From contig PGXB01000001.1 in assembly GCA_002838945.1 (NCBI GenBank), positions 62,001 through 126,000 of the forward strand: 64,000 nt of DNA, in the 5' to 3' direction. Numbering within the stretch: the first letter of the stretch is position 1; every line of letters starts with the position of its first letter. This document shows, one piece after another, positions 1 through 64,000 of this stretch. The notes below the pieces were generated by a model that searched no databases, was not told the origin of the DNA, and saw nothing but the letters and a program-made list of their open reading frames with translations. A program made the position numbers and the translations under genes. The stretch comes from a candidate division Zixibacteria bacterium HGW-Zixibacteria-1. GTDB taxonomy: Bacteria; Zixibacteria; MSB-5A5; GN15; PGXB01.

Positions 1-1
1 G

Positions 2-1807
2 GCGTTCGGACAGAGTTATGTTCTCACCAACGGCGAGCCGGTCGGAGGCGGAGGACGGTCAACCAGCACCGGGTACATTCTGTACGGGTCGGTGCCATTG
101 ACCGGATGCACGCCGTCAACCAGCACCGGGTATGCTGTGGTCGGCGGGGCGATCGGGATATCATACGCCCTTAAACCGACGGCGGTGCTGGAAATCAGCC
201 ATACGCTGACATCGCCAAGGACGGTGAATTTCGGGACCGAACAGTCGATCTCGATAACCATCGTCGCCGGTGATGGCGCCGATACGAGCGGTACACTGTA
301 CTCACGGCCGTTCGGGCAAAACTCGTTTACCACCCGGGACATGGCCAAGACTGCGAATGTTATGTCATTTACAATACTGGGTACCGAACTGGGAATACGC
401 GGTATGGAATACTATGTCAGGATCGTGGTCGGAACCGATACCGCCTGGGTCGGGCGACTTACCGCGCCCTATGTCTTTGTTACCAATATGACTAACGCCC
501 AGGCGCAGCGACCGGTCGCGATGCCCGAGGCCAGCTATCGCATAATCGGCGTCCCGATCGCGGTATCCAACCACTCTGTCGCCACCGTCTTCGATGACGA
601 CCTGGGCACATACGACACCAAACAGTGGCGGCTGGCTGGTTATGACGCTGCTGCTGATCCGGTTTACGAGGAACATACCGCCGCCGAACAGGTCTATCCC
701 GGTGCGGGGTACTGGCTGATCGCGCGCGGCGGCAAAACCTACGGTTCGGCCGGAACCTGTGTCCGTCCCAATTTTGAATACGGCGGCCAGCAATATTATC
801 GGGTGCCGCTGGATCAGGGGTGGAACCTGCTGGCCAACCCGTTTGCCTTCAATATCGCCTGGGGCGATGTCTTGTTTGACGATAACGGCACGATCAAGGG
901 ACATGCTGTTGATGTCCTTGATGATGTAATATATTCATACACCGGGCGCGCTTATGATACCGTGAGCGGGATACGGGCCTGGGAAGGTGTCTTCGTCAAT
1001 ATAAAGAAAACGGGCGTGGAAGCGCTCATTCGGTGCAGCGAGGGTGCCGTTGGCAAAGTTGTTCCCGGGCGCGAAGCGCCGGTGGCAATGAACAACTGGA
1101 CCGTGAACATGATGCTTGAGGTGAGCGGCCTGGCGGATGAACTGAATGCCATCGGTGTCCGGCCGGATGCTTCGGTCGGTCAGGATATCCATGACTACCT
1201 GGAACCGCCGCCCGCCCCAGATGGCCCAAGACTGGCTTTTAAGCTGAATAATGCGGATGTTCTTCCAAGACGCACCGATTTTCGTCCGCCATTCGATGAC
1301 GGCGCAGTCTGGAATATCACCCTGGAACGGGCCGCGGGCGGGATTATCACATTTTCGGGAATCGAGAATATCCCGGAAGGAATGAGCGCCATGCTCAGGA
1401 TCGGCTCGCGGATGACGGCCCTTATCGACGGTCAGACGGCGATAACGGTGCCCGACGGGGTATCGACGGCGCAGTTGGTTATCGGCACCGAGAAATATAT
1501 CAGCGGTATAGACGGAACGGTTCTGCCGGAGCGGTTTACGCTGGAGCAGAATGTCCCCAACCCATTCAACCCGATCACGAATATACACTTCACCCTGCCC
1601 AAGCCGGGGCACGTGAAGCTGGAAGTATTCAATATTCTTGGTCAGTCGGTTACCGTTCTGAATAATGAAGAATTGCCTGCCGGCTATCATACGGCGGTCT
1701 GGGACGGCTCCGATCATTCGGGAACAACGGTTGCAAGCGGTATATATTTCTACCGCATCGAGTATGACAACAAAGATCTGACGCGTAAGATGCTTCTGCT
1801 GAAGTAA
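2..1807 (+). CDS. Secreted/surface protein with C-terminal FlgD-Ig/type-A sorting-like domain (5' partial)
   Basis: The reading frame is open from the window edge, so the start and any signal peptide lie upstream; a GTG at 92 is only an internal codon. About 600 residues are visible. The middle has a beta-rich surface-protein look (for example GWNLLANPF near codon 275). The last ~90 residues begin with the hallmark LEQNVPNPFNP, continue through LEVFNILGQ and LPAGYHTAVWDG, and end in SGIYFYRIE and a basic KMLLLK tail. That is the FlgD-Ig-like fold used as a C-terminal sorting or anchoring domain in FCB bacteria. The protein is therefore expected in the periplasm, on the surface or outside the cell. 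The main-body function is not recognised. A strong terminator follows 13 nt after the stop. Confidence 0.8.
   Translation, partial: AFGQSYVLTNGEPVGGGGRSTSTGYILYGSVPLTGCTPSTSTGYAVVGGAIGISYALKPTAVLEISHTLTSPRTVNFGTEQSISITIVAGDGADTSGTLYSRPFGQNSFTTRDMAKTANVMSFTILGTELGIRGMEYYVRIVVGTDTAWVGRLTAPYVFVTNMTNAQAQRPVAMPEASYRIIGVPIAVSNHSVATVFDDDLGTYDTKQWRLAGYDAAADPVYEEHTAAEQVYPGAGYWLIARGGKTYGSAGTCVRPNFEYGGQQYYRVPLDQGWNLLANPFAFNIAWGDVLFDDNGTIKGHAVDVLDDVIYSYTGRAYDTVSGIRAWEGVFVNIKKTGVEALIRCSEGAVGKVVPGREAPVAMNNWTVNMMLEVSGLADELNAIGVRPDASVGQDIHDYLEPPPAPDGPRLAFKLNNADVLPRRTDFRPPFDDGAVWNITLERAAGGIITFSGIENIPEGMSAMLRIGSRMTALIDGQTAITVPDGVSTAQLVIGTEKYISGIDGTVLPERFTLEQNVPNPFNPITNIHFTLPKPGHVKLEVFNILGQSVTVLNNEELPAGYHTAVWDGSDHSGTTVASGIYFYRIEYDNKDLTRKMLLLK
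58..132 (+). repeat. In-frame direct repeat inside the first CDS
   Basis: The 18-base string GTCAACCAGCACCGGGTA occurs at 58-75 and again at 115-132. The period is 57 nt, or 19 codons, so the repeat is in frame and duplicates the peptide STSTGY. More copies may lie upstream of the window. Confidence 0.75.
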
Positions 1808-1820
1808 CACCCACAAAAAA

Positions 1821-1845
1821 GCCCGCCGACCGGCGGGCTTTTTTT
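1821..1845. terminator. Bidirectional rho-independent terminator
   Basis: A perfect 7-bp GC stem, GCCCGCC/GGCGGGC with a 4-nt loop, is followed by seven T on the plus strand and preceded by six A. It can therefore stop the plus-strand secreted protein gene as well as the converging hemH-hemY operon. Confidence 0.92.
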
Positions 1846-1858
1846 ATCGATATACTTA

Positions 1859-3256
1859 TTATGATTTCTTCTCAACTTGAAGATTAAATTGTCCGGCTAT
1901 CGCCCCGACGACTTCATCGGAGCGGACGATACAATCATTCAGGCTGACCCCCTTGTAGGAATTGCCGGCGAACTGCAAACCGGGATATTTGTCCAGAATT
2001 TTATTCAGATGTTCCATTCGTTCAGGGTGGCCGATGGTGAATTGCGGTATTCCTTGCGACCATTTGAAAATTTTGAGATAGCCCGGTTGGGCGGACAGCC
2101 CGAGAATGTCGTTCAGCTCACGATGCGCGATATCGGCCAGCTCACCGTCGGACAGGGCCGCGGCCTGGGGATCGGTGGCGCCGCCGATCATGGTGCGAAA
2201 CTGCACCATCCCATCGGGGGCGCTTCCGGAAAATATCGATGAGGTCCAGATCGAACCGAGAATCCGGACATTTTGATCCCGCGGAATCAAAAATCCGAAT
2301 CCGGCCAGATCATGCGCGACATCTTCCTTTTTGTAGCCGGAGCAGACCACGGCAATCGAAGAGTAGGGAATCGAAGCGAGAACCCTGGAGAGCTCTTCAT
2401 TCATCACGGAAACCATACCGGTGGCGGCATAGGCGGGAGCGGCACAGATGACGGCATCGAAATTTTCAGGACCGCCGCTTTCGAATTCGAGCGTGTATAT
2501 ATTATCAGCGTAAGATATCTTCTTGACGCCGCGGCCGGTCACGATATGATTACGGTATTTTTCATGCATTGTCTCGATCAGCGTATAAAGACCATTCTTG
2601 AAGGAAGTGAGCCGTCCCGCCGGGCCGGCCGGGCCGCCCTTGCTGCCCGCCTTTTTTCGGGCGAGTAGCGCTTTGAAAAGGGAACCATATTCGCGCTCCA
2701 TCTCCACCATAATCGGAAAGCAGGCCTTGAGCGAGAGCTTGCGGGCATCACCGCCGTAAATCCCTGACACCATCGGAACAATCATATGCTCGGCGGCATC
2801 GCGGCCGATACGGCGCTTGCCGAAATCGAAAATCGATTCATCGCTGTCGTCTTTTTTCTGAGGTACAAGCGGTTCCATCACCAGCCTCAGTCGCCCGGCC
2901 AGCGTGAGAATCTGCGAACGCATGAATTTGGGCGGCGAAGCATGTATCTCATGCAGCTTTTTATTGCGATATATAAATCTTTTTTCGGCCGAGGGTTTCG
3001 CCGGGTCGAGAAGCTCATCGAGACCCAGTTCCGAAACCAGTCGCAGGGTCAGCGGGACCTTATCCAGAAAACCGTTCGGACCCCAATCGGATACAAAACC
3101 GTCGGTCCGATCGGTCCCGATAGTGCCGCCGAGCCTGGATTCTTTTTCATACAATTTGACATCGCATGAATCGGCGTATCGATATTTTATGAAATGCAGG
3201 GCCGACAAACCGGAGATACCGCCGCCGATAACGGCAATTCGTTTTTTAACCGTCAT
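1859..3256 (-). CDS. hemY: Protoporphyrinogen/coproporphyrinogen oxidase (FAD-dependent)
   Basis: Catalyses the six-electron oxidation of protoporphyrinogen IX or coproporphyrinogen III in late haem synthesis. The 465-residue length is typical. The N-terminus carries the dinucleotide fold VIGGGISGLSAL followed by LYEKESRLGGTIGT, the FAD signature of the HemY/CgoX amine-oxidase family. The C-terminus has the closing FAD contact LQFAGNSYKGVSLNDCI. The start overlaps the stop of the ferrochelatase gene (ATGA), so the two are translationally coupled. Known members use O2, which is notable beside strongly anaerobic genes. Sequence alone does not separate the proto- from the copro- branch. Confidence 0.93.
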   Translation of the reverse strand: MTVKKRIAVIGGGISGLSALHFIKYRYADSCDVKLYEKESRLGGTIGTDRTDGFVSDWGPNGFLDKVPLTLRLVSELGLDELLDPAKPSAEKRFIYRNKKLHEIHASPPKFMRSQILTLAGRLRLVMEPLVPQKKDDSDESIFDFGKRRIGRDAAEHMIVPMVSGIYGGDARKLSLKACFPIMVEMEREYGSLFKALLARKKAGSKGGPAGPAGRLTSFKNGLYTLIETMHEKYRNHIVTGRGVKKISYADNIYTLEFESGGPENFDAVICAAPAYAATGMVSVMNEELSRVLASIPYSSIAVVCSGYKKEDVAHDLAGFGFLIPRDQNVRILGSIWTSSIFSGSAPDGMVQFRTMIGGATDPQAAALSDGELADIAHRELNDILGLSAQPGYLKIFKWSQGIPQFTIGHPERMEHLNKILDKYPGLQFAGNSYKGVSLNDCIVRSDEVVGAIAGQFNLQVEKKS

Positions 3257-4305
3257 TTCCGTCCTCCGGCTATTTTCTCTTCGACCATATCGGTCAGGAG
3301 ACTTACAAAACGGGGATCATCGTTGAATGATTCCACCCGGATGAATTCTTTTATTCCCGAAGCAGCCGCCAGTTCCCTGAGTTCCATGTCAATTTCATGC
3401 AGCGTTTCGATATGGTCGGAGACAAAGCTGACCGGGACAATGACCAGACTTCGCAGCCCCAGCCGCCCGAGATCCCTGATAACTTCCATCGTCTCGGGCC
3501 CCTGCCAGCGAACCGGGCCGGAACGCGATTGAAAGGATAACATATATTCATAACCATCGCCGGCCAGGGCCGCTGTGGTTTTGACATGCTCCAGATATGG
3601 GTCGCCTTTCTCGATCATCCTGACCGGCAGGGAGTGTGCCGAAAAAAGCAGTCTGGTTGTTTGCGGGTCGGATGCCTTATGCATCGCCTCGTCGATTCGA
3701 TCGCGAAGCAGTTTAATATACTGCGGACGGTCGAACCATTCCGATATGACGGAGATCGTTACATCAGTTTTATGGCCCCGGTCATCGAGCCAGTCCAGAA
3801 TCTCTTTGAGGGCGGTTCCGGTTGTGGCCCGGCTGTATTGAGGATAAAGGGTCACAACCACGATATGTTTATACCCTGACTGGGCCATGGTATCGAGACG
3901 ATCCTTGATAAAAGGAGGCGTATAGCGCATGCCGGCGCAGGCGCCGACATTTACATATTTGGCCCTGAGATTTTTTTCGACCCCCTCGGCCACCAGGCGG
4001 CTCCATTTCAGAAGCGGCGATCCGCCGCCAATAGCGCGGTAGTTCTCTTTGGTTTTTGGGGCACGCCGTGATGAAATCAAACGGGCCAGCGGTTTTTGCA
4101 GCATAAAAGACAGCGGCAATTTAATAATGTTGCGGTCGGAAAATATATTATACAGATAGGGCTCGACATCATCGAGTTTCTCCGGTCCGCCCATATTAAG
4201 AAACAGAACGGCCCATTTTGTATCGCTGAAACTGATTTTATCGCCGGGATATTCGATGTATCGCGCGTGGACCTTAAGTTTTTCCAGTATTAAGTCGGAT
4301 TTCAT
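3253..4305 (-). CDS. hemH: Ferrochelatase
   Basis: Inserts Fe2+ into the porphyrin made by the adjacent oxidase. Family motifs are clear: WAVLFLNMGGP near the N-terminus, the catalytic-histidine block LLFSAHSLP, SRSGPVRWQGP, and VSFVSDHIETLHEID with the metal-site glutamate. The reading frame could extend to 4476, but that adds 57 residues unlike any ferrochelatase. The ATG at 4305 gives 350 residues and has an AGGAGA about 15 nt upstream, longer than ideal spacing. Even so there are ~30 extra residues before the conserved core. First gene of a two-gene haem operon with hemY. Confidence 0.93.
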   Translation of the reverse strand: MKSDLILEKLKVHARYIEYPGDKISFSDTKWAVLFLNMGGPEKLDDVEPYLYNIFSDRNIIKLPLSFMLQKPLARLISSRRAPKTKENYRAIGGGSPLLKWSRLVAEGVEKNLRAKYVNVGACAGMRYTPPFIKDRLDTMAQSGYKHIVVVTLYPQYSRATTGTALKEILDWLDDRGHKTDVTISVISEWFDRPQYIKLLRDRIDEAMHKASDPQTTRLLFSAHSLPVRMIEKGDPYLEHVKTTAALAGDGYEYMLSFQSRSGPVRWQGPETMEVIRDLGRLGLRSLVIVPVSFVSDHIETLHEIDMELRELAAASGIKEFIRVESFNDDPRFVSLLTDMVEEKIAGGRK

Positions 4306-4920
4306 ATATGTCTGCTTCAATCTCCTGTTCACATCCAAAATAATGAAAACAAATGAATCGGACACGATTTTTGTTTCAATGACAATAACACCAAGCCGGC
4401 GTTGCAGTTTCAAAAAACTTTCGAATTTTATTAAAATATCGTTTCTCCCTCCTGTCTTCCAGCTAAATGGCATCAAAAAAATCCCGGTTACTATACTGGC
4501 TCATAGAATAGTAAATATTTTGATTTGGGCCACTATTTTTAGAACGAACGCTTAAAAGCGCTTGACAATAGTGCCATTTTTGTCTAACATAATAGTGTAA
4601 TTCTTTGAAAATCCGGCGGGAATCCGAGCACACTCCTGCCATATCAGGTCTGAGTACAACGATGAGGTAAATCACCCAGCTAATTTTGTCAGTTATTTTT
4701 CCGGGAGCTTGAGTTTGACATCTTTGATATTGCCTGACAAAAGATATTTGGATGGTCTCTTTAAGTCTTTTACGGTCCATTCCGGAAGAAGCGGGGGCTT
4801 TGGGGGTTAAATCTGCCAGAGTATCAAAGTTACTTGTCTATTATACCAGATCTATTTACATGGAGATATAATCTTTAGATAACTTTGTTTTAACTTCATA
4901 ATTATTACTTCGGGGGAGCG
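4306..4920. other. 615-bp intergenic region between divergent hemH and the dockerin protein gene
   Basis: AT-rich and without a convincing gene; a 105-codon minus-strand frame here (4463-4780) lacks family features and a ribosome site. It holds the candidate plus-strand promoter at 4562-4590 and a perfect TATAAT at 4867-4872 that has no good -35 partner. It should contain the promoters of both divergent genes. Confidence 0.5.
4562..4590 (+). promoter_or_regulatory. Candidate sigma70-type promoter
   Basis: TTGACA (4562-4567) and TAACAT (4585-4590) are separated by 17 bp and point toward the gene at 4921, implying a leader of ~320 nt. The -35 is perfect and the -10 matches four of six. A short inverted repeat CGCTT-AA-AAGCG sits just upstream. 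Confidence 0.4.
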
Positions 4921-7875
4921 ATGGCGACTAATTTGTTAAGGTTTTTGCTCTTATTACTTCTGCTATGCGGAATTAACATGTCAGCCCGGGCAGCCGCTCC
5001 GGCGGTCCCTTTTGGAGACGACATTAATTCCGGCGAATACTTCAACACTACTGACTTCAACATTAATGAAAATACTCGGGAAATCGGCACACCGGTGGAT
5101 TTTATTGAAGCCATCGGTGCCGGAGCGAACTATCTCCGCGTGATGCAGGCCGATATCACTGAAGACAATGCCGGCAACGGAACAGATGGAGTCGATGAGA
5201 ATCCGGATGATCCGGATGACGGAGGCTGGGATTGGCGATTGACATCGCCGCCTGCTCCCTTCTCACATTCAGCAAGCTCCAGCCCCACAAATATTTATGG
5301 TGTTTCTGGAATGGGCCTGATTCGGGCCTACCAGAAACTTGGGACAGCAGAGACAGGCCTTTATACCGCCATCACCGATGCCGCCGATTATATGGCCGGC
5401 AACCCCGGTATAAGATCATCGGGGGATCTGATTTACTTGCTTCGCTGTGATTCGCTCATACCCGGAATGGGTTATGCGGATGCCGCCAAAGCAAAATTCG
5501 ACGCTCGAATCGCCGCTTATGGAAACGCCGCGCACCTCGCCGATTCAATTAAAAATATTCGTTATAGCCAGGGCTATGCAAATGGTATCATTGCCTGGGA
5601 TATCGGCTTATGGGTGCAGGCGGCCGGGATGCTGGAGGGGATGTATCCCGACGATGCCTACGATTACGGCCAGGCAGCGGTTGACATGGCCGAAGTGGTC
5701 TGGCAGGATTCATTTAACGACAATCCGGGCTACTTCGATGTCGAAGATGATAAGGGCTATGACCCGAGCCGCGCTAATGTCAATTACTGGTGGTACAATA
5801 TCGGCCTGTTCGGATTGATCACCTCATTTCAGTACTCCGGGAGCCATGTTTCGGAAATCGGATTTTTGGTCAATCGGCTTCTTGAAAGCCAAAACCGATA
5901 TGGCTTCTTCAGTTATCAATGGGGCGGTTATGACAATGATGCCGGCTGGCAGACTACCGCCTATTCGGTAATGGCGCTGGCGCTGGTGGATCAGGCCGCA
6001 TATCAGACTGAAATCAGCCATGCCTGTTACTGGACAGCCGCAACCCAGGATGCCAGCGGCGGCTGGGTTTACGATACCGATGAGCATCTCCCGGAAATCG
6101 GCAGCGAGAATACGGTGGCACTTTATTATGCCGAGCCGCCGCAGATGGTCATCGTCGATGATGACTTCATCAGCCAGGAAGCGGTTGATGCCTACAATAT
6201 CGCCAACGGCACCGGCTACCTTTGGGGCTATGATGCCTTCGCCACGATAACTGATGGTATTGCGGGAGCGACTGTCAGGACAGTGTCTGTCCTCGATGGT
6301 TTTTATACTGTGCCGATTAATATCGAAGGTGATTCGCCCGGAGGGAAATCAATTTCGATTTCAATTATCGGCTCGGGGCAGCTCAATACCGTATTTCAGC
6401 CGACCTCGACCGTCGCCTGGAATGTGGGCGGATATAATCGCCAGGCGGCCATCAGGGTGGTCAATGCCGACGTGACGTTTCAAAACATGACCATGGATTT
6501 CGATTTGATAAAGGCCAGTGAAACAGCCGGGATTCTATACTGGAATGCAACCGGAGAAATATCCGGAAACCTGATTCAGAACATGAATGTCCCTGATAAT
6601 TTCAACGGTTACCGTGAAATAACCAGTTACTTCCGGGCACCCGATTATACGCCCGAAAGCCGCGCCCATGTCGATATTCTCAATAATACATTCCTGAAAA
6701 CCGGACGGATTGGAATCGTAACGCATGATTATGTCGACGCAACTATCGACGGCAACACCTTCGACAAGGTTGATGATGATTTCGGCTATGCCATTGAAAT
6801 GGGTTCGGCCTCGACCGGCATTATCAGCAACAATGTCTTTGCCAACTATGATACCTGGGCGGCATCGGATGCCTCGACAGTGGCGGCGATCCTGGTGGAA
6901 AACCTGTTTACCCAGGGGGTAACGACGCCGATTGAAAAGACGGTCCTGATTGAGAATAATGAGATGTATCACTGCCAGTATGGTATATACATCGGCTCCG
7001 ATTATGTCGGGCTGGCTGGTGATGTCGATATTAATGCCACGATAAAGAACAACAATATCCATGATAATATAACCTCCGGTTCATATTCGGTCGGCGGAAT
7101 TGTCCTCGTCGAGAAAAATATGGCGGTTGGATCATCGCTGAGTGCCGTCATCGACAGCAATCAAATCCTGAATAATGTTTACAACGGAATATATATGTAC
7201 ACGGAAGGCAGCGGCGATATCTCGGCGGAAATTACCTATAATACGATCGAGGGCCATTACAACGGCATCCGCGTGGCCGAATTCATAAGCAAGGCTTCCA
7301 ACTTCGACCTGATGGTTCATCACAATATTCTCAGCAACGGTTTAAACGCCCGCGATGATATCGCCGGCGGTTACTGGGACGACGGGATATCGACGGGCAA
7401 TTGCTGGTCGGATTATGAAACCAATTCCGGTTACCCCGATCAGTACAATGTCGACGGTAATGCGGGGACAATCGACCGGTTCCCGAATATTTACTGCGGC
7501 GACCTATGTGACTGCTGGCCGGGCAATGCCAACAATGATGCCGGCTTGAACCTGCTCGATGTCACCAGTTTGATAAGTTATCTATATAAAACCGGTTCGG
7601 CGCCGGTTCCATACTCGATCTGCTCCGGCGATGCCGACTGCAATTGCAGTGTCAATCTGCTCGATATTACAAGAATGATAAGCTACATTTATAAATCGGG
7701 GACGCCGCCGTGCGACTGCGAAACATGGGTCGACAATTGCGGCTGGCCGCCGAGCAAATCGACAATAACAAATTCCGCACTCATGTGGCATCAAACGGCC
7801 GAGTCGATCTCAGCGCCCGCGGGATCGAGCGGCCGGGAGGAAGGAACCATTCACCCAGCGCCCGCCTATCGGTGA
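4921..7875 (+). CDS. Secreted alpha/alpha-toroid and beta-helix protein with C-terminal dockerin pair
   Basis: 984 residues. ATG at 4921 follows a GGGGGA ribosome site. Residues 1-24 form a signal peptide (leucine run, then SARAAAPA). Residues ~90-410 contain aromatic-rich helical repeats resembling the alpha/alpha toroid of the prenyltransferase/cyclase fold (WWYNIGLFGLI, GWQTTAYSVMALALVD). Residues ~500-850 carry many asparagine-ladder turns (ISNNVFANY, IENNEMYHC, IKNNNIHDN) typical of a right-handed parallel beta-helix. Near the C-terminus two dockerin-like calcium repeats each end in NLLDxTxxIxYxYK-G. The protein is expected outside the cell, perhaps binding or cleaving polysaccharide, but no catalytic residues can be assigned. 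No cohesin is encoded here. A terminator follows. Confidence 0.75.
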   Translation: MATNLLRFLLLLLLLCGINMSARAAAPAVPFGDDINSGEYFNTTDFNINENTREIGTPVDFIEAIGAGANYLRVMQADITEDNAGNGTDGVDENPDDPDDGGWDWRLTSPPAPFSHSASSSPTNIYGVSGMGLIRAYQKLGTAETGLYTAITDAADYMAGNPGIRSSGDLIYLLRCDSLIPGMGYADAAKAKFDARIAAYGNAAHLADSIKNIRYSQGYANGIIAWDIGLWVQAAGMLEGMYPDDAYDYGQAAVDMAEVVWQDSFNDNPGYFDVEDDKGYDPSRANVNYWWYNIGLFGLITSFQYSGSHVSEIGFLVNRLLESQNRYGFFSYQWGGYDNDAGWQTTAYSVMALALVDQAAYQTEISHACYWTAATQDASGGWVYDTDEHLPEIGSENTVALYYAEPPQMVIVDDDFISQEAVDAYNIANGTGYLWGYDAFATITDGIAGATVRTVSVLDGFYTVPINIEGDSPGGKSISISIIGSGQLNTVFQPTSTVAWNVGGYNRQAAIRVVNADVTFQNMTMDFDLIKASETAGILYWNATGEISGNLIQNMNVPDNFNGYREITSYFRAPDYTPESRAHVDILNNTFLKTGRIGIVTHDYVDATIDGNTFDKVDDDFGYAIEMGSASTGIISNNVFANYDTWAASDASTVAAILVENLFTQGVTTPIEKTVLIENNEMYHCQYGIYIGSDYVGLAGDVDINATIKNNNIHDNITSGSYSVGGIVLVEKNMAVGSSLSAVIDSNQILNNVYNGIYMYTEGSGDISAEITYNTIEGHYNGIRVAEFISKASNFDLMVHHNILSNGLNARDDIAGGYWDDGISTGNCWSDYETNSGYPDQYNVDGNAGTIDRFPNIYCGDLCDCWPGNANNDAGLNLLDVTSLISYLYKTGSAPVPYSICSGDADCNCSVNLLDITRMISYIYKSGTPPCDCETWVDNCGWPPSKSTITNSALMWHQTAESISAPAGSSGREEGTIHPAPAYR

Positions 7876-7890
7876 GCGATCTTCCTCTCA

Positions 7891-7921
7891 AAAGGGTCCG
7901 CAATTTTGCGGGCCCTTTTTT
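7891..7921 (+). terminator. Rho-independent terminator
   Basis: AAAGGGTCCGC pairs with GCGGGCCCTTT (one G-T pair) around a short AT loop and runs into a T tract, 15 nt after the stop of the dockerin protein gene. Confidence 0.88.
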
Positions 7922-8159
7922 ATTGATTTTATTGCCCGATCCGGTATCGCTCAGGGCCGGAGCAACCTTTCAGGTCGGCAAAAATACAATACACAAACTG
8001 TCCCGTTTTTGTACAAACAATAATACCATGGGGTTACAATAATCCCGGAAGTATCGAGATTATCAAAAGGTCAATGTTATTAATAAACTCCATTTTGTTC
8101 CCTATTTAACCTAATCCGGACAAAACGTTAAGCAATTTTTGCTTTTTTGTCGATTCCTC

Positions 8160-8187
8160 TTGACTTTAGCTGACTCTGTGATATTTT
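8160..8187 (+). promoter_or_regulatory. Candidate promoter overlapped by the CRP-type operator
   Basis: TTGACT (8160-8165), a 16-bp spacer and TATTTT (8182-8187). The -10 hexamer is exactly the central spacer of the TGTGA-N6-TCACA palindrome, so a bound regulator would block it. A second possibility is a downstream activator-dependent promoter with TATTAG at 8219-8224. Confidence 0.4.
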
Positions 8188-8192
8188 TCACA
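8177..8192. promoter_or_regulatory. CRP/FNR-superfamily operator, copy 1
   Basis: TGTGATATTTTTCACA is a perfect TGTGA-N6-TCACA palindrome about 90 bp before the histidine kinase start. Identical half-sites stand before the two hydrogenase operons (22941-22956 and 32038-32053). Confidence 0.75.
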
Positions 8193-8282
8193 AGAGAGCT
8201 GGTAGAGTTTATTGAAATATTAGTTGCTTACGGCATTTGAAGGTTAGCAAATAAGGCAAACATTTTAAAGTGATAGAAGGTT

Positions 8283-9989
8283 ATGCCTCCTTCGTCGCCT
8301 GAAAAAGCCATATCCACGTTCCATTTTGGTTCTTATAATAAGGATCATTATCGGGATCTTCGACGCCGAAATGTCATTCGTCTGTTGCTGACTTATTTGT
8401 TGCCGCTGGTTCTGTTGGCCATTTATTTCATTTATCAGAATAACGCCATTATCCAGGACAGCCGGCGCCTGCATCTTAAGGGGATTGCGGAGAATCAGGC
8501 CAAGACTCTTAATCTCTTTCTGACCGAGCGGCTCGTCAATTTATCCAACTTGATTGATGATCCCAAGCTTCAGATTCCACCGGCATCCAGCATCATGCAG
8601 GATTATTTGAAGCATCTCAGGAAAAACAGCGAAGCCTTTGTCGATATCGGTTTTTTTGATTCAACGGGCGTGCAGACATCGTATGCCGGGCCCTTTCCAT
8701 CATTGGAGCGCCGCAATTACAGCTCCGAAGAATGGTATCGATCGCTGAAATCAAGGGATGACAATTATATAATCACCGATATTTATCTTGGCTTCAGGCA
8801 GCAGCCGCATTTTACGATCGCGGTTAGAAGAATCATTAACGGGCAGGCACTGGTAATGCGCGCCACTCTCAGCCCGGAAAAAGTCTATGATTATATCAGA
8901 TCTCTGGAAGGATCGCAGGAAGTCTATACTTCGATTGTCAACAAAAGCGGACAGTATCAGGTGGTTACCTATCATATCGGGACGCCGCTCGAGAAATCAT
9001 CAATCGTTCCTCCGGTTGACCCCAGGCTCGGTGTCGAGGATGTTAAAATCGAGGGAGCAAATATTATATACGCTTATTCATGGCTGGAATCGGCCGACTG
9101 GGCGCTTATCGTGCAGAACGAGGTCGCGGGCGGGAGCTTCTCGTTTATCAAATCAAATCTTCGGATAATGGGTCTTTCGACTCTGCTGATTCTGGCCATA
9201 TTTCTGATTATCATTAATCGCGCCAAACAACTGGTCAAATTCCAGATGGAAACCGACCGGACGCGCGCCCAGCTTGAACATGCCGCAAAATTAGCCTCCG
9301 TGGGCGAGCTGGCCGCCGGTATCGCCCATGAAATCAACAATCCGCTGGCCATAATCAGCGAAGAAGCCGGTTTGATGAGAGACTTTATCAATCCGGAATT
9401 CGGTCAGAATCTGAAATGTGAGGACTTGATTCCGCACCTCGACAATATCCATGAGTCGGTGTTCCGCTGCCGCGATATTACCCGAAAGCTTCTCGGATTT
9501 GTTCGTCGAACCGAGATGGATCTGAAACAGCTGACTATTCATAAGCTGATCGACGGCGTCCTGGATGGCATTCTGGGGCATGAAATGGCCGTATCAAATA
9601 TAGAAATTATCCGAAATTACGGGGCCGATGTCCCGGAACTGTTTACCGATGGGAATCAACTGCAGCAGGTTATATTGAATATTGTTAATAATGGTGTCGA
9701 TGCTATCGGGCACGGCCCGGGCAGTATAACGGTGGCCACCTTTGTTCAAAACAAATTTGTCTGCATTACCATTTCCGATACAGGGACCGGAATGAGTCCC
9801 GAACAAATGGAAAAGATATTCCTGCCTTTCTACACCACCAAGGAGGTCGGCAAGGGAACCGGGCTGGGATTGTCGGTAAGTTATGGTATAATAAAAAGTC
9901 TGGGCGGGAAAATAGAGGTCGAGAGTGTTCTGGGGAAAGGAAGCACCTTTATTATAAGTCTTCCGCTTCACCGTAAAAACGGCAAGTGA
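8283..9989 (+). CDS. Membrane sensor histidine kinase with extracytoplasmic Cache-like sensor
   Basis: 568 residues. One membrane span near residues 35-55 (LLTYLLPLVLLAIYFIY) and another near 300-320 (STLLILAIFLIIINR) enclose a ~240-residue periplasmic region resembling a double Cache sensor (YSSEEWYRS, ITDIYLG). The cytoplasmic part has the HisKA block ELAAGIAHEINNPLA with phospho-acceptor His349, an N box (VILNIVNNGVDAI), and G boxes DTGTGMSPEQ and GTGLGLSVSYGI, so ATP binding is intact. The class resembles kinases that sense small carboxylates or ions. First gene of a four-gene operon whose two receiver domains are likely targets. The ligand is unknown. Confidence 0.88.
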   Translation: MPPSSPEKAISTFHFGSYNKDHYRDLRRRNVIRLLLTYLLPLVLLAIYFIYQNNAIIQDSRRLHLKGIAENQAKTLNLFLTERLVNLSNLIDDPKLQIPPASSIMQDYLKHLRKNSEAFVDIGFFDSTGVQTSYAGPFPSLERRNYSSEEWYRSLKSRDDNYIITDIYLGFRQQPHFTIAVRRIINGQALVMRATLSPEKVYDYIRSLEGSQEVYTSIVNKSGQYQVVTYHIGTPLEKSSIVPPVDPRLGVEDVKIEGANIIYAYSWLESADWALIVQNEVAGGSFSFIKSNLRIMGLSTLLILAIFLIIINRAKQLVKFQMETDRTRAQLEHAAKLASVGELAAGIAHEINNPLAIISEEAGLMRDFINPEFGQNLKCEDLIPHLDNIHESVFRCRDITRKLLGFVRRTEMDLKQLTIHKLIDGVLDGILGHEMAVSNIEIIRNYGADVPELFTDGNQLQQVILNIVNNGVDAIGHGPGSITVATFVQNKFVCITISDTGTGMSPEQMEKIFLPFYTTKEVGKGTGLGLSVSYGIIKSLGGKIEVESVLGKGSTFIISLPLHRKNGK

Positions 9990-10049
9990 ATTTGAGATAG
10001 ATACAGGCTGGAAAAAAAACAAAATAATATAGCCCACAAGGGGAAAGAG

Positions 10050-10604
10050 ATGAAAACAAAACGTGTGAAAGAGTTGATGGTGCCGCTGGAGTCGTATCCG
10101 ACGGTTCCCCAGGATTCGACTTTGCTGGAGGCCGTGGATAAATTCGAGCGCGTGCAGAAGATGCGCGACCGGAGACGTCAGCCGTACCGGGCCATTTTGG
10201 TGGTGGATGAAACCAATCAGGTGGTCGGCAAAATCGGCCAACTGGCTTTTCTCAGGGCGCTGGAACCGCAGCGAAATGTCCTGGGCGACATGGGCAAACT
10301 TGCGATAGCCGGCGTCAGTGCCGACTTTATCAACACCATGATGAATCATTTCCAGTTTTTCCAGGACAGCATGGCCGACATATGCCGCCGGGCGCGCCAT
10401 ATCATCGTCAAAGACGTAATGGTCCCGGTTACCGAGAGTATCGACGAAGAGGCCACTCTGGGCGAGGCCATATACAGGATTGTCGCCCTGCAGACGCTTT
10501 CGATTATGGTGACCAGAAAAGGCAAGATAGTGGGGCTGCTCAGGCTTTGTGATGTCGTGCAGGAAATCGCCGACGAGATGAAGCACTGTGACGAGTTGAA
10601 CTGA
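10050..10604 (+). CDS. CBS-pair domain protein
   Basis: 184 residues with a good ribosome site (AGGGGAAAGAG) before the ATG. Two CBS motifs are visible: VKELMVPLESYPTVPQDS with AILVVDETNQVVGKI, and VKDVMVPVTESIDEEATL with IMVTRKGKIVGLL. A helical insert of ~50 residues separates them. CBS pairs usually bind adenine nucleotides and gate partner enzymes or transporters. Its position between the kinase and the receiver-transporter fusion suggests it relays energy status to that transporter; this is inference. No catalytic domain is attached. Confidence 0.85.
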   Translation: MKTKRVKELMVPLESYPTVPQDSTLLEAVDKFERVQKMRDRRRQPYRAILVVDETNQVVGKIGQLAFLRALEPQRNVLGDMGKLAIAGVSADFINTMMNHFQFFQDSMADICRRARHIIVKDVMVPVTESIDEEATLGEAIYRIVALQTLSIMVTRKGKIVGLLRLCDVVQEIADEMKHCDELN

Positions 10605-10627
10605 TCGCATTAAGCGGGAGAGGACAA

Positions 10628-12661
10628 ATGCCAAAAATACTCTTGGTTGACGATGAGAACAAGTTTCGCGAGTCTCTGGCCAAACGTCTTTCCTTGAGAG
10701 GATATGAAACGGTCGATGTCGATAACGGTGAAGATGCCATAAAACTGGTTCGTGCCGATTCGGATATTGACGTCGTTCTTCTTGATAGAAAAATGCCCGG
10801 TATGAACGGGGAGCAGGTTCTTAACGAGATCAAATCATTCCGACCGGAACTTCAGGTTATCATGCTGACGGCCTTTGGGTCACTGCAATCGGCAATGGAA
10901 ATCGGGAGGCTTGAAGCTTACTCATATATGGAAAAGCCGACTGATTTCGAAGAAATTGTCAAGACGATCGATGCCGCACGCGAAGATAAAGTGCATGTTA
11001 TGGCGAGGCACGAGGTCCCGCAGGTCGAAAAGGGCTCTCTCTGGAAATGGCTGATTGGGACACATAATACCCGCCCGGGGGTTATTTTACTGGGGATTCT
11101 TTTATTCACTATTTTGATATTTATGCCTTCGCCCCAGAGGCTGATGACCCTGCTATCGGCACCTAAGACCGGTCAGGTCACTGACTCCAACTTTGGTTTT
11201 GCCAACTACCGTCAGATGAAAGACGGCGAAACGATCGCCGAATATTACAGCACACATTACAAAGTCGGCAGGAACGTGACCAATGACCAGGGCAAGAAAA
11301 CAATGGAGGCTCTGACGCCTGAAGAAACATCTGTCAGGGCACGGATAATGCTGGGTGTCCTGCTGGTAGCGGCCCTGTTCTGGGCCACCGGCGCTATCCC
11401 GGTCGGTGTCACTGCTTTGTTGACCGGTGTCATGATGTATTTCTTCGGCATTCTAAAGCCGGATGATATTGCCCAGGCGTTTGCCAAAGATGCCGTAATC
11501 TTTATCTTCGGTGTCCTGGCGGTATCGGCGGTAATAAGCAAAACCGGCCTGGATCGCCGGATCGGGCTGTTGCTGTTGGGCCCATCGAAAAATATCGGGC
11601 GGCTTCTTTTCTTGTTTCTGCCGATGCTTGGAGTGGCCTGTTCATTCGTCTCCGAGCATGCCCTGATTGCCTTTATCATGCCGCTTTTCATGATGGTCTA
11701 CATCACGTCAATTCGCGCGGCGGGTGTCAAGAGGGACCGGGCGCTGGCGGTTATGTTCGTTCTTTCGATCTGTTTTGCAGCCAACTGCGGCGGCCCCGGC
11801 TCACCTGCGGCCGGCGGACGTAACGCCGTCATGCTCGGCATCCTGAGTGACTACGGCAACGCGCCGACATTCATCGAGTGGGTGAAATACGGTTTGCCTT
11901 TCGTGCCTGTAATGGGTCTGGTAATTGCAACCTATTTCTACTTTATGTTTCGTCGTAAGCTGAAGGTTAAGGAATTGAATGTCTCATCAATAGTTCGAAA
12001 TGCTTCGGAGAAAATCGGCCCGATGAACAGGGATGAATATATAACGGCGTTCGCGCTGATCGGCTTGATTCTCTTGTGGATTCTTGGCAGCGATAAATTC
12101 GGCATGGGCGGGCCGGTCATCCTGTGCATCGTTTTTCTGAACGTCTTCAGGATACTGCGCTGGCGGGATATCGCCAATATTCCGTGGGATGTGGTTTTTC
12201 TTTATGCCAGCGCCAGCGCCATCGGCAAGGGTCTGGCGGTAACCGGCGGAGCCTTGTATATGGCCGACAGTTTTATCAACATCCTGCCCGATTTCCTGAC
12301 CAGCGGCTCAGGACTGGCCATAGCGGTCAGCCTGTTCACCGGTATTACCACCAATTTCATGAGTGACGGCGCCACCGTCTCGGCGATCGGCCCGATCGCC
12401 ATACCCATGGCCACCATATCGGGTTCCAATCCCTGGATGATCGGTCTGGCGACCGCTTTTGCATCATCCTTTGCCCATATGTTAATCATCGGAACGCCCA
12501 ACAATGCCATCGCCTATGCCATGGCCAAGGACCCGATAACCGGAGAGCAGCTCGTGAAATTGAGTGACTTTTTTAAGCACGGTTTTGTTATATTGCTGTT
12601 GTCGTTCGCCGTGCTCTGGTTCTGGGTGATTCTCGGGTACTGGCAGTTTTTGGGATTTTAG
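10628..12661 (+). CDS. Response-regulator receiver domain fused to SLC13/DASS-type membrane transporter
   Basis: 677 residues in one uninterrupted frame. Residues 1-120 are a complete CheY-like receiver: acidic pair D8/D9, phospho-acceptor D53 in VVLLDRKMPG, MLTAFG, and the conserved lysine in YMEKP. After a linker and an initial membrane span (~145-165), the rest is a multi-span SLC13/DASS anion permease (LLVAALFWATGAIPVGVTAL, VIFIFGVLAVSAVISKTGLD). The substrate/Na+ SNT motifs are altered to SEH (CSFVSEHALIAF) and SDG (FMSDGATVSAIGPI), so the substrate may not be a usual dicarboxylate or sulfate. Transport apparently controlled directly by phosphorylation would fit the preceding kinase. No frameshift was seen at the junction. 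Confidence 0.87.
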   Translation: MPKILLVDDENKFRESLAKRLSLRGYETVDVDNGEDAIKLVRADSDIDVVLLDRKMPGMNGEQVLNEIKSFRPELQVIMLTAFGSLQSAMEIGRLEAYSYMEKPTDFEEIVKTIDAAREDKVHVMARHEVPQVEKGSLWKWLIGTHNTRPGVILLGILLFTILIFMPSPQRLMTLLSAPKTGQVTDSNFGFANYRQMKDGETIAEYYSTHYKVGRNVTNDQGKKTMEALTPEETSVRARIMLGVLLVAALFWATGAIPVGVTALLTGVMMYFFGILKPDDIAQAFAKDAVIFIFGVLAVSAVISKTGLDRRIGLLLLGPSKNIGRLLFLFLPMLGVACSFVSEHALIAFIMPLFMMVYITSIRAAGVKRDRALAVMFVLSICFAANCGGPGSPAAGGRNAVMLGILSDYGNAPTFIEWVKYGLPFVPVMGLVIATYFYFMFRRKLKVKELNVSSIVRNASEKIGPMNRDEYITAFALIGLILLWILGSDKFGMGGPVILCIVFLNVFRILRWRDIANIPWDVVFLYASASAIGKGLAVTGGALYMADSFINILPDFLTSGSGLAIAVSLFTGITTNFMSDGATVSAIGPIAIPMATISGSNPWMIGLATAFASSFAHMLIIGTPNNAIAYAMAKDPITGEQLVKLSDFFKHGFVILLLSFAVLWFWVILGYWQFLGF

Positions 12662-12679
12662 AAAACAAAGGATATTAAT

Positions 12680-13168
12680 ATGACGGATAATATCAAACTA
12701 CTCATTGTCGATGACGAGGTAAAATTTCTCGATTCCATTGCGCAAAGGCTGGAACTTCGCGGGTTCGGCGTCACCAAGGCCAAGAGCGGACTGGAGGCGA
12801 TCGAGGCCGCCAAGACCGGCAAGTTTGACCTGGCCCTGCTGGATCTAAAAATGCCCGGCATGGACGGCACGCAGGTGCTGGAAATTCTCAAAAAAGAGCA
12901 TAAATATCTCGAGGTGATTATCCTGACCGGTCACGGCTCGGTCGATTCGGCGGTAGAATGCACCAAGCTGGGCGCATTCAGCTATCTCCCTAAGCCGTAC
13001 GAACTGGATATGCTCCTTGAGAAGCTGAAAGAAGCATTCCAGGAAAGACTGCGCAAAAAATTCGAAACCGACCAGGCACGGATGGACAAAATTGCCAAAC
13101 TGGCGGCCGGATCCAGCCCGCTGGGAATTTTACGTGAATTGAGAAAACTCGACGACGAAGTGAAGTAA
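12680..13168 (+). CDS. Stand-alone response regulator (receiver plus helical tail)
   Basis: 162 residues. The receiver has D11/D12, phospho-acceptor D55 in LALLDLKMPG, the switch threonine in IILTGHGS and the lysine in YLPKPYE. A charged helical tail (~120-162) replaces any DNA-binding or enzymatic output. It starts 18 nt after the transporter gene and is clearly paralogous to that gene's receiver (VDDExKFxxSxAxRLxLRG in both). It may act as phosphate sink, adaptor or competitor for the same kinase. It ends 9 bp before the stop of the converging hypE. Confidence 0.88.
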   Translation: MTDNIKLLIVDDEVKFLDSIAQRLELRGFGVTKAKSGLEAIEAAKTGKFDLALLDLKMPGMDGTQVLEILKKEHKYLEVIILTGHGSVDSAVECTKLGAFSYLPKPYELDMLLEKLKEAFQERLRKKFETDQARMDKIAKLAAGSSPLGILRELRKLDDEVK

Positions 13169-13177
13169 GGCGGGTTT

Positions 13178-14233
13178 TCAGCAGATTCGCGGCAGTTGCT
13201 CGCCGCTGAGCATATCGATGATACGATCGGCGCCGATGATGCTTTTCATGGTTACGATACCGTCGTTCTTCCCGCTGACTTTTCCGATAATCGCCGCTTC
13301 CGGCCAGAGCGATTCCTCGTGCAAAATATCCATGACTTTATCGGCATCTTTGTCCGGGACAAAGATGACCATGCGTCCTTCATTGGCGACATAAATCGGA
13401 TCAAACCCGAGAATTTCGCAAGCGCCGCGCACCTGATCGCAGACCGGAATCTTGTTCTCCTCAACTTCTATACGGCAGCTTGAGGTCGAAGCGATCTCGA
13501 CCAGCGAAGCGGCCAGACCGCCTCTGGTCAGATCACGCAAACAGTGAATATTAATTCCGCGGTCAAGCAGTTTCAGCACGGTTGCGGCCAGTGGGGCGCA
13601 GTCGCTCTCGATGGTGGTCTCAAAGGCAAGCCCCTCGCGGCGGGCCATGATGGCCATGCCGTGCCGTCCGATATCGCCGTTGATAATGACGACATCACCG
13701 GGTCGGACCGACGATGGTGCAATAGTCAGCTCATGTTCAATAACGCCGACCCCGGCGGTATTTATAAACAGACCGTGCCCGCGGCCCTTATCGACAACCT
13801 TGGTATCACCGGTAACGATGCTGACAGCGGCCTGATCGGCGGCTTCTCTCATCGAAAGCGCTACTCTCCATAGCGAATCCATGGAAAATCCTTCTTCGAT
13901 AATAAATCCTGCGCTGAGGTACAGCGGCCGTGCCCCGCACATGGCCAGGTCATTGACAGTACCATCGATGGCCAGTTTGCCGATATCACCTCCGGGAAAG
14001 AACAACGGATCGACCACATATGAGTCGGTCGTAAAGGCGAGACGATTCCCTTTTATTTTCAAAACAGCGCCATCATGCGCGGTCTCAAGGTGGGGATTGG
14101 CAAAAGTGGCGGCAAAAATTTTATCGATCAATTGATGCATCAACCTGCCCCCGCCGCCGTGCGCCAGCAGGACATGCGGATAATCGGAGATCGGTATGGG
14201 GCAGTTTAGTCCGCTATATTTTTTATCATTCAT
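13178..14233 (-). CDS. hypE: Hydrogenase maturation factor HypE
   Basis: Dehydrates the thiocarbamoyl group on its C-terminal cysteine to the cyanide ligand of the [NiFe] active-site iron. The 351-residue length is typical. Visible are the N-terminal ATP-binding block [38 protein letters not shown] and the essential C-terminal tetrapeptide PRIC. Last gene of the hyd-hyp transcription unit, 6 nt after hypD. Confidence 0.96.
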
Positions 14234-14239
14234 GGCATT

Positions 14240-15355
14240 TTATCCCAATTGATGGCCCATTGATTCGGGTCCGGCTTTTCGGTAACGATAGTATGCGGCG
14301 CAGGCGCCTTCCGATGAGACCATGGTCGCCCCCAGTGGATGCTCCGGGGTGCATTTGGTCCCAAAAACGGAACATTCGAACGGCTTCTTTTTTCCCTGAA
14401 GAATCAGCCCGCTGATACACTCGGCGGACTCCTCGGCACACATATCCTCCAGCCCGAAGCGTTTGGCGGCATCGAATTCAAGATACTTTTCGCAAAGGGC
14501 CAGACCGCTTTTTTTAATAATGCCAAGACCGCGCCATTTGCGGTCGACGACAGTAAACACTTCGCCGATAATTTTTTTCGCTTCAAGGTTTCCTTCCCGG
14601 CGGACGGCACGCCGGTACTGATTTTCAACCTCGGCGCGGCCCTCTTCGAGCTGGGCAATCGTCATATATATGCCCTGAAGAATATCGATCGGTTCAAAGC
14701 CGGTCACCACAATGGGGATTCTGTATCTGGAAACAATCTTTTCATAGTCTTCAAATCCAACCACCGAACAGACATGTCCGGCGGCCAAAAAACCCTGAAC
14801 ATTGTTTCCGGGCGCGCCGAGAATAGCCTCCATGGCGGGGGGAATAAGCACCTGGGCCATGAGTATCGAAAGATTTTTTAAATTCAATTGCCTGGCCTGA
14901 TAAACCAGTGAGGCATTGGCTGGAGCGGTGGTTTCGAAGCCGATGCCGAAAAAAACCACTTCTTTTCCCGGATTGTCACGGGCGATCTTAATCGTGTCGG
15001 TCGGCGCATAGACGGTGCGGATATCGCCGCCTTCGGCTCTGACCGACAGCAGGTCTTTGCTGCTTCCGGGAACGCGCATCATATCGCCGAATGAACAGAA
15101 GATGACATTCGGTCTTGATGAAATTGCCACCGCCATATCGACCAGTTCGACCGGAGTCACACATACGGGGCAGCCGGGCCCATGAAGCAGTTCAATTTTT
15201 TTGGGCAGGAGTTGATCGATACCGCTTTTGAGAATAGCATGGGTCTGCCCGCCGCAGACTTCCATAATGGTCCAGTTACGGGTGGTAATCCTGGCGATTT
15301 GCCTGACATAACGGGCGGCCGTCACCGGATCGCGGAATTCATCGATATACTTCAC
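14240..15355 (-). CDS. hypD: Hydrogenase maturation factor HypD
   Basis: Iron-sulfur scaffold on which Fe(CN)2CO is built together with HypC and HypE. 371 residues with the diagnostic [23 protein letters not shown] and the C-terminal cysteine cluster region ending in CAAYYRY. The start overlaps the hypC stop (ATGA), so translation is coupled. Confidence 0.96.
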
Positions 15356-15606
15356 GAATCATTATCCCCGGAATTTCCCAATTCTTCTATTTGACGAAGA
15401 TATTCGAAGGTTTGATTGGCCTCTTCTTCATTGACGGTGCTGATGGCAAAACCGGCATGCACCAGAACATAATTCCCGATCCCGGCTTCGGGCACGAGGG
15501 TCAGGTTGATCTCTTTGAGAACCCCGCCGAAACTGACTTTTCCGGTCCTCGAAAGAGAATCATCCGATTCTATACTGACAACTTTTCCCGGTATGGCAAG
15601 ACACAT
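15352..15606 (-). CDS. hypC: Hydrogenase assembly chaperone HypC
   Basis: 84-residue member of the HypC/HupF family that shuttles the Fe(CN)2CO unit from HypD to the large subunit. It begins with the canonical MCLAIPGKV, whose Cys2 is the iron ligand. One nucleotide separates it from the hypF stop. Confidence 0.95.
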
Positions 15607-15607
15607 A

Positions 15608-17878
15608 TTACAGTTCCAATTCTATTCCGCCGGCCGCCGCCATGATCTGCCCGATGGCGATGCCGCCGTCATTGGGCGGGATGCGGTGATGCCGGTATGG
15701 TTTAAATCCGGCCGACTCGAGACGGCTGATTGTTTTCTCGGTCAAATATTTGTTCTGAAAACAGCCGCCGGTCAGCACGACATTTTTCTCTCCAATATTT
15801 TCCGCTATAGCCAATATAATATCCGCCAGCGTATTTTGAAACCTGGAAGCGATTCGCCCCGGAGCCGCCACATTATGCATATCCGTGAAAATATCATGTA
15901 TAATTTGCTGCCAGTCAACGATGCTTTTCGATTCTTCCGAGATTAACCTGAATGTGTATGACTTCTCGTCAGGCTCGGAATCAGCCGCAAATTCAAGCAT
16001 CATGGCTGCCTGGCCCTCATAGCGGGAGACCTGGCAGATGCCCAGAATTGCGGAAACGGCATCGAATAGCCTTCCGGCGCTCGAGGTTCGGGGAGTGTTA
16101 ATATTTTTCTCCAGCATGGTTCTTAAGACCGCGGTATCGGAATTATCGAATGACATGAGCGGCGCAAGCTCTTTCATCGCGAAAACATCACTGCCAAAAA
16201 CCTCATATAACAATCCGAGTGCGGATCGCCGCGGCTCCCGGACGGCATAATCGCCGCCGGGCAGAGGGAAACATCTCAAATGGGCGATGCGCCTGATTTT
16301 CTTTCCGGTTACCTGAAAAAATTCGCCGCCCCAGATTGTTTTATCCGGGCCGAGGCCGGTGCCGTCCCAGGAGACACCCAGAACCGGCTCACTGAGTCGA
16401 TTATCCGCCATGCAGGATAGAACATGGGCCACATGATGCTGAACTTTTCTTGCCGGCAGGCCCATGTTGTCGGCAAAACGCGTGGACAAATAATCGGGAT
16501 GAAGATCCGACACGACCATCGCTGGTTTGAAATCATATATATCTGATAATGAGGCGGTTACTCGTTTCATGGCTTCGAAGGCTTCGGCGGTCTCCAGATC
16601 ACCGATATGCTGGCTGGCGAAAGCATGGTTTCCATTTGCAATGGCCACTGAGTTTTTTAGATGGGCGCCAACCGCCAGAATGGGGGAAACATGATTTGTC
16701 AGACTGACGGGTGTCGGGGCATAGCCGCGGGCATTGCGCATGACCATCGGTTGACCGTTCATCAGGCGGACGATGGAATCATCCATCTGTCTTGCAATAG
16801 GCCGGTTATGCATCAGGAACAGGTCGGCAATATCACCCAGTCGTTGAAGAGCTTCATTCTCATCGATGCAAATCGGCTCGTCGGACAAGTTGCCGCTGGT
16901 GGCGACAATCGGGAATGACAGTTCGGCCATCAGCAGATGATGCAATGGCGTGTAGGGCAGCATCACTCCCAGGTAAGGATTGCCCGGCGCCACGGAAGCG
17001 GCGATTTCGCTATTGGAATTGCTTCGGAGCAAGGTTATCGGTGACGGCGGTGATAACAGCAGCTCTCTCTCGGCAATCGATAATTCACAATCGCGTAAGA
17101 CAACTTCCATTGACGGGTACATCAGGGCCAGCGATTTTTCCTCACGGGCTTTGCGTTTACGCAATAGTTTCACCGCGTCATCATTGCGGGCGTCAACCAG
17201 CAGTTGAAAACCGCCAAGGCCTTTAAGGGCGAGTATCTTTCCCTGTTTGATCGCTTCGCAGGCAGCCATCAGGGCATCATCATGCATCGCCAGAACATCG
17301 CCGCTATTGCTCCACAACTGCAGATGCGGCCCGCATTCGGGGCAGGCATTGGGCTGGGCGTGGAATCTGCGATTCGATGGATCCTCGTATTCCTCACGGC
17401 AGCGGCGGCACATCGGGAAAATTTTCATGGTAGTGTTGCCGCGATCATAAGGGAGCGTATAGATGATGCTGTAACGAGGCCCGCAATTGGTGCAATTTGT
17501 AAATGGGTAGCGAAAACGCCGGTTGGATGGATCAAAGATGTCGTCCAGACATTTTTGGCAGGTGGCGATATCGGGAAGCACCAGGGCGGTCTTGCTGCCG
17601 CCATTGCCACTGATGCGAACGATAAATTCCTTATGCCCGACCGGATCGAGATCGGCCATTTCCTTATGATTAATCAGGGCCAGAGGCGGTTTTTCGGTGT
17701 CGAGACGATTGACGAATCGGTCAATATTATTCTCGTCCCCTTCAATATCGATTTCCACCCCCTGCGGCGAATTGCCGACCCAGCCGTGCAATTCAAGTTC
17801 ATTGGCAAGGCGATAGACAAAGGGTCGAAAGCCAACCCCCTGCACTGTCCCCTCTATTTTGATCAACAGACGTTTCAC
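15608..17878 (-). CDS. hypF: Carbamoyltransferase HypF
   Basis: Makes the carbamoyl group that becomes the CN ligands. Domains in order: acylphosphatase (IEGTVQGVGFRPFVYRLA), two C4 zinc fingers (CQKC...CTNC and CRRC...CPEC), a YrdC-like domain, and the Kae1-like carbamoyltransferase with VQHHVAHVLSCMADN and VSWDGTGLGPD. The frame can start at 17941, but the GTG at 17878 gives the normal N-terminus VKRLLIKIEG, lies 25 nt after the protease stop and has GGATGG upstream; it is preferred (756 residues). Confidence 0.95.
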   Translation of the reverse strand: MKRLLIKIEGTVQGVGFRPFVYRLANELELHGWVGNSPQGVEIDIEGDENNIDRFVNRLDTEKPPLALINHKEMADLDPVGHKEFIVRISGNGGSKTALVLPDIATCQKCLDDIFDPSNRRFRYPFTNCTNCGPRYSIIYTLPYDRGNTTMKIFPMCRRCREEYEDPSNRRFHAQPNACPECGPHLQLWSNSGDVLAMHDDALMAACEAIKQGKILALKGLGGFQLLVDARNDDAVKLLRKRKAREEKSLALMYPSMEVVLRDCELSIAERELLLSPPSPITLLRSNSNSEIAASVAPGNPYLGVMLPYTPLHHLLMAELSFPIVATSGNLSDEPICIDENEALQRLGDIADLFLMHNRPIARQMDDSIVRLMNGQPMVMRNARGYAPTPVSLTNHVSPILAVGAHLKNSVAIANGNHAFASQHIGDLETAEAFEAMKRVTASLSDIYDFKPAMVVSDLHPDYLSTRFADNMGLPARKVQHHVAHVLSCMADNRLSEPVLGVSWDGTGLGPDKTIWGGEFFQVTGKKIRRIAHLRCFPLPGGDYAVREPRRSALGLLYEVFGSDVFAMKELAPLMSFDNSDTAVLRTMLEKNINTPRTSSAGRLFDAVSAILGICQVSRYEGQAAMMLEFAADSEPDEKSYTFRLISEESKSIVDWQQIIHDIFTDMHNVAAPGRIASRFQNTLADIILAIAENIGEKNVVLTGGCFQNKYLTEKTISRLESAGFKPYRHHRIPPNDGGIAIGQIMAAAGGIELEL

Positions 17879-17903
17879 AAAAAACCATCCAACGGTGGAA
17901 AGA

Positions 17904-18389
17904 CTATTTTGAACTGCCCTCGAACGCCCGGCGGATTTCATCGGCTATTTGTTTTATCACTTCGTCGGCGCTTTTATGAACCCTATCGGACAATCCCTGG
18001 CCGGTGCCGAAGTTTTCCCCTTCAATACCATAGATTATCAGATTGTCCGGCAGATAATCAATATTTCGGGCCAGCGCGATCGCAGCGGTGATATTGAATG
18101 CATGCGTGGACAGGCCGGGAAAGTAATTTTCAGGGATATTCTCGCTAAGAGCGTCGAAACGGTATATTTTGCCCGGCTCGCCTCCGGAGTGGACACAATC
18201 AATAACAATTGCCCGGGAAATTCCTTTCCAGGCCTCGATCATCGAGGTCCCATCGTTGATACCCTCGATGATCGTCGTATTTTTCAGGCCCTTCTTATTT
18301 ATCTCCCGGGCGACATATAATCCGACGGCATCGTCGGAACGAAAATCATTTCCGACCCCGATAACCAATATGGGGTGCTTTATCGTCAT
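17904..18389 (-). CDS. Hydrogenase maturation protease for the group 3b large subunit
   Basis: 161 residues of the HyaD/HycI family, which removes the C-terminal peptide of the large subunit after nickel insertion. Seen: ILVIGVGNDFRSDDAVGLYV with the nickel-sensing acidic residue, IVIDCVHSGGEPG with the second aspartate, and the histidine block STHAFNI. It lies 13 nt downstream of hydA, its probable substrate, which ends in DPCxxCxxH plus nine residues. Confidence 0.92.
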   Translation of the reverse strand: MTIKHPILVIGVGNDFRSDDAVGLYVAREINKKGLKNTTIIEGINDGTSMIEAWKGISRAIVIDCVHSGGEPGKIYRFDALSENIPENYFPGLSTHAFNITAAIALARNIDYLPDNLIIYGIEGENFGTGQGLSDRVHKSADEVIKQIADEIRRAFEGSSK

Positions 18390-18402
18390 GGTCCCTTGAG
18401 CA

Positions 18403-19692
18403 TCATTCGCGCTCGATTTCGAGTTTCAGGAAATGACAGGAGCACGAAATGCACGGATCATAATTACGAATAGTTTGTTCGCATTGCCAGGTTAATTTAT
18501 CCTGCGGCAGATCGAGATGATTTTCCACGAATTTGCGGAGATCTTTCTCGATCGCCTTCTGGTTCTGCGATGTCGGCGCCAGGATACGGGCATTCTTGAT
18601 AATGCCGTCGTCATCTATTTCATAGCGATGCACGCAGATACCCCGCGGCGCCTCGGTGATACCGAAACCGACACCGGCTTTCGGCTTCACTTCGACACTC
18701 GCCTTTTTCGGCATTTCGTAGTTCTCGATAATCCTGAGCGCTTCTTCGCAGGCAACGACCAGCTCAACGGCGCGGACAATTATGCTCTTGAAGGGATTGA
18801 GCACCACTTTGGGCAGGCCGACATCTTTGGCCGCCTTGAGCGCTTTCGGCGTCAGCTTGTCATAATTATTGGCATACCGGGCCAGCGGGCCGGTATGATA
18901 ATCATCACGCCCCTTGACGACGGCATGCAGTGAAGTGGAGTGCGCCACATGCTGCTCTTCGAAGTAGTCGAAGAATTTGCTCAGCTCGATGTCGATCCCC
19001 TTGTTGGATACAATGTATCCTTCAGTTATGGGATACTCGTCGGGATGCCGCAATGAGACAAATTCGTAATCCCTTTCCAGTTCGGGGAATGTCAGGCCGG
19101 CCGTAAACTTGACTGTCTCGAGCGACATATTCAGCGCCCATTTCAACGGTTCGACCATTTCCTCGAGCTGCTTCTTGGTCGGCACTTTGTAGAAGCCGCC
19201 GATCTTCGGGTTGATCGGATGAATTTCCCGTCCGCCGAGCAGAATCATCAGGTCATTGCCGATTTTCTTGAGCTTCAGGGCATTCTTGACCGCCTCGGGG
19301 TGATCTTTGGCCATCTGGATGGCATCCTCATAGCCGAGAAAATCGGGGGCATGCAGCATGTATATATGCAGGGCGTGTGATTCGATCCATTCGCCGCAGT
19401 AAATCAGGCGGCGCAGGGCGCGAAGCTGTCCGTCCACTTTTACGCCGCAGATACTTTCCATAGCATGAGAGGCGGACATCATATAGGCAATGGGGCAGAT
19501 ACCGCAGATCCGGGCGGTTATGTCGGGCGCCTCGGTGAATTTGCGGCCGCGCAGGAAGGCCTCAAAAAATCGGGGCGGCTCGATGATATTGAATTTAATA
19601 TCGGAAACGGTATCACCCTTTATTTTGATCAGCAATCTGCCCTCGCCCTCGACCCGGGCGAGATAATCGACTTTGATAACTTTATTTTTCAT
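18403..19692 (-). CDS. hydA: Group 3b [NiFe] hydrogenase, alpha (large catalytic) subunit
   Basis: Carries the NiFe active site of a soluble bidirectional NAD(P)H-linked hydrogenase (sulfhydrogenase type). The frame extends to 19875, but ATG 19692 gives the family start [18 protein letters not shown], so 61 extra residues are dropped (429 aa). The L1 motif has C63 and C66 in RICGICP. The L2 motif DPCISCSCH has C414 and C417 with cleavage expected after H420, leaving a nine-residue peptide. Order beta-gamma-delta-alpha is typical of bacterial 3b operons. The start overlaps the hydD stop. Confidence 0.94.
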
Positions 19693-20461
19693 GTGCCTCG
19701 CTCTCCTTCCGAAACGGCTCGGCAAAGGCATTGAAGCCGCGAAATGCTCTGACGATGTCGCTCTGCGACATTTTAAGCTTCTCATACCAGTCGGCCAGTG
19801 ACGACGTGTTGGGCGTTTCCTTCGGCCCGAAACATCCAAAACAGCCGCGCAGATAGGCGGGACAGAGGGCGCCACAGCCGGCCTGGGTCACCGGGCCGAG
19901 ACAGGCGTCGCCGGATGCGACCATGACACAGACATTACCCTTTCTTTTACATTCGACACAAACACTGTATGACGGAATGTTCGGCTTGCGGCCGTTCAGG
20001 TAAGCGTTGAGCACTTCGACCAATTGATATTTATTGATCGGGCATCCGCGCAATTCAAAATCGACAAAGACATGGTCGGCAATCGGTGTCGATTTGTTCA
20101 GCGTTTCGATATAACTCGGATTAGCATAAACAATCGAGATAAAGTCATTGACATCTTTGAAATTACGAAGCGCCTGGATGCCTCCGGAGGTGGCACAGGC
20201 CCCGATTGTTATCAGAACCTTGGAGATACGCCGGATTTTATGTATTCGCTCGGCATCATGGGGCGTCGTTATGGAACCTTCCACCAGCGAAATATCATAC
20301 GGCCCATTGACAACGGCGCGGGATGCCTCCGGGAAATTGGCAATGTGCACGGCATTGGCGACGGCCAGCAGTTCATCCTCGCAATCGAGCAGCGATAACT
20401 GGCAGCCGTCACAGGAAGCAAACTTCCATACAGCAAGTTTTGGTTTTTTTATTGGACTCAT
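19682..20461 (-). CDS. hydD: Group 3b hydrogenase, delta (small) subunit
   Basis: Iron-sulfur subunit that carries electrons from the active site. The N-terminal proximal-cluster motif is [19 protein letters not shown]. Further cysteines lie in [16 protein letters not shown] and a C-terminal stretch ([37 protein letters not shown]). The frame can begin at 20488, but the ATG at 20461 lies one nucleotide after the hydG stop and gives the usual N-terminus [13 protein letters not shown]; it is preferred (259 aa). Confidence 0.93.
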
Positions 20462-20462
20462 G

Positions 20463-21332
20463 TTACATTTCCCACATTGAGAAGACATCTCTCATACTGT
20501 CGAAACGATAGACCGGCCCATCCTTGCAGACGAAGGTGGATCCGAGCTGGCAGTGGCCGCACATGCCGATGCCGCATTTCATGTTACGCTCCATCGATAT
20601 GTATGTTTTATCCTCGGTCACGCCTCGTTTCAGCAGTTCAAGAACAGTATATCTCATCATAATTTCCGGACCGCATACCATAGCCACGCAATGCAGCGGA
20701 TCGAAGGGCGCCCTCCCGATCAGGGTGGTGACCACGCCCACATTACCGCGCCAGGTGCCGGTGGCCCGATCCACGGTGAGATAAGTTTCGAGATCGAAAC
20801 GGCTCCGCCACTTTTCCAGTTGTTTGCGATAAAGCATATCCTCGGGCGTCCGGGTGCCATAGAGAAGGACAATCTTACCGTACTTATTTCTGTTATGAAG
20901 AACGTAATATATCACCGGGCGAAGCGGCGCCAGGCCGATACCGCCGGCAACTATAACCACATCATGGCCTTCGGCCTCTTTGACCGGCCAGGCCGCGCCA
21001 TAGGGCCCCCTGACACCGATAGTATCGGCAACCTTGAGGTCCTTCATGGCTTTGGTAACCGTTCCGACGGCGCGGGTCGTATGCACCAGAGGCCCCTCCT
21101 TGGTGGGGTCACCGCTGATGGATATCGGCACTTCCCCAACACCATACATATAAAGCATGTTGAACTGGCCCGGGGCAAATTTTATTGTATCGCGTCCCGA
21201 TTTCGGGCCAAGCTCGAGGGAGAAAGTGTCGAATGTTTCCCGGACCACCCGATGAATGGTATATGGTTTCACCAGCATCGGTTCGGCCGCGGTTATGCCT
21301 GTTGTTTTATCTTTACTTTGCATTTTTGCCAT
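20463..21332 (-). CDS. hydG: Group 3b hydrogenase, gamma subunit (FAD/NAD(P)-binding diaphorase)
   Basis: Ferredoxin-NADP reductase-type subunit linking the hydrogenase to NAD(P)H. Seen are the flavin region [20 protein letters not shown], the nucleotide motif [24 protein letters not shown], and a C-terminal [2Fe-2S] motif [14 protein letters not shown]. Three starts (21338, 21332, 21323) are possible. The middle ATG has GGA at the best spacing and is used (289 aa). All overlap the end of the preceding cyclic-nucleotide-binding-domain gene. Confidence 0.93.
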
Positions 21333-21777
21333 ACACATCCATTAACTGAAATCTTGTCGCTTCCAGTCTTTCAGCGATGATAATATTGAATCTTTTCATT
21401 ATTTCATATCCGAGATCATGATCCAGCTCGCACTTGTCGCGGAGGCATTTTCCGTCAAGCACAATGGCGCGGGTCAGTTCCACGGCCCGGGCATCGAAGT
21501 GCCACTTGTACGGCGGAACCAGCCATGACCAACCCAGGATTTCGCCGGCTTCGCGCGAACGGATTATGATCGGACCCTTCTGGGGAACATGAGTTTCGAT
21601 CTGAACCCGGCCATGCCGGATAAAGTAAAAGGAGTTGGCATCTTTGCCCTCTTTGAAAATGTATTCGTTTTCCTTGAAAACGACATTCGACGCACATCCG
21701 ACAAGAGTCTGGATATGCTTCGGATTCATCCCCGCCAAGAAGGGGTGTTCCATTAAGATTCGCTCAAGATTTTCCAT
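21313..21777 (-). CDS. Cyclic-nucleotide-binding-domain protein of the hydrogenase operon (no DNA-binding domain)
   Basis: 154 residues forming a single CRP-type beta-roll: [20 protein letters not shown] near residues 37-56, then [20 protein letters not shown] and [14 protein letters not shown]. The segment matching the phosphate-binding cassette (EILGWSW...) lacks the usual arginine, so cAMP binding is doubtful. After the C-helix the protein simply ends; there is no helix-turn-helix, so it cannot be the regulator that binds the nearby palindromes. Position between the beta and gamma genes suggests an allosteric or structural subunit of the hydrogenase. Confidence 0.85.
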
Positions 21778-21809
21778 GGCTCAAACCCTCATAAAAAAAG
21801 GTATAATTT

Positions 21810-22925
21810 TTATGCCTTCTCACGGATAGCGGCGGCTTCCGCGGTGATATCGATACCGACCGGGCACCAGGTAATACACCGCCCGCAGCCGACACAACCG
21901 GGTGTTCCAAACTGATCCTGCCAGTAAGCGATCTTGTGCATCAGCCACTGACGATATCGCGATGATGCGGTCGCCCGAATGCTGCCCCCGTGTATATATG
22001 AAAAATCAACCGTATAACAGGAATCCCAGCAGCGCCATCTTTCGGCCTGATCGCCGCCCAGATCGGTTGTATCCTCGATATTGCAGCAGAAACAGGTGGG
22101 GCAAACCATGGTGCAATTGCCGCAGGTCAGGCAGCGCTTGACGATTTCGTTCCAGTGATGGCTGTCAAAATTTTCATAAAGAATCTCCTTGAGACCTTTC
22201 ATGTCAAGGCTGCGTCCCATTTTCGACGAGGCCTCTTTGACCGCCTTTTCGGCATTACCCGATTCATGGTTTTCGGCGGGCCGATGCGCGACTTTTTCCA
22301 GCACTTTGTTCCCCGCCCTGGAACCGGCTTCGACGACAAAATAATGCTTGCCGCTTTCAAGGATTTCGGTCAGGGCCAGATCAAAGCCGCCGGCTGCCGC
22401 GGGGCCGCTGTTCATCGAGGCGCAAAAGCAATTATTCCCGGGATTGGTGCAGTTGACGGCCACGATGAACAAATTTCGGCGGACGGCGTCATATTCCGGG
22501 TCGGAATACTGGCCGTCACGAAGAATCTTATCCTGGATGGCAATGGCCTGAAGCTCGCACGGCCGGACACCGATCAAGGCTTTTTTGGCCGGCTTCGCAT
22601 CCGAACTTTTGATTTCAAAACTGTGTCCGTTTCGCGCGGCTTCCAGCATCTTCTTGCGCGGCGGATAGAGCAGTTTTTTCCAGGTGTAGGGACCCAGAAT
22701 AAAGCCAAACAAGGTCTTCTTTTCACTCTTTGTAAGGCGGTAGCTGCCGCCTTCCTGCCGATCCGTCCAGCCGATGGGAAGCTCATCGGCAGAATTGATT
22801 TCATCATAGACAACAGCGTTATCTCTGACGGTCGGCCCGGAAATATTGTACCCTTCGGCGCTCAGAGCATCAAAAAGGGCCTGGAAATCTTTCCGTTCTA
22901 TCACTGATTTAGTTTCGTTATTCAA
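21810..22925 (-). CDS. hydB: Group 3b hydrogenase, beta subunit (iron-sulfur protein)
   Basis: About 371 residues. Electron-transfer subunit between the delta and gamma subunits. Two ferredoxin motifs lie near the C-terminus: [17 protein letters not shown] and [25 protein letters not shown] and a conserved CFCASM stretch fit the HydB/AsrA family. A GTG at 22931 has its GGGA directly adjacent, which is too close. The TTG at 22925 has GGGAG with five bases between and is the better start. First gene of the unit, preceded by a clear promoter and operator. Confidence 0.93.
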
Positions 22926-22938
22926 TGGCACTCCCGAC

Positions 22939-22958
22939 TTTGTGATTTATTTCACAAA
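22939..22958. promoter_or_regulatory. CRP/FNR-superfamily operator, copy 2
   Basis: TTTGTGATTTATTTCACAAA has perfect 7-bp arms (TGTGA-N6-TCACA core at 22941-22956). It falls at about +3 to +21 relative to the predicted transcription start of the group 3b operon, where bound protein would block elongation or initiation. The arrangement suggests repression. Confidence 0.82.
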
Positions 22959-22966
22959 CTTAACAC

Positions 22967-22995
22967 AATATAATGTGCGCCAATAATATTGTCAA
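22967..22995 (-). promoter_or_regulatory. Promoter of the group 3b hydrogenase operon
   Basis: Read on the minus strand: TTGACA (22995-22990), exactly 17 bp, TATATT (22972-22967). The start of transcription is expected near 22960, just before the operator. Confidence 0.75.
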
Positions 22996-23052
22996 CAGAA
23001 AAAGTTCTGATTAGATTGATTAAAGGCTCCTTTCATAACCATGTTTCTTCCT

Positions 23053-23709
23053 CTAAGCATCTCTCAATCCGGCGACTTTGACCGCCCCGCGGTGGTAGCC
23101 GTCGGGGAACAGCTTTTCCAGTTCCTCCAGGCCGATATTATTGCTCTCGCAGGTGGCGTAGATGGTCGGAATCTCGCCCGTTCTCGAAAAATAATCTCTC
23201 ATGAAAAGTATAATTTCCCAGTGTTTCTTTGTGAGATACTCGGGCATCTTCATTTCAAAGGCCTTGTGGAGGGCGAAGTTTTCATCCCAGTCGTTGAAAT
23301 CGACCAGGAAGCCATAGACATCTGTCTTATATATCTTTTTCTCATACATCCGGACATGATGCACGATATGTTCTTCGATCCAGTTTTTCTGGAAGTATCC
23401 CTCGCGGTAAGTGACCCCGGCCAGTTTGCAGGCTCCGCGAAGATAACCGGTCGGAAAGAGCTTTCTCAGGTCGCCGAGCCCGATATCATTTTTGCGGCAG
23501 GCGACATATACCAGGGGGCAGTTGTTCATTTTATCGAAGCTGTTGCGGATAAAGCGGATAACTTTCCAGTGAGCTTCGGTCAGACCGCCTTCGATCCGCA
23601 CCTGCGGCGCCATGCCCTCGGCAAAATTCTCATCCCATTCCTCGGGATTCAGCAGATAACCCAGGGCATCAACTTCATAGTCTTTTCCATTATGAGTAAA
23701 GTACCTCAT
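23053..23709 (-). CDS. Tandem-duplicated DsrC/TusE-like protein lacking the terminal cysteine
   Basis: 218 residues made of two DsrC-like domains (1-107 and 121-218) that align along their length: DALGYLLNPEEWDENFA with DVYGFLVDFNDWDENFA, HWKVIRFIRNSF with HWEIILFMRDYF, and LRKLFPTGYLRGACKLAG with LEKLFPDGYHRGAVKVAG. DsrC proteins carry sulfur on two C-terminal-arm cysteines. Here Cys94 keeps the inner position in domain 1, but the outer one is Tyr105; domain 2 has Val210 and ends before the outer site. Another cysteine is shared by both copies (C71, C187). Last gene of the Hdr-Mvh unit; perhaps a redox partner or regulator of HdrB. Confidence 0.85.
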   Translation of the reverse strand: MRYFTHNGKDYEVDALGYLLNPEEWDENFAEGMAPQVRIEGGLTEAHWKVIRFIRNSFDKMNNCPLVYVACRKNDIGLGDLRKLFPTGYLRGACKLAGVTYREGYFQKNWIEEHIVHHVRMYEKKIYKTDVYGFLVDFNDWDENFALHKAFEMKMPEYLTKKHWEIILFMRDYFSRTGEIPTIYATCESNNIGLEELEKLFPDGYHRGAVKVAGLRDA

Positions 23710-23726
23710 AATATTGCTCCAAAAGC

Positions 23727-24395
23727 TCAGGCTTTTTTCTTCTTTTGCGCGGCCTCAACGAGCCATTTGTACCAGACATCAAGCCCCTCGCCGGTTCGGC
23801 AGGAGACTTCAAATATTTTCAGAGCGGCGTTTATGGTTCGGGCATTTTTTTTGACCTTTTCCGGATCAAAATCGGAAAGTCCCAGCAGGTCGATTTTGTT
23901 GACTATCATGACCGAGGAACGGCGAAACATGGCCGGATATTTAAGCGGCTTGTCATCACCTTCAGTGGTGCTGATTAATACCACCTTCATATCTTCACCA
24001 AGATCATAGCTTGACGGACATACGAGGTTACCGACATTTTCGATAAAGAGAACATCGGTGCCGGCCAGATCAATCTTGTCCAGGACATTACCGATCATTT
24101 TGGCATCGAGATGACAGGCGCCGCCGGTGACAATCGGCCGGACAATGCGGCCGCCGGCCCTGGTCAGACGGTCGGCATCATTTTCCGTCTGGACATCGCC
24201 CGCAATCAGCGCCATGTTCAACTTCCGGCCCATCTCCTTCAGGGTTCTTTCAAGCAGGGAGGTTTTCCCGGATCCGGGTGAACTGACCAGATTGAGGGAG
24301 AGAATTTTCTTCCCGGCAAGATCGGCCCTGATCTCGGCGGCCAGCCGGTCATTTTCCGACAGAACCTTTTTTTCTACTTTTATCTTCTCATCCAT
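23727..24395 (-). CDS. hypB: Hydrogenase nickel-insertion GTPase HypB
   Basis: GTPase delivering nickel with HypA. P-loop SSPGSGKTSLL, switch region GDVQTENDADR, metal site GGACHLD, IENVGNLVCPS and base-recognition NKIDLL are present. No N-terminal histidine-rich nickel store is seen. The frame reaches 24425, but ATG 24395 has GGA at good spacing and removes an atypical tail; it is preferred (222 aa). Confidence 0.95.
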   Translation of the reverse strand: MDEKIKVEKKVLSENDRLAAEIRADLAGKKILSLNLVSSPGSGKTSLLERTLKEMGRKLNMALIAGDVQTENDADRLTRAGGRIVRPIVTGGACHLDAKMIGNVLDKIDLAGTDVLFIENVGNLVCPSSYDLGEDMKVVLISTTEGDDKPLKYPAMFRRSSVMIVNKIDLLGLSDFDPEKVKKNARTINAALKIFEVSCRTGEGLDVWYKWLVEAAQKKKKA

Positions 24396-24424
24396 ATCAT
24401 TTCCGTTTTTGTAATCGTGCCCCA

Positions 24425-24766
24425 TTATTTTTCGACAAGGTATGTAATATCAAGTTCTTCCCCCTGTACTAAATACATATCGGTCGAACCGCAAAAAGGA
24501 CATATAAAAACAAACTCATTTACTTCAAAATCTTTGAGGCAGGAGCGGCAGTTTCCCTTAACCGGAACCTGCTCGATTTTAAGCACGGCTCCGTCAAGAG
24601 GGGTATCGACAACGGCCGCCTCGAAACTGAAAGAGAGCGCACCGGCATCAAACCCGGACAGGGCTCCCAGACGAAGGCCGACTTCTTTGATTCCGGACAG
24701 TTTCAGCCGGTTCATCTCATTTTGCACAATCTCAATTATCTCAGTTGCCACACGCAGTTCATGCAT
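24425..24766 (-). CDS. hypA: Hydrogenase nickel-insertion protein HypA
   Basis: 113 residues. Begins MHELRVATEI with the nickel-binding N-terminal MH. The zinc site is CRSC with CPFC 24 residues later. Overlaps the upstream protease gene by 8 nt. Confidence 0.95.
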   Translation of the reverse strand: MHELRVATEIIEIVQNEMNRLKLSGIKEVGLRLGALSGFDAGALSFSFEAAVVDTPLDGAVLKIEQVPVKGNCRSCLKDFEVNEFVFICPFCGSTDMYLVQGEELDITYLVEK

Positions 24767-25232
24767 GAAAAGCCCTGTCTTGCCACCAGTTTATATAAGC
24801 CATGACGCACGGTATCAGCTTCTTCAACGATTTTGACACCGCCGCGCTCATTTCCTTACCCACAGTGTAAGGATCATCAACTTCAACCGCAAAGATTTTT
24901 ATTTCTTCCGGGAAGTCAAGCTGCATCTGTTCCGCCAATAATATTAATTCGGGCAATCCGGTATAATGGGGTGACGGACTCATAACCGTTCTTAAGTCGC
25001 CCAGTTCGAGTTCGATAACCGACCCGGGCGAAAAACCGGACATTTGAATGGCGTCGATTATTATAACCTGTCGGTATCCGACCAGAAGATCAAGGAGCGC
25101 CACCCCATGCATGCCGGTGGCGACCACATCGGCTTGGCCGTTGAGCATGGTCTGCAGTTTCTCGGCGGCCAGAATGCCGATGCCGTCGTCACCAAGCAAG
25201 TCGTTGCCCAAACATAAAATCAGCGGTTTCAT
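24759..25232 (-). CDS. Hydrogenase maturation protease for the MvhA large subunit
   Basis: 157 residues, HycI/HoxM-like. LILCLGNDLLGDDGIGILAA holds the first acidic metal ligand, VIIIDAIQMSGFSPG the second, and SPHYTGLPELI the histidine. It is placed 3 nt downstream of mvhA, its probable substrate. It is clearly different in sequence from the protease beside hydA, so each large subunit has its own. Confidence 0.92.
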   Translation of the reverse strand: MKPLILCLGNDLLGDDGIGILAAEKLQTMLNGQADVVATGMHGVALLDLLVGYRQVIIIDAIQMSGFSPGSVIELELGDLRTVMSPSPHYTGLPELILLAEQMQLDFPEEIKIFAVEVDDPYTVGKEMSAAVSKSLKKLIPCVMAYINWWQDRAFHA

Positions 25233-25235
25233 GGC

Positions 25236-26699
25236 TCACCTGCGGCGAATATCCCGGATCATATGGTGGTTGCTGTCAAAAACCCTGACCGCTAACGGCA
25301 TCTGCCCCGGCAAGGCATGTGTGGCGCAGCCGTGGCAGGGGTCATAGGCCCGGAAAGCCATCTCCACCATGTTCAAAATTCCGTCATCGACCTGACCGTT
25401 TTTAATCAGGCCTTTGGCCGCCTTATCGACCGACAGGGCGATCCTGGCGGAGTTATTCTGTGTCGCCACAATCAGGTTGGCCTTGGTAATCACCCCTTTT
25501 TCATCGGTCTGATAATGATGAATAAGGGTCCCGCGAGGAGCTTCGACAATTCCGACACCCTCGACCGGCTTTTCGGTAGGTATGTTATGCACTTTGGGAT
25601 TGACAATTTCCGGATCGCTCGCCAGCTCTCTCATCCGCTCGGCGCTGTAAAGCATTTCGATCAACCTGGCCCAGCTTGTGGCCAGTGTGAAATGCACCGG
25701 TTTGCCGCCGCAGGTTTGATAAAACTGTTCATAAGCTTCCTGGGCCAACGGCGTGGCCATGCCATCGGCGGCATTCAGGCGGGCCAGCGGCGCCACGGCA
25801 AAGATGCCGCTGTCGGGGCCGTCGGCAAAGCCGTTCCAGCCGATATCCTTAAGGTAGCTGAAACGCATATAGCTCCACGGCTCGACATGCTCCGCGATAT
25901 GATCCAGGTATTTGCCGTGCGGAAATTTGCACAGCTCTTTGCCGTCCGGATCGACCACCCGGATCGGCCCATCATAGAAATTCACCTTATTGTTCTGATC
26001 CACCATACCCATGTAATATGTCTTATGGGTATAGATATCCGAGGTAATGTGTTCCATGTACTCAGGATTGTTGAGAACAACATCATTGAAGATTTTCAGG
26101 CTGAATTGCGCAAATTCTACCGCAACCTCGGCAGCATCGATAATCTTCTGCTGGTCGCCCTTTGCAATCGGCTTGGAAATGCCGCCCGGCAGACCGAAGA
26201 CAGGATGAATGGTCTTACCCATTATCATGGTCATCAGGTCGCGCAACTGTTTGCGCGTGCCGATTACCTTCAGGCCGATTTCCTGCCCGACTTTGCCGAG
26301 AACGCCCAGAATATTCCGTTCCGCTTTGGGCGCTTTCGGCCCGACGACAAAATCGGGCCCGGCCAGAAAGAAGAAATGCAGGGCATGATCCTCGACATAA
26401 AAGATATTGTAAACCAGTTCCCTTATTTTTTTGGCGGCCGGCGGCGGCTCGACTTTGTACAGGTCATCGAGAGCCTTGGTCCCGGCCATATGATGAGCCG
26501 TCGGGCAGACGCCGCAAATACGCGAGGTGATTTGCGGCATATCCTCGGCCGGGCGCCCCTGAGCGAATCTTTCAAAACCGCGCAGCTCCGGCACCTGAAG
26601 GTAGGCTCTGTCAACACCGCCGCTGTCATTCAGGATGATATCGATTTTGCCGTGCCCCTCGAGCCGCGTGATGGGATCTATAACGATTCTTTCATTCAT
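25236..26699 (-). CDS. mvhA: [NiFe] hydrogenase large subunit, Hdr-linked MvhA type (group 3c)
   Basis: Oxidises H2 and feeds electrons through MvhG and MvhD to HdrA. 487 residues. L1 has C62/C65 in RICGVCPTAHH. L2 is DPCHGCATH with C455/C458 and H461, leaving an unusually long C-terminal peptide of 26 residues to be removed. The N-terminal DPITRLEGHGKI is typical. It starts 8 nt inside the end of mvhG. Confidence 0.94.
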   Translation of the reverse strand: MNERIVIDPITRLEGHGKIDIILNDSGGVDRAYLQVPELRGFERFAQGRPAEDMPQITSRICGVCPTAHHMAGTKALDDLYKVEPPPAAKKIRELVYNIFYVEDHALHFFFLAGPDFVVGPKAPKAERNILGVLGKVGQEIGLKVIGTRKQLRDLMTMIMGKTIHPVFGLPGGISKPIAKGDQQKIIDAAEVAVEFAQFSLKIFNDVVLNNPEYMEHITSDIYTHKTYYMGMVDQNNKVNFYDGPIRVVDPDGKELCKFPHGKYLDHIAEHVEPWSYMRFSYLKDIGWNGFADGPDSGIFAVAPLARLNAADGMATPLAQEAYEQFYQTCGGKPVHFTLATSWARLIEMLYSAERMRELASDPEIVNPKVHNIPTEKPVEGVGIVEAPRGTLIHHYQTDEKGVITKANLIVATQNNSARIALSVDKAAKGLIKNGQVDDGILNMVEMAFRAYDPCHGCATHALPGQMPLAVRVFDSNHHMIRDIRRR

Positions 26700-27684
26700 G
26701 GCTGTTTTCTCCTGGAACGGAAGGTTGATAGCGCCGATGCATCATTGAGGCCGGAAGGCTGTACCGGTGGAAGGTTCCGACCGGATCGACAATCTGACTC
26801 AGGATTTCGATGATCTCCCGGTCATCGTTCGAATCGGCCATGGATGCAAAAGCCGAAAGCGCTTTGGCGCCGAAATCGATTACGCGACTGGTCGGCCCCA
26901 TGCATCCGGTGCAGGGCATATTGCCTTTGGGGCAGGCCGACCCGCAACCCTGACGGGTTACCGGACCCAGGCAGAGCAGACCCTGGGCGAGAAGGCATTT
27001 TTCCTGATCGATTTCTATTTCGAAGGGCCGCTTGAAACTCTTCAGAGCCATTTTTTCCGGTTTGGTGTCGCGGCGTTCGCATTCCTCACAGAGGGAAATA
27101 TCCGGTGCGAGAACCGCTCCCGGAGCGGGCAGCTGCCCGCTGAGAATAGCCCCGACCGCTTCTTTTATCAGTTTGACCGGCGGCGGGCAGCCGGGCAGAT
27201 AGTACTCCACCTTGATAACCTGATCGAGCGACTTGACCGTGTCCCATAATAGGGGAAGGGTCAAGATTCCGTTGCCGGTGTCATAGGCCAGTTTCGGCAC
27301 CATTTTTTCATCATTGACGACTGAGGGTGCATTGAAATAGACTTCCTCGATCATCTCCTGTCGATTGAAGGTGTTGGCCAGACCGGGAATTCCGCCCAGA
27401 TGGGCGCAGCTTCCGAAGGCTATCACGATTTGTGATTTCCGGCGCAGTAACTCGACCATCTCATGCTGCTCCGAAGAACGGACGGCTCCGTTGATAAAGC
27501 TGACGACTATCTCACCGTCCGCCATCGCTTCAACATCACTCTTCTTGAAATCAAGTGCGACCGGCCAGAAAACAATATCGACCGCTCCGACGACCTGAAG
27601 AATATCTTCGGCCAGATCGACAACCGCTTCCTCACAGCCGCCGCATGAGGCACACCAGTAAAAGGCAACTTTGGGTTTACTCAT
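26692..27684 (-). CDS. mvhG: [NiFe] hydrogenase small subunit MvhG
   Basis: Iron-sulfur subunit of the Hdr-linked hydrogenase. The frame extends to 27852, but ATG 27684 gives MSKPKVAFYWCASCGGCEEA with the proximal-cluster cysteines and overlaps the mvhD stop as ATGA; 56 spurious residues are excluded (330 aa). Further cluster motifs are FGSCAHLGG, PGCPPP, CEECERRDT, CLGPVTRQGCGSACP and MPCTGCMGP. Confidence 0.93.
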   Translation of the reverse strand: MSKPKVAFYWCASCGGCEEAVVDLAEDILQVVGAVDIVFWPVALDFKKSDVEAMADGEIVVSFINGAVRSSEQHEMVELLRRKSQIVIAFGSCAHLGGIPGLANTFNRQEMIEEVYFNAPSVVNDEKMVPKLAYDTGNGILTLPLLWDTVKSLDQVIKVEYYLPGCPPPVKLIKEAVGAILSGQLPAPGAVLAPDISLCEECERRDTKPEKMALKSFKRPFEIEIDQEKCLLAQGLLCLGPVTRQGCGSACPKGNMPCTGCMGPTSRVIDFGAKALSAFASMADSNDDREIIEILSQIVDPVGTFHRYSLPASMMHRRYQPSVPGENSHE

Positions 27685-28187
27685 GGCGTCCCTCCTTGCA
27701 CGGCGGTTACATTTTTGGCCGATCCGGCGGTCGGCTCGTGAAGCGCCGCGACAGTCATCGGTTCCAGATGAAGCGGCCCCAGTCGGCGAACCTGCTCGGT
27801 CATCTGGTTGATGACCTTCTGGACCTTGTCGCCTTCGGAAGCGGCGATCCATTCCATTCGCAGTCGTTCCGGCTCGATACCCATGGCGGCCATGTATCTC
27901 TTAAGCAGCGTCATTCTTCGCAGCGCCTTGTAATTGCCCTCCTGATAATGGCAGTCACCGGGATGGCAGCCGCCGATCAGGACACCGTCGGCCCCTTCGC
28001 GGAAAGCTTTGACGATAAACTGGGCATCGATCCGTCCCGAGCACATGACGCGAATCACGCGGACATTGGCCGAGTACTGCATCCGGGCGGTGCCGGCCAG
28101 ATCGGCGGCAGTATAGGTACACCAGTTGCAGAAGAAGGCAACAATCCGCGGCTCGAATCCGTTGGTTTTATTTTCAGCATCAGACAT
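27681..28187 (-). CDS. mvhD: MvhD, [2Fe-2S] adaptor between hydrogenase and HdrA
   Basis: 168 residues from ATG 28187, which has AAGGAG nine bases upstream; the longer frame to 28274 lies inside hdrA. All five family cysteines appear: FFCNWCTYTAADLAG, VMCSGRID, and GGCHPGDCHY. It passes electrons from MvhG to the flavin of HdrA. In several methanogens this domain is fused to HdrA; here it is separate. Confidence 0.93.
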   Translation of the reverse strand: MSDAENKTNGFEPRIVAFFCNWCTYTAADLAGTARMQYSANVRVIRVMCSGRIDAQFIVKAFREGADGVLIGGCHPGDCHYQEGNYKALRRMTLLKRYMAAMGIEPERLRMEWIAASEGDKVQKVINQMTEQVRRLGPLHLEPMTVAALHEPTAGSAKNVTAVQGGTP

Positions 28188-30183
28188 AATTGATGACTCC
28201 TTCGATTTCATGGAAAATCTGTTCATCGGTGAAAAGATTCTGCTGCAGGGCGCCTGACGGACAGGCCGCCACACATGTCCCGCAGCCCTTGCACATGGCC
28301 CCGTTCACTTCGGCCGCATGCTTTTCCGCGATGAAATTGATGGCGCTGTACGGGCAGAGATTGATACAGGTATGGCACCCGGAGCAGTGTTCGGCCTGAA
28401 CATAAGCAGTGTTCGGTTCCAGTTGCACGAAGCCTTTATCAACCAGCGCCAGTGCCTCGGCCGCCGCCGCCCCGGCCTGGGCGACACTCTCGGGAATATC
28501 CTTTGGTCCCTGGCAGGCCCCGGCCAGAAAAACACCGTCGGTGAAGGTTGACACGGGAGCCAGTTTGGGATGCCGCTCCAGGAACCAGCCTTCACGACTG
28601 CAACTGATATTGAACATCCGGCGGACATCCTCATGATCAGTCTGCGGCTCAAGACCAACCGAGAGTATGACCATATCGACCGGGATGCGGCGGACCGACC
28701 CGATCAACGTATCCTCGGCCCGGATAACCAGATGCCCTTCTTCCTCGGGGGTCATGGCCCAGTCGGTGACTTCGGCCACCCGGCCGCGGATGAAGTGGAC
28801 ATCTTCCATCAAGAGTTTCTCGTAGAATTCCTCATAACCCTTGCCGGGCGTCCGCATATCAATATAGAAATTGTAAATTTCCGCTCCCGTACGCTCCTTG
28901 ACCAGATGTGCCAGTTTGAGAGAGTACATACAGCACACCTTGGAGCAGTACTTATTGGTTTTATTGTCGCGGCTTCCGACACAATGCACGACCCCGACCG
29001 CCTTGGGTTTCTTGCCATCCCTCATGACAATTTCCCCACCGGTCGGCCCGGCGGCATTGGTCAGCCGTTCCACTTCAAGACTGGAATAGACATTGGGGTA
29101 CTTGCCGTAACCGTAGCGTGAAATGCGCGAGGCGTCGAAAGCCCGGTAGCCGGTGGCCAGGATAATGGCGCCGACATCGATTTCCTTTATTTCGGCTGTC
29201 TGTTCTAAATCAATCGCATTCTTCTGGCAGACTTCGACACACGTTTTCTTGCACTTGCCGGTGCGGAAATGGGCGCAGTCTTCGGGATCAATCACCGCCA
29301 CCAGCGGCGTCGCTTGCGGGAAAGGTACATAGATCGGCTTGCGTTTGCTCAGGCCGACATTGAATTCATCGGGCGTTTTGCCTTTCTTGAAAATGCAGGC
29401 CTCGATGCAGTCGAGGCAGCCGACGCATTGATCCTCGATGACATAGCGCGGTTTGCGTTTTACTTTCACCTTGAAATTGCCCACATATCCTTGCACATTA
29501 TCGATCTCGGAATAGGTCCAGAGAGTGATATTGGGATGCGAACGCACCGCCGACATTTTCGGCGTCAGGATACAGGCGGAGCAGTCGAGAGTCGGGAAAG
29601 TCTTGTCGAACTGGGCCATGTGCCCGCCGATAGTCGGTTCGCGCTCGACCAGGAAGACCTTGCGGCCGGAATCGGCCATGGTGAGAGCGGCATGAATTCC
29701 GGCGATACCGCCTCCGACCACCAGGACATTGGGATTAACCGGCACCCGGCTCTGCTCCAGCGGACGGTGCCAGGCGACCCGCGCGACCGCCGCGGCAATC
29801 AGCGCCTTGGCTTTTTCGGTCGCAGCCGCTTTATCTTTGGTGACCCAGCTCACATGCTCGCGGATATTGGCCATCTGGAACAAGAACGCGTTGGCATTAG
29901 CCGCCACCATGGCCCGCCGGAAAGTCGGTTCATGCATCAGGGGCGAGCACGAGGCAACCACGACGCGGTCGATCTTACCGGAGCGGATATCTTCCTGTAT
30001 CAATTCCTGTCCCGGATCGGAGCACATGAATTTATATTCTTTGGCAATCGTCACATGGGGCAATTTGGCGGCAAATTCGACGGTGCTGTTGATATCGACC
30101 ATATGGGCGATATTGATACCGCAGTGACAGACATACACACCGATTTTCGGTGCGCCATTGGGATTTATATCAACTGTGGACAT
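28180..30183 (-). CDS. hdrA: HdrA, FAD/iron-sulfur electron-bifurcating subunit
   Basis: 667 residues from ATG 30183 behind a strong AGGAGGT. N-terminal cluster segment GVYVCHCGINI; Rossmann FAD fold VLVVGGGIAGIHAALTMADS; LDCSACILTPKM; an inserted ferredoxin motif CVGCLDCIEACIF; VHCVGSRD; and a C-terminal double ferredoxin (CSGCHTCINLCP and CKGCGTCVAACP). This is the family known to split electrons from H2 between a high-potential acceptor at HdrB and low-potential ferredoxin. The bacterial high-potential acceptor is not evident. Confidence 0.94.
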   Translation of the reverse strand: MSTVDINPNGAPKIGVYVCHCGINIAHMVDINSTVEFAAKLPHVTIAKEYKFMCSDPGQELIQEDIRSGKIDRVVVASCSPLMHEPTFRRAMVAANANAFLFQMANIREHVSWVTKDKAAATEKAKALIAAAVARVAWHRPLEQSRVPVNPNVLVVGGGIAGIHAALTMADSGRKVFLVEREPTIGGHMAQFDKTFPTLDCSACILTPKMSAVRSHPNITLWTYSEIDNVQGYVGNFKVKVKRKPRYVIEDQCVGCLDCIEACIFKKGKTPDEFNVGLSKRKPIYVPFPQATPLVAVIDPEDCAHFRTGKCKKTCVEVCQKNAIDLEQTAEIKEIDVGAIILATGYRAFDASRISRYGYGKYPNVYSSLEVERLTNAAGPTGGEIVMRDGKKPKAVGVVHCVGSRDNKTNKYCSKVCCMYSLKLAHLVKERTGAEIYNFYIDMRTPGKGYEEFYEKLLMEDVHFIRGRVAEVTDWAMTPEEEGHLVIRAEDTLIGSVRRIPVDMVILSVGLEPQTDHEDVRRMFNISCSREGWFLERHPKLAPVSTFTDGVFLAGACQGPKDIPESVAQAGAAAAEALALVDKGFVQLEPNTAYVQAEHCSGCHTCINLCPYSAINFIAEKHAAEVNGAMCKGCGTCVAACPSGALQQNLFTDEQIFHEIEGVINYV

Positions 30184-31078
30184 GCTGACCTCCTGCAACT
30201 TCTCGCAATTCATTTGACGGCTGAAGCCGGACAAAGAGACGGTTCATGCCCAGCTTGCGCTGTTCAAGACCGAAGGCAATGCCCATCAACTGGGTGAAAT
30301 AGACAACCGGAATTTCGCCGCCGCCGCCGAATCGTTTTGCTATTTGCGGCTGATAACATTCCAGATTGAACTGGCAGAGCGGGCAGGCAGTGATGATGAC
30401 GTCGCTGCCGCGCTTTTTTGCCTCATTCAGTAAGATGTAGCTCAATCTCAGACCGACATCCTGTATCGTTCCAGTCAATGAACCGCCGCAACATCTGGTC
30501 TTGAGGGGCCAGTCGATGGTTTCGCCGCCCAGAGCCTTGACGATGCGATTCATTGAGGTCGGGTCATGTTGATCGTCGAAATCGGCAAAGGGGCGAACCA
30601 ACTGACAGCCGTAATAGCAGGCGACTTTCAGACCGGCTAGCGGCCGGTTAACCTGTTCGGCGATTCTTTCGGTGCCGATGTCATTGACCAGGACATCAAG
30701 CGGATGCCTGATTTTGGTATGACCATGATATTCCAGCCCGCCGGCGGCCAGGGCGCGCTTGACAGTGTCGTTCAACGTCTTATATTCATTCAGATAGCGC
30801 CTGGCCTTGTTCAGACCGAGATAACAGGCGGCGCAGGGAACAACCATCTCGGCGCTGCCGTTATCGCCGTTCTGCTGTTCGGCCAGGGCGAAATTGCGGG
30901 CACTGAGCGCAAAGGCTTTGAGCTCGCTGACCGACATATAAGCGGTGGCGCCGCAACAATTCCAGTCATCGATTTCCTTCATCGGGATTTTCAGAGCCTC
31001 GAACACGGCCAGCATCGATTCCTCGTATGCCCGGCCGGTACCCTTTAAGGAGCATCCAGGGAAATACATGTAACTCAT
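30170..31078 (-). CDS. hdrB: HdrB, CCG-domain catalytic subunit
   Basis: 302 residues with both CCG cysteine sets complete: C9, C41-C42, C82, C85 and C154, C196-C197, C232, C235. These bind the two non-cubane [4Fe-4S] clusters that reduce disulfides in methanogen heterodisulfide reductase. A bacterium lacks CoM-S-S-CoB, so another disulfide or protein thiol is likely; the co-transcribed DsrC-like protein is a candidate. The start overlaps the hdrC stop as ATGA. Confidence 0.94.
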   Translation of the reverse strand: MSYMYFPGCSLKGTGRAYEESMLAVFEALKIPMKEIDDWNCCGATAYMSVSELKAFALSARNFALAEQQNGDNGSAEMVVPCAACYLGLNKARRYLNEYKTLNDTVKRALAAGGLEYHGHTKIRHPLDVLVNDIGTERIAEQVNRPLAGLKVACYYGCQLVRPFADFDDQHDPTSMNRIVKALGGETIDWPLKTRCCGGSLTGTIQDVGLRLSYILLNEAKKRGSDVIITACPLCQFNLECYQPQIAKRFGGGGEIPVVYFTQLMGIAFGLEQRKLGMNRLFVRLQPSNELREVAGGQHVHS

Positions 31079-31707
31079 AGATTTACCTCCCCAATTGCTT
31101 CCAATTCCTCTTTGCTCTTGACCATATGCTCTTTTTCGAGCATTTTAAGGATGCTTTTCAATTCATCCTTGCGTTTGATCGATTCTTTTTTGAGGCTGAA
31201 GCGGCCGCGTATCAACAACTTCCAGCCCAAACCGGCCTGCTTGAACATCTGAAAGGGATTGGTTTTCAAAAAGAGCCGAAGCAACAGGCGGCCCTCGCTG
31301 CTGCGGCCGTCCCTTTCGACACATTTGAAAAACTCACCGGCCAGAACCGAGATTGGGAAACGTTTGGGATAGACTTTTCCGCGGATGGCCAGCCGCTTGA
31401 CGGCATACATAATATCGGTAAGTTTGATCTCTTTGGGGCATTCGACGGTGCAGGAATAGCATGAAGCACACAGCCAGGTGGTGTAACTGCTGAGCACTTC
31501 ACCTTTGCATCCGGCCCGAATCATGGCGATAATTTGTCGCGGGGTGAAATCCATGTACGGGCTCATCGGGCACATGCCGCTGCACGTCCCGCACTGGATA
31601 CAACTGAAAAGCTTATCCCCGCCGGGAATTGACGCAATTTCGCGGGAGAAACTCGAATCCAGTTCCGCCTCATAACGAATTTTGCGCCACCCTTGCCATT
31701 TTTCCAT
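31075..31707 (-). CDS. hdrC: HdrC, [4Fe-4S] ferredoxin-like subunit
   Basis: 210 residues from ATG 31707 behind AGGAGG. The two cluster motifs are CIQCGTCSGMCP and CASCYSCTVECP. It connects HdrA and HdrB. The frame extends to 31827, but those 40 residues lack a ribosome site. First gene of a ten-gene unit running down to the tandem DsrC gene. Confidence 0.93.
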   Translation of the reverse strand: MEKWQGWRKIRYEAELDSSFSREIASIPGGDKLFSCIQCGTCSGMCPMSPYMDFTPRQIIAMIRAGCKGEVLSSYTTWLCASCYSCTVECPKEIKLTDIMYAVKRLAIRGKVYPKRFPISVLAGEFFKCVERDGRSSEGRLLLRLFLKTNPFQMFKQAGLGWKLLIRGRFSLKKESIKRKDELKSILKMLEKEHMVKSKEELEAIGEVNL

Positions 31708-32037
31708 GACATCCTCCTTGGGGCAATGGTTAATCGGAGGCATCAATTCCTGAACAAACCATCCACTCGGGGACGGCCTGTCAAATGAGGTGGCGCAGCA
31801 AAAGCCGGATTCGGTCAACCCGGACACCGGTTATGAGAACCGGCGCCGGCCCGAGCCGGACGGATCGTCGCTATCCTGTCCTGTACAATTCAGCCGCATA
31901 GATCCGATTCGCCGAATCGGTGTCGCCCAGGGCATAACATGGACACGGCGAATTGTTCGGATACGCGGGCGCTGAGAAGATGGCATATAACCGTATGTTC
32001 TATAAGTATATCCGACCATTGCAAACCGTCGATAGAA
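31708..32037 (-). other. Long, hairpin-rich leader of the Hdr-Mvh operon
   Basis: About 330 nt separate the operator from hdrC. Two perfect stems are seen: CCGATTC-GCC-GAATCGG (31904-31920) and CCGGTT-ATGAG-AACCGG (31827-31843), in a GC-rich stretch unlike the AT-rich sequence upstream. No T tract follows, so they are not simple terminators. A minus-strand frame at 31831-32241 has no family features. Confidence 0.4.
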
Positions 32038-32053
32038 TGTGAAATTATTCACA
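32038..32053. promoter_or_regulatory. CRP/FNR-superfamily operator, copy 3
   Basis: TGTGAAATTATTCACA is a perfect TGTGA-N6-TCACA palindrome. It begins about 5 nt downstream of the predicted Hdr-Mvh transcription start, nearly the same placement as at the group 3b promoter. Confidence 0.8.
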
Positions 32054-32064
32054 AGCAAACTCAA

Positions 32065-32093
32065 ATAATAAAAATTATTTTGAGTCTTTCCAA
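32065..32093 (-). promoter_or_regulatory. Candidate promoter of the Hdr-Mvh operon
   Basis: On the minus strand: TTGGAA (32093-32088), 17 bp, TATTAT (32070-32065). Transcription would begin near 32058, just before the operator. An alternative is an activated promoter with TATACT at 32010-32005. Confidence 0.55.
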
Positions 32094-32423
32094 CATGTTC
32101 CAACGGTCTTTTTACAATTTGGAGCAGTTTAAGAAATGGTAATAAAAATAATTTCCGTGCCGAACCAATCATGGTTCGACAGGAAAAACCATCTTTACAA
32201 CAGGGCGGTAGGCGACGCTGCTGCGTATTTGACCACCGCATCGGAATCAGTCCTCCCGTTTTTAATCTTTTTGAATATAAACAAGTCGCTCAAGTATGTC
32301 AATCAAATTATGTCCTTTTTTGCCTTTTTTGAGGAATAATAGAGGATTATTTTTGTCTCCAATTATTCAATTCATAAACAGAAAGGCCGATAACGGAATT
32401 GATATATCTTTTTGGGGAAAATA

Positions 32424-35400
32424 ATGCGCACCATCTTGATTTGCATCATTTTAGCGATTTTAACCGCGCTGTCGTCCAATGCCGCCGACTATTATGTTTC
32501 GCCAACCGGCAATGACGGCAATAATGGCCTGACGCCGGCTACGGCCTGGAAATCAATTCAAAACGGCGATTCCCAGGGATTGCTAAACCCCGGCGATATA
32601 ATAAATGTCTTACCTGGCCTTTATTCCGTTACAGGGAATATCACCTTTAATACTTCCGGGACCGCTTCGAACCCAATCGTTTACAGGAAACTTGGCAAAG
32701 CTCCGGCATTGTTCGACGCCGGAGGCAAAGGTCTCATAATATTCCTGCTGGAAGGAGATTATACAGTAATAAAGGGTCTGGAATTGACAGGCTGCGACGA
32801 CAATGCCATTCATATAAAAGGAAACAACTGCACCATCACCGAATGTTACATTCATCACTGCGGCAAGCATGGCATCAGAGTCGAAGGTCGAAATACTCTT
32901 ACTCTGAAAAATATAATTTCATACATGACAGAAGACGGAATAAAGAGTGAGGGGCCGGGTGTGGACTGCCGCCACTGGGGCAATACGATATATGACTGCA
33001 ACACCAATGGGATTGAACTGAAGGAAAAAACCACCCGTTGTTTCAATAACATCGTGGCATCCAATAATGTCGGCATCAGAGGCGCCATCGAGAATATCTG
33101 CGGTTACAACAATGTGTGGGGAAATCCGGGCGGTAATTATATCGGGGCGGCTGACTCGGCCGGCGGCATCTCCAAACTGCCCAAGTTCGTCGACGCCGCT
33201 TCGGGCCGCTATGATCTCCAGGATTTGGCCTTCGAAATAAACGCCGGCCTGGATCTGGGGTATCCTTTTAATCAAACGGCTCCCGAAATAGGGGCAAAGG
33301 AAAAATATAACACTTACTTTGTCGGGCCCGAAGGCAATGATTCCAATGATGGCCGCAGCCTCCCGACAGCGTGGGCCTCGATCGATAATGGTGATTCTCT
33401 CCTGTTCCCCGGTGATACGGTTTATATCTTACCGAGTATCTATCATGATTCGGTCGTGATCAGTGATGACGGCTTGATCGATGACATGATCGTTTATGCG
33501 GGAATCAGGGATTCCTGCCTGATAGATGCCACCGGCTATTTTAGCGCCGTGCGGATTAAAGGCAATTATGTAAGATGGATGGGGATCGATGCGGCGAATG
33601 CCATGACGACCAATCTTCTTCTAAACGGCAGCCGGTGCCGAATTGAAAATAGCCGATTTTACGGCGGTAACGCCCTGAGTGTTCATCTGGAGTCGGGAAG
33701 CAACAATTCGTTTGTCCGATGTATCATTGCGGATAACGCGGCCTCAGGTCTGCTCCTTTCAGTAGCTACCACTGCCACCCGGGTTACCAATTGTACCTTT
33801 TACAATAACGGCCAGTATTCCATTCTTGACCAGGTCGGTGGAAACACCTTTACAAATATCATTTTTGAGGCAAGCGGTACCAGTGCCATCACGGCGCCTT
33901 CTTCATCGGCGGTGACATATTCATTATTCTATAATAATACAAGTAATAATATTGGCGGCATCGTCCTGGGAAGCGGCTGCCTCTTTCAGGATCCTAATCT
34001 AATTGAGCCTGATAACGGCAATTTCCGGCTTGATTATTATTCTCCCGCAATCAACGCCGGCATCAATGTCGGCCTGCCTTTCAGCGGCAGCGCCCCGGAT
34101 ATGGGCGCCTATGAAACAGTGACATTATACAGTATAGCAATCATTCCTGAATATGATTCTCTCTTCGCCGATTCGAAATATCATTTCAATCTACTGGCGG
34201 TTGACAGCCTGGGTAATCCGGCAGACCCCGGTGTGATTAGCTGGTCGCATACTTTTCCATCGGGCTCGATTGATACCTCCGGTCTTTTTACACCGCAATT
34301 AATCGGTTCCGGAGAAATTATAGCCGTTTCAAGCATTAACGGCATCTGCGATACTACCCCGACCATGAATGTGGTTCCCGGAAGCCTGCACGCTCTGGAA
34401 ATTTCCCCGGACCGCGACACCATATCAGCCGACTCGACAAGGCAGTTCACCGCATCGGGAGCCGATCTGAGAAGTAATCCGGTCAATGAATTGGGAAATC
34501 TTTCCTGGAGCGTGATTAATAATATAGGCAGTATCGATGCTTCCGGTTTATTTAATGCCGGCCCGGCCGGTACGGGATTTATCCATGTAGTCAGTGATCT
34601 GGGCGTATCGACTACTTCCGACACAATTATAGTTACCCCCGGTGAAATCGTCGATATCAAAATTATCCCGGACGAAAATACTATTGTCTGGAGCGATTCA
34701 TATCAATACTCCGCGTCCGGTTACGACGGCGATTTGAGTTTCGTAAGGGACCTGACCGATTCGGTGGTGTGGGGCGAATCGGGAGGCGGTACGATATCGG
34801 CCGGCGGTCTTTTTACCGGCTTGAACCTTGGAGATTGGGATATCTTCGCCACATACGAGGGAGCCATCAAGGATACTGCCTCTGTCACCGTCATTTCGAA
34901 TATTTCATTGAGTTATATAAAGATTGAATTGTCGGATGGAACCCCCTTGGGCGATACCATTATGACAACCGATATAGACACGACCAGATTGTACTGCCGC
35001 GGTTATGACAGCGGCGATAATCTGCTTGGCGATCTGGCGGTTCAATGGTCGATCACGGGCGTGGATTCAATCGGGTCGGTTATCCCGGCAACAGGAACAT
35101 CGACAATACTAAGGTTGTCCCGATTGGGCACAGGGAAGATCGCCGCCCAATATTCCCCGGGTCTGGTCGATACCTCCGGCCTGATAACCAGCCAGGCCGG
35201 TCAGCCGGTTAAGATGGTTGTATTACCACATGCCGCGGCCATTTCGGCGGACAGTACGATTCAATTTGAAATTGAAATTTATGACGCCGACGACAATATC
35301 GCCGAATATGGATTAATACCGATATGGCGAGTCCTGGGAAATATCGGCTCCATATCAATTGACGGATTATTTACACCCGTGACGGCCGGGATAGGTTTTA

Positions 35401-38400
35401 TTACCGCTTCGGGCGGTGGATTGGCCGATACCACGGGGCCGGTGATGGTCACGCCCGGAGAACCCGATCATATAGTCGTGGTTCCGGACTCGGTCATTGT
35501 TTCAGCCGATTCGACCAAACAGTTCACGGCTGTTGGTTACGACATCAAGGGCAATTTATGTCCCGCCGGTAATATAATCTGGAGCCTGACTCAGCCGATC
35601 GGTTCGATCGATTCCGATGGATTATTCGACGCCGTGGTCGCTGGCACCTCGAAAGTAACAGCGACCTCCGATCTGGGCCTGGCCGATACCAGCAAATACC
35701 TTGAGGTGATCGCCGGAACCCTGACGCAACTTACGGTATTGCCCGATTCCGTTTCTATCTCCGCCGACAACCAGATTCAGTTCAGTGCATCCGGCCTCGA
35801 CAGCGAAGGAAATAATGCCAATATCGGGAGCCTTGACTGGCAGGTCATCGGCAATATCGGGGAGATTAATTCGCTGGGACTGTTCACGCCGACCGAAATC
35901 GGGTCATGCCGCGTTGCGGCGACAAGCAGTATCGGCGGAATTTCCGATACCAACAAGATAATAATTATATCCGCCGGAGACTTGAGCCAGATCGTGATAA
36001 TGCCCGATTCGGCGCTTCTTAAAATCGGTGACAGTCTTCAATTCACCGCCGCCGGTTATGATGCTCTATATAATCCGGCCGATCCCGGGTCACTGGCGTG
36101 GGGGGTGACGGGCAATATCGGGATAATCGACACCGGCGGATTTTTCCGCGCCACTTCATCAGGAGCCGGGCGCATAACGGCATATAGCAGTACCTATGGC
36201 ATCAGTGATACCAGCGGGACGGTAATTATCGAAGCCCTGAATATGACCACCATACCGCTGGGAAACCGGATGACGTACCCGGGTCAGTCTCATGCACCGA
36301 TACTTGCCTTCCGCATCGATAATTATTTCGGAGATGACAGACAGATTACGGGCATTACCCTGCATGATGTCACCAGAGGTTCGGGAACACCAACCCAAAA
36401 ATTGAGCAATATTGACTCGGTGGCGTTGTATTATGATATCGACAATGATTCCATTTTGACATTATCGGACAGTCTGATAATGTCGGGTCTGTATAACACG
36501 GCCGGTATCACCATGAATTTTCCACCATTGAGCATCAAAGCCGGCACCGGGCGCACCATACTGGTCGGGATCAGGGCCAATCTTTATCCGCACGACGGCG
36601 ATTCTCTTGATATATGCCTTCGCCCCGCGGATGATATCCTGACACCGGACGGCATTACTGTTCAGGGGCCGGATACGGTCAATTCGTATGGATACAACAT
36701 TATCGACGGGATGACATCCAATCAAATATCTTTCATCCCAAGCGGAGTTGTGACGATCAACCCCGGAAACACTATTTACAATGTCCTGACATTTGATCTT
36801 CCCCGCAACGGATATGCAGCCGACACGCTTCAAATAATGAGTATTATCAATCAGGGCACCGCCACCGACTATGATCTTGATTCATTGCTTTTATACAAAG
36901 ATAACGGCGACAATATCTGGGGCGGGGCGGGTTCGGAAATCAGATTGTGCCATCTTACTTTTATCGGGGATCGCTGGATAAGAAGCGGTCTGTCCATCCC
37001 GCTGACACAGCCGACAAACCGCTTTTATATCGGTGCCAGGCTGGAGGACTTCCCGACGAGCGGCTCGACCCTGGCTCTTTGTATTCCCAAAAACGGTCTG
37101 GAAATGGCATCCAATAATGACGGGCCGATCGACGCCATGATGCCGCCATGTGATACTATTGCAATAGAGACATTTGAGGCAATTTCCGTATCGGCCGTCA
37201 ACCTGCCGTCCCGAAACCTCATTCCGGGCGATTCGACCGGGCCCCTCCTGGGTCTTAAATTTGTCAACAGCTATGCCGACACGGTTCAAGTCGATAGTCT
37301 TCACTTTAAATTGTATGCCTATGATACGAACGGAGCCACCCAGGCACAGCTCGACAGCCAAATCGACAGTGTCGCATTATACTTGAATCTTGACGGCCTT
37401 ACTCAAATTATATCGGACTATGATTCGCTTCTTGACGTTGTTGAGATTGTCAACGGGGAAGCATTCTTTCATTTGAACAAACTTGCTATCGCCGACCGCG
37501 GCGGAGTCATTAACCTCACTGTTGCCGCCTGGCTCAATGCCCATAACTGCAAAAACAACAATCGTATCAACTTTGGTATCGATACGGCACCGGAGATTTT
37601 TACCGCCCTGTCGCGTGAAATCTCGGGCGCTTTTCCAGTCAAAAATACGGCTGATTTTATAATCAATACTTTCCAGGCATCGAGTATCGACATCACGCCG
37701 ATCCCGGGAAAAACACTCTTCGCCGGTCAGGTCAATCAGCCAATTTTCAACTTTAGATTGCCGGGCAACGGCTATGCCTCTGATCTGCTCCGGAATATTC
37801 GTTTTCGGGTAAGCGGCAGTTTTGACGGGTCGACTGATCTCCTGAAGATGAAACTATGGTCGGATGCGGCCGACGACGGTTTTGGACTGAACGATGTACT
37901 TCTGGGAGAAATTAAACCGCAGGGAAATGACTGGATCTTATCCGGTCTGTCATATCCTATCCCTTCCGGAGGAGCCGGGCTTATTGTCACGCTGGATGTC
38001 CGCAGCGGCGAATTCAAGGGCGGGACGGTCAGGCTGACACTGCCTGTTGAAGGCGCGGTCTATGCCTCGGGAACCACGGGGCCGGACAACATCGAGGTTT
38101 TCAATCCCGACTATCATCTGATTTTCCCCTCGGATCAGATTATTGCTTTCCCCATTCCCGCGGTGTCATCGACCGTACATCCGGACAGCCGGAAGAACCG
38201 CTTTATGGACCTGGCCCTTTTTAACGGCTATGTCGAGCAGAGCCAATCGCTTCGATCCATCACTCTGACGAACGCATCACTGACGGCACAGGGGGCTTCC
38301 TTCGCCGACAGCGAACTGGGGCAGGTTTCGCTGTACTATGACAGCGACAATAACGGCACCTTCAGCGGCGACTCGCTGCTGACATCGGGACATTTTGCCA

Positions 38401-41400
38401 ATGGTGTCCTGCATCTGACCGGTTTTGATATTGCACTTCCGGCCGAATCGCTGTTATATTTCTTTATAGTCGCTGATTTCCCCGACATAATGACCGATTC
38501 CGACAGCCTGGTCATACAGATCAGCCAGGCAAGCGATCTCGTCTTTGCGGAACCGGCCAGGGTCAGCGGTAATTTCCCCTTGAAAAACGGCGGATATTTG
38601 ATTGTCGATGGTTCGGTGGCGGAGCAATATGACATGCCGCCAATCGCCGCCCCGACGCTGAGCCCGGGGGATACCTCGATTACTCTCATGGCCTTTCGCC
38701 CGGCCCTGAACGGCGGCCTGTTCGAAACTCTGGACTCGCTGACCATCGTGAATAAGGCGGATGCGGATAATAGTGATATCTCGTCGCTGGAACTCTGGCT
38801 GGACCTCAATGATGATAACATTCGTCAGGATGCGGACTCGATGATCGGTGCTTTCGTATTCTCCGGCGGCGGATGGAATATGGGCGGGATCAATGTTGTT
38901 TTCGATAATACGGCTCCGACTCTCTTCGCGGTCGGTGATATTTCTTCAACCGCCAGGCCCGGCACCGAATTCCAGGGCCGGATACCGATCAATGGCTGCC
39001 GGTATGCATCCGACAATGACGGACCAATAGACAAACCTTTGACCGAAAGCGCCGTTTTTAAGATTTCAAACTCGGGCCTTCGGATAACCGTCAATCCGCT
39101 GAACGAAACCTATTCGGTCGGGCAGACCATTAACATCGGCGTCTCGGTCACAAATCTATTGACGGTGGCGATGGACAATGTCATCGGCAAAATAGTCGGC
39201 ATCAGCGATTCCTCGCTCGTTACCTTTGTGGGCGGCGTAACCGGACCGATCAGCCTGGCTCCCGGTGAGGCCGGCGAATTTTCCTTCGTCTTTACGGCTG
39301 ACGCCGTCGGCGAAGTATATTGGCAATTACAGGCCGAGGAGACAATTCTGGGCGATACCTCGGCGGTGGTGCGCAGCGATCAGGTAAAATTACAGAACCC
39401 ACCGAATAATGTCTCCGTGCAGTTGGTTAATTCGGTGCCGACGGCCGTAATCAGGGGTCAAACCAATGTTTTTCCGCTCAGTATAAAATGTCCTCACCCC
39501 GACAGTGTCTCGTCGGCCGCCTCGCTTCGACTGGAAAGTCTGCGGCTGCGTACGGAAAGCAGCGGCATACCGCTGCCGGCCAACCAGATTTTTTCAAGAA
39601 TGGTTTTGACCAGCGGTTACACCAATCTTACGATCCTTGAAGACCTGCCGGGACAATCCGAGGTCACCCTTGCCTTTAATGAACCGGTGGTAATCCCGGC
39701 CGGGCAGGAGCGGTTAATTTCGCTTCTGGTGGATATCGATGAGGCGGCGGTTCCCGATGAATTTGTCATCTCTATCACCGATGCCACGGCCCTGCCGCTT
39801 CTTGACAATAATACCGCCCAGCCGGTCATGTTTGATTCCATGGTCAATTTCCCGCTCAAGACGGTTTCCTGTCGAATCGATGACCCGTCACAGCAAATGG
39901 TTGTCTCGGACAGTTCGCTTCTGAGAAGTACACTCAACTATGGCCAGGATGATGTCGATGTTCTCCTCCTGCGGCTGAGGCATCCCGGAACCGCCGGAAG
40001 TTCTCAAATACAACTGACGGCCGTTTCGATCGGCTTTACGGATGAATTGATGCAGGTGGTCAACGCTTCGGAAATATTCCGGAACATTCGCCTTGTACGG
40101 CGGCAGACAGTTATCGCCGAACTGAACGGCGCCGAAATAGATACATCAGAAGTGGAAATAAGGCTGGCCTCGCCCCTGACATTGAGCCCGGGCGATCTGG
40201 ATTCGATGACGATTCGGGTCGATATCAAATCCGTAACGGAGTTGACCGGTTTTTCGGCCATTATCTCCGACAGTACCGCTTTTGTCGTGCGCGATTTAAG
40301 CTCCGGTCTGCCGCTCGGGACAGCCGGCGATACCGCCTATATCCTGGCAACCGAAACGGTTTTCCCGATCACCACCGGGCGGGCCGATCTGAAACAGCCG
40401 GCGGGTCTGCCGCAAATTTGCGTAGCGGAAGTCCTGCCGCCTTCAATAGTGGGCGGACGGGATTCACTGGCTCTCCTGGATCTATCGCTGTCATATCCGG
40501 CGGGAAGCGAGTACGCTTCGCTTCTCCTGGAAGGAATTCACTTTACCATCGGCGATACGACCGGCATGATCCTTGACCCGCGCGAGTTGTTTGACAAAAT
40601 CGGATTCAGCATTAATGCCGGACCGGCGATATATGATGATTTCATTCATCTTATTAACGGCTCGGCTTATCTTGGCCTGGGCGGTGGTATCACCTTCGAC
40701 CCGGGTGACAGCATCAGCCTGCAGTTAATCGGCGATGTCGAAATAGCATCCCCCTATGACCATTTTATGGTGATTCTTGAGTCGCAAAATGTGATTACCT
40801 TCCGCGATCTGAATGATCCGGCTCATTATCCCGACTTCCTGGCCGATGAAGGATGTCAGCTTGGCTTCCCGTTCAGTACCGATGTGACCAGTATCTACCT
40901 TCCGGCGGGGCGGCCGGTCATCTTGATATCCGAGATGCCGACGCAATTGACTTTCGCCGGCGGAACCGATGTCTCGATCTGGAAGGCTGGTTTGAGCTAT
41001 GCCAGCGAGGTCTCGCAGGGAGATGTTGGTTTCAGTTCACTGAACGGCCGGGTTTACCGGCGCACCCACAGCGGCATTGAGGTATTGCCATCCGACAAAA
41101 TCTTTGACGCCGTTTATCTGTTGTTCAATGATGAAGTGGTGGCAATTGATACCGTCCTGGAGGGAGATTCGGTCAGACTGCATCTGCCCGCGCCGTACAC
41201 GATTTCGCGCGGCGATAATCTTGAAATCGGCATCCGATGTGATATCGACAGCAGCGCCGAAAACGGCAACTGCTTCATCAGGTTCGATGATTCGTCCTTT
41301 GTGAATATAATCGATCTTAATCTGGCGACGGCCATCATACCCGTTATCGATGCAATATCATATCCGATATCGACGGCCGACCTTTCGCTCATGTCCACCG

Positions 41401-41708
41401 ACCTGGAACATTCATTCACCAACTATCCCAACCCGTTTATTCCATCCGAACGCCCGACAATCATCGGTTTCGTTCTTGACGAAGATGCTTATGTCGATAT
41501 CGAGATATTCAGCATCACCGGCGATGCAGTCAGGGAAGTGGTCATGAATTCGTATCGAGCTGCGGGATCATATAACTCCGACACCTGGACGGGCGACAAT
41601 GACAGCGGGCTGGATGTTTTACCCGGAACATATTTCTGCCGTATTACGGCCCGATATAATTCGGGGCGGACCGAAAGTTTCAGAAGGAAGATTGCGGTAA
41701 TACGATGA
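32424..41708 (+). CDS. Giant secreted surface protein: beta-helix modules, Ig-like repeats, type-A sorting-like C-terminus
   Basis: 3,094 residues from ATG 32424 (GGGGA upstream; a TTG at 32412 is less likely). Signal peptide ~1-21 ending SSNAAD. Two tandem DUF1565/parallel beta-helix modules follow, opening YYVSPTGNDGNNGLTPATAW and YFVGPEGNDSNDGRSLPTAW. Residues ~570-1270 hold eight Ig-like (Big-type) repeats of about 86 residues. The following ~1,700 residues carry larger beta-rich repeats with recurrent ASNNDGPIDA-like strings. The end has YPNPFIPSERPTIIGF, LDVLPGTYFCRI and a basic tail. This looks like a long stalk-like adhesin delivered through a C-terminal sorting domain. The next gene overlaps its stop (ATGA) and encodes a PorV-like barrel. 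Confidence 0.85.
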   Translation: MRTILICIILAILTALSSNAADYYVSPTGNDGNNGLTPATAWKSIQNGDSQGLLNPGDIINVLPGLYSVTGNITFNTSGTASNPIVYRKLGKAPALFDAGGKGLIIFLLEGDYTVIKGLELTGCDDNAIHIKGNNCTITECYIHHCGKHGIRVEGRNTLTLKNIISYMTEDGIKSEGPGVDCRHWGNTIYDCNTNGIELKEKTTRCFNNIVASNNVGIRGAIENICGYNNVWGNPGGNYIGAADSAGGISKLPKFVDAASGRYDLQDLAFEINAGLDLGYPFNQTAPEIGAKEKYNTYFVGPEGNDSNDGRSLPTAWASIDNGDSLLFPGDTVYILPSIYHDSVVISDDGLIDDMIVYAGIRDSCLIDATGYFSAVRIKGNYVRWMGIDAANAMTTNLLLNGSRCRIENSRFYGGNALSVHLESGSNNSFVRCIIADNAASGLLLSVATTATRVTNCTFYNNGQYSILDQVGGNTFTNIIFEASGTSAITAPSSSAVTYSLFYNNTSNNIGGIVLGSGCLFQDPNLIEPDNGNFRLDYYSPAINAGINVGLPFSGSAPDMGAYETVTLYSIAIIPEYDSLFADSKYHFNLLAVDSLGNPADPGVISWSHTFPSGSIDTSGLFTPQLIGSGEIIAVSSINGICDTTPTMNVVPGSLHALEISPDRDTISADSTRQFTASGADLRSNPVNELGNLSWSVINNIGSIDASGLFNAGPAGTGFIHVVSDLGVSTTSDTIIVTPGEIVDIKIIPDENTIVWSDSYQYSASGYDGDLSFVRDLTDSVVWGESGGGTISAGGLFTGLNLGDWDIFATYEGAIKDTASVTVISNISLSYIKIELSDGTPLGDTIMTTDIDTTRLYCRGYDSGDNLLGDLAVQWSITGVDSIGSVIPATGTSTILRLSRLGTGKIAAQYSPGLVDTSGLITSQAGQPVKMVVLPHAAAISADSTIQFEIEIYDADDNIAEYGLIPIWRVLGNIGSISIDGLFTPVTAGIGFITASGGGLADTTGPVMVTPGEPDHIVVVPDSVIVSADSTKQFTAVGYDIKGNLCPAGNIIWSLTQPIGSIDSDGLFDAVVAGTSKVTATSDLGLADTSKYLEVIAGTLTQLTVLPDSVSISADNQIQFSASGLDSEGNNANIGSLDWQVIGNIGEINSLGLFTPTEIGSCRVAATSSIGGISDTNKIIIISAGDLSQIVIMPDSALLKIGDSLQFTAAGYDALYNPADPGSLAWGVTGNIGIIDTGGFFRATSSGAGRITAYSSTYGISDTSGTVIIEALNMTTIPLGNRMTYPGQSHAPILAFRIDNYFGDDRQITGITLHDVTRGSGTPTQKLSNIDSVALYYDIDNDSILTLSDSLIMSGLYNTAGITMNFPPLSIKAGTGRTILVGIRANLYPHDGDSLDICLRPADDILTPDGITVQGPDTVNSYGYNIIDGMTSNQISFIPSGVVTINPGNTIYNVLTFDLPRNGYAADTLQIMSIINQGTATDYDLDSLLLYKDNGDNIWGGAGSEIRLCHLTFIGDRWIRSGLSIPLTQPTNRFYIGARLEDFPTSGSTLALCIPKNGLEMASNNDGPIDAMMPPCDTIAIETFEAISVSAVNLPSRNLIPGDSTGPLLGLKFVNSYADTVQVDSLHFKLYAYDTNGATQAQLDSQIDSVALYLNLDGLTQIISDYDSLLDVVEIVNGEAFFHLNKLAIADRGGVINLTVAAWLNAHNCKNNNRINFGIDTAPEIFTALSREISGAFPVKNTADFIINTFQASSIDITPIPGKTLFAGQVNQPIFNFRLPGNGYASDLLRNIRFRVSGSFDGSTDLLKMKLWSDAADDGFGLNDVLLGEIKPQGNDWILSGLSYPIPSGGAGLIVTLDVRSGEFKGGTVRLTLPVEGAVYASGTTGPDNIEVFNPDYHLIFPSDQIIAFPIPAVSSTVHPDSRKNRFMDLALFNGYVEQSQSLRSITLTNASLTAQGASFADSELGQVSLYYDSDNNGTFSGDSLLTSGHFANGVLHLTGFDIALPAESLLYFFIVADFPDIMTDSDSLVIQISQASDLVFAEPARVSGNFPLKNGGYLIVDGSVAEQYDMPPIAAPTLSPGDTSITLMAFRPALNGGLFETLDSLTIVNKADADNSDISSLELWLDLNDDNIRQDADSMIGAFVFSGGGWNMGGINVVFDNTAPTLFAVGDISSTARPGTEFQGRIPINGCRYASDNDGPIDKPLTESAVFKISNSGLRITVNPLNETYSVGQTINIGVSVTNLLTVAMDNVIGKIVGISDSSLVTFVGGVTGPISLAPGEAGEFSFVFTADAVGEVYWQLQAEETILGDTSAVVRSDQVKLQNPPNNVSVQLVNSVPTAVIRGQTNVFPLSIKCPHPDSVSSAASLRLESLRLRTESSGIPLPANQIFSRMVLTSGYTNLTILEDLPGQSEVTLAFNEPVVIPAGQERLISLLVDIDEAAVPDEFVISITDATALPLLDNNTAQPVMFDSMVNFPLKTVSCRIDDPSQQMVVSDSSLLRSTLNYGQDDVDVLLLRLRHPGTAGSSQIQLTAVSIGFTDELMQVVNASEIFRNIRLVRRQTVIAELNGAEIDTSEVEIRLASPLTLSPGDLDSMTIRVDIKSVTELTGFSAIISDSTAFVVRDLSSGLPLGTAGDTAYILATETVFPITTGRADLKQPAGLPQICVAEVLPPSIVGGRDSLALLDLSLSYPAGSEYASLLLEGIHFTIGDTTGMILDPRELFDKIGFSINAGPAIYDDFIHLINGSAYLGLGGGITFDPGDSISLQLIGDVEIASPYDHFMVILESQNVITFRDLNDPAHYPDFLADEGCQLGFPFSTDVTSIYLPAGRPVILISEMPTQLTFAGGTDVSIWKAGLSYASEVSQGDVGFSSLNGRVYRRTHSGIEVLPSDKIFDAVYLLFNDEVVAIDTVLEGDSVRLHLPAPYTISRGDNLEIGIRCDIDSSAENGNCFIRFDDSSFVNIIDLNLATAIIPVIDAISYPISTADLSLMSTDLEHSFTNYPNPFIPSERPTIIGFVLDEDAYVDIEIFSITGDAVREVVMNSYRAAGSYNSDTWTGDNDSGLDVLPGTYFCRITARYNSGRTESFRRKIAVIR
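34126..36240 (+). repeat. Eight tandem Ig-like repeats (~258 bp each)
   Basis: Each unit opens with a hydrophobic strand and PDS-(V/T)-ISADST-xQFTASG-D and closes with IGSID-SGLF-P...G-xVTA-S--G-ADT. Units differ clearly from one another (including one diverged unit near 34920-35200), so this is an old protein-level repeat, not a recent DNA duplication. Confidence 0.8.
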
Positions 41709-43732
41709 GACGATTGGCGATATACATACTTTGCCTGTTCATCACGGCCCTGTCGGCCGCGGCGGCCAATGACGGCGGCACCCGTTCGCCGTTCAGTCTC
41801 GGCGCCGGGGCACGGGATCTGGCTCAGGGCGGAGCTAATATCGCATTCGGCGATGCCGCCACCGCTCCATACTGGAATACTTCACGGCTGGCCATGGCGG
41901 AGCAAATCGCCATCACCGGCTTTCACAGCCGTCTGTATGATTCCGATGTCGCCTATCAATATTTCGGGGCGGTGGTGCCGACTCTCGACTGGGGATGTAT
42001 CGGCCTGGGGATATTCCGTCTCGGCGTCAGCGGCATCGAACAGCGCGACGCCGACAACGTTCTCATCCCCGGCGAACTTCAGGATAACCGCATGGCTTTT
42101 TACCTCTCGTATGGAAAGGATTTTTCCGGTTATGATGTCGGTCTGGCGGTTTCATTCGAGCATCACTCGCTCGGCACATACAGCGCCACATCATCGCCCG
42201 GGCTGAATTTATCACTGGGGCGCACCTTCGCCTTCCACAGCGACCATATACGCGAATTATCGCTTGCCCTGGTGGGCCGCAACCTTATCAAACCGGGCAA
42301 GGAACTGGCCTCGGATAGAGTCGAACAGCCAAGTGCTTTTGATGCCGGCTTCTCGCTTAAAGTAAAACCGGCGGCGCCCTGGGATCATAATCTGACGCTG
42401 TCGGCCGTTTACACCAGAGTGGATTATCTCGACTCGAAATATGCGGCCGGGATCGAATACAGTTTTCATGATCTGGTCAGCCTCCGGGGCGGTGTGCGTG
42501 ACGGGAATCTTTCGGCCGGCGGCGGGTTAAGCTACAAATCGATAACTTTTGACTATGCCCTGGTGGATCGCGACATGGGCAGCCTGCACATGTTTGCGAT
42601 TTCGACCGCGTTCGGCACTCCGCTCAATTCAAAAAGAAAGATAAGAGCTGAAACCCGCGAGGCGGAATTCAACAGCCTTATGAATAACCGCCTGGTGTCG
42701 AAAAACCGCGATATGGTGACCGACCTGATGCAGAAGGGCAGGCAATATCTTGACAACGGAAATTTGAACGAAGCGGTCAATCATCTTGACCGGGCCCTGT
42801 TCCTCGCACGAAATGCCGGCATCGACACAACCGGCCTGTTCGAACTGGCGCTGGAATCACATAAACGGCTCGAAGAAGTTATCGTCAGGCAGGAATACGG
42901 CCAATATATGGATTCGGCCCAGGCCAGATTCGACATCCGTGATTATCTTGCGGCGCGATATTTCGCCGGTCTGGCACTCGACAAGTTCCCCAACTCCAAT
43001 GAAGCGCGGTCACTGCTCGAGTCGGCGGATGCGGCTATCGAAAGCAATACGTCACGTGAAGAGATGATTGTCGGCCGGTTGATGATGGTCGATTCGCTTT
43101 TGAGTTACGGCCGGGTCGAGAACGCCCTTAAGGTCGTCAATACTTTAAAGGAGTACGCGCCCGATGATAATCGCGTGAAACTGGCCATAAGAAAAACAGA
43201 ATTTGAATTTTACAAGGAAAAAGCCACGACCGCTTTTGCCGCCGGCAATCTCAGGCTGGCCGATGGCGCCGTCGACACCGCGTTGACATTTTTCCCCGGT
43301 CACCAGTGGTGCACGAACATGAAGGCAAGAATTCAGCAGGAGGTAAAACGCCGCGCCGCGCCAATAGATACACCGACTGTACCGGTGATTAAGGAAACCA
43401 TAAGCGATGAGGTCCTGAAAGAGGTTCGGGAATCCTATGAAACCGCGCAGAGGCTGTTCGCGAAAGGCAGTCTTTCGGAAGCCATAGAATATTGGGAAAA
43501 AGTCGATCGCCTGGCGCCCGATTACCAATCGGTGCGGCAGTACCTCGTCAAGGCTTACAAATATGTCGGCGTGGAGTTATATGGACGGAATCTGCTTCGC
43601 GATGCCGTCGATACCTGGAAAAAGGCATCACTGCTCGATCCCGGAAATAATGAGATCAATGATTATATAAAGCGTACCGAAAACGAAATCAGAAGATTGG
43701 AAGAACTATCTTATGAGCACGAATCAAAATAA
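41705..43732 (+). CDS. PorV/PorQ-like outer-membrane barrel fused to a TPR domain
   Basis: 675 residues. Signal peptide (LAIYILCLFITALSAAAAN), then the family opening FSLGAGARDLAQGGANIAFGDAATAPYWNTSRLA. Residues ~25-300 show alternating strands of a FadL/PorV-type barrel. From ~330 onward the protein is helical with tetratricopeptide-like units (LNEAVNHLDRALFLA, NLRLADGAVDTALTFFPG, LSEAIEYWEKVDRLAPDY). PorV escorts sorting-domain cargo in the type IX system, and translational coupling to the giant gene suggests a similar role. No other type IX core gene is in the window. Confidence 0.8.
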   Translation: MRRLAIYILCLFITALSAAAANDGGTRSPFSLGAGARDLAQGGANIAFGDAATAPYWNTSRLAMAEQIAITGFHSRLYDSDVAYQYFGAVVPTLDWGCIGLGIFRLGVSGIEQRDADNVLIPGELQDNRMAFYLSYGKDFSGYDVGLAVSFEHHSLGTYSATSSPGLNLSLGRTFAFHSDHIRELSLALVGRNLIKPGKELASDRVEQPSAFDAGFSLKVKPAAPWDHNLTLSAVYTRVDYLDSKYAAGIEYSFHDLVSLRGGVRDGNLSAGGGLSYKSITFDYALVDRDMGSLHMFAISTAFGTPLNSKRKIRAETREAEFNSLMNNRLVSKNRDMVTDLMQKGRQYLDNGNLNEAVNHLDRALFLARNAGIDTTGLFELALESHKRLEEVIVRQEYGQYMDSAQARFDIRDYLAARYFAGLALDKFPNSNEARSLLESADAAIESNTSREEMIVGRLMMVDSLLSYGRVENALKVVNTLKEYAPDDNRVKLAIRKTEFEFYKEKATTAFAAGNLRLADGAVDTALTFFPGHQWCTNMKARIQQEVKRRAAPIDTPTVPVIKETISDEVLKEVRESYETAQRLFAKGSLSEAIEYWEKVDRLAPDYQSVRQYLVKAYKYVGVELYGRNLLRDAVDTWKKASLLDPGNNEINDYIKRTENEIRRLEELSYEHESK

Positions 43733-45317
43733 CACATTGGACAAAGAATGGCCCAAAGCGGGCCGGTTCCGGAAGTCAATCCGGTTCGAGTTTTCTTTAT
43801 ACGTTTCCGGTATCATTCTGGCGCTGATGCTGGCCACCGGATATGTCATGACCGACCAATATGTAAAAACCGTAACGCGCGGCGTGGCCGATAATTTGCT
43901 GGTGCAGATCCGCTCTTATTCCGGCTCGGCGGGTAAACTGATCATATCCACCAATGGCCCGGATGTCCTTCTGTTGAACAATGTCTGTAAGAAGTTGAAA
44001 GAAGACAACACCGATATATACTGGGTCGGCATCACGGATCCGGATCACAATTTTCTGGCACACACTGACATCAAGCAGATTATATCCGGCGGGGTCATGG
44101 CTCCGGTAACGGGGAATAAATACGGTGATATGCTATTTGAAGGCGAGGCCTTTGAATTGAGAAGCGATACCATATACATTTCGGCGCCGATCAGGGAGAG
44201 CGGCGTCATCGTCGGCAGTCTCGGGGCGGCCTCATCGGCCGCACAGGTCAGCCGGGCGCGCATGACGTCAATCGTGACTGTCGTCTCCATTACGATCCTG
44301 ATGATCCTCATCGGAATTCCGGCCACCATGGTGGTCCTGCACCGAAAATTGAAGCCGCTGAGTATCATTACCGATACTCTCAAGAATGTTCACTACGATG
44401 ACATCAAAATTGACATCCCATTGAAATCGCGCAATGAATTCGGGTACCTGGCCGAAACATTGCGGGTGATGGGACACAAGCTGGGCACCGCCCAGAAAGA
44501 TTTCATTGAAAAGGAAAGAATCAATCGGGAACTGGAAATCGCCCGGGATATTCAGGCCAACATCCTGCCGTCGAATTATCCCCGTCACTCCAAATTCAAT
44601 TTCTGGGGCGCGTATCGAAGCGCCAAAATGGTCGGCGGAGATTATTACGATTTTATCGACTTCAACGACCGTCACCTGGCCTTTCTGGTGGCCGATGTTT
44701 CGGGAAAGTCTCTTCCCGGCATGCTCGTCATGCTTCTGACGCGCGATATCGTCAAGAAACATTCCTGGCAGGTAAGACAGCCGGATGAGCTTCTGTGCGA
44801 GGTGAATCGCGAGCTTCTGCCCAGCATCAAAAAAGGTATGTTCGTCACCATGTTTTTCGGACTTCTCGATAAACAAAGCGGCGTTTTCAAATTTGCCTCA
44901 GCCGGGCATAATCCGCTGATCAGACTCAACGGTCGCTCCGGTAAGGCGGAGTTAATGAAGACAAAGGGTTTCCCGCTGGGTATGGTAACACCCGACAAAT
45001 TCAATGAGAGGATCGAATCCGCCGAGATAATGCTGGAAGCGGATGACTGGCTGATTCAGTACACCGACGGAATCAATGAGGCGGTCAACCGGGAAGGCGA
45101 GGAATTCGGGATGGAACGGTTTGTTTCGATGCTCGAGGAGGCCCGGACCGAGCAGGCATCCGGTTTGATTGACCGGATTATTGCGGAACATGAATTATTT
45201 ACCTCAAATTCCGATCAGTTTGACGATATCACGTTATTAGCTATGAAATGGACGGGCCGTTCTGACGATAATGAAGATAAGAAACGGAAAGATATATCAA
45301 ATGTCTGTCAAATCTGA
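43713..45317 (+). CDS. Membrane-bound SpoIIE/RsbU-type PP2C phosphatase with HAMP and sensor domain
   Basis: 534 residues. Two spans (~30-48 and ~190-210) bracket a ~140-residue periplasmic sensor. A HAMP linker follows (LKPLSIITDTLKNV), then a PP2C/SpoIIE domain from ~275: REIARDIQANILPSNYP-like entry, metal site GGDYYDF, VADVSGKSLPGML, FASAGHNPLIRL, QYTDGINEA, FDDITLLAMKW. These phosphatases reactivate STAS anti-anti-sigma factors; its partners are the next two genes. It overlaps the PorV-like gene by 20 nt. Confidence 0.9.
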   Translation: MSTNQNNTLDKEWPKAGRFRKSIRFEFSLYVSGIILALMLATGYVMTDQYVKTVTRGVADNLLVQIRSYSGSAGKLIISTNGPDVLLLNNVCKKLKEDNTDIYWVGITDPDHNFLAHTDIKQIISGGVMAPVTGNKYGDMLFEGEAFELRSDTIYISAPIRESGVIVGSLGAASSAAQVSRARMTSIVTVVSITILMILIGIPATMVVLHRKLKPLSIITDTLKNVHYDDIKIDIPLKSRNEFGYLAETLRVMGHKLGTAQKDFIEKERINRELEIARDIQANILPSNYPRHSKFNFWGAYRSAKMVGGDYYDFIDFNDRHLAFLVADVSGKSLPGMLVMLLTRDIVKKHSWQVRQPDELLCEVNRELLPSIKKGMFVTMFFGLLDKQSGVFKFASAGHNPLIRLNGRSGKAELMKTKGFPLGMVTPDKFNERIESAEIMLEADDWLIQYTDGINEAVNREGEEFGMERFVSMLEEARTEQASGLIDRIIAEHELFTSNSDQFDDITLLAMKWTGRSDDNEDKKRKDISNVCQI

Positions 45318-46068
45318 TACTGATAATAAGATTCTCGTGCCGTGCGATTTGTCGTCCGGTTCCGAAAGGGAGTATTTCGAGAGACTGGATGATGTTCTCT
45401 CAAGGAAGATCGATCATGTCTTTCTTGACTGCACCCTGCTGGAGCGGGTGACATCGAGTCATATAAATATCTTATGGCAATCATATTCGATGTGTATTGC
45501 TGCCGGTGTCCCGGCCCGTTTCTCATCGATCTCGGTTAACCTGAAGCGCGTTCTGATGATGCTGGATTTATATGATCTGCTGATTTCCGAGCCGATCGGA
45601 TTTACCGAATTGACCGGCCATGACATGCCGATCAGAAAAAAGAATGTCGGCAAAGAGCTTCGGTTGGAATTCGCCGCCGGGAAAGAGGATATCGACAACG
45701 CCATCGAGGACCTTCGCTGCTTCCTGAAGACGTTGCAACTGCCCGAGTTCACGGCATTTGAACTCGAGACTGTTTTTTATGAGGTCGTTACAAACATCCG
45801 GCTTCATGGACATATCCCGGAAGGCAGCATTATCAAAGCGACTGTTGAAATCAGGCCGGGCGGCATAAAGCTGTGCTTCATCGACCGCGGGGTGCCTTTT
45901 GATCCTGCTAGACAAACAAAGAAATTCGATCCGAACCAGTCGGCGGGCACCCGGCAGAAACGGGGGTACGGCATTGTTATGATCAACAGGATGATGGATA
46001 AAATCCATTACGAAAGACAGGATGGCTGTTTGAATGTATTGATATTGGAAAAAAACGGGGGTCACTAA
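45301..46068 (+). CDS. STAS-domain and RsbW-like HATPase fusion (partner-switching kinase)
   Basis: 255 residues from ATG 45301 (45271 is possible but has no ribosome site). The N-terminal ~110 residues look STAS-like (VFLDCTLLERVTSSHINILW, RVLMMLDLYDLL). The C-terminal ~130 are an RsbW/SpoIIAB-type GHKL kinase: N box YEVVTNIRLHG, G1 CFIDRGVPFDP, G2 GYGIVMINRMMD. Kinase and antagonist are normally separate proteins, so the fusion may self-inhibit. No sigma factor lies nearby, which suggests that the output is not transcriptional or is remote. Confidence 0.82.
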   Translation: MSVKSDTDNKILVPCDLSSGSEREYFERLDDVLSRKIDHVFLDCTLLERVTSSHINILWQSYSMCIAAGVPARFSSISVNLKRVLMMLDLYDLLISEPIGFTELTGHDMPIRKKNVGKELRLEFAAGKEDIDNAIEDLRCFLKTLQLPEFTAFELETVFYEVVTNIRLHGHIPEGSIIKATVEIRPGGIKLCFIDRGVPFDPARQTKKFDPNQSAGTRQKRGYGIVMINRMMDKIHYERQDGCLNVLILEKNGGH

Positions 46069-46434
46069 ATGAATACCGCGTCAATCCCGACCAAACAGCT
46101 GAACGACGATACAGTTGTGATCAATCCCGGCGGGCAGCTTGACAACAGCAACGCCCATATCCTGACCGAGGCCATATCACGCGCCCAAAACTCCGGGTTC
46201 AGGTACATCATCGTTGACATGAAGCAGCTTGAATTTATATCCTCGGCCGGTGTGGGTTCCATCCTTGGTTCCGTGGAGATTTCGCGGGAGGCAAATGGCG
46301 ATATCGTCATTTGCAATGCATCGGAGAATATCATGCATGTCCTGTCGGTCCTCGACCTGACGGAATATCTGACGATCAGATCCGACCGAAACCAGGCTGA
46401 AGAGTTTTGCGGAGTCAGGAAGGAACGGGTGTGA
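46069..46434 (+). CDS. STAS-domain anti-anti-sigma factor-like protein (RsbV/SpoIIAA family)
   Basis: 121 residues, starting directly after the preceding stop. The core VVINPGGQLDNSNAHIL, IIVDMKQLEFISSAGVGSIL (with the phosphorylatable serine) and LSVLDLTEYL match the family. It is the expected substrate of the upstream phosphatase and RsbW-like kinase. Confidence 0.92.
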   Translation: MNTASIPTKQLNDDTVVINPGGQLDNSNAHILTEAISRAQNSGFRYIIVDMKQLEFISSAGVGSILGSVEISREANGDIVICNASENIMHVLSVLDLTEYLTIRSDRNQAEEFCGVRKERV

Positions 46435-48116
46435 AGGTGTCGACAAGTCTGTTTGGAAATCAGGAGACCGAACTTACCGAACGTCTGGCGATGAACAAGC
46501 AGTTCATGGCCATGGACGCTTTGTCCAAACTGGCCAAGCAATATTCGAATAAGCCGGATTTCAGGAGCCTGATCGAAACCCTGATCCTGACCTTATCGGG
46601 TCAGTTTTCGGTTGCCAATGCTTTTGCGATACTGTTTCCACCGGGGCATTCATTCCGCGATCCCTATTTCTATGCCACCGGGAAATTCAAGAAAAACCAT
46701 CTGCTGGTTACGCTGGAACTTTCAGACGATCATAATAATTATTTTATCAATAAGACATCTCCGCAACATGTAACCGATATTTCCGGCAGCGGAAGCGCCG
46801 CCAACTTCGGTTTTATTCTATCCGAATGCGGCGTCAAGCTTATCATTCCCCTGGTTCACGATAACAGGCTGATTGGAATTCTCGGGCTTGGCGAAAAAGT
46901 CAATAAGAAGGAATATAATGATGATGAGGTGGAACTTCTGACGATTCTTATCAACACCATTATTCCTTTCATTGCCAACTCATTTCTCTTTATGGAAATA
47001 ACCAACCTCAATATCTGGTATCTTGATATCCTCAACAGTGTCAAGCAGGGCGTCTTTGTCTTCAACAGTCATCATCTCCTCAAGAAGGTCAATCAGGCCG
47101 GGTTCAATATCCTGAGGACATTCAGACCCAACCTTCAGCATGTCGACTCTCTTTACAAAATTCCGATCGAGCTGGTCTTTCCGGATTCGGCTTTCCGGGG
47201 CTGGATTCAGAAACTCAATGAAATCGGCACCTCGGAACACGGCTGGCTGCTGAAAAATATGAAAGTCAAGGCCGGCGAAATCGAGCGTATTTACAATGTC
47301 CGGGCCGGCACCATTATCAGCAAGGCCTACCGCGATTCGGACCTGATCATAACGCTTGATGATATCACCAATCAGAAAGAGAGCGAACAAAGGCTGTTCG
47401 ATCTTGAGAAATTTGCCGAAAAAGGCGTCATGGCGTCATCAATCTCCCACGAAATGAACAACTTCCTGGCGCTTATACTGGGCGGAGTCGAGTTGGCCCA
47501 ATTGTCGCTGAGCAAGGACAACACCGAAAAAGCCGTATCCACACTCGAAAAACTGAAAACCAATGTCAGCAAGATGGAAAGATTTACAGCCGGGCTCATG
47601 GATTATACCCGCCTCAATACCACCAAACAGACCACCAATTTGAATACGATCATTGTCGATGTTCTCGCCTTTATTTCGGGACAGAAAAAATTCAAAGGGA
47701 CCAACATTATCACCGAGCTTGACTCAAGTCTCCTCGATTTTGAACTGGACAGCGACCAGATTGCGCAGTTGCTGTTGAATTTCCTCAATAACGCGGCCGA
47801 TGCCATCAATGAGGCCAACCGCGAAACAGGCCAGATCGTGGTGAAAACTGATCGAGAAAAAAATCATGTCACGCTGTCGATTTCTGATAATGGTACTGGT
47901 ATTCCTGATGATATCAAAGGGCGGTTGTTCAAGGCACATCTGACGACAAAACCCAAAGGTCATGGCTATGGCCTGGTTACCTGTGCCAAGATATTGCATA
48001 ATCATCAGGCTGAAATCGAAATCGATTCCGAAGTCGGCCGCGGGACGACCTTTACACTTCGCTTTCTGATAGAGAGTCCCGTCGATCAAAACAGCGAAGA
48101 TTGCAAAATGCAATAA
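46431..48116 (+). CDS. Cytoplasmic GAF-domain sensor histidine kinase
   Basis: 561 residues from GTG 46431, which overlaps the STAS stop (GTGA) and has AGGA at good spacing; the frame is open upstream to 46407. No membrane span is evident. Residues ~20-190 are a GAF-like sensor, ~195-320 a PAS-like segment (LDILNSVKQGVFVFNSHH). The kinase core has MASSISHEMNNFLALILGG with the acceptor histidine, LLLNFLNNAADAINEA, DNGTGIPDD and GHGYGLVTCAKIL. Last gene of the surface-protein operon. No response regulator is adjacent. Confidence 0.88.
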   Translation: MKVSTSLFGNQETELTERLAMNKQFMAMDALSKLAKQYSNKPDFRSLIETLILTLSGQFSVANAFAILFPPGHSFRDPYFYATGKFKKNHLLVTLELSDDHNNYFINKTSPQHVTDISGSGSAANFGFILSECGVKLIIPLVHDNRLIGILGLGEKVNKKEYNDDEVELLTILINTIIPFIANSFLFMEITNLNIWYLDILNSVKQGVFVFNSHHLLKKVNQAGFNILRTFRPNLQHVDSLYKIPIELVFPDSAFRGWIQKLNEIGTSEHGWLLKNMKVKAGEIERIYNVRAGTIISKAYRDSDLIITLDDITNQKESEQRLFDLEKFAEKGVMASSISHEMNNFLALILGGVELAQLSLSKDNTEKAVSTLEKLKTNVSKMERFTAGLMDYTRLNTTKQTTNLNTIIVDVLAFISGQKKFKGTNIITELDSSLLDFELDSDQIAQLLLNFLNNAADAINEANRETGQIVVKTDREKNHVTLSISDNGTGIPDDIKGRLFKAHLTTKPKGHGYGLVTCAKILHNHQAEIEIDSEVGRGTTFTLRFLIESPVDQNSEDCKMQ

Positions 48117-48152
48117 TCCAGCCCAAAAAGTTTCGAAATATTTAAAAGTTAC

Positions 48153-48182
48153 TTGCCTAATTCTTAAATAATTTATTATACT
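48153..48182 (+). promoter_or_regulatory. Candidate promoter of the uracil-DNA glycosylase gene
   Basis: TTGCCT (48153-48158), 18 bp, TATACT (48177-48182), in a short AT-rich gap. Confidence 0.45.
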
Positions 48183-48275
48183 TCAGTAAGATAGAAGGAT
48201 TTCTAAATTTAATCGTTAAGACATCATCAGGCGGACTTGAATACCAAAGACTATCGCTTGGGAATCGAGGGGGCG

Positions 48276-49037
48276 ATGGGGCTTGAGGAAAATTACCAGG
48301 ACTACAGCGTCTGTACGCTTTGTTCTCTGCATACGACCCGGATAAGTACGCCCGCCGGTGAGGGTGACCAGAAAAGCAAAATTATGGTTGTCGCCCAGGC
48401 CCCGGGAGAAAAGGAAAATCTGACCGGAAGGATGTTTGTCGGCCCGGCCGGGGAGATTCTGAACAGCCTTTTTGAAGTCAACGGGATAAAGCGCGCCGAT
48501 CTCTATATGACAAATCTGATTAAGTGTCATTTGCCCGGATCGAAGCACCCCAGCCATGAACATATCGACAACTGCAGCAGGTATCTCGACAGGGAAATCG
48601 ATCTTATCAAGCCGGAGGCCATCGCCACCCTGGGTTATTATGCCACCAAATATATTTATGAAAAATACAGCACCGACCTGCTGGGCAAAGCCGACATTTT
48701 CAATCTGGTCGGCAAAATATATTGGATTTCCGGCAAGAAAATCCTGGCCCTTCAGCACCCTTCGGCTCTCTTATATAAGGATTCGATCAGGGGAGATATG
48801 GTCAGGGATTATCATAAGCTTAAAGTACTCCTTGAAGACTGCAAGTACTGCCCTGTCTGTCCAATCGGTAAATTCCGCGACCGGGGCCTCATCAGTGAAG
48901 AATGGGCCGAATTGTACTGTCATGGCGACTGGGAAAATTGCCACCGCTACAAAATGGAAGAAAAGGGAATCGACGTTCCCGACCATGTGCTTCCTGATGG
49001 ACGCTATGACTCGCAAATAAAAAATTTCCTGAAATAA
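48276..49037 (+). CDS. Family 4 uracil-DNA glycosylase with C-terminal cysteine-rich extension
   Basis: Excises uracil from DNA. ATG 48276 has GAGGGG just upstream; a TTG at 48237 would add 13 residues. Motif 1 is AQAPGEKENLTGRMFVGPAG. The four cluster cysteines are CTLC, the one in TNLIKCHLPG and the one in DNCSRYL. Motif 3 is LQHPSALLY. After ~195 residues a second cysteine-rich segment appears (CKYCPVC, then YCHGDWENCHRYKMEEKG), absent from standard family members of ~200 residues. Confidence 0.9.
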   Translation: MGLEENYQDYSVCTLCSLHTTRISTPAGEGDQKSKIMVVAQAPGEKENLTGRMFVGPAGEILNSLFEVNGIKRADLYMTNLIKCHLPGSKHPSHEHIDNCSRYLDREIDLIKPEAIATLGYYATKYIYEKYSTDLLGKADIFNLVGKIYWISGKKILALQHPSALLYKDSIRGDMVRDYHKLKVLLEDCKYCPVCPIGKFRDRGLISEEWAELYCHGDWENCHRYKMEEKGIDVPDHVLPDGRYDSQIKNFLK

Positions 49038-49256
49038 CCGGAACCCATCCCAAGATCATCCCGACCGTTATTTGATTTCCATGCGGTATAACGGATAAAT
49101 TCAGTATTTTTCGCATATATCAAAAACAGGCAATTGACGGTATAATAACGGCCGAACGGCCGGCAAGAATTACTATGACTGACGACAAAAAACCGGCTCA
49201 ACGGAGAAGCGAGGTCACCGGCCGGCCTTCCCAAACTTCTCCAAGGTTCCAATGTC

Positions 49257-49305
49257 CTGTCAGGTCCTATTTCCCCGACATAGGCGGGGGGTTGTGACCT
49301 GACAG
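49257..49305. repeat. Palindromic repeat, copy A
   Basis: CTGTCAGGTC at 49257-49266 and its exact reverse complement GACCTGACAG at 49296-49305, separated by 29 nt. The same arms recur in copy B with a different loop. Confidence 0.8.
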
Positions 49306-49347
49306 ACAACGCCCCGCCCCGAATAAATCTTAATGTTCTTTAATGTT

Positions 49348-49415
49348 CTGTCAGGTCATGTCGAAGACCCTGAGCTTCGAAGGGACCGAGATTTATCGAG
49401 GTTGTGACCTGACAG
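49348..49415. repeat. Palindromic repeat, copy B
   Basis: CTGTCAGGTC at 49348-49357 and GACCTGACAG at 49406-49415. The longer 48-nt loop contains its own stem TCGAAG...CTTCGA. The right arm of both copies is preceded by GTT-GT. Confidence 0.8.
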
Positions 49416-49789
49416 CCCCGCCCGCGTTTTATTCTGCAAATCCGTATCACCCCCCAAATCACCTACAAAGTACTATCGTTTTTGCGCTGTTTTTTTCAAA
49501 AATTTACTTGTACTATATTTTCTTTCATTCCATTACACGGAATTGGGTTTGTTTTTGCGTTTTTAAAAAAATGAAATGTCCCTTCCCCGGCGAAGATTTT
49601 TTTAGGTAGGGCAGGATCCGATATTCCGTCTTTGGCGGAATGAGTGATCCTGCCTATTCTCATGAAAAAAACCACAATTTTTGACGCACGCATAGCCATA
49701 GTTATGTAATGTTCCCTCTATAATACCCCCCGACGACCCATTTACCATCAAAGTGGTGGTGATTTTGTAAAGTATGAAAGCATGGGTAG

Positions 49790-49828
49790 GTCAAATCTCT
49801 CCGAGATTTGACAACAAGCCTCGGAGAG
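49790..49828. repeat. Compact hairpin with alternative pairing
   Basis: GTCAAATCTC (49790-49799), loop TCC, GAGATTTGAC (49803-49812) is a perfect 10-bp stem. A downstream CTCGGAGAG (49820-49828) is complementary to CTCTCCGAG (49797-49805) inside it, so two exclusive structures are possible. It lies just after the 3' end of the gene at 49854. Confidence 0.65.
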
Positions 49829-49853
49829 GTTTGGCCTTATCAGACTAGCCAGA

Positions 49854-52319
49854 CTAGCGGCTAAATTCTATCCGCTTTGAGTTCTGTGAAAAGTTACCTG
49901 CTCCAGATATATCTGTACCGGGATGCGACACGTGGACAGCTTTGCCGTTATCTATACTTTGAACAACTTCCTTATAACCATTTATGTTTGTTTCAGACTC
50001 CCAGCCTCCTCCTGGCATCAAGGCACTTACAGTCAGATTATCATTCCCTCCTAAAGAATAGCGATATCTCATAGAACCGTCGGCTGCTTTTTCAAGAATC
50101 CAAGAATCTACGGGAATCTCATTCAGTCGTGCCCCGCCTTTGCCAACACAGCTCCTGATCCAATTACCTGCACGGGATATCTTACCAACCATTCGTATCT
50201 GGCTCTTCAGCGAAACAATCTCTTTAATTTTAGGAGCACTACTGGATCGGGAAATTCGTTTAAACTCGCTCGGTCGCAGGTTTATTCCGCCTCCAACTGA
50301 GGTTATACAATTCGATACTAAACCCATTTTGTTGAGTTTATCTATCACACCATTGTACTTGTTGATATATGACTCTTGCTCAATCAGCAATCGGTTATAC
50401 TCGTCTACCAGCCCGTTGTGTCGACTGATTTCGGCCGAGTTATATCTATCGAGTGTTACTTCGCTTTTGCGTATCTGCTCATTTAGAGATTCGAGCCGCC
50501 GTTCTAAGGAGGCGCTGGTTTTCTTATATTGCTCTGCCTGAGACTTCAAATTACGATATTCTCTTGGCGCAAGTTTGTCTGTGTCAAGTTGATCATAGTA
50601 TGCTGAAGCTATTTCAAGAAATTGCTTGTCGCTAGTTGTTGGTTTGCACTTGTCTAAAAGGTCTGATATATAGTACACCTTAGAATTGTCACGAACGCTA
50701 CTAGCCTCTGTACATGAGAAACTCGGGAATGCGGCGGTCGTTACAGCCAACATCTTTTTTGTCTTTTTTGGAGTTGTGAAAGCTGGAATCAGTACCGTTA
50801 GTAATTCATCCAGTTCAACTCTTGCACCCATATCCATTCCCTTTAGCCAGTTAATGAGGGACATAATTCTGCCAACTGTACTTAACTCCCTAAATGTCTC
50901 AAACGCCCTTTCATATTGACCAAAATTGCGATTCAAATGACTTATGGTGCTTCGGACAGCACCACTGACGCTTAACGGCATATCCATACGTTCAACGTCT
51001 GCAAGGAATTGATGTGTAAGGACAGCGCCAATAGACCCGTCTGTTACAGTCCCAATAGAATCAGGATAAAACCAGTAACGTATCTGTGTGTGACCTGTCC
51101 CGGAGTTCTCCAGAAGGGACCGCTCGTCTTCGGTCAGAAAATCGGGAACACTACGAGTGATCCTTTCCTTTATGATCTTGTGAGTATTAGGATCAATACC
51201 CGTACTCAGCGCCTTAAAGAGTTTATCGGCTTCTAGCACAACGTATCCAGCATGTGTATTCTCTAAGTGCCCACCAAAATTCACCTTCGCGAATCTATTA
51301 TCCTCATGTCCGTCCAGGCTAATGTAGGGTGAATTGTAGCCATAGTGAAATACGGACCTGTATACCACTGCTAAATCCGAGAGAGATAACGGGAAACCAG
51401 CAAGTGTCTGGTTATTGTCTTGTCTGCCATAAAAGTAAAGATCATTGTTGGTATCTACTTCGACAGCTTCCAGAATCACGCCTACATTTAAGAATTCCTC
51501 GATAGCCGAGAGGTCAAGAGACCGATGCCTTGGTTCGAGGTCCAACTCTTCGACAGCGTAGGATATAGGAATCGTATTCAATCTTATTTCTGTAGCTGCG
51601 TAATCATTAGTAAAGACAAATACTTGAACGGTGTCAATCTTTGTCGCTGCGCTATTGATAACATCTCTCATCGCATGTCTAATTACCGACTGATTGTTCT
51701 CAAAGCTCTGTTTTGCATTCGTCCCTTTAACAAAAACCCTGATCTTTGTAGGGTTATAGTATAATTGGTAATGACCTTCTCTGAATAATGCAACCCAAGC
51801 AGGCTGAGCAACGCCAACTGGGTAGTGGCTTACAATATTTACAAATGGAAGAGTGTCTGGCCCATTGATTGACAGCAGAACGTCGTGGCAAAGGATGGAG
51901 AAGGGTTCAAGGTATGGCTGGATCAATCCCTTGAACTCATCATCATAATTGGGAACCTGCGAAATAACGGACCCTACGGTCTCACCGCTGTGTGTAAGCA
52001 GCGATTTATCTACAAGTCCGCCATACGAGATTGTTATCCAGTTACTCGAAAGTGACCCAGATGATGTTTGTCTAGTTGCAATCGAACGAGGTGACTGGTC
52101 ACTCTGGTTGAGCAAGGCAAATATAACAATGACCGCGACAATAGCAGCACCCCAAATCAGTTTGCTGCGAGTAAATTGAGATTTCCTTGGGACATTGTGG
52201 AAAAAGACTGAGTTGCAGTATGGGCAAGTGATCTTAATCATTTGCTTTGTTCGAGGTATTCTCAGTGTCACATCACATTGAGGACAGAAGATATCTTCTT
52301 CATGATCGATCTTGTCCAC
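49854..52319 (-). CDS. Unknown membrane-anchored protein: zinc ribbon, one span, large domain, coiled coil
   Basis: 821 residues. GTG 52319 has AGGAG seven bases upstream, overlapping the stop of the preceding gene. A zinc ribbon uses C12/C15 and C32/C35 (FCPQC and TCPYC). A membrane span covers ~54-70. About 500 residues of unrecognised mixed fold follow, then a coiled coil at ~595-690 (YKKTSASLERRLESLNEQ). The topology implies a cytoplasmic ribbon and a large extracytoplasmic part. Base composition and codon use are more AT-rich than neighbouring genes, suggesting recent acquisition. No family is recognised. Confidence 0.75.
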   Translation of the reverse strand: MDKIDHEEDIFCPQCDVTLRIPRTKQMIKITCPYCNSVFFHNVPRKSQFTRSKLIWGAAIVAVIVIFALLNQSDQSPRSIATRQTSSGSLSSNWITISYGGLVDKSLLTHSGETVGSVISQVPNYDDEFKGLIQPYLEPFSILCHDVLLSINGPDTLPFVNIVSHYPVGVAQPAWVALFREGHYQLYYNPTKIRVFVKGTNAKQSFENNQSVIRHAMRDVINSAATKIDTVQVFVFTNDYAATEIRLNTIPISYAVEELDLEPRHRSLDLSAIEEFLNVGVILEAVEVDTNNDLYFYGRQDNNQTLAGFPLSLSDLAVVYRSVFHYGYNSPYISLDGHEDNRFAKVNFGGHLENTHAGYVVLEADKLFKALSTGIDPNTHKIIKERITRSVPDFLTEDERSLLENSGTGHTQIRYWFYPDSIGTVTDGSIGAVLTHQFLADVERMDMPLSVSGAVRSTISHLNRNFGQYERAFETFRELSTVGRIMSLINWLKGMDMGARVELDELLTVLIPAFTTPKKTKKMLAVTTAAFPSFSCTEASSVRDNSKVYYISDLLDKCKPTTSDKQFLEIASAYYDQLDTDKLAPREYRNLKSQAEQYKKTSASLERRLESLNEQIRKSEVTLDRYNSAEISRHNGLVDEYNRLLIEQESYINKYNGVIDKLNKMGLVSNCITSVGGGINLRPSEFKRISRSSSAPKIKEIVSLKSQIRMVGKISRAGNWIRSCVGKGGARLNEIPVDSWILEKAADGSMRYRYSLGGNDNLTVSALMPGGGWESETNINGYKEVVQSIDNGKAVHVSHPGTDISGAGNFSQNSKRIEFSR

Positions 52320-52322
52320 CAG

Positions 52323-53060
52323 TTACTCCTTCTCAAGTTCCACCTTCTTCTTGCTTGATCTCCAACCTTCTTTTTCACTGAGACTATCAGGCAACTCTTT
52401 TGTGCGTTGAATTACCTTCAATTTTGAGTGTCCAGGGTCGAACTTTATCTGCTTAATAGATGGCAAAAGCACGATACCAAAGACCGTGGGTTGCTCTTTG
52501 ACCTCTATAATCCGATCAGGCGTAATTTCTTGTATGCCATATTCATTTACCGTGTATACATTGTATTGGTTGCCCTGCTTACGAATAATTTCAGATGGCG
52601 AAATATTCTTGATACCATACTGATTTACATTATAAATGTTAATCTCATCCGAGTACGTAGATCTTTCGATTATGGCCGACGGGGCGATGTTTTTGAACCC
52701 CAATTCGTTTACATCATATATGCGTACAATGCCGTCTAAATCACTTTTCTCTGCTTCTAGGGATGAAATAAAATCTTTGATACCATAGTCGCTCACGCGG
52801 TAGATTTTCCAAGAACCTAAGTACTCATTATTCTCAATTATGGCATCTGGGGTGATATTCCTAAGACCATACTTGCTTACGGAATAGACGTTGTAATCAC
52901 CCGTAGCGCTATTTTCATCGATAATAATGCTGGGCGTAACGTCCTTTATTCCATATTTGTTCGTTTCATAAATTTCAAGGTCTTGGGTATAAGAGACAAT
53001 CCATCCAAAAATAATTAATAATAGAAATATCATAATTGACATTGTCTTTAGAGATTTCAT
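52323..53060 (-). CDS. Unknown exported or anchored protein with six YGIK-type repeats
   Basis: 245 residues from ATG 53060; the frame extends to 53111, but the hydrophobic leader (SIMIFLLLIIFGWIVSY) follows this start directly. Residues ~29-195 contain six repeats of ~28 residues with the consensus (I/V)YxVxxYGIKxIxPxxIIE and variable linkers. The charged tail ends EKEGWRSSKKKVELEKE. It is co-transcribed with the zinc-ribbon protein four nucleotides downstream. No known family was recognised; the repeats could form a small solenoid or beta structure. Confidence 0.72.
   Translation of the reverse strand: MKSLKTMSIMIFLLLIIFGWIVSYTQDLEIYETNKYGIKDVTPSIIIDENSATGDYNVYSVSKYGLRNITPDAIIENNEYLGSWKIYRVSDYGIKDFISSLEAEKSDLDGIVRIYDVNELGFKNIAPSAIIERSTYSDEINIYNVNQYGIKNISPSEIIRKQGNQYNVYTVNEYGIQEITPDRIIEVKEQPTVFGIVLLPSIKQIKFDPGHSKLKVIQRTKELPDSLSEKEGWRSSKKKVELEKE
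52490..52975 (-). repeat. Six tandem YGIK-xI-P-xIIE protein repeats
   Basis: Unit openings read IYETNKYGIKDVTP, VYSVSKYGLRNITP, IYRVSDYGIKDFIS, IYDVNELGFKNIAP, IYNVNQYGIKNISP and VYTVNEYGIQEITP. Linkers vary by a few residues, and the DNA copies are diverged, so the array is not a recent expansion. Confidence 0.8.
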
Positions 53061-53633
53061 TGTGAACCTGTCACATCTTTCGTAATTCATATCAATACGG
53101 GTAATTGTCATTGTATCGGGAATCCCACCTCTCGAAATTTATGCAGAAGAGACCAAGAATTCTGTAGAGGAAGGATTACCCTTCTCAAGCTACAAATATA
53201 ATTACTTAAACATAGCCGCTTTTCGCCAGTAAGACAAGCGAATTTTAATACCTTTTCCCATTTAATGACAGCCCTAAATATCAAACCAGCCTAAGTAGTT
53301 CAAATTCCGAATGAGTCCTCAGTCGAATGAGAAAAACGATAATATTTTTTTTCGACAAATGTCGGGTTTCTCGCTTATTCGCCGGGGCTCATGCGCTCGG
53401 AACACCGACCTACCATCAAAACATTATTTATCATTTGTGGACTTTTGCCGAGATGTCGGACAGCGGTGTCAGGGAGATGTCGAAACCTCCCTCGCTTCCT
53501 TCGCAATACTCAGGAACATCGCTCGGGATCTTCGACAGGGCTCCTGACCATTCTGGCTGTCATTCAAAGATGTGGTCATCCACTTAGGCAAGATAAACCA
53601 TTTTGAGAATATGGCAAGGGGAAAATTAGGGAA

Positions 53634-53724
53634 GTGTCGGGTGCAGAGACCCGACACCACAAAAGGAAATGGCAAGGGGAAAGTTGGTTTTGGCGGCAGG
53701 TCACATCCCCGATCAGAATCGGGG
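53634..53724. repeat. Two intergenic hairpins
   Basis: GTGTCGGGT-GCAGAG-ACCCGACAC (53634-53657; 9-bp stem) and CCCCGAT-CAGA-ATCGGGG (53707-53724; 7-bp stem). No T tract follows either, so they look like dispersed palindromic repeats and not terminators. Confidence 0.65.
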
Positions 53725-53957
53725 ACAAGACCCGCCGCAACATAAGCAAGGATCCGCCCCAAACAAGTTTGGCGCGGCCACCCAGTCGCCCGCAAGGGAA
53801 AATCAGGTCGGCGGGAATGGGGTATACTGGCGGACGAGCGGGAAAATACATATAAATCATAAAGATTATTATTAAACAATTTTCTCCTATTTTTTAACAC
53901 TTTGGGGCGAAAAGGGTTAATTGTAAACCAAATAGTTCTTTTTTTTATAAAATGGGC

Positions 53958-53986
53958 TTGACAATAATTGACCTTTAGCATATCCT
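53958..53986 (+). promoter_or_regulatory. Candidate promoter of gdhA
   Basis: TTGACA (53958-53963), 17 bp, TATCCT (53981-53986). The transcript would begin near 53993 and carry a ~170-nt leader. Confidence 0.6.
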
Positions 53987-54026
53987 GCTTGTGAAAAAAG
54001 TAACGAAGTGGCAGGTTGAAGGAAAA

Positions 54027-54143
54027 ATGATAAAGAATGTCCGAATTGCCGATGAGGACGCAGACAGAAACGATTTACCGCCGGATGGCACCGCCGCTTC
54101 AAATTGCGAACAGCTAGATCAATACTATCAATCGAAGCTATAA
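54027..54143 (+). CDS. Possible 38-codon small ORF in the gdhA leader
   Basis: ATG 54027 follows AAGGA at short spacing. The frame is open further up to a GTG at 53991. It encodes an acidic peptide starting MIKNVRIADEDADRND, ending QYYQSKL, and stops 18 nt before the gdhA start. It could be a real small protein or a coupling leader. A small hairpin GAAGC-TATAA-GCTTC covers its stop. No homology can be claimed. Confidence 0.3.
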   Translation: MIKNVRIADEDADRNDLPPDGTAASNCEQLDQYYQSKL

Positions 54144-54161
54144 GCTTCGGAGGGTTTTTAA

Positions 54162-55448
54162 GTGACTTTAAAAGGCTTCAATGCATTTCAGATGGCTCAG
54201 GCTCAGTTCGATAAGGTCGCCGATATTCTTCAACTGGATGTCCCGACGCGCGATCTGCTGAGAGAACCGATGCGTGAATATTCATTCAGTATTCCCATTC
54301 GTATGGATGACGGCATATACAAAGTGTTCAGAGGTTTCCGGGTGCAGCACAATGATTCGCGCGGCCCGTGCAAGGGCGGCATCAGGTTCCACCCGCAGGA
54401 GACAATCGATACGGTGCGGGCGTTGTCGATGTGGATGACGTGGAAATGTTCCGTGGTCGACATTCCTCTGGGCGGCGGCAAGGGCGGTGTTATCTGCGAT
54501 CCGCACAACCTGAGCGCGAACGAGCAGGAACAGATTTGCCGCGGATGGGTCAGGCAGCTGGCCAAGGTGGTCGGCCCGCTGGCCGACGTTCCGGCGCCTG
54601 ATGTGATGACCTCATCACAGCACATGCTCTGGATGCTTGATGAATTCGAACATATTCACGGCAATAAATTCCCCGGTTTCATCACCGGCAAACCGGTCGG
54701 CATGGGGGGTTCGCTCGGACGAACCGAAGCGACCGGTTTCGGCGTGGTTTACACGATGCGCGAGGCGCTCAAGCAGTTGAATATCAGGCCGGAAGACACG
54801 ATTGCATCGGTGCAGGGATTCGGCAATGTCTCCCAGTATGCTATCAGGCTGTACACCCAGTTGGGCGGGAATGTGATCTGTGTTTCCTGCTGGGATCAAA
54901 ATGATCAGACCTCGTATTCCTTCAAGAAGAAAGACGGGATCGATATTGACGCGCTGTTGAAGATAACCGATCGATTCGGCGGTATCGACAAGGCCAAAGC
55001 CAAAGATCTGGGATATGAAGTTCTTCCGGGCGATGCCTGGATCGAGCAGGATGTGGATATCCTGATACCTGCGGCTCTCGAAAATCAAATCACGGCCGAA
55101 ACGGCTCCGAAAATGAGCAAGCGAGTAAAGGTTATCGCCGAAGGCGCCAACGGCCCGACCACTCCGGAAGCGGATAAGATTATCGAAGAGCGCAAAATAT
55201 TCCTGATTCCCGATTTTCTGGCCAATGCCGGCGGGGTTACCTGCAGTTATTTCGAGCAGGTTCAGAGCAATATGAACTACTTCTGGGAAAAGGATGAGGT
55301 TCTCGGCAAACTCGATATCAAGATGACCTCGGCCTTCCTGGCGGTCAGCGATATTGCCCGGAAACGGAAATTGTATATGCGTGACGCGGCCTATGTGATT
55401 TCGGTCGCGCGTGTCGCCCAGGCCTGCCATGACCGCGGCTGGGTTTAA
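54162..55448 (+). CDS. gdhA: Glutamate dehydrogenase (Glu/Leu/Phe/Val dehydrogenase family)
   Basis: Interconverts glutamate and 2-oxoglutarate plus ammonia. 428 residues, normal for the hexameric class. GTG start with GGAGGG at good spacing. Motifs: GPCKGGIRFHP, MTWKCSVVDIPLGGGKGGV with the catalytic lysine region, PAPDVMTSSQHMLW, and the Rossmann motif VQGFGNVSQYA. Cofactor preference cannot be read safely. Monocistronic, with its own promoter and terminator. Confidence 0.95.
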   Translation: MTLKGFNAFQMAQAQFDKVADILQLDVPTRDLLREPMREYSFSIPIRMDDGIYKVFRGFRVQHNDSRGPCKGGIRFHPQETIDTVRALSMWMTWKCSVVDIPLGGGKGGVICDPHNLSANEQEQICRGWVRQLAKVVGPLADVPAPDVMTSSQHMLWMLDEFEHIHGNKFPGFITGKPVGMGGSLGRTEATGFGVVYTMREALKQLNIRPEDTIASVQGFGNVSQYAIRLYTQLGGNVICVSCWDQNDQTSYSFKKKDGIDIDALLKITDRFGGIDKAKAKDLGYEVLPGDAWIEQDVDILIPAALENQITAETAPKMSKRVKVIAEGANGPTTPEADKIIEERKIFLIPDFLANAGGVTCSYFEQVQSNMNYFWEKDEVLGKLDIKMTSAFLAVSDIARKRKLYMRDAAYVISVARVAQACHDRGWV

Positions 55449-55478
55449 GAACCAGGAAAACCCGTTTTTTATATAAAT

Positions 55479-55512
55479 CCGCCGCGGCTGTTTGGGGCCG
55501 CGGCGGTTTCTT
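55479..55512 (+). terminator. Rho-independent terminator of gdhA
   Basis: Perfect 10-bp stem CCGCCGCGGC/GCCGCGGCGG with an 8-nt loop, followed by a T-rich tail (TTTCTTGT). Confidence 0.88.
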
Positions 55513-55603
55513 GTATTGACTTCCGAGGATTAATGCCGAATAATTAGATAAACAAGGGTTTCAACCGGTTGGGATATTTTAATAAAGAAAATCGGCAGCA
55601 GTT

Positions 55604-57358
55604 ATGACGCACAAGCGCCTTCAAATTTCGCCCGATAGTCTGCCCGCATTCGACCGAAGGTTTTTCGAATCGGACAGTGCCATCAGTCGCATCGGGAGCG
55701 GCGCGATCGGCGGTAAAGCTTCGGGACTGGCTTTCATCAAGGATGCCCTGCACAACCAATTTGGACAAGATGGTTTTGAGGGGATCATGTTGGGCATTCC
55801 GAGGATGGTTGTCCTGACCACAGCTTTGTTCGACCGCTTCATGGAACATAATAAGCTTCATGAAGTCGCGTTTTCGGGGCAGCCCGACGAATATATCGCC
55901 CATGCTTTCAACAGGGGTGAGCTTCCGGCCGACATAATCGGCGATTTAAGGGCGTTGATCGCATCGGTGCATGCGCCGCTGGCCATCCGCTCATCGAGTC
56001 TGCTCGAGGATGATCTCTACGAGCCGTTCGCCGGGGTCTATGCCACCAAGATGATACCCAACAATCAGCCCGACGCCGACACCCGGTTCAAAAGATTTAT
56101 CGAGGCGATCAAGTTCGTTTACGCTTCGACATTTTTCAAATCGGCGCGGGATTATCATCGGTTCACCGGCCATCCGACCGAGGAAGAAAAAATGGCGGTG
56201 ATTGTGCAGGAGGTGGTCGGTCTCAGGCACTACGAGCGTTTTTATCCCAACCTTTCGGGGGTGGCGCGGTCGTACAATTTCTATCCGATGGGGCGCTCGG
56301 CGCCGGAGGAAGGGGTGGTCGATCTGGCGCTCGGGCTGGGGAAGACCATTGTTGACGGCGGCCTGTGCTGGAGCTATTCCCCGGCGCATCCGCGGGCCAA
56401 TCTGCCGGTGTCATCGGCCGGGGAATTGATCAAGAAAACACAAAGCTTGTTTTGGGCGGTCAACATGGGCAAGCCGCCGGAGCATGATCCGGTCAGGGAA
56501 ACTGAATATCTGATACAGGGGAACCTGGCCGAAGCGGAGTACGACGGGACCCTTCGCCACGCCGCTTCCACCTATCGTTTGGCCGACGACCGGCTGGTCA
56601 TGGGATTGGGAAGCGCCGGGCCGCGGGTGGTGACATTCGCACCGGTATTGCAGGCGGAGACGGTCAAGCTGAATGGTCTGATTGTAAAATTGATGAAGCT
56701 GTGCGAGGAGGCGGTCGGCAGTGCGGTCGAGATCGAATTCGCGATGACTTTTCAGGAGAGACCTGAGGCGGCGGTGCGATTCGGGTTTTTGCAGGTGCGG
56801 CCGATGGTTGTCTCGGACGCCCGGATAGATATCGTCGATGGGGAGATGAATGGTGCTAATGTTCTGGCGGCGACGGATCATGCGCTCGGCAACGGTCAGG
56901 TAAACAGCATAAGCGACGTCGTCTATGTTATGCCGGAGAAGTTTAATGCGGCCAGAACCCGGCAGGTGGCGGGCGAGCTGGATGAGATGAATCACGGGCT
57001 GACCGAAAAAAAGCGACCGTATCTGTTAATCGGTTTCGGGCGCTGGGGCAGTTCCGATCCGTGGCTGGGAATACCGGTGGAGTGGAGCCAGGTTTCGGGA
57101 GCGGCGGTTATCGTGGAAGCGACGACACCGGAGATGAATGTCGAATTGAGTCAGGGGGCGCATTTCTTTCACAACCTGACATCTTTCCAGATTTTTTATT
57201 TTGCAATAAACCATGCCGGCCCATACCGTATCAACTGGGACTGGCTGAATCGACAGAAAACCGTCCAGGAAGCCGAATATGTTCGGCATGTAACATTGGC
57301 AAAACCGCTGCGGATAAAGGTCGATGGCCGCAAAGGCAGGGGAGTGATCCTGATATGA
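55604..57358 (+). CDS. PPDK-N/ATP-grasp domain protein without the phosphohistidine or PEP domains
   Basis: 584 residues. The nucleotide-binding part resembles the N-terminal domain of pyruvate phosphate dikinase and PEP synthase: AIGGKASGLAFIK (~34-46), LAIRSSSLLEDDLYEPFAGVY (~127) and the metal-site block VEIEFAM...FLQVRPMV (~375-405). The phosphohistidine swivel and the TIM barrel are absent. Instead there is a C-terminal module IGFGRWGSSDPWLGIPV ... GAHFFHNL that the next protein shares. It may phosphorylate an unidentified substrate. The ribosome site is weak. It overlaps the next gene as ATGA. Confidence 0.82.
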   Translation: MTHKRLQISPDSLPAFDRRFFESDSAISRIGSGAIGGKASGLAFIKDALHNQFGQDGFEGIMLGIPRMVVLTTALFDRFMEHNKLHEVAFSGQPDEYIAHAFNRGELPADIIGDLRALIASVHAPLAIRSSSLLEDDLYEPFAGVYATKMIPNNQPDADTRFKRFIEAIKFVYASTFFKSARDYHRFTGHPTEEEKMAVIVQEVVGLRHYERFYPNLSGVARSYNFYPMGRSAPEEGVVDLALGLGKTIVDGGLCWSYSPAHPRANLPVSSAGELIKKTQSLFWAVNMGKPPEHDPVRETEYLIQGNLAEAEYDGTLRHAASTYRLADDRLVMGLGSAGPRVVTFAPVLQAETVKLNGLIVKLMKLCEEAVGSAVEIEFAMTFQERPEAAVRFGFLQVRPMVVSDARIDIVDGEMNGANVLAATDHALGNGQVNSISDVVYVMPEKFNAARTRQVAGELDEMNHGLTEKKRPYLLIGFGRWGSSDPWLGIPVEWSQVSGAAVIVEATTPEMNVELSQGAHFFHNLTSFQIFYFAINHAGPYRINWDWLNRQKTVQEAEYVRHVTLAKPLRIKVDGRKGRGVILI

Positions 57359-60300
57359 GTGAAAACAAGAATTTTATGGACCGGCTGGCGCAGGATCTTC
57401 AGGAAAGATCCAAGGAGCTGAATTGCATCTATCAGATCGAGGAAATACTGAGCAATCTGAAGGACGATACTCTTGATGAGATAATGATACAGATCGCTTA
57501 CGTGATTCCTTCCGGTTTTCAGTATCCCGAGCAGTGCGAAGCCAAAGTCACCATAGATAATGTAATTTTTAAATCATCGGATTTCGAAGAAACAAGCTGG
57601 TGCTTCAGCGTCGATATTATCGCACAGGAAATGGTCGTGGGGGCCATAACGGTGTACTACACCGAGGAGATACCCCGGCACGATAACGGGCCGTTCCTGA
57701 AGGAGGAAATAAAACTTCTCCATTCCATTGCCGAGAGACTCGGGCATTTTGTCATGCACCAGCGGCTAAAGCAGGTTATCGAAAAACTTCAGAGCACCGA
57801 TCGGACGATGCATACTCCGGGCCGCGGTGAATGGCCGGTTATTCTCGAACTGCTTCGCCAGACCGATAGTAACCTGTACCTGAGCGTTTCCAGGAAAATA
57901 TTGAACTTCCTCTGCTGGAGCGGAATACAGGAAGCGGAGAAACTGATCCAGACGTTCAGCCCCGAGGATGTTACCTATGATGACGGCGATCCGGAAACCT
58001 GGAACCAGCCGCGTCGTCGAAACGTGCATGACTTCCCGGTCGATTTCTCATCGGCCGCTTTCGCGGTTGCCACAAAATATCTCAGCGATCACGAAATCGT
58101 CCGCCTGCTCCAGAAATGGATACAGGAAGACCGGCTGAGTTTTCTGGTTCAGGTTGTCAACCGCAACCTGTCGCTTTCCGCTGTCGCTGATGCCATCCGG
58201 AAGTACTATGATCTTGTGGCCGATGACCCGGAGGCATCATCGCCCAACAAGCGCGGTATTCAGGTTTCGCTGATTCGGAGGTTTTTGTCGGATCAACTCC
58301 AGTATATCAATGTCGCCAAAAATTTCATAGGCATCCGGGATTTTTACCATCTCCTGCAAAAAGTCATTTTCAGTACCGAGAGTCACGGCAAACTCGGGGG
58401 CAAGAGCGCCGGAATGTACCTGGCGGCCCAGATTCTCAAGAAAAAGGCGAAGGATAACAGCCTGCTGCGTGATGTCAGGACGCCCAAAACATGGTACATA
58501 AGTTCCGACGTTCTCCTGCATTTTATGACGTACAACGATTTCGAGGAAGTCGTCGAGCAGAAATACAAGGAAATCAACCAGGTGCGCCTGGAATATCCGG
58601 CGGTCGTTCAGACCTTCAAGCGGGCCAGGTTCCCTGCTGATATTATCCAGGGATTGTCGGTGGCGCTCGATGATTTCGGCGAGCATCCGTTGATTGTCCG
58701 CAGTTCCAGTCTTCTCGAGGACCGCATGGGCGCGGCCTTTTCCGGTAAGTACAAAAGCCTGTTTTTGGCCAACCAGGGGAGCAAACAACAGCGGCTGGAG
58801 GCACTGCTCGACGGTATCGCCGAAGTGTATGCCTCGACCTTCAGCCCCGATCCCATCGAATACCGGGCCGAGCGCGGCCTGATCGATTTCGGCGAGGAGA
58901 TGGGCATCATGATCCAGGAAGTGGTCGGCTCGAGGGTGGGCAAATACTTTATGCCGGCCTATGCGGGGGTGGCTTTCAGCCGCAACGAATTCCGCTGGTC
59001 GCCGCGCATCAAACGCGAGGATGGACTGGTGCGGCTGGTGCCGGGTCTGGGCACACGTGCCGTCGATCGACTTAGCGATGATTACCCGGTCCTGCTGGCG
59101 CCCGGGCAACCGGGGCTGAGAGTCAACATTGATCCCGAAGAAGTGGTCCGTTATTCGCCAAAGAAAATGGACGTCATCGACGTGGAGTCGAACAGTTTCA
59201 AGTCTATCGAAATAAGTGATTTCCTGAAGGAATTCGGTTTCGAGCTGCCGGGAATCAACAATATTGTCTCGATTTACAAAGACGGTCACATCAGCAAGCC
59301 GATTGCGATGAGTGTCGATTTTGACAAAGAGCAACTGGTTGCCAATTTCGAGGGACTTATCAGTGGAACACAATTCGTGAAAAAGATGGAACTGATTCTC
59401 AAGACGCTCGAGGAGACGCTCAACACACCGGTCGATATCGAATTCGCCTCGGACGGACAGTATTTTTACATTTTGCAGTGCCGCCCGCAAAGTTACTCGG
59501 AAGAAAGCCGGCCGGCGCCGATTCCGAAAGATGTTCCTCAAAAACAGATTATTTTCACCGCCGAGAAGTATATCTCCAACGGGCGCGTTCCCGACATAAC
59601 CCATATTGTCTATGTGGACCCGGAAAACTACGGCCTCCTGAACGAGCGTGACGACATGCTGGCGGTGGGGCAAGCGGTCGGCAAATTGAATAAGCTTCTG
59701 CCCAAACGTCAATTTCTCCTGATGGGTCCGGGGCGCTGGGGAAGCCGCGGCGATATCAAACTGGGCGTCAATGTAACTTATTCGGAGATCAATAACTCGG
59801 CGATGCTGATAGAAATTGCGCGAAAGAAGGGGAACTATGTTCCCGATCTTTCATTCGGCACCCACTTTTTCCAGGACCTGGTCGAGTCCGGGATCAGGTA
59901 CCTGCCGCTCTACCCGGATGACGAGGGCATTGTCTTCAACGAGGTCTTTTTGAAGAACTCCAAGAATATTCTGTCCGAAGTTCTGCCGGACTATGCCCGT
60001 CTGGCAGAAACCATCAGATTGATCGATGTCCCCCAGAGCACCTCAGGCAAGGTGTTGCAGGTCTTGATGAACTCGGACCTCGAGGAAGCCATGGGCATCC
60101 TGGCGGAGCCATTGTCGCAATACGAATCGCCGGTGATCAGGATCGAGGGCAAGGATCATCACAAGGACGATTTCTGGCGGTGGCGGACCAAGATGATTGA
60201 GTGTTTGGCGGCCAATTTCGATATGGATAAATACGGTGTCGTCGGTTTATATCTGATCGGGAGCACCAAGAATGCCACGGCCGGACCGGCCAGCGACATC

Positions 60301-60546
60301 GATATTCTGGTGCATTTCCGGGGGACGCCTTCGCAGATGAAAGCACTTCAGCATTATTTCGAAGGCTGCGGCAATTGTCTATCGGAGGTCAATTATCTCA
60401 GGACGGGTTATCGCACGAAAAACATCCTTGATGCGCACATTATTACCGACGAAGATATTATGAGGCGAACCAGTTTTGCGGCCAAGATAGGGGCCGTGAC
60501 CGATGCCGCCCGTCCGCTCAAACTGAAAAAAGACCTGCCCTCATGA
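57355..60546 (+). CDS. GAF-like + PPDK-N/ATP-grasp + nucleotidyltransferase fusion protein
   Basis: 1,063 residues from ATG 57355 (the frame is open upstream, but that part lies inside the preceding gene). Residues ~1-150 look GAF-like with an N-terminal coiled coil. A helical region follows to ~330. The PPDK-N/ATP-grasp domain has LGGKSAGMYLAAQIL, LIVRSSSLLEDRMGAAFSGKY and VDIEFASDGQYFYILQCRPQ. The module GPGRWGSRGDIKLGVNV ... GTHFFQDL is shared with the preceding protein. The last ~150 residues are a Pol-beta-type nucleotidyltransferase (LYLIGSTKNATAGPASDIDI) with the metal-binding DxD. The combination suggests nucleotide-dependent control of a phosphotransfer pair. The overlap with the upstream gene implies a complex. 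Confidence 0.82.
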   Translation: MSENKNFMDRLAQDLQERSKELNCIYQIEEILSNLKDDTLDEIMIQIAYVIPSGFQYPEQCEAKVTIDNVIFKSSDFEETSWCFSVDIIAQEMVVGAITVYYTEEIPRHDNGPFLKEEIKLLHSIAERLGHFVMHQRLKQVIEKLQSTDRTMHTPGRGEWPVILELLRQTDSNLYLSVSRKILNFLCWSGIQEAEKLIQTFSPEDVTYDDGDPETWNQPRRRNVHDFPVDFSSAAFAVATKYLSDHEIVRLLQKWIQEDRLSFLVQVVNRNLSLSAVADAIRKYYDLVADDPEASSPNKRGIQVSLIRRFLSDQLQYINVAKNFIGIRDFYHLLQKVIFSTESHGKLGGKSAGMYLAAQILKKKAKDNSLLRDVRTPKTWYISSDVLLHFMTYNDFEEVVEQKYKEINQVRLEYPAVVQTFKRARFPADIIQGLSVALDDFGEHPLIVRSSSLLEDRMGAAFSGKYKSLFLANQGSKQQRLEALLDGIAEVYASTFSPDPIEYRAERGLIDFGEEMGIMIQEVVGSRVGKYFMPAYAGVAFSRNEFRWSPRIKREDGLVRLVPGLGTRAVDRLSDDYPVLLAPGQPGLRVNIDPEEVVRYSPKKMDVIDVESNSFKSIEISDFLKEFGFELPGINNIVSIYKDGHISKPIAMSVDFDKEQLVANFEGLISGTQFVKKMELILKTLEETLNTPVDIEFASDGQYFYILQCRPQSYSEESRPAPIPKDVPQKQIIFTAEKYISNGRVPDITHIVYVDPENYGLLNERDDMLAVGQAVGKLNKLLPKRQFLLMGPGRWGSRGDIKLGVNVTYSEINNSAMLIEIARKKGNYVPDLSFGTHFFQDLVESGIRYLPLYPDDEGIVFNEVFLKNSKNILSEVLPDYARLAETIRLIDVPQSTSGKVLQVLMNSDLEEAMGILAEPLSQYESPVIRIEGKDHHKDDFWRWRTKMIECLAANFDMDKYGVVGLYLIGSTKNATAGPASDIDILVHFRGTPSQMKALQHYFEGCGNCLSEVNYLRTGYRTKNILDAHIITDEDIMRRTSFAAKIGAVTDAARPLKLKKDLPS

Positions 60547-61407
60547 TTTGATCAGCTCCCTGACGGCCCGGCCGGGATCTTCCGGATCAAAGCGAACCAG
60601 GGCCAACTCATCGCCGTCATGGGCCGCCGACAGGGCCACCGTCCGGCCGATTATTTCCATCCAGGCGCCGGTCAACCGGGCCGATTCATGTACATGGCCG
60701 TGAAGCGTCAGCAAAGGCTGCCTTTCGGCTATAAAATTTTTGACAGCCATGCTTCCGACATGGATTTCAATCGGGACATGATCGATCATTTTCCCATCCA
60801 GCGCGGCGCGGTCGAGCTGGCTCTTATACGGAGGTGAGTGGAATAGAAATATGGCATTTTCCATCCCGGCATCGGCGGTCAGTCTTTCCAGATCTTTGGC
60901 AATGGTGGCATGTTTTCGCTCGTAAGCGGAAACCGGGATGCTGAGCCAGCCTTCTTCGGGCGAAATACAGCCCGGATCGACATAACGCGAAACATCATAC
61001 CTTTCCCAATCCTTCAGTTGAAATGGGGATGGGGGCACATAGGCGTAACCATAGACATGATATTTGTCGAACTTGATTTCGCGGTCATGGATATATTCCC
61101 AGACGCCGCGACCGGCCGCATCATATACCGCCGCTTCGACAAAACGGCCGTCATCATTCCCGAGAATCAGGAAAATACGCGGATAGCCGCCGGCCAGCCG
61201 CTCATGCAGTTTCATAAAACCGGGGACAAGAAAGCCATTGATGAAATCCCGGTGTCCGGGGTCAAGCGAGGTGATCGAGGCCACCGCGGAGGGCATAATA
61301 TCGCCGCCGAGGAATAAGGCGGCCGGGCGTTCTTCGAGGATTCTATCGAAAAGGATTTTATACCGAGTCTCTGAGCCATGCAGATCGGAAACAAAAAAAC
61401 AGTTCAT
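60541..61407 (-). CDS. Calcineurin-like metallophosphoesterase
   Basis: 288 residues. The five metal-site blocks appear in order: FVSDLHGS, GGDIMP, LGNDDGR, FLFHSPPY and LHGHVHES. The substrate is unknown. Its stop overlaps the stop of the converging fusion gene by 6 bp (TCATGA). Confidence 0.88.
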   Translation of the reverse strand: MNCFFVSDLHGSETRYKILFDRILEERPAALFLGGDIMPSAVASITSLDPGHRDFINGFLVPGFMKLHERLAGGYPRIFLILGNDDGRFVEAAVYDAAGRGVWEYIHDREIKFDKYHVYGYAYVPPSPFQLKDWERYDVSRYVDPGCISPEEGWLSIPVSAYERKHATIAKDLERLTADAGMENAIFLFHSPPYKSQLDRAALDGKMIDHVPIEIHVGSMAVKNFIAERQPLLTLHGHVHESARLTGAWMEIIGRTVALSAAHDGDELALVRFDPEDPGRAVRELIKS

Positions 61408-61611
61408 TGCAATTCCCAGCCATTTTCAAGATAAAAAATCCCCGGCCCCGTTACCATCGGTTATCAAGATACTGATTTTACCGATTCTTGTCCCCTCAAA
61501 AATTAAAAAATGATGGAGCCGGCCGTAATTCTCATTCCGGCAGTTGCTTCCTGCGAGAATCTGATGTATATATGGTTTCGGAAATTTTGCAGATTTAGAG
61601 GTGAGCAAAAA

Positions 61612-62568
61612 ATGAAGAAAATTTTAATAACGGGAGCGGTCGGGCAGATTGGTTCGGAGTTGACGACCGCCCTCAAAAAACGGTATGGAAAAGAGAATGT
61701 CGTCGCCAGCGATATCAGAACGCCGGCCGGTTTCGATTCGCACAATGACGGCCCGTTCGAGTTTCTCGACTGTCTCGATCCGAATCATATTACCCGGGCC
61801 ATGCAGATTTATAATTTCGACACCATTTATCATCTGGCGGCTCTGCTTTCGGCCGTCGGCGAAGCCAAGCCGAATCATGCCTGGCAGGTAAATATAAACG
61901 GCTTATATAATATTCTGGAAGCGGCGCGACAGTATCGCTGCGCCCTGTTCGTCCCCAGTTCGATCGGCGCCTTTGGCAAGGGTACGCCTCAGAACGGCAC
62001 ACCTCAGGATACGATACAGCGGCCGGACACGATGTACGGCGTCACCAAAGTGGCGGGGGAGCTTCTGTGCGACTATTATCATAAGCGGTTCGGGCTGGAT
62101 ACGCGCGGCCTTCGTTTTCCCGGGTTGATATCATATGAAACCGAGCCGGGCGGCGGCACCACCGATTATGCGGTCGAAATATATTATGAGGCCCTGAGGC
62201 ACGGGAAGTACACCTGTTATCTCGGAGCCGACACCCGTCTGGATATGATGTATATGCCCGACGCCATCAGGGGGATGATCGACCTGATGGAGGCCGATCC
62301 GAATAAATTGATTCACCGCAACGCTTTCAATGTTACGGCCATGAATTTCACACCGGAGCAGATCGCGGATGAAATCAGAAAACATATTCCGGATTTCGAA
62401 ATCGAGTACAAAATTGATCCGGTCAGGCAGGCTATTGCCGATTCATGGCCGAATTACCTCGATGACTCGGCCGCCCGCGAAGAATGGGGCTGGAACCCAA
62501 CCTATAACCTCGAGACCATGACAAGCGACATGCTGGAAAAACTGGCCAAAAAAATCAACCGGCCATAG
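61612..62568 (+). CDS. tdh: SDR-type L-threonine 3-dehydrogenase
   Basis: Oxidises L-threonine to 2-amino-3-ketobutyrate with NAD+. 318 residues from ATG 61612 (AGAGGTGAG upstream; the frame runs back to 61510 with an unrelated extension). Rossmann motif [25 protein letters not shown]; catalytic serine region PSSIGAFG and YGVTKVAGE with the Tyr-Lys pair; [38 protein letters not shown]. These match the bacterial short-chain threonine dehydrogenases and not sugar epimerases. The usual partner, 2-amino-3-ketobutyrate CoA ligase, is not here. Confidence 0.85.
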
Positions 62569-62596
62569 AAACCGTAATCGAGACAGAGCGACGAGC

Positions 62597-63370
62597 ATGA
62601 AAGTAATCAGACTGGTTTCCTGGAATGTCAACGGGATCAGGGCGGTTCAGCGTAAAAACGGTTTCGACTGGTTTTTCGAGGCCCGGCCGCATATACTCTG
62701 TCTTCAGGAAACCAAAGCAACCGCCGAGCAATTCCCTTCGGAATTAACCGAATCAGACGGTTATCATAACTATTCATCAGCCGCAGAAAAAAAAGGTTAC
62801 AGCGGGGTGGCTGTCTTTTCCCAGCTTAAACCGCGTAATGTTCAACATGGATTCGGGATTGCCCGATTCGATACCGAGGGCCGCATATTAATCTGTGATT
62901 ACGGCAAGTTTCTTCTTTACAACATTTATTTCCCGAATGGGAAGGCTTCAAAGGAGCGGCTGAAATACAAGCTGGAGTTCTATGATGCTTTCCTGGATCA
63001 TGCCGAGACCATGAAAAAAGCGGGCAAGGATATTATTGTCTGCGGTGATGTCAACACGGCTCACAAGGAAATCGACCTGGCCCACCCCAAAGAAAACGAG
63101 AAAACTTCCGGCTTTCTGCCGGAAGAAAGGGCCTGGCTGGATAAGCTGATCAAGCACCGCTATATTGACACTTTAAGGATGTTCAATGATCAGCCGGGGC
63201 AATATACCTGGTGGGATGTGAAAAGCCGGGCCAGGGAGAGGAATGTCGGCTGGAGAATTGATTATTTTTTTGTCAGCGAGTCGCTTAAAAAGCGGATTAA
63301 AAGAGCCCACATTTTCCCGGAAATTGCCGGTTCGGATCATTGCCCGACAGCCATCGACCTTCAAATATAG
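62597..63370 (+). CDS. xth: Exodeoxyribonuclease III / AP endonuclease
   Basis: 257 residues. Repairs abasic sites and trims 3' ends. Family motifs: [52 protein letters not shown] and GSDHCP. With the uracil-DNA glycosylase at 48 kb it completes the first two steps of base excision repair. It starts 28 nt after tdh and ends at a terminator. Confidence 0.95.
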
Positions 63371-63394
63371 ACCCTTTGAAATTGTGAGATTCTT

Positions 63395-63424
63395 AAGGCC
63401 GAGTCAAAATTCGGCCTTTTTTTT
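63395..63424 (+). terminator. Rho-independent terminator after xth
   Basis: AAGGCCGA pairs with TCGGCCTT across an 8-nt loop; a run of eight T follows. Confidence 0.9.
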
Positions 63425-63561
63425 GGTCATTCCGGTTGTCTTTCTAAAATTTATTTCGTTGTTATTCATTGGCTTAGAAAAATCTTTCAAAAAAACTGCT
63501 TTGGGGGTATTGACAGGTTAATGAAAACCGATATCTTTAAGAAAACTCAGAATTCTCAGAA

Positions 63562-64000
63562 ATGTCAGAAATGGTTGACTTGTCGAAAAATAAGGATTAT
63601 CTGACTACGACGGAAGCCGCCCGGCTTTTGTCGGTATCACCGGATACTGTTTTAAAATGGGTCAAGGCGGGTAAAATAGAATCTTTCCGGACACTGGGGG
63701 GGCACTGCCGGATTCCGATGAGCGCGCTTGATGCGCTGTCGGGGGACAAGTCCGGTCTTCTCGAGACCGAAGAAATCACGCGGCGCGAATCGACCTTCCA
63801 GTACTGCTGGGAGTACTTGTCCAAGGGGGGCGAGATAAAAGGGGAGTGTCATGAGTGTATTACGTACCGGTCGCGTTCCCGCCGCTGTTATGAACTTCGC
63901 AATCTGCCCGATGGTCTCGGCTGCCTTCGCCTGTACTGCAAATCGACCTGCACCGAATGTGACTATTATAAGATGGTCAGCGAGCAGGGATTGAATGTCC
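63562..64000 (+). CDS. Excisionase/MerR-type helix-turn-helix protein with cysteine-rich segment (3' partial)
   Basis: The frame runs off the window; 146 codons are visible. ATG 63562 or 63571 could be the start. Residues ~11-60 are a winged-helix DNA-binding domain of the excisionase type: YLTTTEAARLLSVSPDTVLK, WVKAGKIESFRTLGGHCRIP. This is followed by a segment with eight cysteines and some CxxC spacing (ECHEC, RRCYEL, GCLRLYC, TCTEC), suggesting a metal or iron-sulfur site. It may continue into a further output or sensory domain. Not near any recognisable prophage gene, so it is probably a regulator and not a true excisionase. Confidence 0.75.
   Translation, partial: MSEMVDLSKNKDYLTTTEAARLLSVSPDTVLKWVKAGKIESFRTLGGHCRIPMSALDALSGDKSGLLETEEITRRESTFQYCWEYLSKGGEIKGECHECITYRSRSRRCYELRNLPDGLGCLRLYCKSTCTECDYYKMVSEQGLNV

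Follow-up and report, generated by a model that had tools for sequence, protein, structure and literature searches.

The closest described systems are regulons of the repressor Rex, which in other bacteria is bound to DNA at low NADH/NAD+ and comes off when NADH rises (PMC8457756). In Desulfovibrio vulgaris, Rex represses sat, and deletion of rex raises sat transcripts about 11-fold (PMC7531388). The Rex regulon of Caldicellulosiruptor bescii, a fermentative Firmicute without sulfate respiration genes, has the consensus operator TTGTGAANNNNTTCACAA, includes rex itself through autoregulation and extends to hydrogenase and 2-oxoacid:ferredoxin oxidoreductase targets, and with it Rex control of hydrogenases is already published (PMC6391272). 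In Desulfovibrio, a palindrome identical to the one treated here precedes sat and apsAB, where it overlaps the -10 box; it was first given to HcpR, a CRP/FNR protein with Arg180 (Rodionov 2004, PMC545781).

Here we analyse a 64-kb stretch (the window) of a genome of Candidatus Zixiibacteriota, whose 3.83-Mb assembly is about 97% complete and lies in 82 contigs; the phylum was assigned from the transporter's closest named relatives. Its palindromic sites share with the D. vulgaris regulon (Christensen 2015; Ravcheev 2012, as presented in PMC7531388 and PMC6391272) the operator type, a protein of the Rex family, sat as a target (with apr here) and a position that fits repression. Compared with D. 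vulgaris as covered in those two accounts, the present regulon belongs to Zixiibacteriota (FCB group) and is known from sequence alone, and its sites also stand before qmo-dsr, Hdr-Mvh, group 3b hydrogenases, two complex I operons and a putative sulfate-uptake operon. A Rex regulon of such a kind is known from other bacteria, and this case extends the kind to a new phylum.

The window holds three perfect TGTGA-N6-TCACA sites, exactly where the original prediction had placed them (Table 1). They had been called identical, which is true of the ten fixed bases; the central six differ among them. Chance would give 0.059 exact matches in 64 kb at 50.9% GC, well under one as had been supposed, and the probability of three or more is about 3e-5. 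All three sites lie in promoter gaps, one per operon. The promoter geometry also holds: at both hydrogenase operons the site follows a promoter with a 17-bp spacer, and at the third, where the spacer is 16 bp, it covers the -10 box. This placement, over the -10 or 9-10 bp after it, fits blocking of transcription, as had been proposed. The promoters throughout are consensus predictions, and the gene starts are predicted as well.

Table 1. Sites, predicted promoters and genes of the three operons, by position in the window
Feature	Position	Strand	Remarks
Promoter TTGACT-16-TATTTT (predicted)	8160-8187	+	-10 at 8182-8187, within operator
Perfect palindrome TGTGATATTTTTCACA	8177-8192		
Rex operator (predicted) CTGTGATATTTTTCACAA	8176-8193	+	overlaps -10 of kinase/CBS/receiver-transporter operon; 12/14 fixed positions
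dCache_1 sensor histidine kinase	8283-9989	+	first gene of operon; Pfam
CBS-domain protein	10050-10604	+	Pfam
Receiver domain fused to DASS-family sodium/anion symporter	10628-12661	+	likely sulfate uptake (putative); Pfam
Small gene without identification	12680-13168	+	ends same-strand block; gene prediction only
Hydrogenase maturation genes: HycI protease, HypF, HypC, HypD, HypE-like	13178-18389	-	3' of 3b genes
Group 3b-type [NiFe] hydrogenase gene block	18403-22925	-	
3b hydrogenase large subunit	18403-19692	-	
3b hydrogenase small subunit	19682-20461	-	
NAD-binding subunit, 3b operon	20463-21323	-	
Stand-alone cNMP-binding-domain protein, 3b operon	21313-21777	-	
Fe-S subunit, 3b operon	21810-22925	-	
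Perfect palindrome TGTGATTTATTTCACA	22941-22956		
Rex operator (predicted) TTGTGAAATAAATCACAA	22940-22957	-	just 3' of 3b hydrogenase promoter, 14 bp before start codon
Promoter TTGACA-17-TATATT (predicted), 3b hydrogenase operon	22967-22995	-	operator starts 9 bp past -10
HdrC, HdrB, HdrA, MvhD(FlpD), hydrogenase small and large subunits, HycI protease, HypA, HypB, DsrC-like protein	23053-31818	-	
Perfect palindrome TGTGAAATTATTCACA	32038-32053		
Rex operator (predicted) TTGTGAATAATTTCACAT	32037-32054	-	just 3' of predicted Hdr-Mvh promoter
Promoter TTGGAA-17-TATTAT (predicted), Hdr-Mvh operon	32065-32093	-	operator starts 10 bp past -10

The exact pattern occurs 16 times across the genome, where base composition predicts 3.5 and the reversed pattern is absent altogether; it is not scattered inside coding regions, 14 of the 16 sites being intergenic. 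The two coding sites, C1:177334 and C6:85882, show no fit to the extended motif and were set aside as chance matches. That extended form is TTGTGAA-N4-TTCACAA, in other words the published Rex operator; one inner position (TGTGAT) deviates from it in two of the window's three sites. When as many as two mismatches are allowed, it is found 42 times in this genome against six in the control, and with up to one mismatch 343 times against 15 in 40 genomes of the same order. Positions 7 and 12, which are fixed in Rex operators and not required by CRP, are A or T in 19 of 28 half-sites (p = 4e-5 for an expectation of 30%, 0.003 for one of 40%). Two sites lie near contig ends. The sequence TTGTGGCTGATTTCACAA recurs at numerous contig ends, apparently as a repeated element, and was left aside, and a search of Rfam with the long leaders adjoining multi-site arrays gave no match.

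That AT-rich promoter DNA produced the three palindromes by chance is scarcely credible. When two mismatches are allowed the window does hold no more matches than its shuffles (23 versus 20), but the exact matches exceed chance, are nearly all intergenic, vanish in the reversed control and are kept in orthologous promoters. Their conservation, detailed below, refutes the chance reading for the two hydrogenase sites, so that it could apply only to the one at 8177. A further question is which protein reads them. The original prediction spoke of CRP-type operators, and E. coli CRP does have this core pattern as its consensus; near-identical sites are read by Rex and by some CRP/HcpR proteins, and HcpR1 is said to have sites in common with Rex (PMC5701242), the Desulfovibrio precedent before sat and apsAB was once given to HcpR, and a further CRP/FNR gene could sit in the few percent of the genome outside the assembly. 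The search for a CRP/FNR protein with a helix-turn-helix yielded one (C15), of FNR/DNR type, with DNR as its nearest solved structure and its gene distant from the regulon sites. An R-E-x-x-x-R recognition helix is absent from the CRP/FNR proteins of the genome, the only helix-turn-helix candidate having S-E-T-L-S-R, with serine in place of the Arg180 of Desulfovibrio HcpR. Arginine at the first position of this helix is required for CRP-like HcpR sites, serine or proline leading to FNR-like motifs (PMC545781; PMC5701242), and Rodionov 2004 associated helices without that arginine with the FNR-like motif TTGAC (PMC545781). The core of the sites fits a CRP-type regulon, but the outer positions of the central six, 7 and 12, lean to A/T as in Rex sites, a constraint that a CRP-like reader would not need. 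A second HTH_Crp match (C5) proved to be an ArsR-type protein, the stand-alone cNMP-binding protein of the 3b operon has no recognisable DNA-binding domain, and a third cNMP protein is by sequence an aspartate-ammonia-lyase-like fusion; for these reasons neither of the last two is a likely binder.

One Rex, on the other hand, is encoded in the genome (PF06971, E 9e-20; NCBIfam Rex models, E to 6e-72; solved Rex structures, E 1e-45), and its translation shows a Put_DNA-bind_N domain and a Rossmann NAD(H) domain, with the motifs RKDLSFFGSFGTRGLGY and GVGNIGSAL. The rex promoter carries the operator TTGTGAATTGATTCACAT, which fits the consensus at 13 of the 14 fixed positions and lies 39 bp upstream of the GTG start, just after the predicted promoter TTGACA-17-TAATTT. 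The same operator stands before rex in 30 of 30 genomes (this one and 29 relatives), with half-sites nearly constant and the centre free, while the control scan of rex promoters never rose above 10 of 14. Since the rex promoter carries the operator, and the only CRP/FNR protein has the SETLSR helix and is nearest to DNR, we assign the sites to Rex: the three window sites are very probably operators of this redox-sensing repressor, derepressed at high NADH/NAD+, and it is most unlikely that a CRP- or HcpR1-like protein binds TGTGA-N6-TCACA and controls the regulon. The case corrects a trap: in anaerobes, sites that look like CRP operators may be those of Rex, as was earlier the case with HcpR in Desulfovibrio.

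Conservation differs among the three operons, and in all the counts that follow the related genomes are non-independent samples. The site before the 3b hydrogenase matches at least 11 of 14 positions in 21 of 23 relatives, and at least 12 in 18, where the control reached 11 twice and 12 never. The site at 32038 is flanked by hdrC, with the start codon 218 bp away, and by a divergent giant beta-helix gene, of which it lies about 370 bp upstream. Which operon it serves therefore has to be inferred; the presence of the site in nine of 11 close orthologues (control 0) supports Hdr-Mvh. For the kinase/transporter site, by comparison, 17 relatives had upstream DNA that could be used; it reaches at least 12 positions in only four of them, of which three are closely related to one another, and is borderline in two more. 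The proposal that this operon joins the regulon therefore stands in part: the site is in its promoter, conservation is weak, and membership is plausible in this genome and not ancestral.

The same operon (8283-13168) brings together a dCache sensor kinase, a CBS protein and a transporter of the DASS family, which also includes dicarboxylate and citrate carriers. In the sulfate-uptake cluster described for Desulfobacteraceae (PMC11887813), a DASS transporter is likewise accompanied by a Cache-domain sensor kinase and by CBS-domain proteins; the present operon differs in the receiver domain joined to its transporter and in the Rex-type operator that precedes it. This resemblance would tie the operon to sulfate respiration and not to hydrogen as such.

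Besides the three window operons, sites stand before rex; before sat, followed by aprB and aprA; before qmoC; and before qmoA-qmoB, followed by dsrA-dsrB (we named qmoA and qmoB from their HdrA-type domains adjoining dsrAB). Further sites precede an sdh/hdr-type operon divergent from sucC, two complex I operons (one with NuoF), a membrane pyrophosphatase, indolepyruvate:ferredoxin oxidoreductase, aldehyde dehydrogenase, glutamate dehydrogenase, a carboxyltransferase, multihaem cytochromes and an MsbA-like exporter. In four relatives the recurring targets are sat, qmoA, nuoA2, sucC/sdh, aldehyde dehydrogenase, glutamate dehydrogenase, iorA, the exporter and EF-G, with citrate synthase and hemA in addition. 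Sat, aprBA, qmo, dsr, nuo and hydrogenase agree with known Rex regulons, and the sites appear to form a Rex regulon of energy metabolism and sulfate respiration, with hydrogen enzymes and complex I. The original prediction of a hydrogen/transport regulon was right to join both hydrogenase operons but too narrow, as sulfate respiration and NADH-linked energy genes belong to it too.

We propose that a Rex dimer, free or bound to NAD+, would sit on or just after the -10 box and block transcription. When NADH goes up relative to NAD+, Rex would take up NADH and leave the operator, and the 3b hydrogenase, Hdr-Mvh and the putative sulfate-uptake operon could then be expressed, as could sat/apr, qmo/dsr, complex I and further energy genes outside the window. 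Reducing power would in this way be spent on H2, on heterodisulfide/ferredoxin chemistry and on sulfate. Rex binding, its NADH response and the direction of regulation are inferred from the placement of the sites and from the Rex proteins studied so far; by analogy with them, hydrogenases and sulfate reduction would be turned on here when NADH is high. Full Dsr pathways are known in Zixibacteria (PMC10591310), and an uncultured phylum with the full gene set for dissimilatory sulfate reduction gains a testable control circuit, in which one NADH sensor would stand in front of sulfate activation, sulfite reduction, hydrogenases and complex I.

Not all operators are placed as in the window. We compared 78 operators in rex, 3b, hdrC, nuoA2 and iorA promoters across relatives, counting their position from the end of the -10 box, with pseudo-sites put at random in the same upstream regions as the null. 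Operators fill discrete slots: -4 to +13, over the start site (42 of 78, 54%, null 13%); -56 to -52, centred near -51.5 (24 of 78, 31%, null 3%); and -66 to -62, centred near -61.5 (8 of 78, 10%, null 3%). They are rare from -51 to -5 (2 of 78, 3%, null 34%). Of the 17 nuoA2 cases, 13 share an offset of -54, although distances to the start codon spread between 59 and 198. Spacing as fixed as this implies a role for position, be it in activation or in occluding the alpha subunit of RNA polymerase.

That Rex represses from over the -10/+1 region and activates from sites centred near -51.5 or -61.5 would extend the Rex reading, and a role as activator has been suggested, though not demonstrated, before (PMC8457756; PMC3441419). 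We regard this as a tentative idea. The slots and the constant nuoA2 spacing are in its favour, but promoters with the -51.5 slot have near-consensus boxes and would seldom need an activator, blocking of an UP element or of the alpha-CTD would demand a fixed position as well, and the analysis covers five gene sets in non-independent genomes. The slot at iorA, moreover, differs between families (-52 to -55 in two, -2 to +5, at the -10, in another), so that the same gene would be controlled in opposite ways. The 3b operator likewise lies at +8 to +13 in some genera and at -62 to -66, with weaker promoters, in others, the latter class being less secure because a best-of-scan promoter can score so by chance. 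It is conceivable, if rather doubtful, that Rex of Zixiibacteriota is a blocker over -10/+1 and contacts RNA polymerase and activates from an upstream slot, fixed to a few bp and centred near -51.5 or -61.5, at complex I, indolepyruvate oxidoreductase and some 3b promoters, with iorA and 3b having changed slot from one sister lineage to another. Since the upstream slots are discrete, the question of Rex as an activator becomes testable on named promoters.

In several relatives the operator motif TTGTGA-N6-TCACAA occurs in multi-copy arrays, with seven copies at a 77-bp period in one genome and five to six, three or two in others. The arrays of two of these relatives' genomes (G008 and G001) lie 0.7-0.9 kb upstream of cohesin-domain surface proteins. 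A conserved leader upstream of such proteins, common to two genera (GTGTTGAAG..CTTCTGTTAAGA), gave zero matches against Rfam; it is possibly a structured RNA.

Features in the window and in stretches cut from its own genome (G000) or relatives' genomes (L numbers)
Feature	Location	Remark
Operator array	L210:6721-7198	G036, contig C3
Operator array	L211:6242-7237	
Operator array	L248:3020-3236	
Operator array	L239:3024-3230	
Long leader, about 400-500 nt	L239:3500-3910	upstream of cohesin-domain protein
Long leader, about 400-500 nt	L248:3450-3980	upstream of cohesin-domain protein
Block beginning with beta-helix/Big_2 surface protein (3094 aa)	window 32424-48116	divergent from Hdr-Mvh
DASS transporter with fused receiver domain	window 10628-12661	
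Stand-alone cNMP-binding-domain protein, without HTH	window 21313-21777	in group 3b hydrogenase operon
cNMP-binding domain fused to aspartate-ammonia-lyase-like enzyme	L192:1399-3258	G000, contig C47
Rex-type site upstream of elongation factor G gene	L046:4367-4384	

In the window, the surface protein gene is followed by genes for a TPR protein, a SpoIIE phosphatase, a HATPase/STAS protein, a STAS protein and a histidine kinase, a block that looks like a partner-switching cassette. The receiver-DASS fusion, kept throughout Zixiibacteriota and found also in a few other phyla, may be gated by phosphorylation.

Elongation factor G genes are preceded by a Rex-type site in four genomes (L046, L223, L237, L254). 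At contig ends of G000 (C20, C23, C33, C36, C38, C70), TTGTGGCTGATTTCACAA recurs; it probably belongs to a repeated sequence such as an insertion element.

Follow-up and report, generated by a model that had tools for sequence, protein, structure and literature searches.

The open frame at 10628–12661 (+) of the window, the whole 64,000-nucleotide stretch of DNA analysed here, encodes a protein in which a complete two-component receiver precedes a DASS-like elevator permease (REC-DASS). The frame lies in one operon with a likely partner histidine kinase, and the activity of the transporter is probably set directly by this two-component system. As the receiver is built into the permease and the likely kinase is encoded in the same operon, transport may be switched directly without a change in gene expression. 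No description of the REC-DASS architecture was found in the open-access full texts that were searched. The features of the operon and of the fused protein are as follows.

7890–7919 (+): terminator-like hairpin of 13 pairs closing the upstream gene (consensus match only)
8160–8187 (+): promoter-like site upstream of the operon, TTGACT-16-TATTTT, with TG before the second hexamer (consensus match only)
8283–9989 (+): dCache histidine kinase, 568 aa, probable partner (Pfam dCache_1, HisKA, and HATPase_c)
10050–10604 (+): CBS-domain protein, 184 aa, probable ligand-binding regulator (Pfam CBS; conserved partner)
10628–12661 (+): REC-DASS fusion protein, 677 aa (open frame, Pfam, AF2, and Foldseek)
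10634–10969 (+): receiver domain, aa 3–114, with D8, D9, T81, and K103 (Pfam and alignment)
10784–10786 (+): predicted phospho-acceptor D53 (invariant in 38/38)
10970–11074 (+): conserved linker from the receiver to TM1, aa 115–149, ARHE[VI]P...W..G.....RPG
11132–11317 (+): TM1–TM2 loop of ~62 aa, aa 169–230, the least conserved part
11318–12655 (+): DASS-like elevator permease core, aa 231–676 (Pfam, AF2, and Foldseek)
11651–11659 (+): first hairpin tip, S342-E343-H344, replacing SNT (alignment with VcINDY)
11819–11824 (+): R398-N399 in the loop that is of the GTxPN type in VcINDY (alignment)
12362–12370 (+): second hairpin tip, S579-D580-G581, replacing SNT/SNV (alignment with VcINDY)
12680–13168 (+): REC2, receiver-only protein, 162 aa, with the conserved helical tail ILREL.KLD (Pfam Response_reg; tail alignment)

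The 677 codons were open without interruption, and the sequence upstream of the frame, GGGAGAGG, was purine-rich and resembled a ribosome-binding site. Pfam searches placed Response_reg (PF00072) at residues 4–114 (E 7e-24; 84.6 bits against a threshold of 30.2) and Na_sulph_symp (PF00939) at residues 231–676 (E 3e-38; 132.6 bits against a gathering score of 27), both above cut-off. The closest solved sequences were NtrC/Spo0F-type receivers for the N-terminus and VcINDY and human SLC13 for the permease. The AlphaFold2 (AF2) model of the fusion (mean pLDDT 80) comprised a receiver and a DASS elevator fold. When the model was submitted to Foldseek, human NaCT (TMt 0.80) and VcINDY (TMt 0.77) were returned, and receiver structures were matched too. 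The docking site of the receiver was unreadable from this model because the linker had a pLDDT below 50. The TM1–TM2 loop is predicted to be extracytoplasmic on the basis of DASS topology. D8, D9, D53, T81, and K103 were all present. The original prediction of a complete receiver and a DASS-like permease in one frame was confirmed, and the N-terminal domain is, by its sequence and residues, a true receiver.

The receiver residues, whose lack of conservation had been named as a possible objection, were found to be conserved. D8, D53, T81, and K103 were invariant in all 38 full-length fused proteins and D9 was kept in 35/38, being replaced by Q in the other three. S342-E343-H344, R398-N399, S579-D580-G581, and N626 were likewise invariant in 38/38. 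In the four closest pairs, dN/dS was 0.02–0.10 for the receiver and 0.05–0.07 for the permease; the receiver is under purifying selection, like the permease. A degenerate receiver was therefore rejected. The permease was the most conserved region, with a mean majority-residue frequency of 0.81–0.82 compared with 0.72 for the receiver.

The three D9Q proteins were encoded at loci L024, L032, and L134, the only well-flanked intact loci without the kinase and REC2 (the first two loci are also seen as L085 and L087). Their receivers shared 65–79% identity and their permeases 79–85%, the receivers diverging faster, while the kinase-bearing loci L086, L088, and L135 showed the opposite pattern (82–90% for receivers and 78–87% for permeases). 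This fits a relaxed constraint after kinase loss. Because the three loci form one clade, the correlation between D9 replacement and kinase loss represents one event. D53 and K103 were still present in these kinase-less copies, which are second copies of REC-DASS in genomes that also carry a complete one.

In a scan of genome contigs, orthologues carrying the fusion came from Zixibacteria and from genomes with the labels Gemmatimonadota, Fibrobacteria, Acidobacteria, and Deltaproteobacteria, some of these labels being taken from record titles only; the "Acidobacteria" locus L025 falls within Zixibacteria in the tree. The 38 distinct full-length proteins were drawn from numerous assemblies, one of them a chromosome in a single contig. 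Among Zixibacteria, 28 of 133 genomes (hand count of the table) carried the full-length fused frame and 5 further genomes carried partial or contig-edge copies. The fusion was found in 3 of 249 genomes of the Gemmatimonadota sample, 1 of 151 of the Fibrobacteria-labelled sample, and 1 of 7 of one further small phylum, and two fused copies were found across overlapping samples of Desulfobacterota. Thus, the fusion is rare outside Zixibacteria, and its patchiness suggests horizontal transfer; no match to it was found in the plasmid collection. Since the fused permeases formed one supported clade with unfused permeases as its sister group, the simplest history is one in which the fusion arose once. 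It had been asked whether orthologues might be two separate genes and the fusion an error: the orthologues were fused, which excludes the error, and it was the more distant relatives that were encoded as separate genes.

The order of dCache kinase, CBS protein, REC-DASS, and free receiver was maintained in most loci. In 41 distinct loci, counted from full and partial copies, the kinase gene preceded the fusion in 36 and REC2 followed it in 36. The loci lacking them were short or broken ones, together with L024, L032, and L134, which hold CBS and REC-DASS only. In the window, the four genes were co-directional with gaps of 60, 23, and 18 bp, and the gene directly downstream was convergent on the opposite strand. 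The kinase was complete, with HEINNP at H349 and intact N and G boxes. Its proposed link to the fused receiver was supported by this conserved gene order and by the trees, in which the phylogenies ran in parallel. The CBS protein, which is also a conserved partner of permeases without a kinase, and REC2 are members of the module as well, beyond what had been listed originally. A Pfam search found no DNA-binding domain in any of the four operon proteins. The dCache domain had no relative among solved structures that could indicate its ligand. The neighbours offered no clue to the substrate, as the flanks varied by genome (Na+/H+ exchanger, MFS, release-factor-like, and Wzz).

Several neighbouring and variant arrangements were also observed. 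In the window, hypE, hypD, hypC, and hypF-like genes for [NiFe]-hydrogenase maturation (identified by eye) were located at 13178–17941 (−), convergent with the operon, and just upstream of it, at 4921–7875 (+), was the gene for a 984-aa protein that starts like a signal peptide and has dockerin-like repeats towards its C-terminus. At L116, the kinase upstream of the fused REC-DASS was itself N-terminally fused to a receiver (9454–11499; 681 aa, REC then kinase), and a third DASS-type permease (525 aa) was located upstream on the same strand. At L105 (10482–11192, −; the same as L030:3012–3722), the CBS partner upstream of the kinase weakly matched an ACT domain, with a score under the Pfam threshold, which hints that its ligand may differ.

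The permease also departed from known DASS carriers in its hairpin-tip motifs. As had been predicted, both SNT motifs were lost, the tips SEH and SDG being invariant across the 38 fused proteins, with E343 and D580 at the positions of the SNT Asn in VcINDY. The replacement was no alignment accident, because another permease of the same genome, encoded on contig C6, has both SNT motifs intact. A loss caused by the fusion was rejected, as the unfused relatives of class A' also carry SEHA and SDGA; the loss therefore characterises a divergent DASS-like lineage, whether or not a receiver is attached. Classes A, A', B, and C all had the RN pair and an Asp at the second tip; at the first tip, the residue was Glu (A and A'), Asp (B), or Ala (C). 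Together with R398, the SEH and SDG tips suggest a chemistry unlike Na+/dicarboxylate symport, with coupling to H+ or another cation, or a different anion or other substrate. A substrate or coupling ion different from that of known DASS carriers, as originally put forward, is thus plausible.

Compared with DASS/SLC13 carriers (VcINDY, NaCT, and NaS1; TC 2.A.47, PF00939), the elevator fold and domain order were alike, whereas the SEH/SDG tips, the Arg in the GTxPN-type loop, the ~62-aa TM1–TM2 loop, and the N-terminal receiver set this permease apart. It scored 173.9 bits with TIGR00785 (dass, NCBIfam), below the curated cut-off of 198.6. "DASS-like" is accordingly the accurate term, and in view of this score and the SNT motifs the permease was not filed as a canonical DASS symporter. 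ArsB, an arsenite:H+ antiporter of the same IT superfamily, likewise has an acidic first tip, its NDGA aligning with SEHA; however, its second tip differed and the profile match was not significant (hhalign probability 1%, E 0.054). The likeness to ArsB beyond the superfamily level thus came down to a local motif.

The same parts were found unfused or recombined in other genomes. In class A' (Desulfobacterota, 44–47% identity), the permease was its own gene, with receivers, kinases, and often CBS genes nearby but separate; the order at L118 was CBS-REC-DASS-HK-REC. Class B, found on contig C26 of the same genome and in many others, consisted of HK, REC-REC, DASS, and REC-CBS. The copy on C26 (L009:4006–9427) encoded a dCache kinase, a double receiver, an unfused 615-aa DASS-like permease with SDH/ADG tips, and a REC-CBS fusion, a module type that recurs widely in Zixibacteria and Desulfobacterota. 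Class C consisted of CBS and DASS, often with no other genes. A separate kinase and a long NtrC-type regulator were located near several A' and B loci (e.g., L009, L117, and L118), and these regulators could handle transcription; except at L009, where the sequence was read, they were assigned by size and receiver hits.

In the trees, the kinase and receiver homologues of two loci with other permeases fell within or adjoined the clades of the window's kinase, fused receiver, and REC2. These loci were L103, with a class B permease, and L037, with a TauE/SafE permease and a PPDK-like protein. The stand-alone receiver at L103 (4790–5323), beside the class B permease, grouped inside the fused-receiver clade and ended with HEVPVSLKQWVLG, matching the fusion linker HEVPQVEKGSLWKWLIG (HEVP..SLKQW). 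The simplest reading is that this receiver was formerly fused and was later detached and re-paired. From the tree positions of both loci and the linker at L103, the trio of kinase, receiver, and receiver is therefore considered portable between permeases. Tentatively, and at somewhat less than an even chance, this trio controls transport rather than transcription and has been combined with no fewer than three types of permease: DASS-like of class A (by fusion), DASS-like of class B, and TauE/SafE. At L037 (1448–8808), L117, L120, and L123, a kinase and receivers of this kind flanked genes for a TauE/SafE permease, an unknown protein of 228 aa, and a PPDK_N/PEP-utilizer protein.

According to the proposed mechanism, an external cue would act through the dCache kinase (8283–9989) to phosphorylate D53 on the fused receiver, which the conserved linker joins to the first transmembrane helix of the permease. 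DASS carriers are homodimers, and phosphorylation would therefore probably alter the pairing or docking of the receivers. A changed pairing of the two cytoplasmic receivers, or their docking on the permease, would then lock or release the elevator. REC2 may compete for or drain phosphate, or carry the same signal elsewhere, while the CBS protein may bring an internal signal, probably an adenine nucleotide. The phosphotransfer, the effect on transport and its sign, and the roles of the CBS protein and REC2 were inferred. Transport would be the obvious output, as the module has a complete kinase, a complete receiver tethered to TM1 by the conserved linker, and no DNA-binding output. The idea that phosphorylation could gate transport without transcription gained good indirect support from the intact receiver, the adjacent kinase, the lack of a DNA-binding output, the split-gene relatives, and the joint loss of D9 and kinase. 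Since class C permeases work with no receiver at all, transporters of this type do not depend on phosphorylation.

The main rival to direct phospho-control is a co-sensor model like that of DctA/DcuS, in which the fused receiver serves as a docking domain that brings the permease to the kinase, and the substrate or transport state tunes the phosphorylation of REC2, so that D53 does not regulate transport. Co-sensing between a carrier and a kinase is established for DctA/DcuS (PMC6978683), and a second receiver is always retained with the kinase. However, known co-sensors have no receiver domain, REC2 has no output domain, and the invariant D53 and full active site exceed what docking alone requires; this model is considered unlikely. 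It is still less probable that the fused receiver serves as a phosphate sink, or phosphatase-dependent buffer, insulating REC2, with the permease as a membrane anchor near the kinase. One kinase does serve two receivers, and relatives have the receiver both tethered and free, but a mere anchoring role would not account for the permease being the best-conserved region, and the fusion persists without a local kinase or REC2 in three genomes.

The loss of D9 in three copies could indicate that gene fusion left the receiver as a passive remnant without regulatory effect, yet this is very improbable given that the receiver is under purifying selection and that active-site residues are invariant in at least five phyla. 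Similarly, the unfused relatives at 44–47% identity might raise suspicion of an assembly or annotation error. The recurrence of the identical frame in the 38 distinct full-length copies, and their grouping in one supported clade, refuted an artefact, and the probability of such an error is negligible. Direct phospho-control of transport is accordingly the preferred reading.

Carriers with appended signalling domains include SPX in Pho90/91, TrkA-C in SAC1-like carriers, and CBS in ClC/MgtE; these domains bind small ligands and, unlike that of REC-DASS, are not phospho-receivers. CbrA differs from REC-DASS in that its SLC5 carrier is joined to a kinase instead of a receiver, and the system acts on transcription. 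As in DctA/DcuS and DcuB/DcuS (PMC6978683), a secondary carrier would work with a sensor kinase in REC-DASS, but in those systems the carrier informs the kinase, the output is a transcription factor, and the carrier has no receiver. The "nitrate cluster" of Desulfovibrio (DVU0251–DVU0246; PMC4001038) is similar to REC-DASS in that a permease, a kinase, and receiver-only proteins are clustered without a DNA-binding output. Insertions in its TauE-like permease, receiver-only protein, and PPDK-like protein led to the same nitrate resistance, for which its authors suggested a leaky thiosulfate transporter (PMC4001038). Matched by annotation, this cluster would be a genetic precedent for a receiver-only protein serving a permease. 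It differs from REC-DASS in its permease family and its unfused receiver, and the likeness was drawn from annotation rather than sequence. The cassettes at L037, L117, L120, and L123, which look homologous to the nitrate cluster, are located next to members of the DASS-like family or have its kinase and receivers in common.

The output of two-component systems is mostly transcription, motility, or second messengers. A receiver within a secondary carrier offers a natural system for testing whether phosphorylation controls transport directly, and the acidic hairpin tips mark an uncharacterised DASS-like lineage, likely with different coupling or substrate. If the portable trio does control transport, it would represent a general class of two-component systems with membrane flux as output. 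Moreover, REC-DASS gives a handle on the many receiver-only proteins that lack an assigned output and are encoded beside permease genes in sulfate reducers and their relatives.

Follow-up and report, generated by a model that had tools for sequence, protein, structure and literature searches.

A two-domain DsrC-like protein without the outer cysteine, encoded with HdrABC-MvhADG in a Zixibacteria bacterium, as a candidate partner of CCG-domain reductases

The locus described here raises the question of what an HdrABC complex reduces in a bacterium. The window, that is the whole stretch of 64,000 nucleotides that was analyzed, encodes an HdrABC-MvhADG set with the subunit composition of the methanogen complex, in which the acceptor is the CoM-S-S-CoB heterodisulfide. 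To our knowledge this heterodisulfide is not expected in this Zixibacteria bacterium, and we know of very few organisms for which the substrates of bacterial HdrABC complexes have been established. The genes are ordered hdrC, hdrB, hdrA, mvhD, mvhG, mvhA, a protease gene, hypA, hypB and a gene for a DsrC-like protein with two DsrC domains, hereafter the tandem DsrC (Table 1). All gaps from hdrC to the tandem gene are 17 nt or less, and most are overlaps. Beyond it lies hydB, which belongs to a second hydrogenase of sulfhydrogenase-like type and begins 121 nt past the tandem gene; this gap contains a promoter-like sequence that agrees with the consensus at 11 of 12 positions. Based on the tight packing and on the gap with its promoter-like sequence, we agree with the first-pass annotation of this DNA that the tandem gene ends the operon. 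The true start of mvhG is probably internal to the frame given in Table 1. In the second hydrogenase operon, a 154-aa protein (21313-21777) that reads as a stand-alone cyclic-nucleotide-binding domain overlaps hydG, and its relatives adjoin hydB/hydG at three other loci (L014, L022, and L039).

Table 1. Features of the hdr-mvh unit and of the tandem DsrC in the window
Feature	Position	Strand	Basis
Tandem DsrC-like protein, 218 aa	23053..23709	-	PF04358 and TIGR03342 matches, AlphaFold model, fold search
DsrC domain 1, residues 1-101	23407..23709	-	Pfam stretch 6-100; DsrC fold
Linker, residues 102-123, replaces canonical CysA arm	23341..23406	-	pLDDT <50
DsrC domain 2, residues 124-218	23056..23340	-	Second PF04358 stretch; own clade in domain tree
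C64, 85/97, missing in subfamily B	23518..23520	-	Family alignment, codon check
C71, 87/97 tandem proteins; also 15/18 normal DsrCs	23497..23499	-	Alignment, codon check
C94, inner cysteine (CysB position), domain 1, 97/97	23428..23430	-	Family alignment, codon check
Y105 at outer-cysteine (CysA) position	23395..23397	-	Family alignment, codon check
C187, domain 2 counterpart of C71, 95/97	23149..23151	-	Family alignment, codon check
hdrC, two 4Fe-4S	31075..31827	-	Profile search
hdrB, both CCG motifs intact	30170..31078	-	PF02754, two stretches; motif check
hdrA	28180..30234	-	HdrA2 model 842 bits, under curated cut-off 1100
mvhD	27681..28274	-	FlpD PF02662
mvhG, NiFe small subunit	26692..27852	-	VhuG model from residue 59
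mvhA, NiFe large subunit, both NiFe cysteine motifs	25236..26699	-	Profile search, motif check
Hydrogenase maturation protease	24759..25232	-	Sequence reading only
hypA and hypB	23727..24766	-	Sequence reading; hypB ends 17 nt before tandem gene
Promoter-like TTGACA-17-TATATT before hydB..hypE unit	22967..22995	-	Consensus match only

Two DsrC domains in one chain, as noticed at first pass, were confirmed by two models that each match the protein in two stretches: Pfam DsrC (PF04358; E 1.5e-40, 138 bits against a cut-off of 24.9) and TIGR03342 (114.8 bits; cut-off 53.5). The TusE equivalog model scored 73.4 bits, below its cut-off of 191. In the AlphaFold model (mean pLDDT 84) both domains are well predicted, and the pTM of 0.50 means that their mutual position, and with it any C94-C187 contact, is not predicted by this model. 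One of the domains superposes on the solved DsrC chains 3or2_C and 3or1_C (TM to target 0.90), and all significant matches of the fold search were solved DsrC-family chains. The organism belongs to the Zixibacteria, and the closest public relative of the protein has 82% identity to it. Compared with an 82% orthologue, dN (about 0.12) lies well below a near-saturated dS in both domains, which supports the reading of the frame as a real coding gene with purifying selection acting on both. A search of plasmids with the tandem protein returned TusE-like matches only, none covering 80% of the query. We explain as a side effect of codon usage a long antisense reading frame opposite the tandem gene (23041-24009, plus strand), which recurs in 13 loci by crude ORF clustering.

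The cysteines of the protein are where it departs from canonical DsrC. Domain 1 ends in LFPTGYLRGACKLAGVTYREGY, in which C94 occupies the inner-cysteine position and Y105 stands in place of the outer cysteine of normal DsrC; domain 2 ends in LFPDGYHRGAVKVAGLRDA, with neither cysteine. This is the arrangement that the first-pass annotation had described, and C64, C71, C94, Y105, C187, and V210 were all confirmed codon by codon. Since the penultimate outer cysteine (CysA) is missing, the CysA-CysB trisulfide that canonical DsrC forms with DsrAB should be impossible for the tandem protein, as had also been proposed. The pattern holds across our family sample, which comprises 97 tandem proteins and spans about ten phyla: just one of them has Cys exactly 11 residues after C94, and tandem homologues do not have the intact cysteine pairs that would have marked the present copy as a degenerate one. 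Ten of the 97 have an inner cysteine in domain 2 as well as in domain 1, and we refer to these as subfamily B. The published rule for the DsrC family is strict conservation of the outer cysteine, whereas the inner one is optional (PMC3397948). Tandem DsrCs break this rule of an invariant outer cysteine and, judged by their aligned sequences, turn it around, with the inner cysteine kept and the outer one lost.

In two respects our analysis altered the earlier interpretation. C94 had been treated as a remnant, yet it is the most conserved cysteine of the family and was lost in none of the 97 proteins. The C71/C187 pair had been put forward as a new cysteine shared by the two domains, but the position is an old one in DsrC: the source genome's own normal DsrC has Cys there, as do 15 of 18 normal two-cysteine DsrCs from tandem-bearing genomes, the others having S or T, and the idea of a new cysteine was therefore discarded. 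Conservation of the two residues is unequal, with C71 gone in 10 of the 97 and the only exceptions to C187 being one A and one gap. What remains of the first interpretation is thus the absence of a canonical trisulfide and the linkage to CCG reductases described below.

The tandem DsrC belongs to a widespread and apparently undescribed family. A scan of GTDB species genomes, incomplete because it used only two peptide patterns, gave 72 loci, all labeled as MAGs, in Zixiibacteriota, Desulfobacterota, Acidobacteria, Ignavibacteriae, Bacteroidetes, Calditrichaeota, Electryonea, Chloroflexi, LCP-89, Gemmatimonadota, Planctomycetota, and Myxococcota. Within the phylum of the host, 34 of 132 genomes encode a tandem protein. 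In a tree of 161 domains, all tandem domains separate from the single DsrCs (100/99) and domain 2 forms one clade (99/95), indicating one duplication that preceded the spread over phyla; with 101 columns and an unsettled bootstrap, the finer branching of this tree is unreliable. A search of the accessible literature found no tandem, duplicated or fused DsrC, and the passages that a keyword search retrieved from two large comparative Dsr-pathway studies did not mention tandem DsrC.

The source genome itself has five intact tandem DsrCs (on contigs 1, 42, and 46, and two on contig 13), together with one normal DsrC that has both cysteines and lies inside a dsr operon of the order A, B, D, N, L, C, T, M, K, J, O, P, with dsrA on contig 6 (names other than DsrA and DsrC are from sequence reading and the Pfam matches of relatives). 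There is also a short family fragment on contig 10 and a single-domain hybrid on contig 66 (L012:12343-12651), in which the first half of domain 1 is joined to the second half of domain 2; C64 and C71 are present in the hybrid, and the inner and outer cysteines are absent. Drift of a degenerate DsrC paralogue without function, to which the hybrid and the fragment might point, is extremely improbable and was rejected based on purifying selection on both domains, near-invariant cysteines over about ten phyla and a single ancient origin.

The gene neighborhoods of the family were compared using 65 loci, the set after removal of near-copies. Genes for Hdr, DsrM/K, NiFe-hydrogenase or Hyp proteins lie within 5 kb at 23 of these loci vs. 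1 of 40 control windows (p = 3e-5), and a CCG reductase or HdrA at 14 of 65 vs. 1 of 40 (p = 0.005), the loci being from many phyla and the controls mostly from complete Zixibacteria genomes plus one Gemmatimonadota genome. The linkage to hdr genes noticed at this locus recurs across phyla as a CCG-reductase linkage, and for hdr and dsrK it is conserved in a subset of the family. Among Zixibacteria, DsrA is encoded in 29 of 34 genomes with a tandem DsrC vs. 26 of 98 genomes without one (p = 1.9e-9), p-values here overstating independence because the genomes are related to each other. Both mvh and hdrA genes accompany the tandem gene at loci of Zixibacteria, Ignavibacteriae and Bacteroidetes (L019, L056, and L060), and mvh genes are also found at L020. 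In Desulfobacterales (L029) the tandem gene heads an hmc-type operon whose hmc-type genes are followed by HmcF (923 bits; cut-off 750), an arrangement that L043 resembles as far as its sequence reaches. In two Chloroflexota loci (L052 and L058) the order is tandem-dsrT-dsrMKJOP, so that the tandem gene stands in the place that canonical dsrC has in the dsr operon of the source genome. Finally, at three subfamily B loci (L075, L080, and L083) the tandem gene adjoins genes for DsrM, DsrK and a single DsrC that has the outer cysteine only, and L079 and L082 are variations on this arrangement. The single DsrCs of these five loci share the motif LFPCG..GAYRLAGLPRPxGC, and each may form a split DsrC pair with the tandem DsrC beside it, which is of the inner-type-only kind.

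As the CCG type of enzyme is common to these recurrent neighborhoods, we read the tandem DsrC as a dedicated redox and/or persulfide carrier that would accept electrons from a partner CCG-domain reductase, a reading to which we give about an even chance. The CCG domain, common to HdrB, DsrK and HmcF-type proteins, is considered to act on DsrC (PMC6470260, PMC10553843), and the CCG proteins HdrB, HdrD and DsrK are listed as DsrC partners (PMC6470260). For the HdrABC of Desulfovibrio vulgaris, three papers give a DsrC protein as the partner (PMC10504309, PMC10553843, PMC5296606), and two of these cite a direct interaction of normal DsrC with FlxABCD-HdrABC (PMC10504309, PMC10553843). In that system as in the present one, HdrABC is soluble and its HdrB requires a substrate of the disulfide type; unlike in D. 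vulgaris, the donor here would be H2, through MvhADG, and the gene for the DsrC-type protein, which has no outer cysteine, is part of the hdr-mvh unit.

In the unit described here, the tandem DsrC is probably the electron acceptor of an H2-driven HdrABC-MvhADG, a view drawn from gene content and order. MvhADG would oxidize H2, HdrA would bifurcate the electrons with ferredoxin also being reduced, and HdrB would reduce the oxidized tandem DsrC (a disulfide or persulfide). We infer this reduction, together with the pairing of cysteines and the upstream source of sulfur or electrons. C94 of domain 1 is most likely the key thiol and would be the reactive one. C187 of domain 2 is next in conservation, and it was for this reason proposed as the resolving partner; it would be the best candidate, although the pairing is a guess and the C71/C187 position may be merely that of a small packing residue, as some normal DsrCs have S or T there. 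The two domains would in this way stand in for the two cysteines on the single flexible arm of normal DsrC. A role as substrate of sulfite reductase is not expected for the tandem protein, because the outer cysteine is required there, and would be left to the separate normal DsrC of the source genome. Against the carrier reading, about two thirds of the loci have no Hdr, DsrK, NiFe or Hyp neighbor within 5 kb, and these loci include some of the nearest orthologues (L015, L016, L017, and L025).

The main rival is a persulfide relay, in which a cysteine desulfurase or a rhodanese would load C94 with sulfane sulfur and C94 would pass it on, like the cysteine of TusE, to DsrAB/DsrC, tRNA thiolation or selenium metabolism; on this view, Hdr/DsrK would be linked to the tandem protein through the step that frees sulfide from the persulfide. 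A 622-aa fusion of a cysteine desulfurase with a tandem DsrC (L054:742-2607), adjoining molybdopterin/NrfD, dsrAB, dsrL and dsrC genes, is consistent with this explanation, as are NifS-SelD fusion genes beside tandem dsrC in the source genome (L009) and at L045, rhodanese genes upstream of the tandem gene in Desulfobulbus loci, and an APS kinase gene preceding it in two Electryoneota loci. We nevertheless consider a relay unlikely, based on the fact that NifS-SelD-type matches occur at 3 of 65 loci and rhodanese-type matches at 4 of 65, neither being significant vs. controls, and that the window's own unit has no desulfurase, rhodanese or similar gene. Moreover, normal DsrC binds sulfur at the outer cysteine, which tandem DsrC is missing: Cys111 is its sole sulfur-binding site and Cys100 is dispensable (PMC3397948). 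TusE, the tRNA 2-thiouridine relay protein of the same superfamily, keeps the outer cysteine and usually has no inner one, the reverse of the tandem protein. A point of resemblance is that certain tandem genes lie next to a cysteine desulfurase gene or are joined to one. Some paralogues may act in a relay and others as partners of CCG reductases. On contig 13 of the source genome (L009:7854-12245), the NifS-SelD fusion gene and a sir2 gene are flanked by two tandem dsrC genes, and the recurrence of the NifS-SelD neighbor at L045 hints at a selenium or sulfur relay role.

A sensor or regulator of redox or sulfur state, reporting the state of Hdr/DsrK to transcription or signaling proteins, is rather improbable. 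This explanation rests on the helix-turn-helix-like part of the DsrC fold, and what speaks for it are weak LexA-like structural matches, the presence of histidine kinase or response regulator genes in the vicinity of several loci, and a DsrK-receiver domain fusion (at L079); many tandem paralogues, however, lie in metabolic operons, and kinase/regulator genes near tandem dsrC were not significantly enriched (12/65 vs. 4/40, p = 0.19), for which reason a link to two-component signaling was dropped. The L079 protein (11886-13706) is a DsrK-like CCG protein carrying a response-regulator receiver domain, and it lies near a macro-domain gene. More improbable still is a role without redox chemistry, in which the protein would dock on CCG reductases as a scaffold or pseudo-substrate and so compete with normal DsrC. 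In favor of such a role, domain 2 of most members has neither functional cysteine, and some tandem genes take the canonical dsrC place before dsrTMKJOP; the near-complete retention of C94 and C187 is not expected of a pure scaffold.

Returning to the tandem DsrC as a carrier for CCG reductases, the protein has the fold, the PF04358 and TIGR03342 matches and the inner cysteine of the DsrC (DsvC) of sulfate reducers and sulfur oxidizers, and like it occurs in DsrAB-containing genomes beside DsrK/HdrB-type reductases; unlike DsrC (DsvC), it has two domains per chain, with the arm replaced by a linker to domain 2. A co-encoded, multi-copy DsrC variant that is deeply conserved in about ten phyla is a concrete candidate HdrABC substrate. 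As such it may fill the place of the missing partner in a bacterial Hdr complex driven by hydrogen, and the energy metabolism of uncultured sulfur bacteria would then include a new thiol carrier. We propose, as a doubtful but possible extension, a second bacterial "heterodisulfide" design, in which the redox pair is split across two domains (C94-C187) or two proteins and the tandem DsrC serves as the HdrABC-MvhADG substrate in uncultured bacteria. The two-protein form is suggested by subfamily B, which co-encodes an inner-type-only tandem DsrC, an outer-only DsrC, DsrM and DsrK.

Three other loci have unusual DsrC arrangements. In genome G077 (L186) the dsr operon stops after 64 residues of dsrL and a normal DsrC was not found; the break inside dsrL is probably an assembly fault, and the idea that this organism lives with tandem DsrC alone was dropped. 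At L133 (1-1413) an HmcF/TmcB-like CCG reductase is fused to a cysteine-less DsrC-like domain and followed by a single DsrC gene, and this arrangement of matches recurs in a second Chloroflexi genome (G061). The protein at L035 (9914-11002) has three DsrC domains, apparently through the merger of two adjacent tandem genes.
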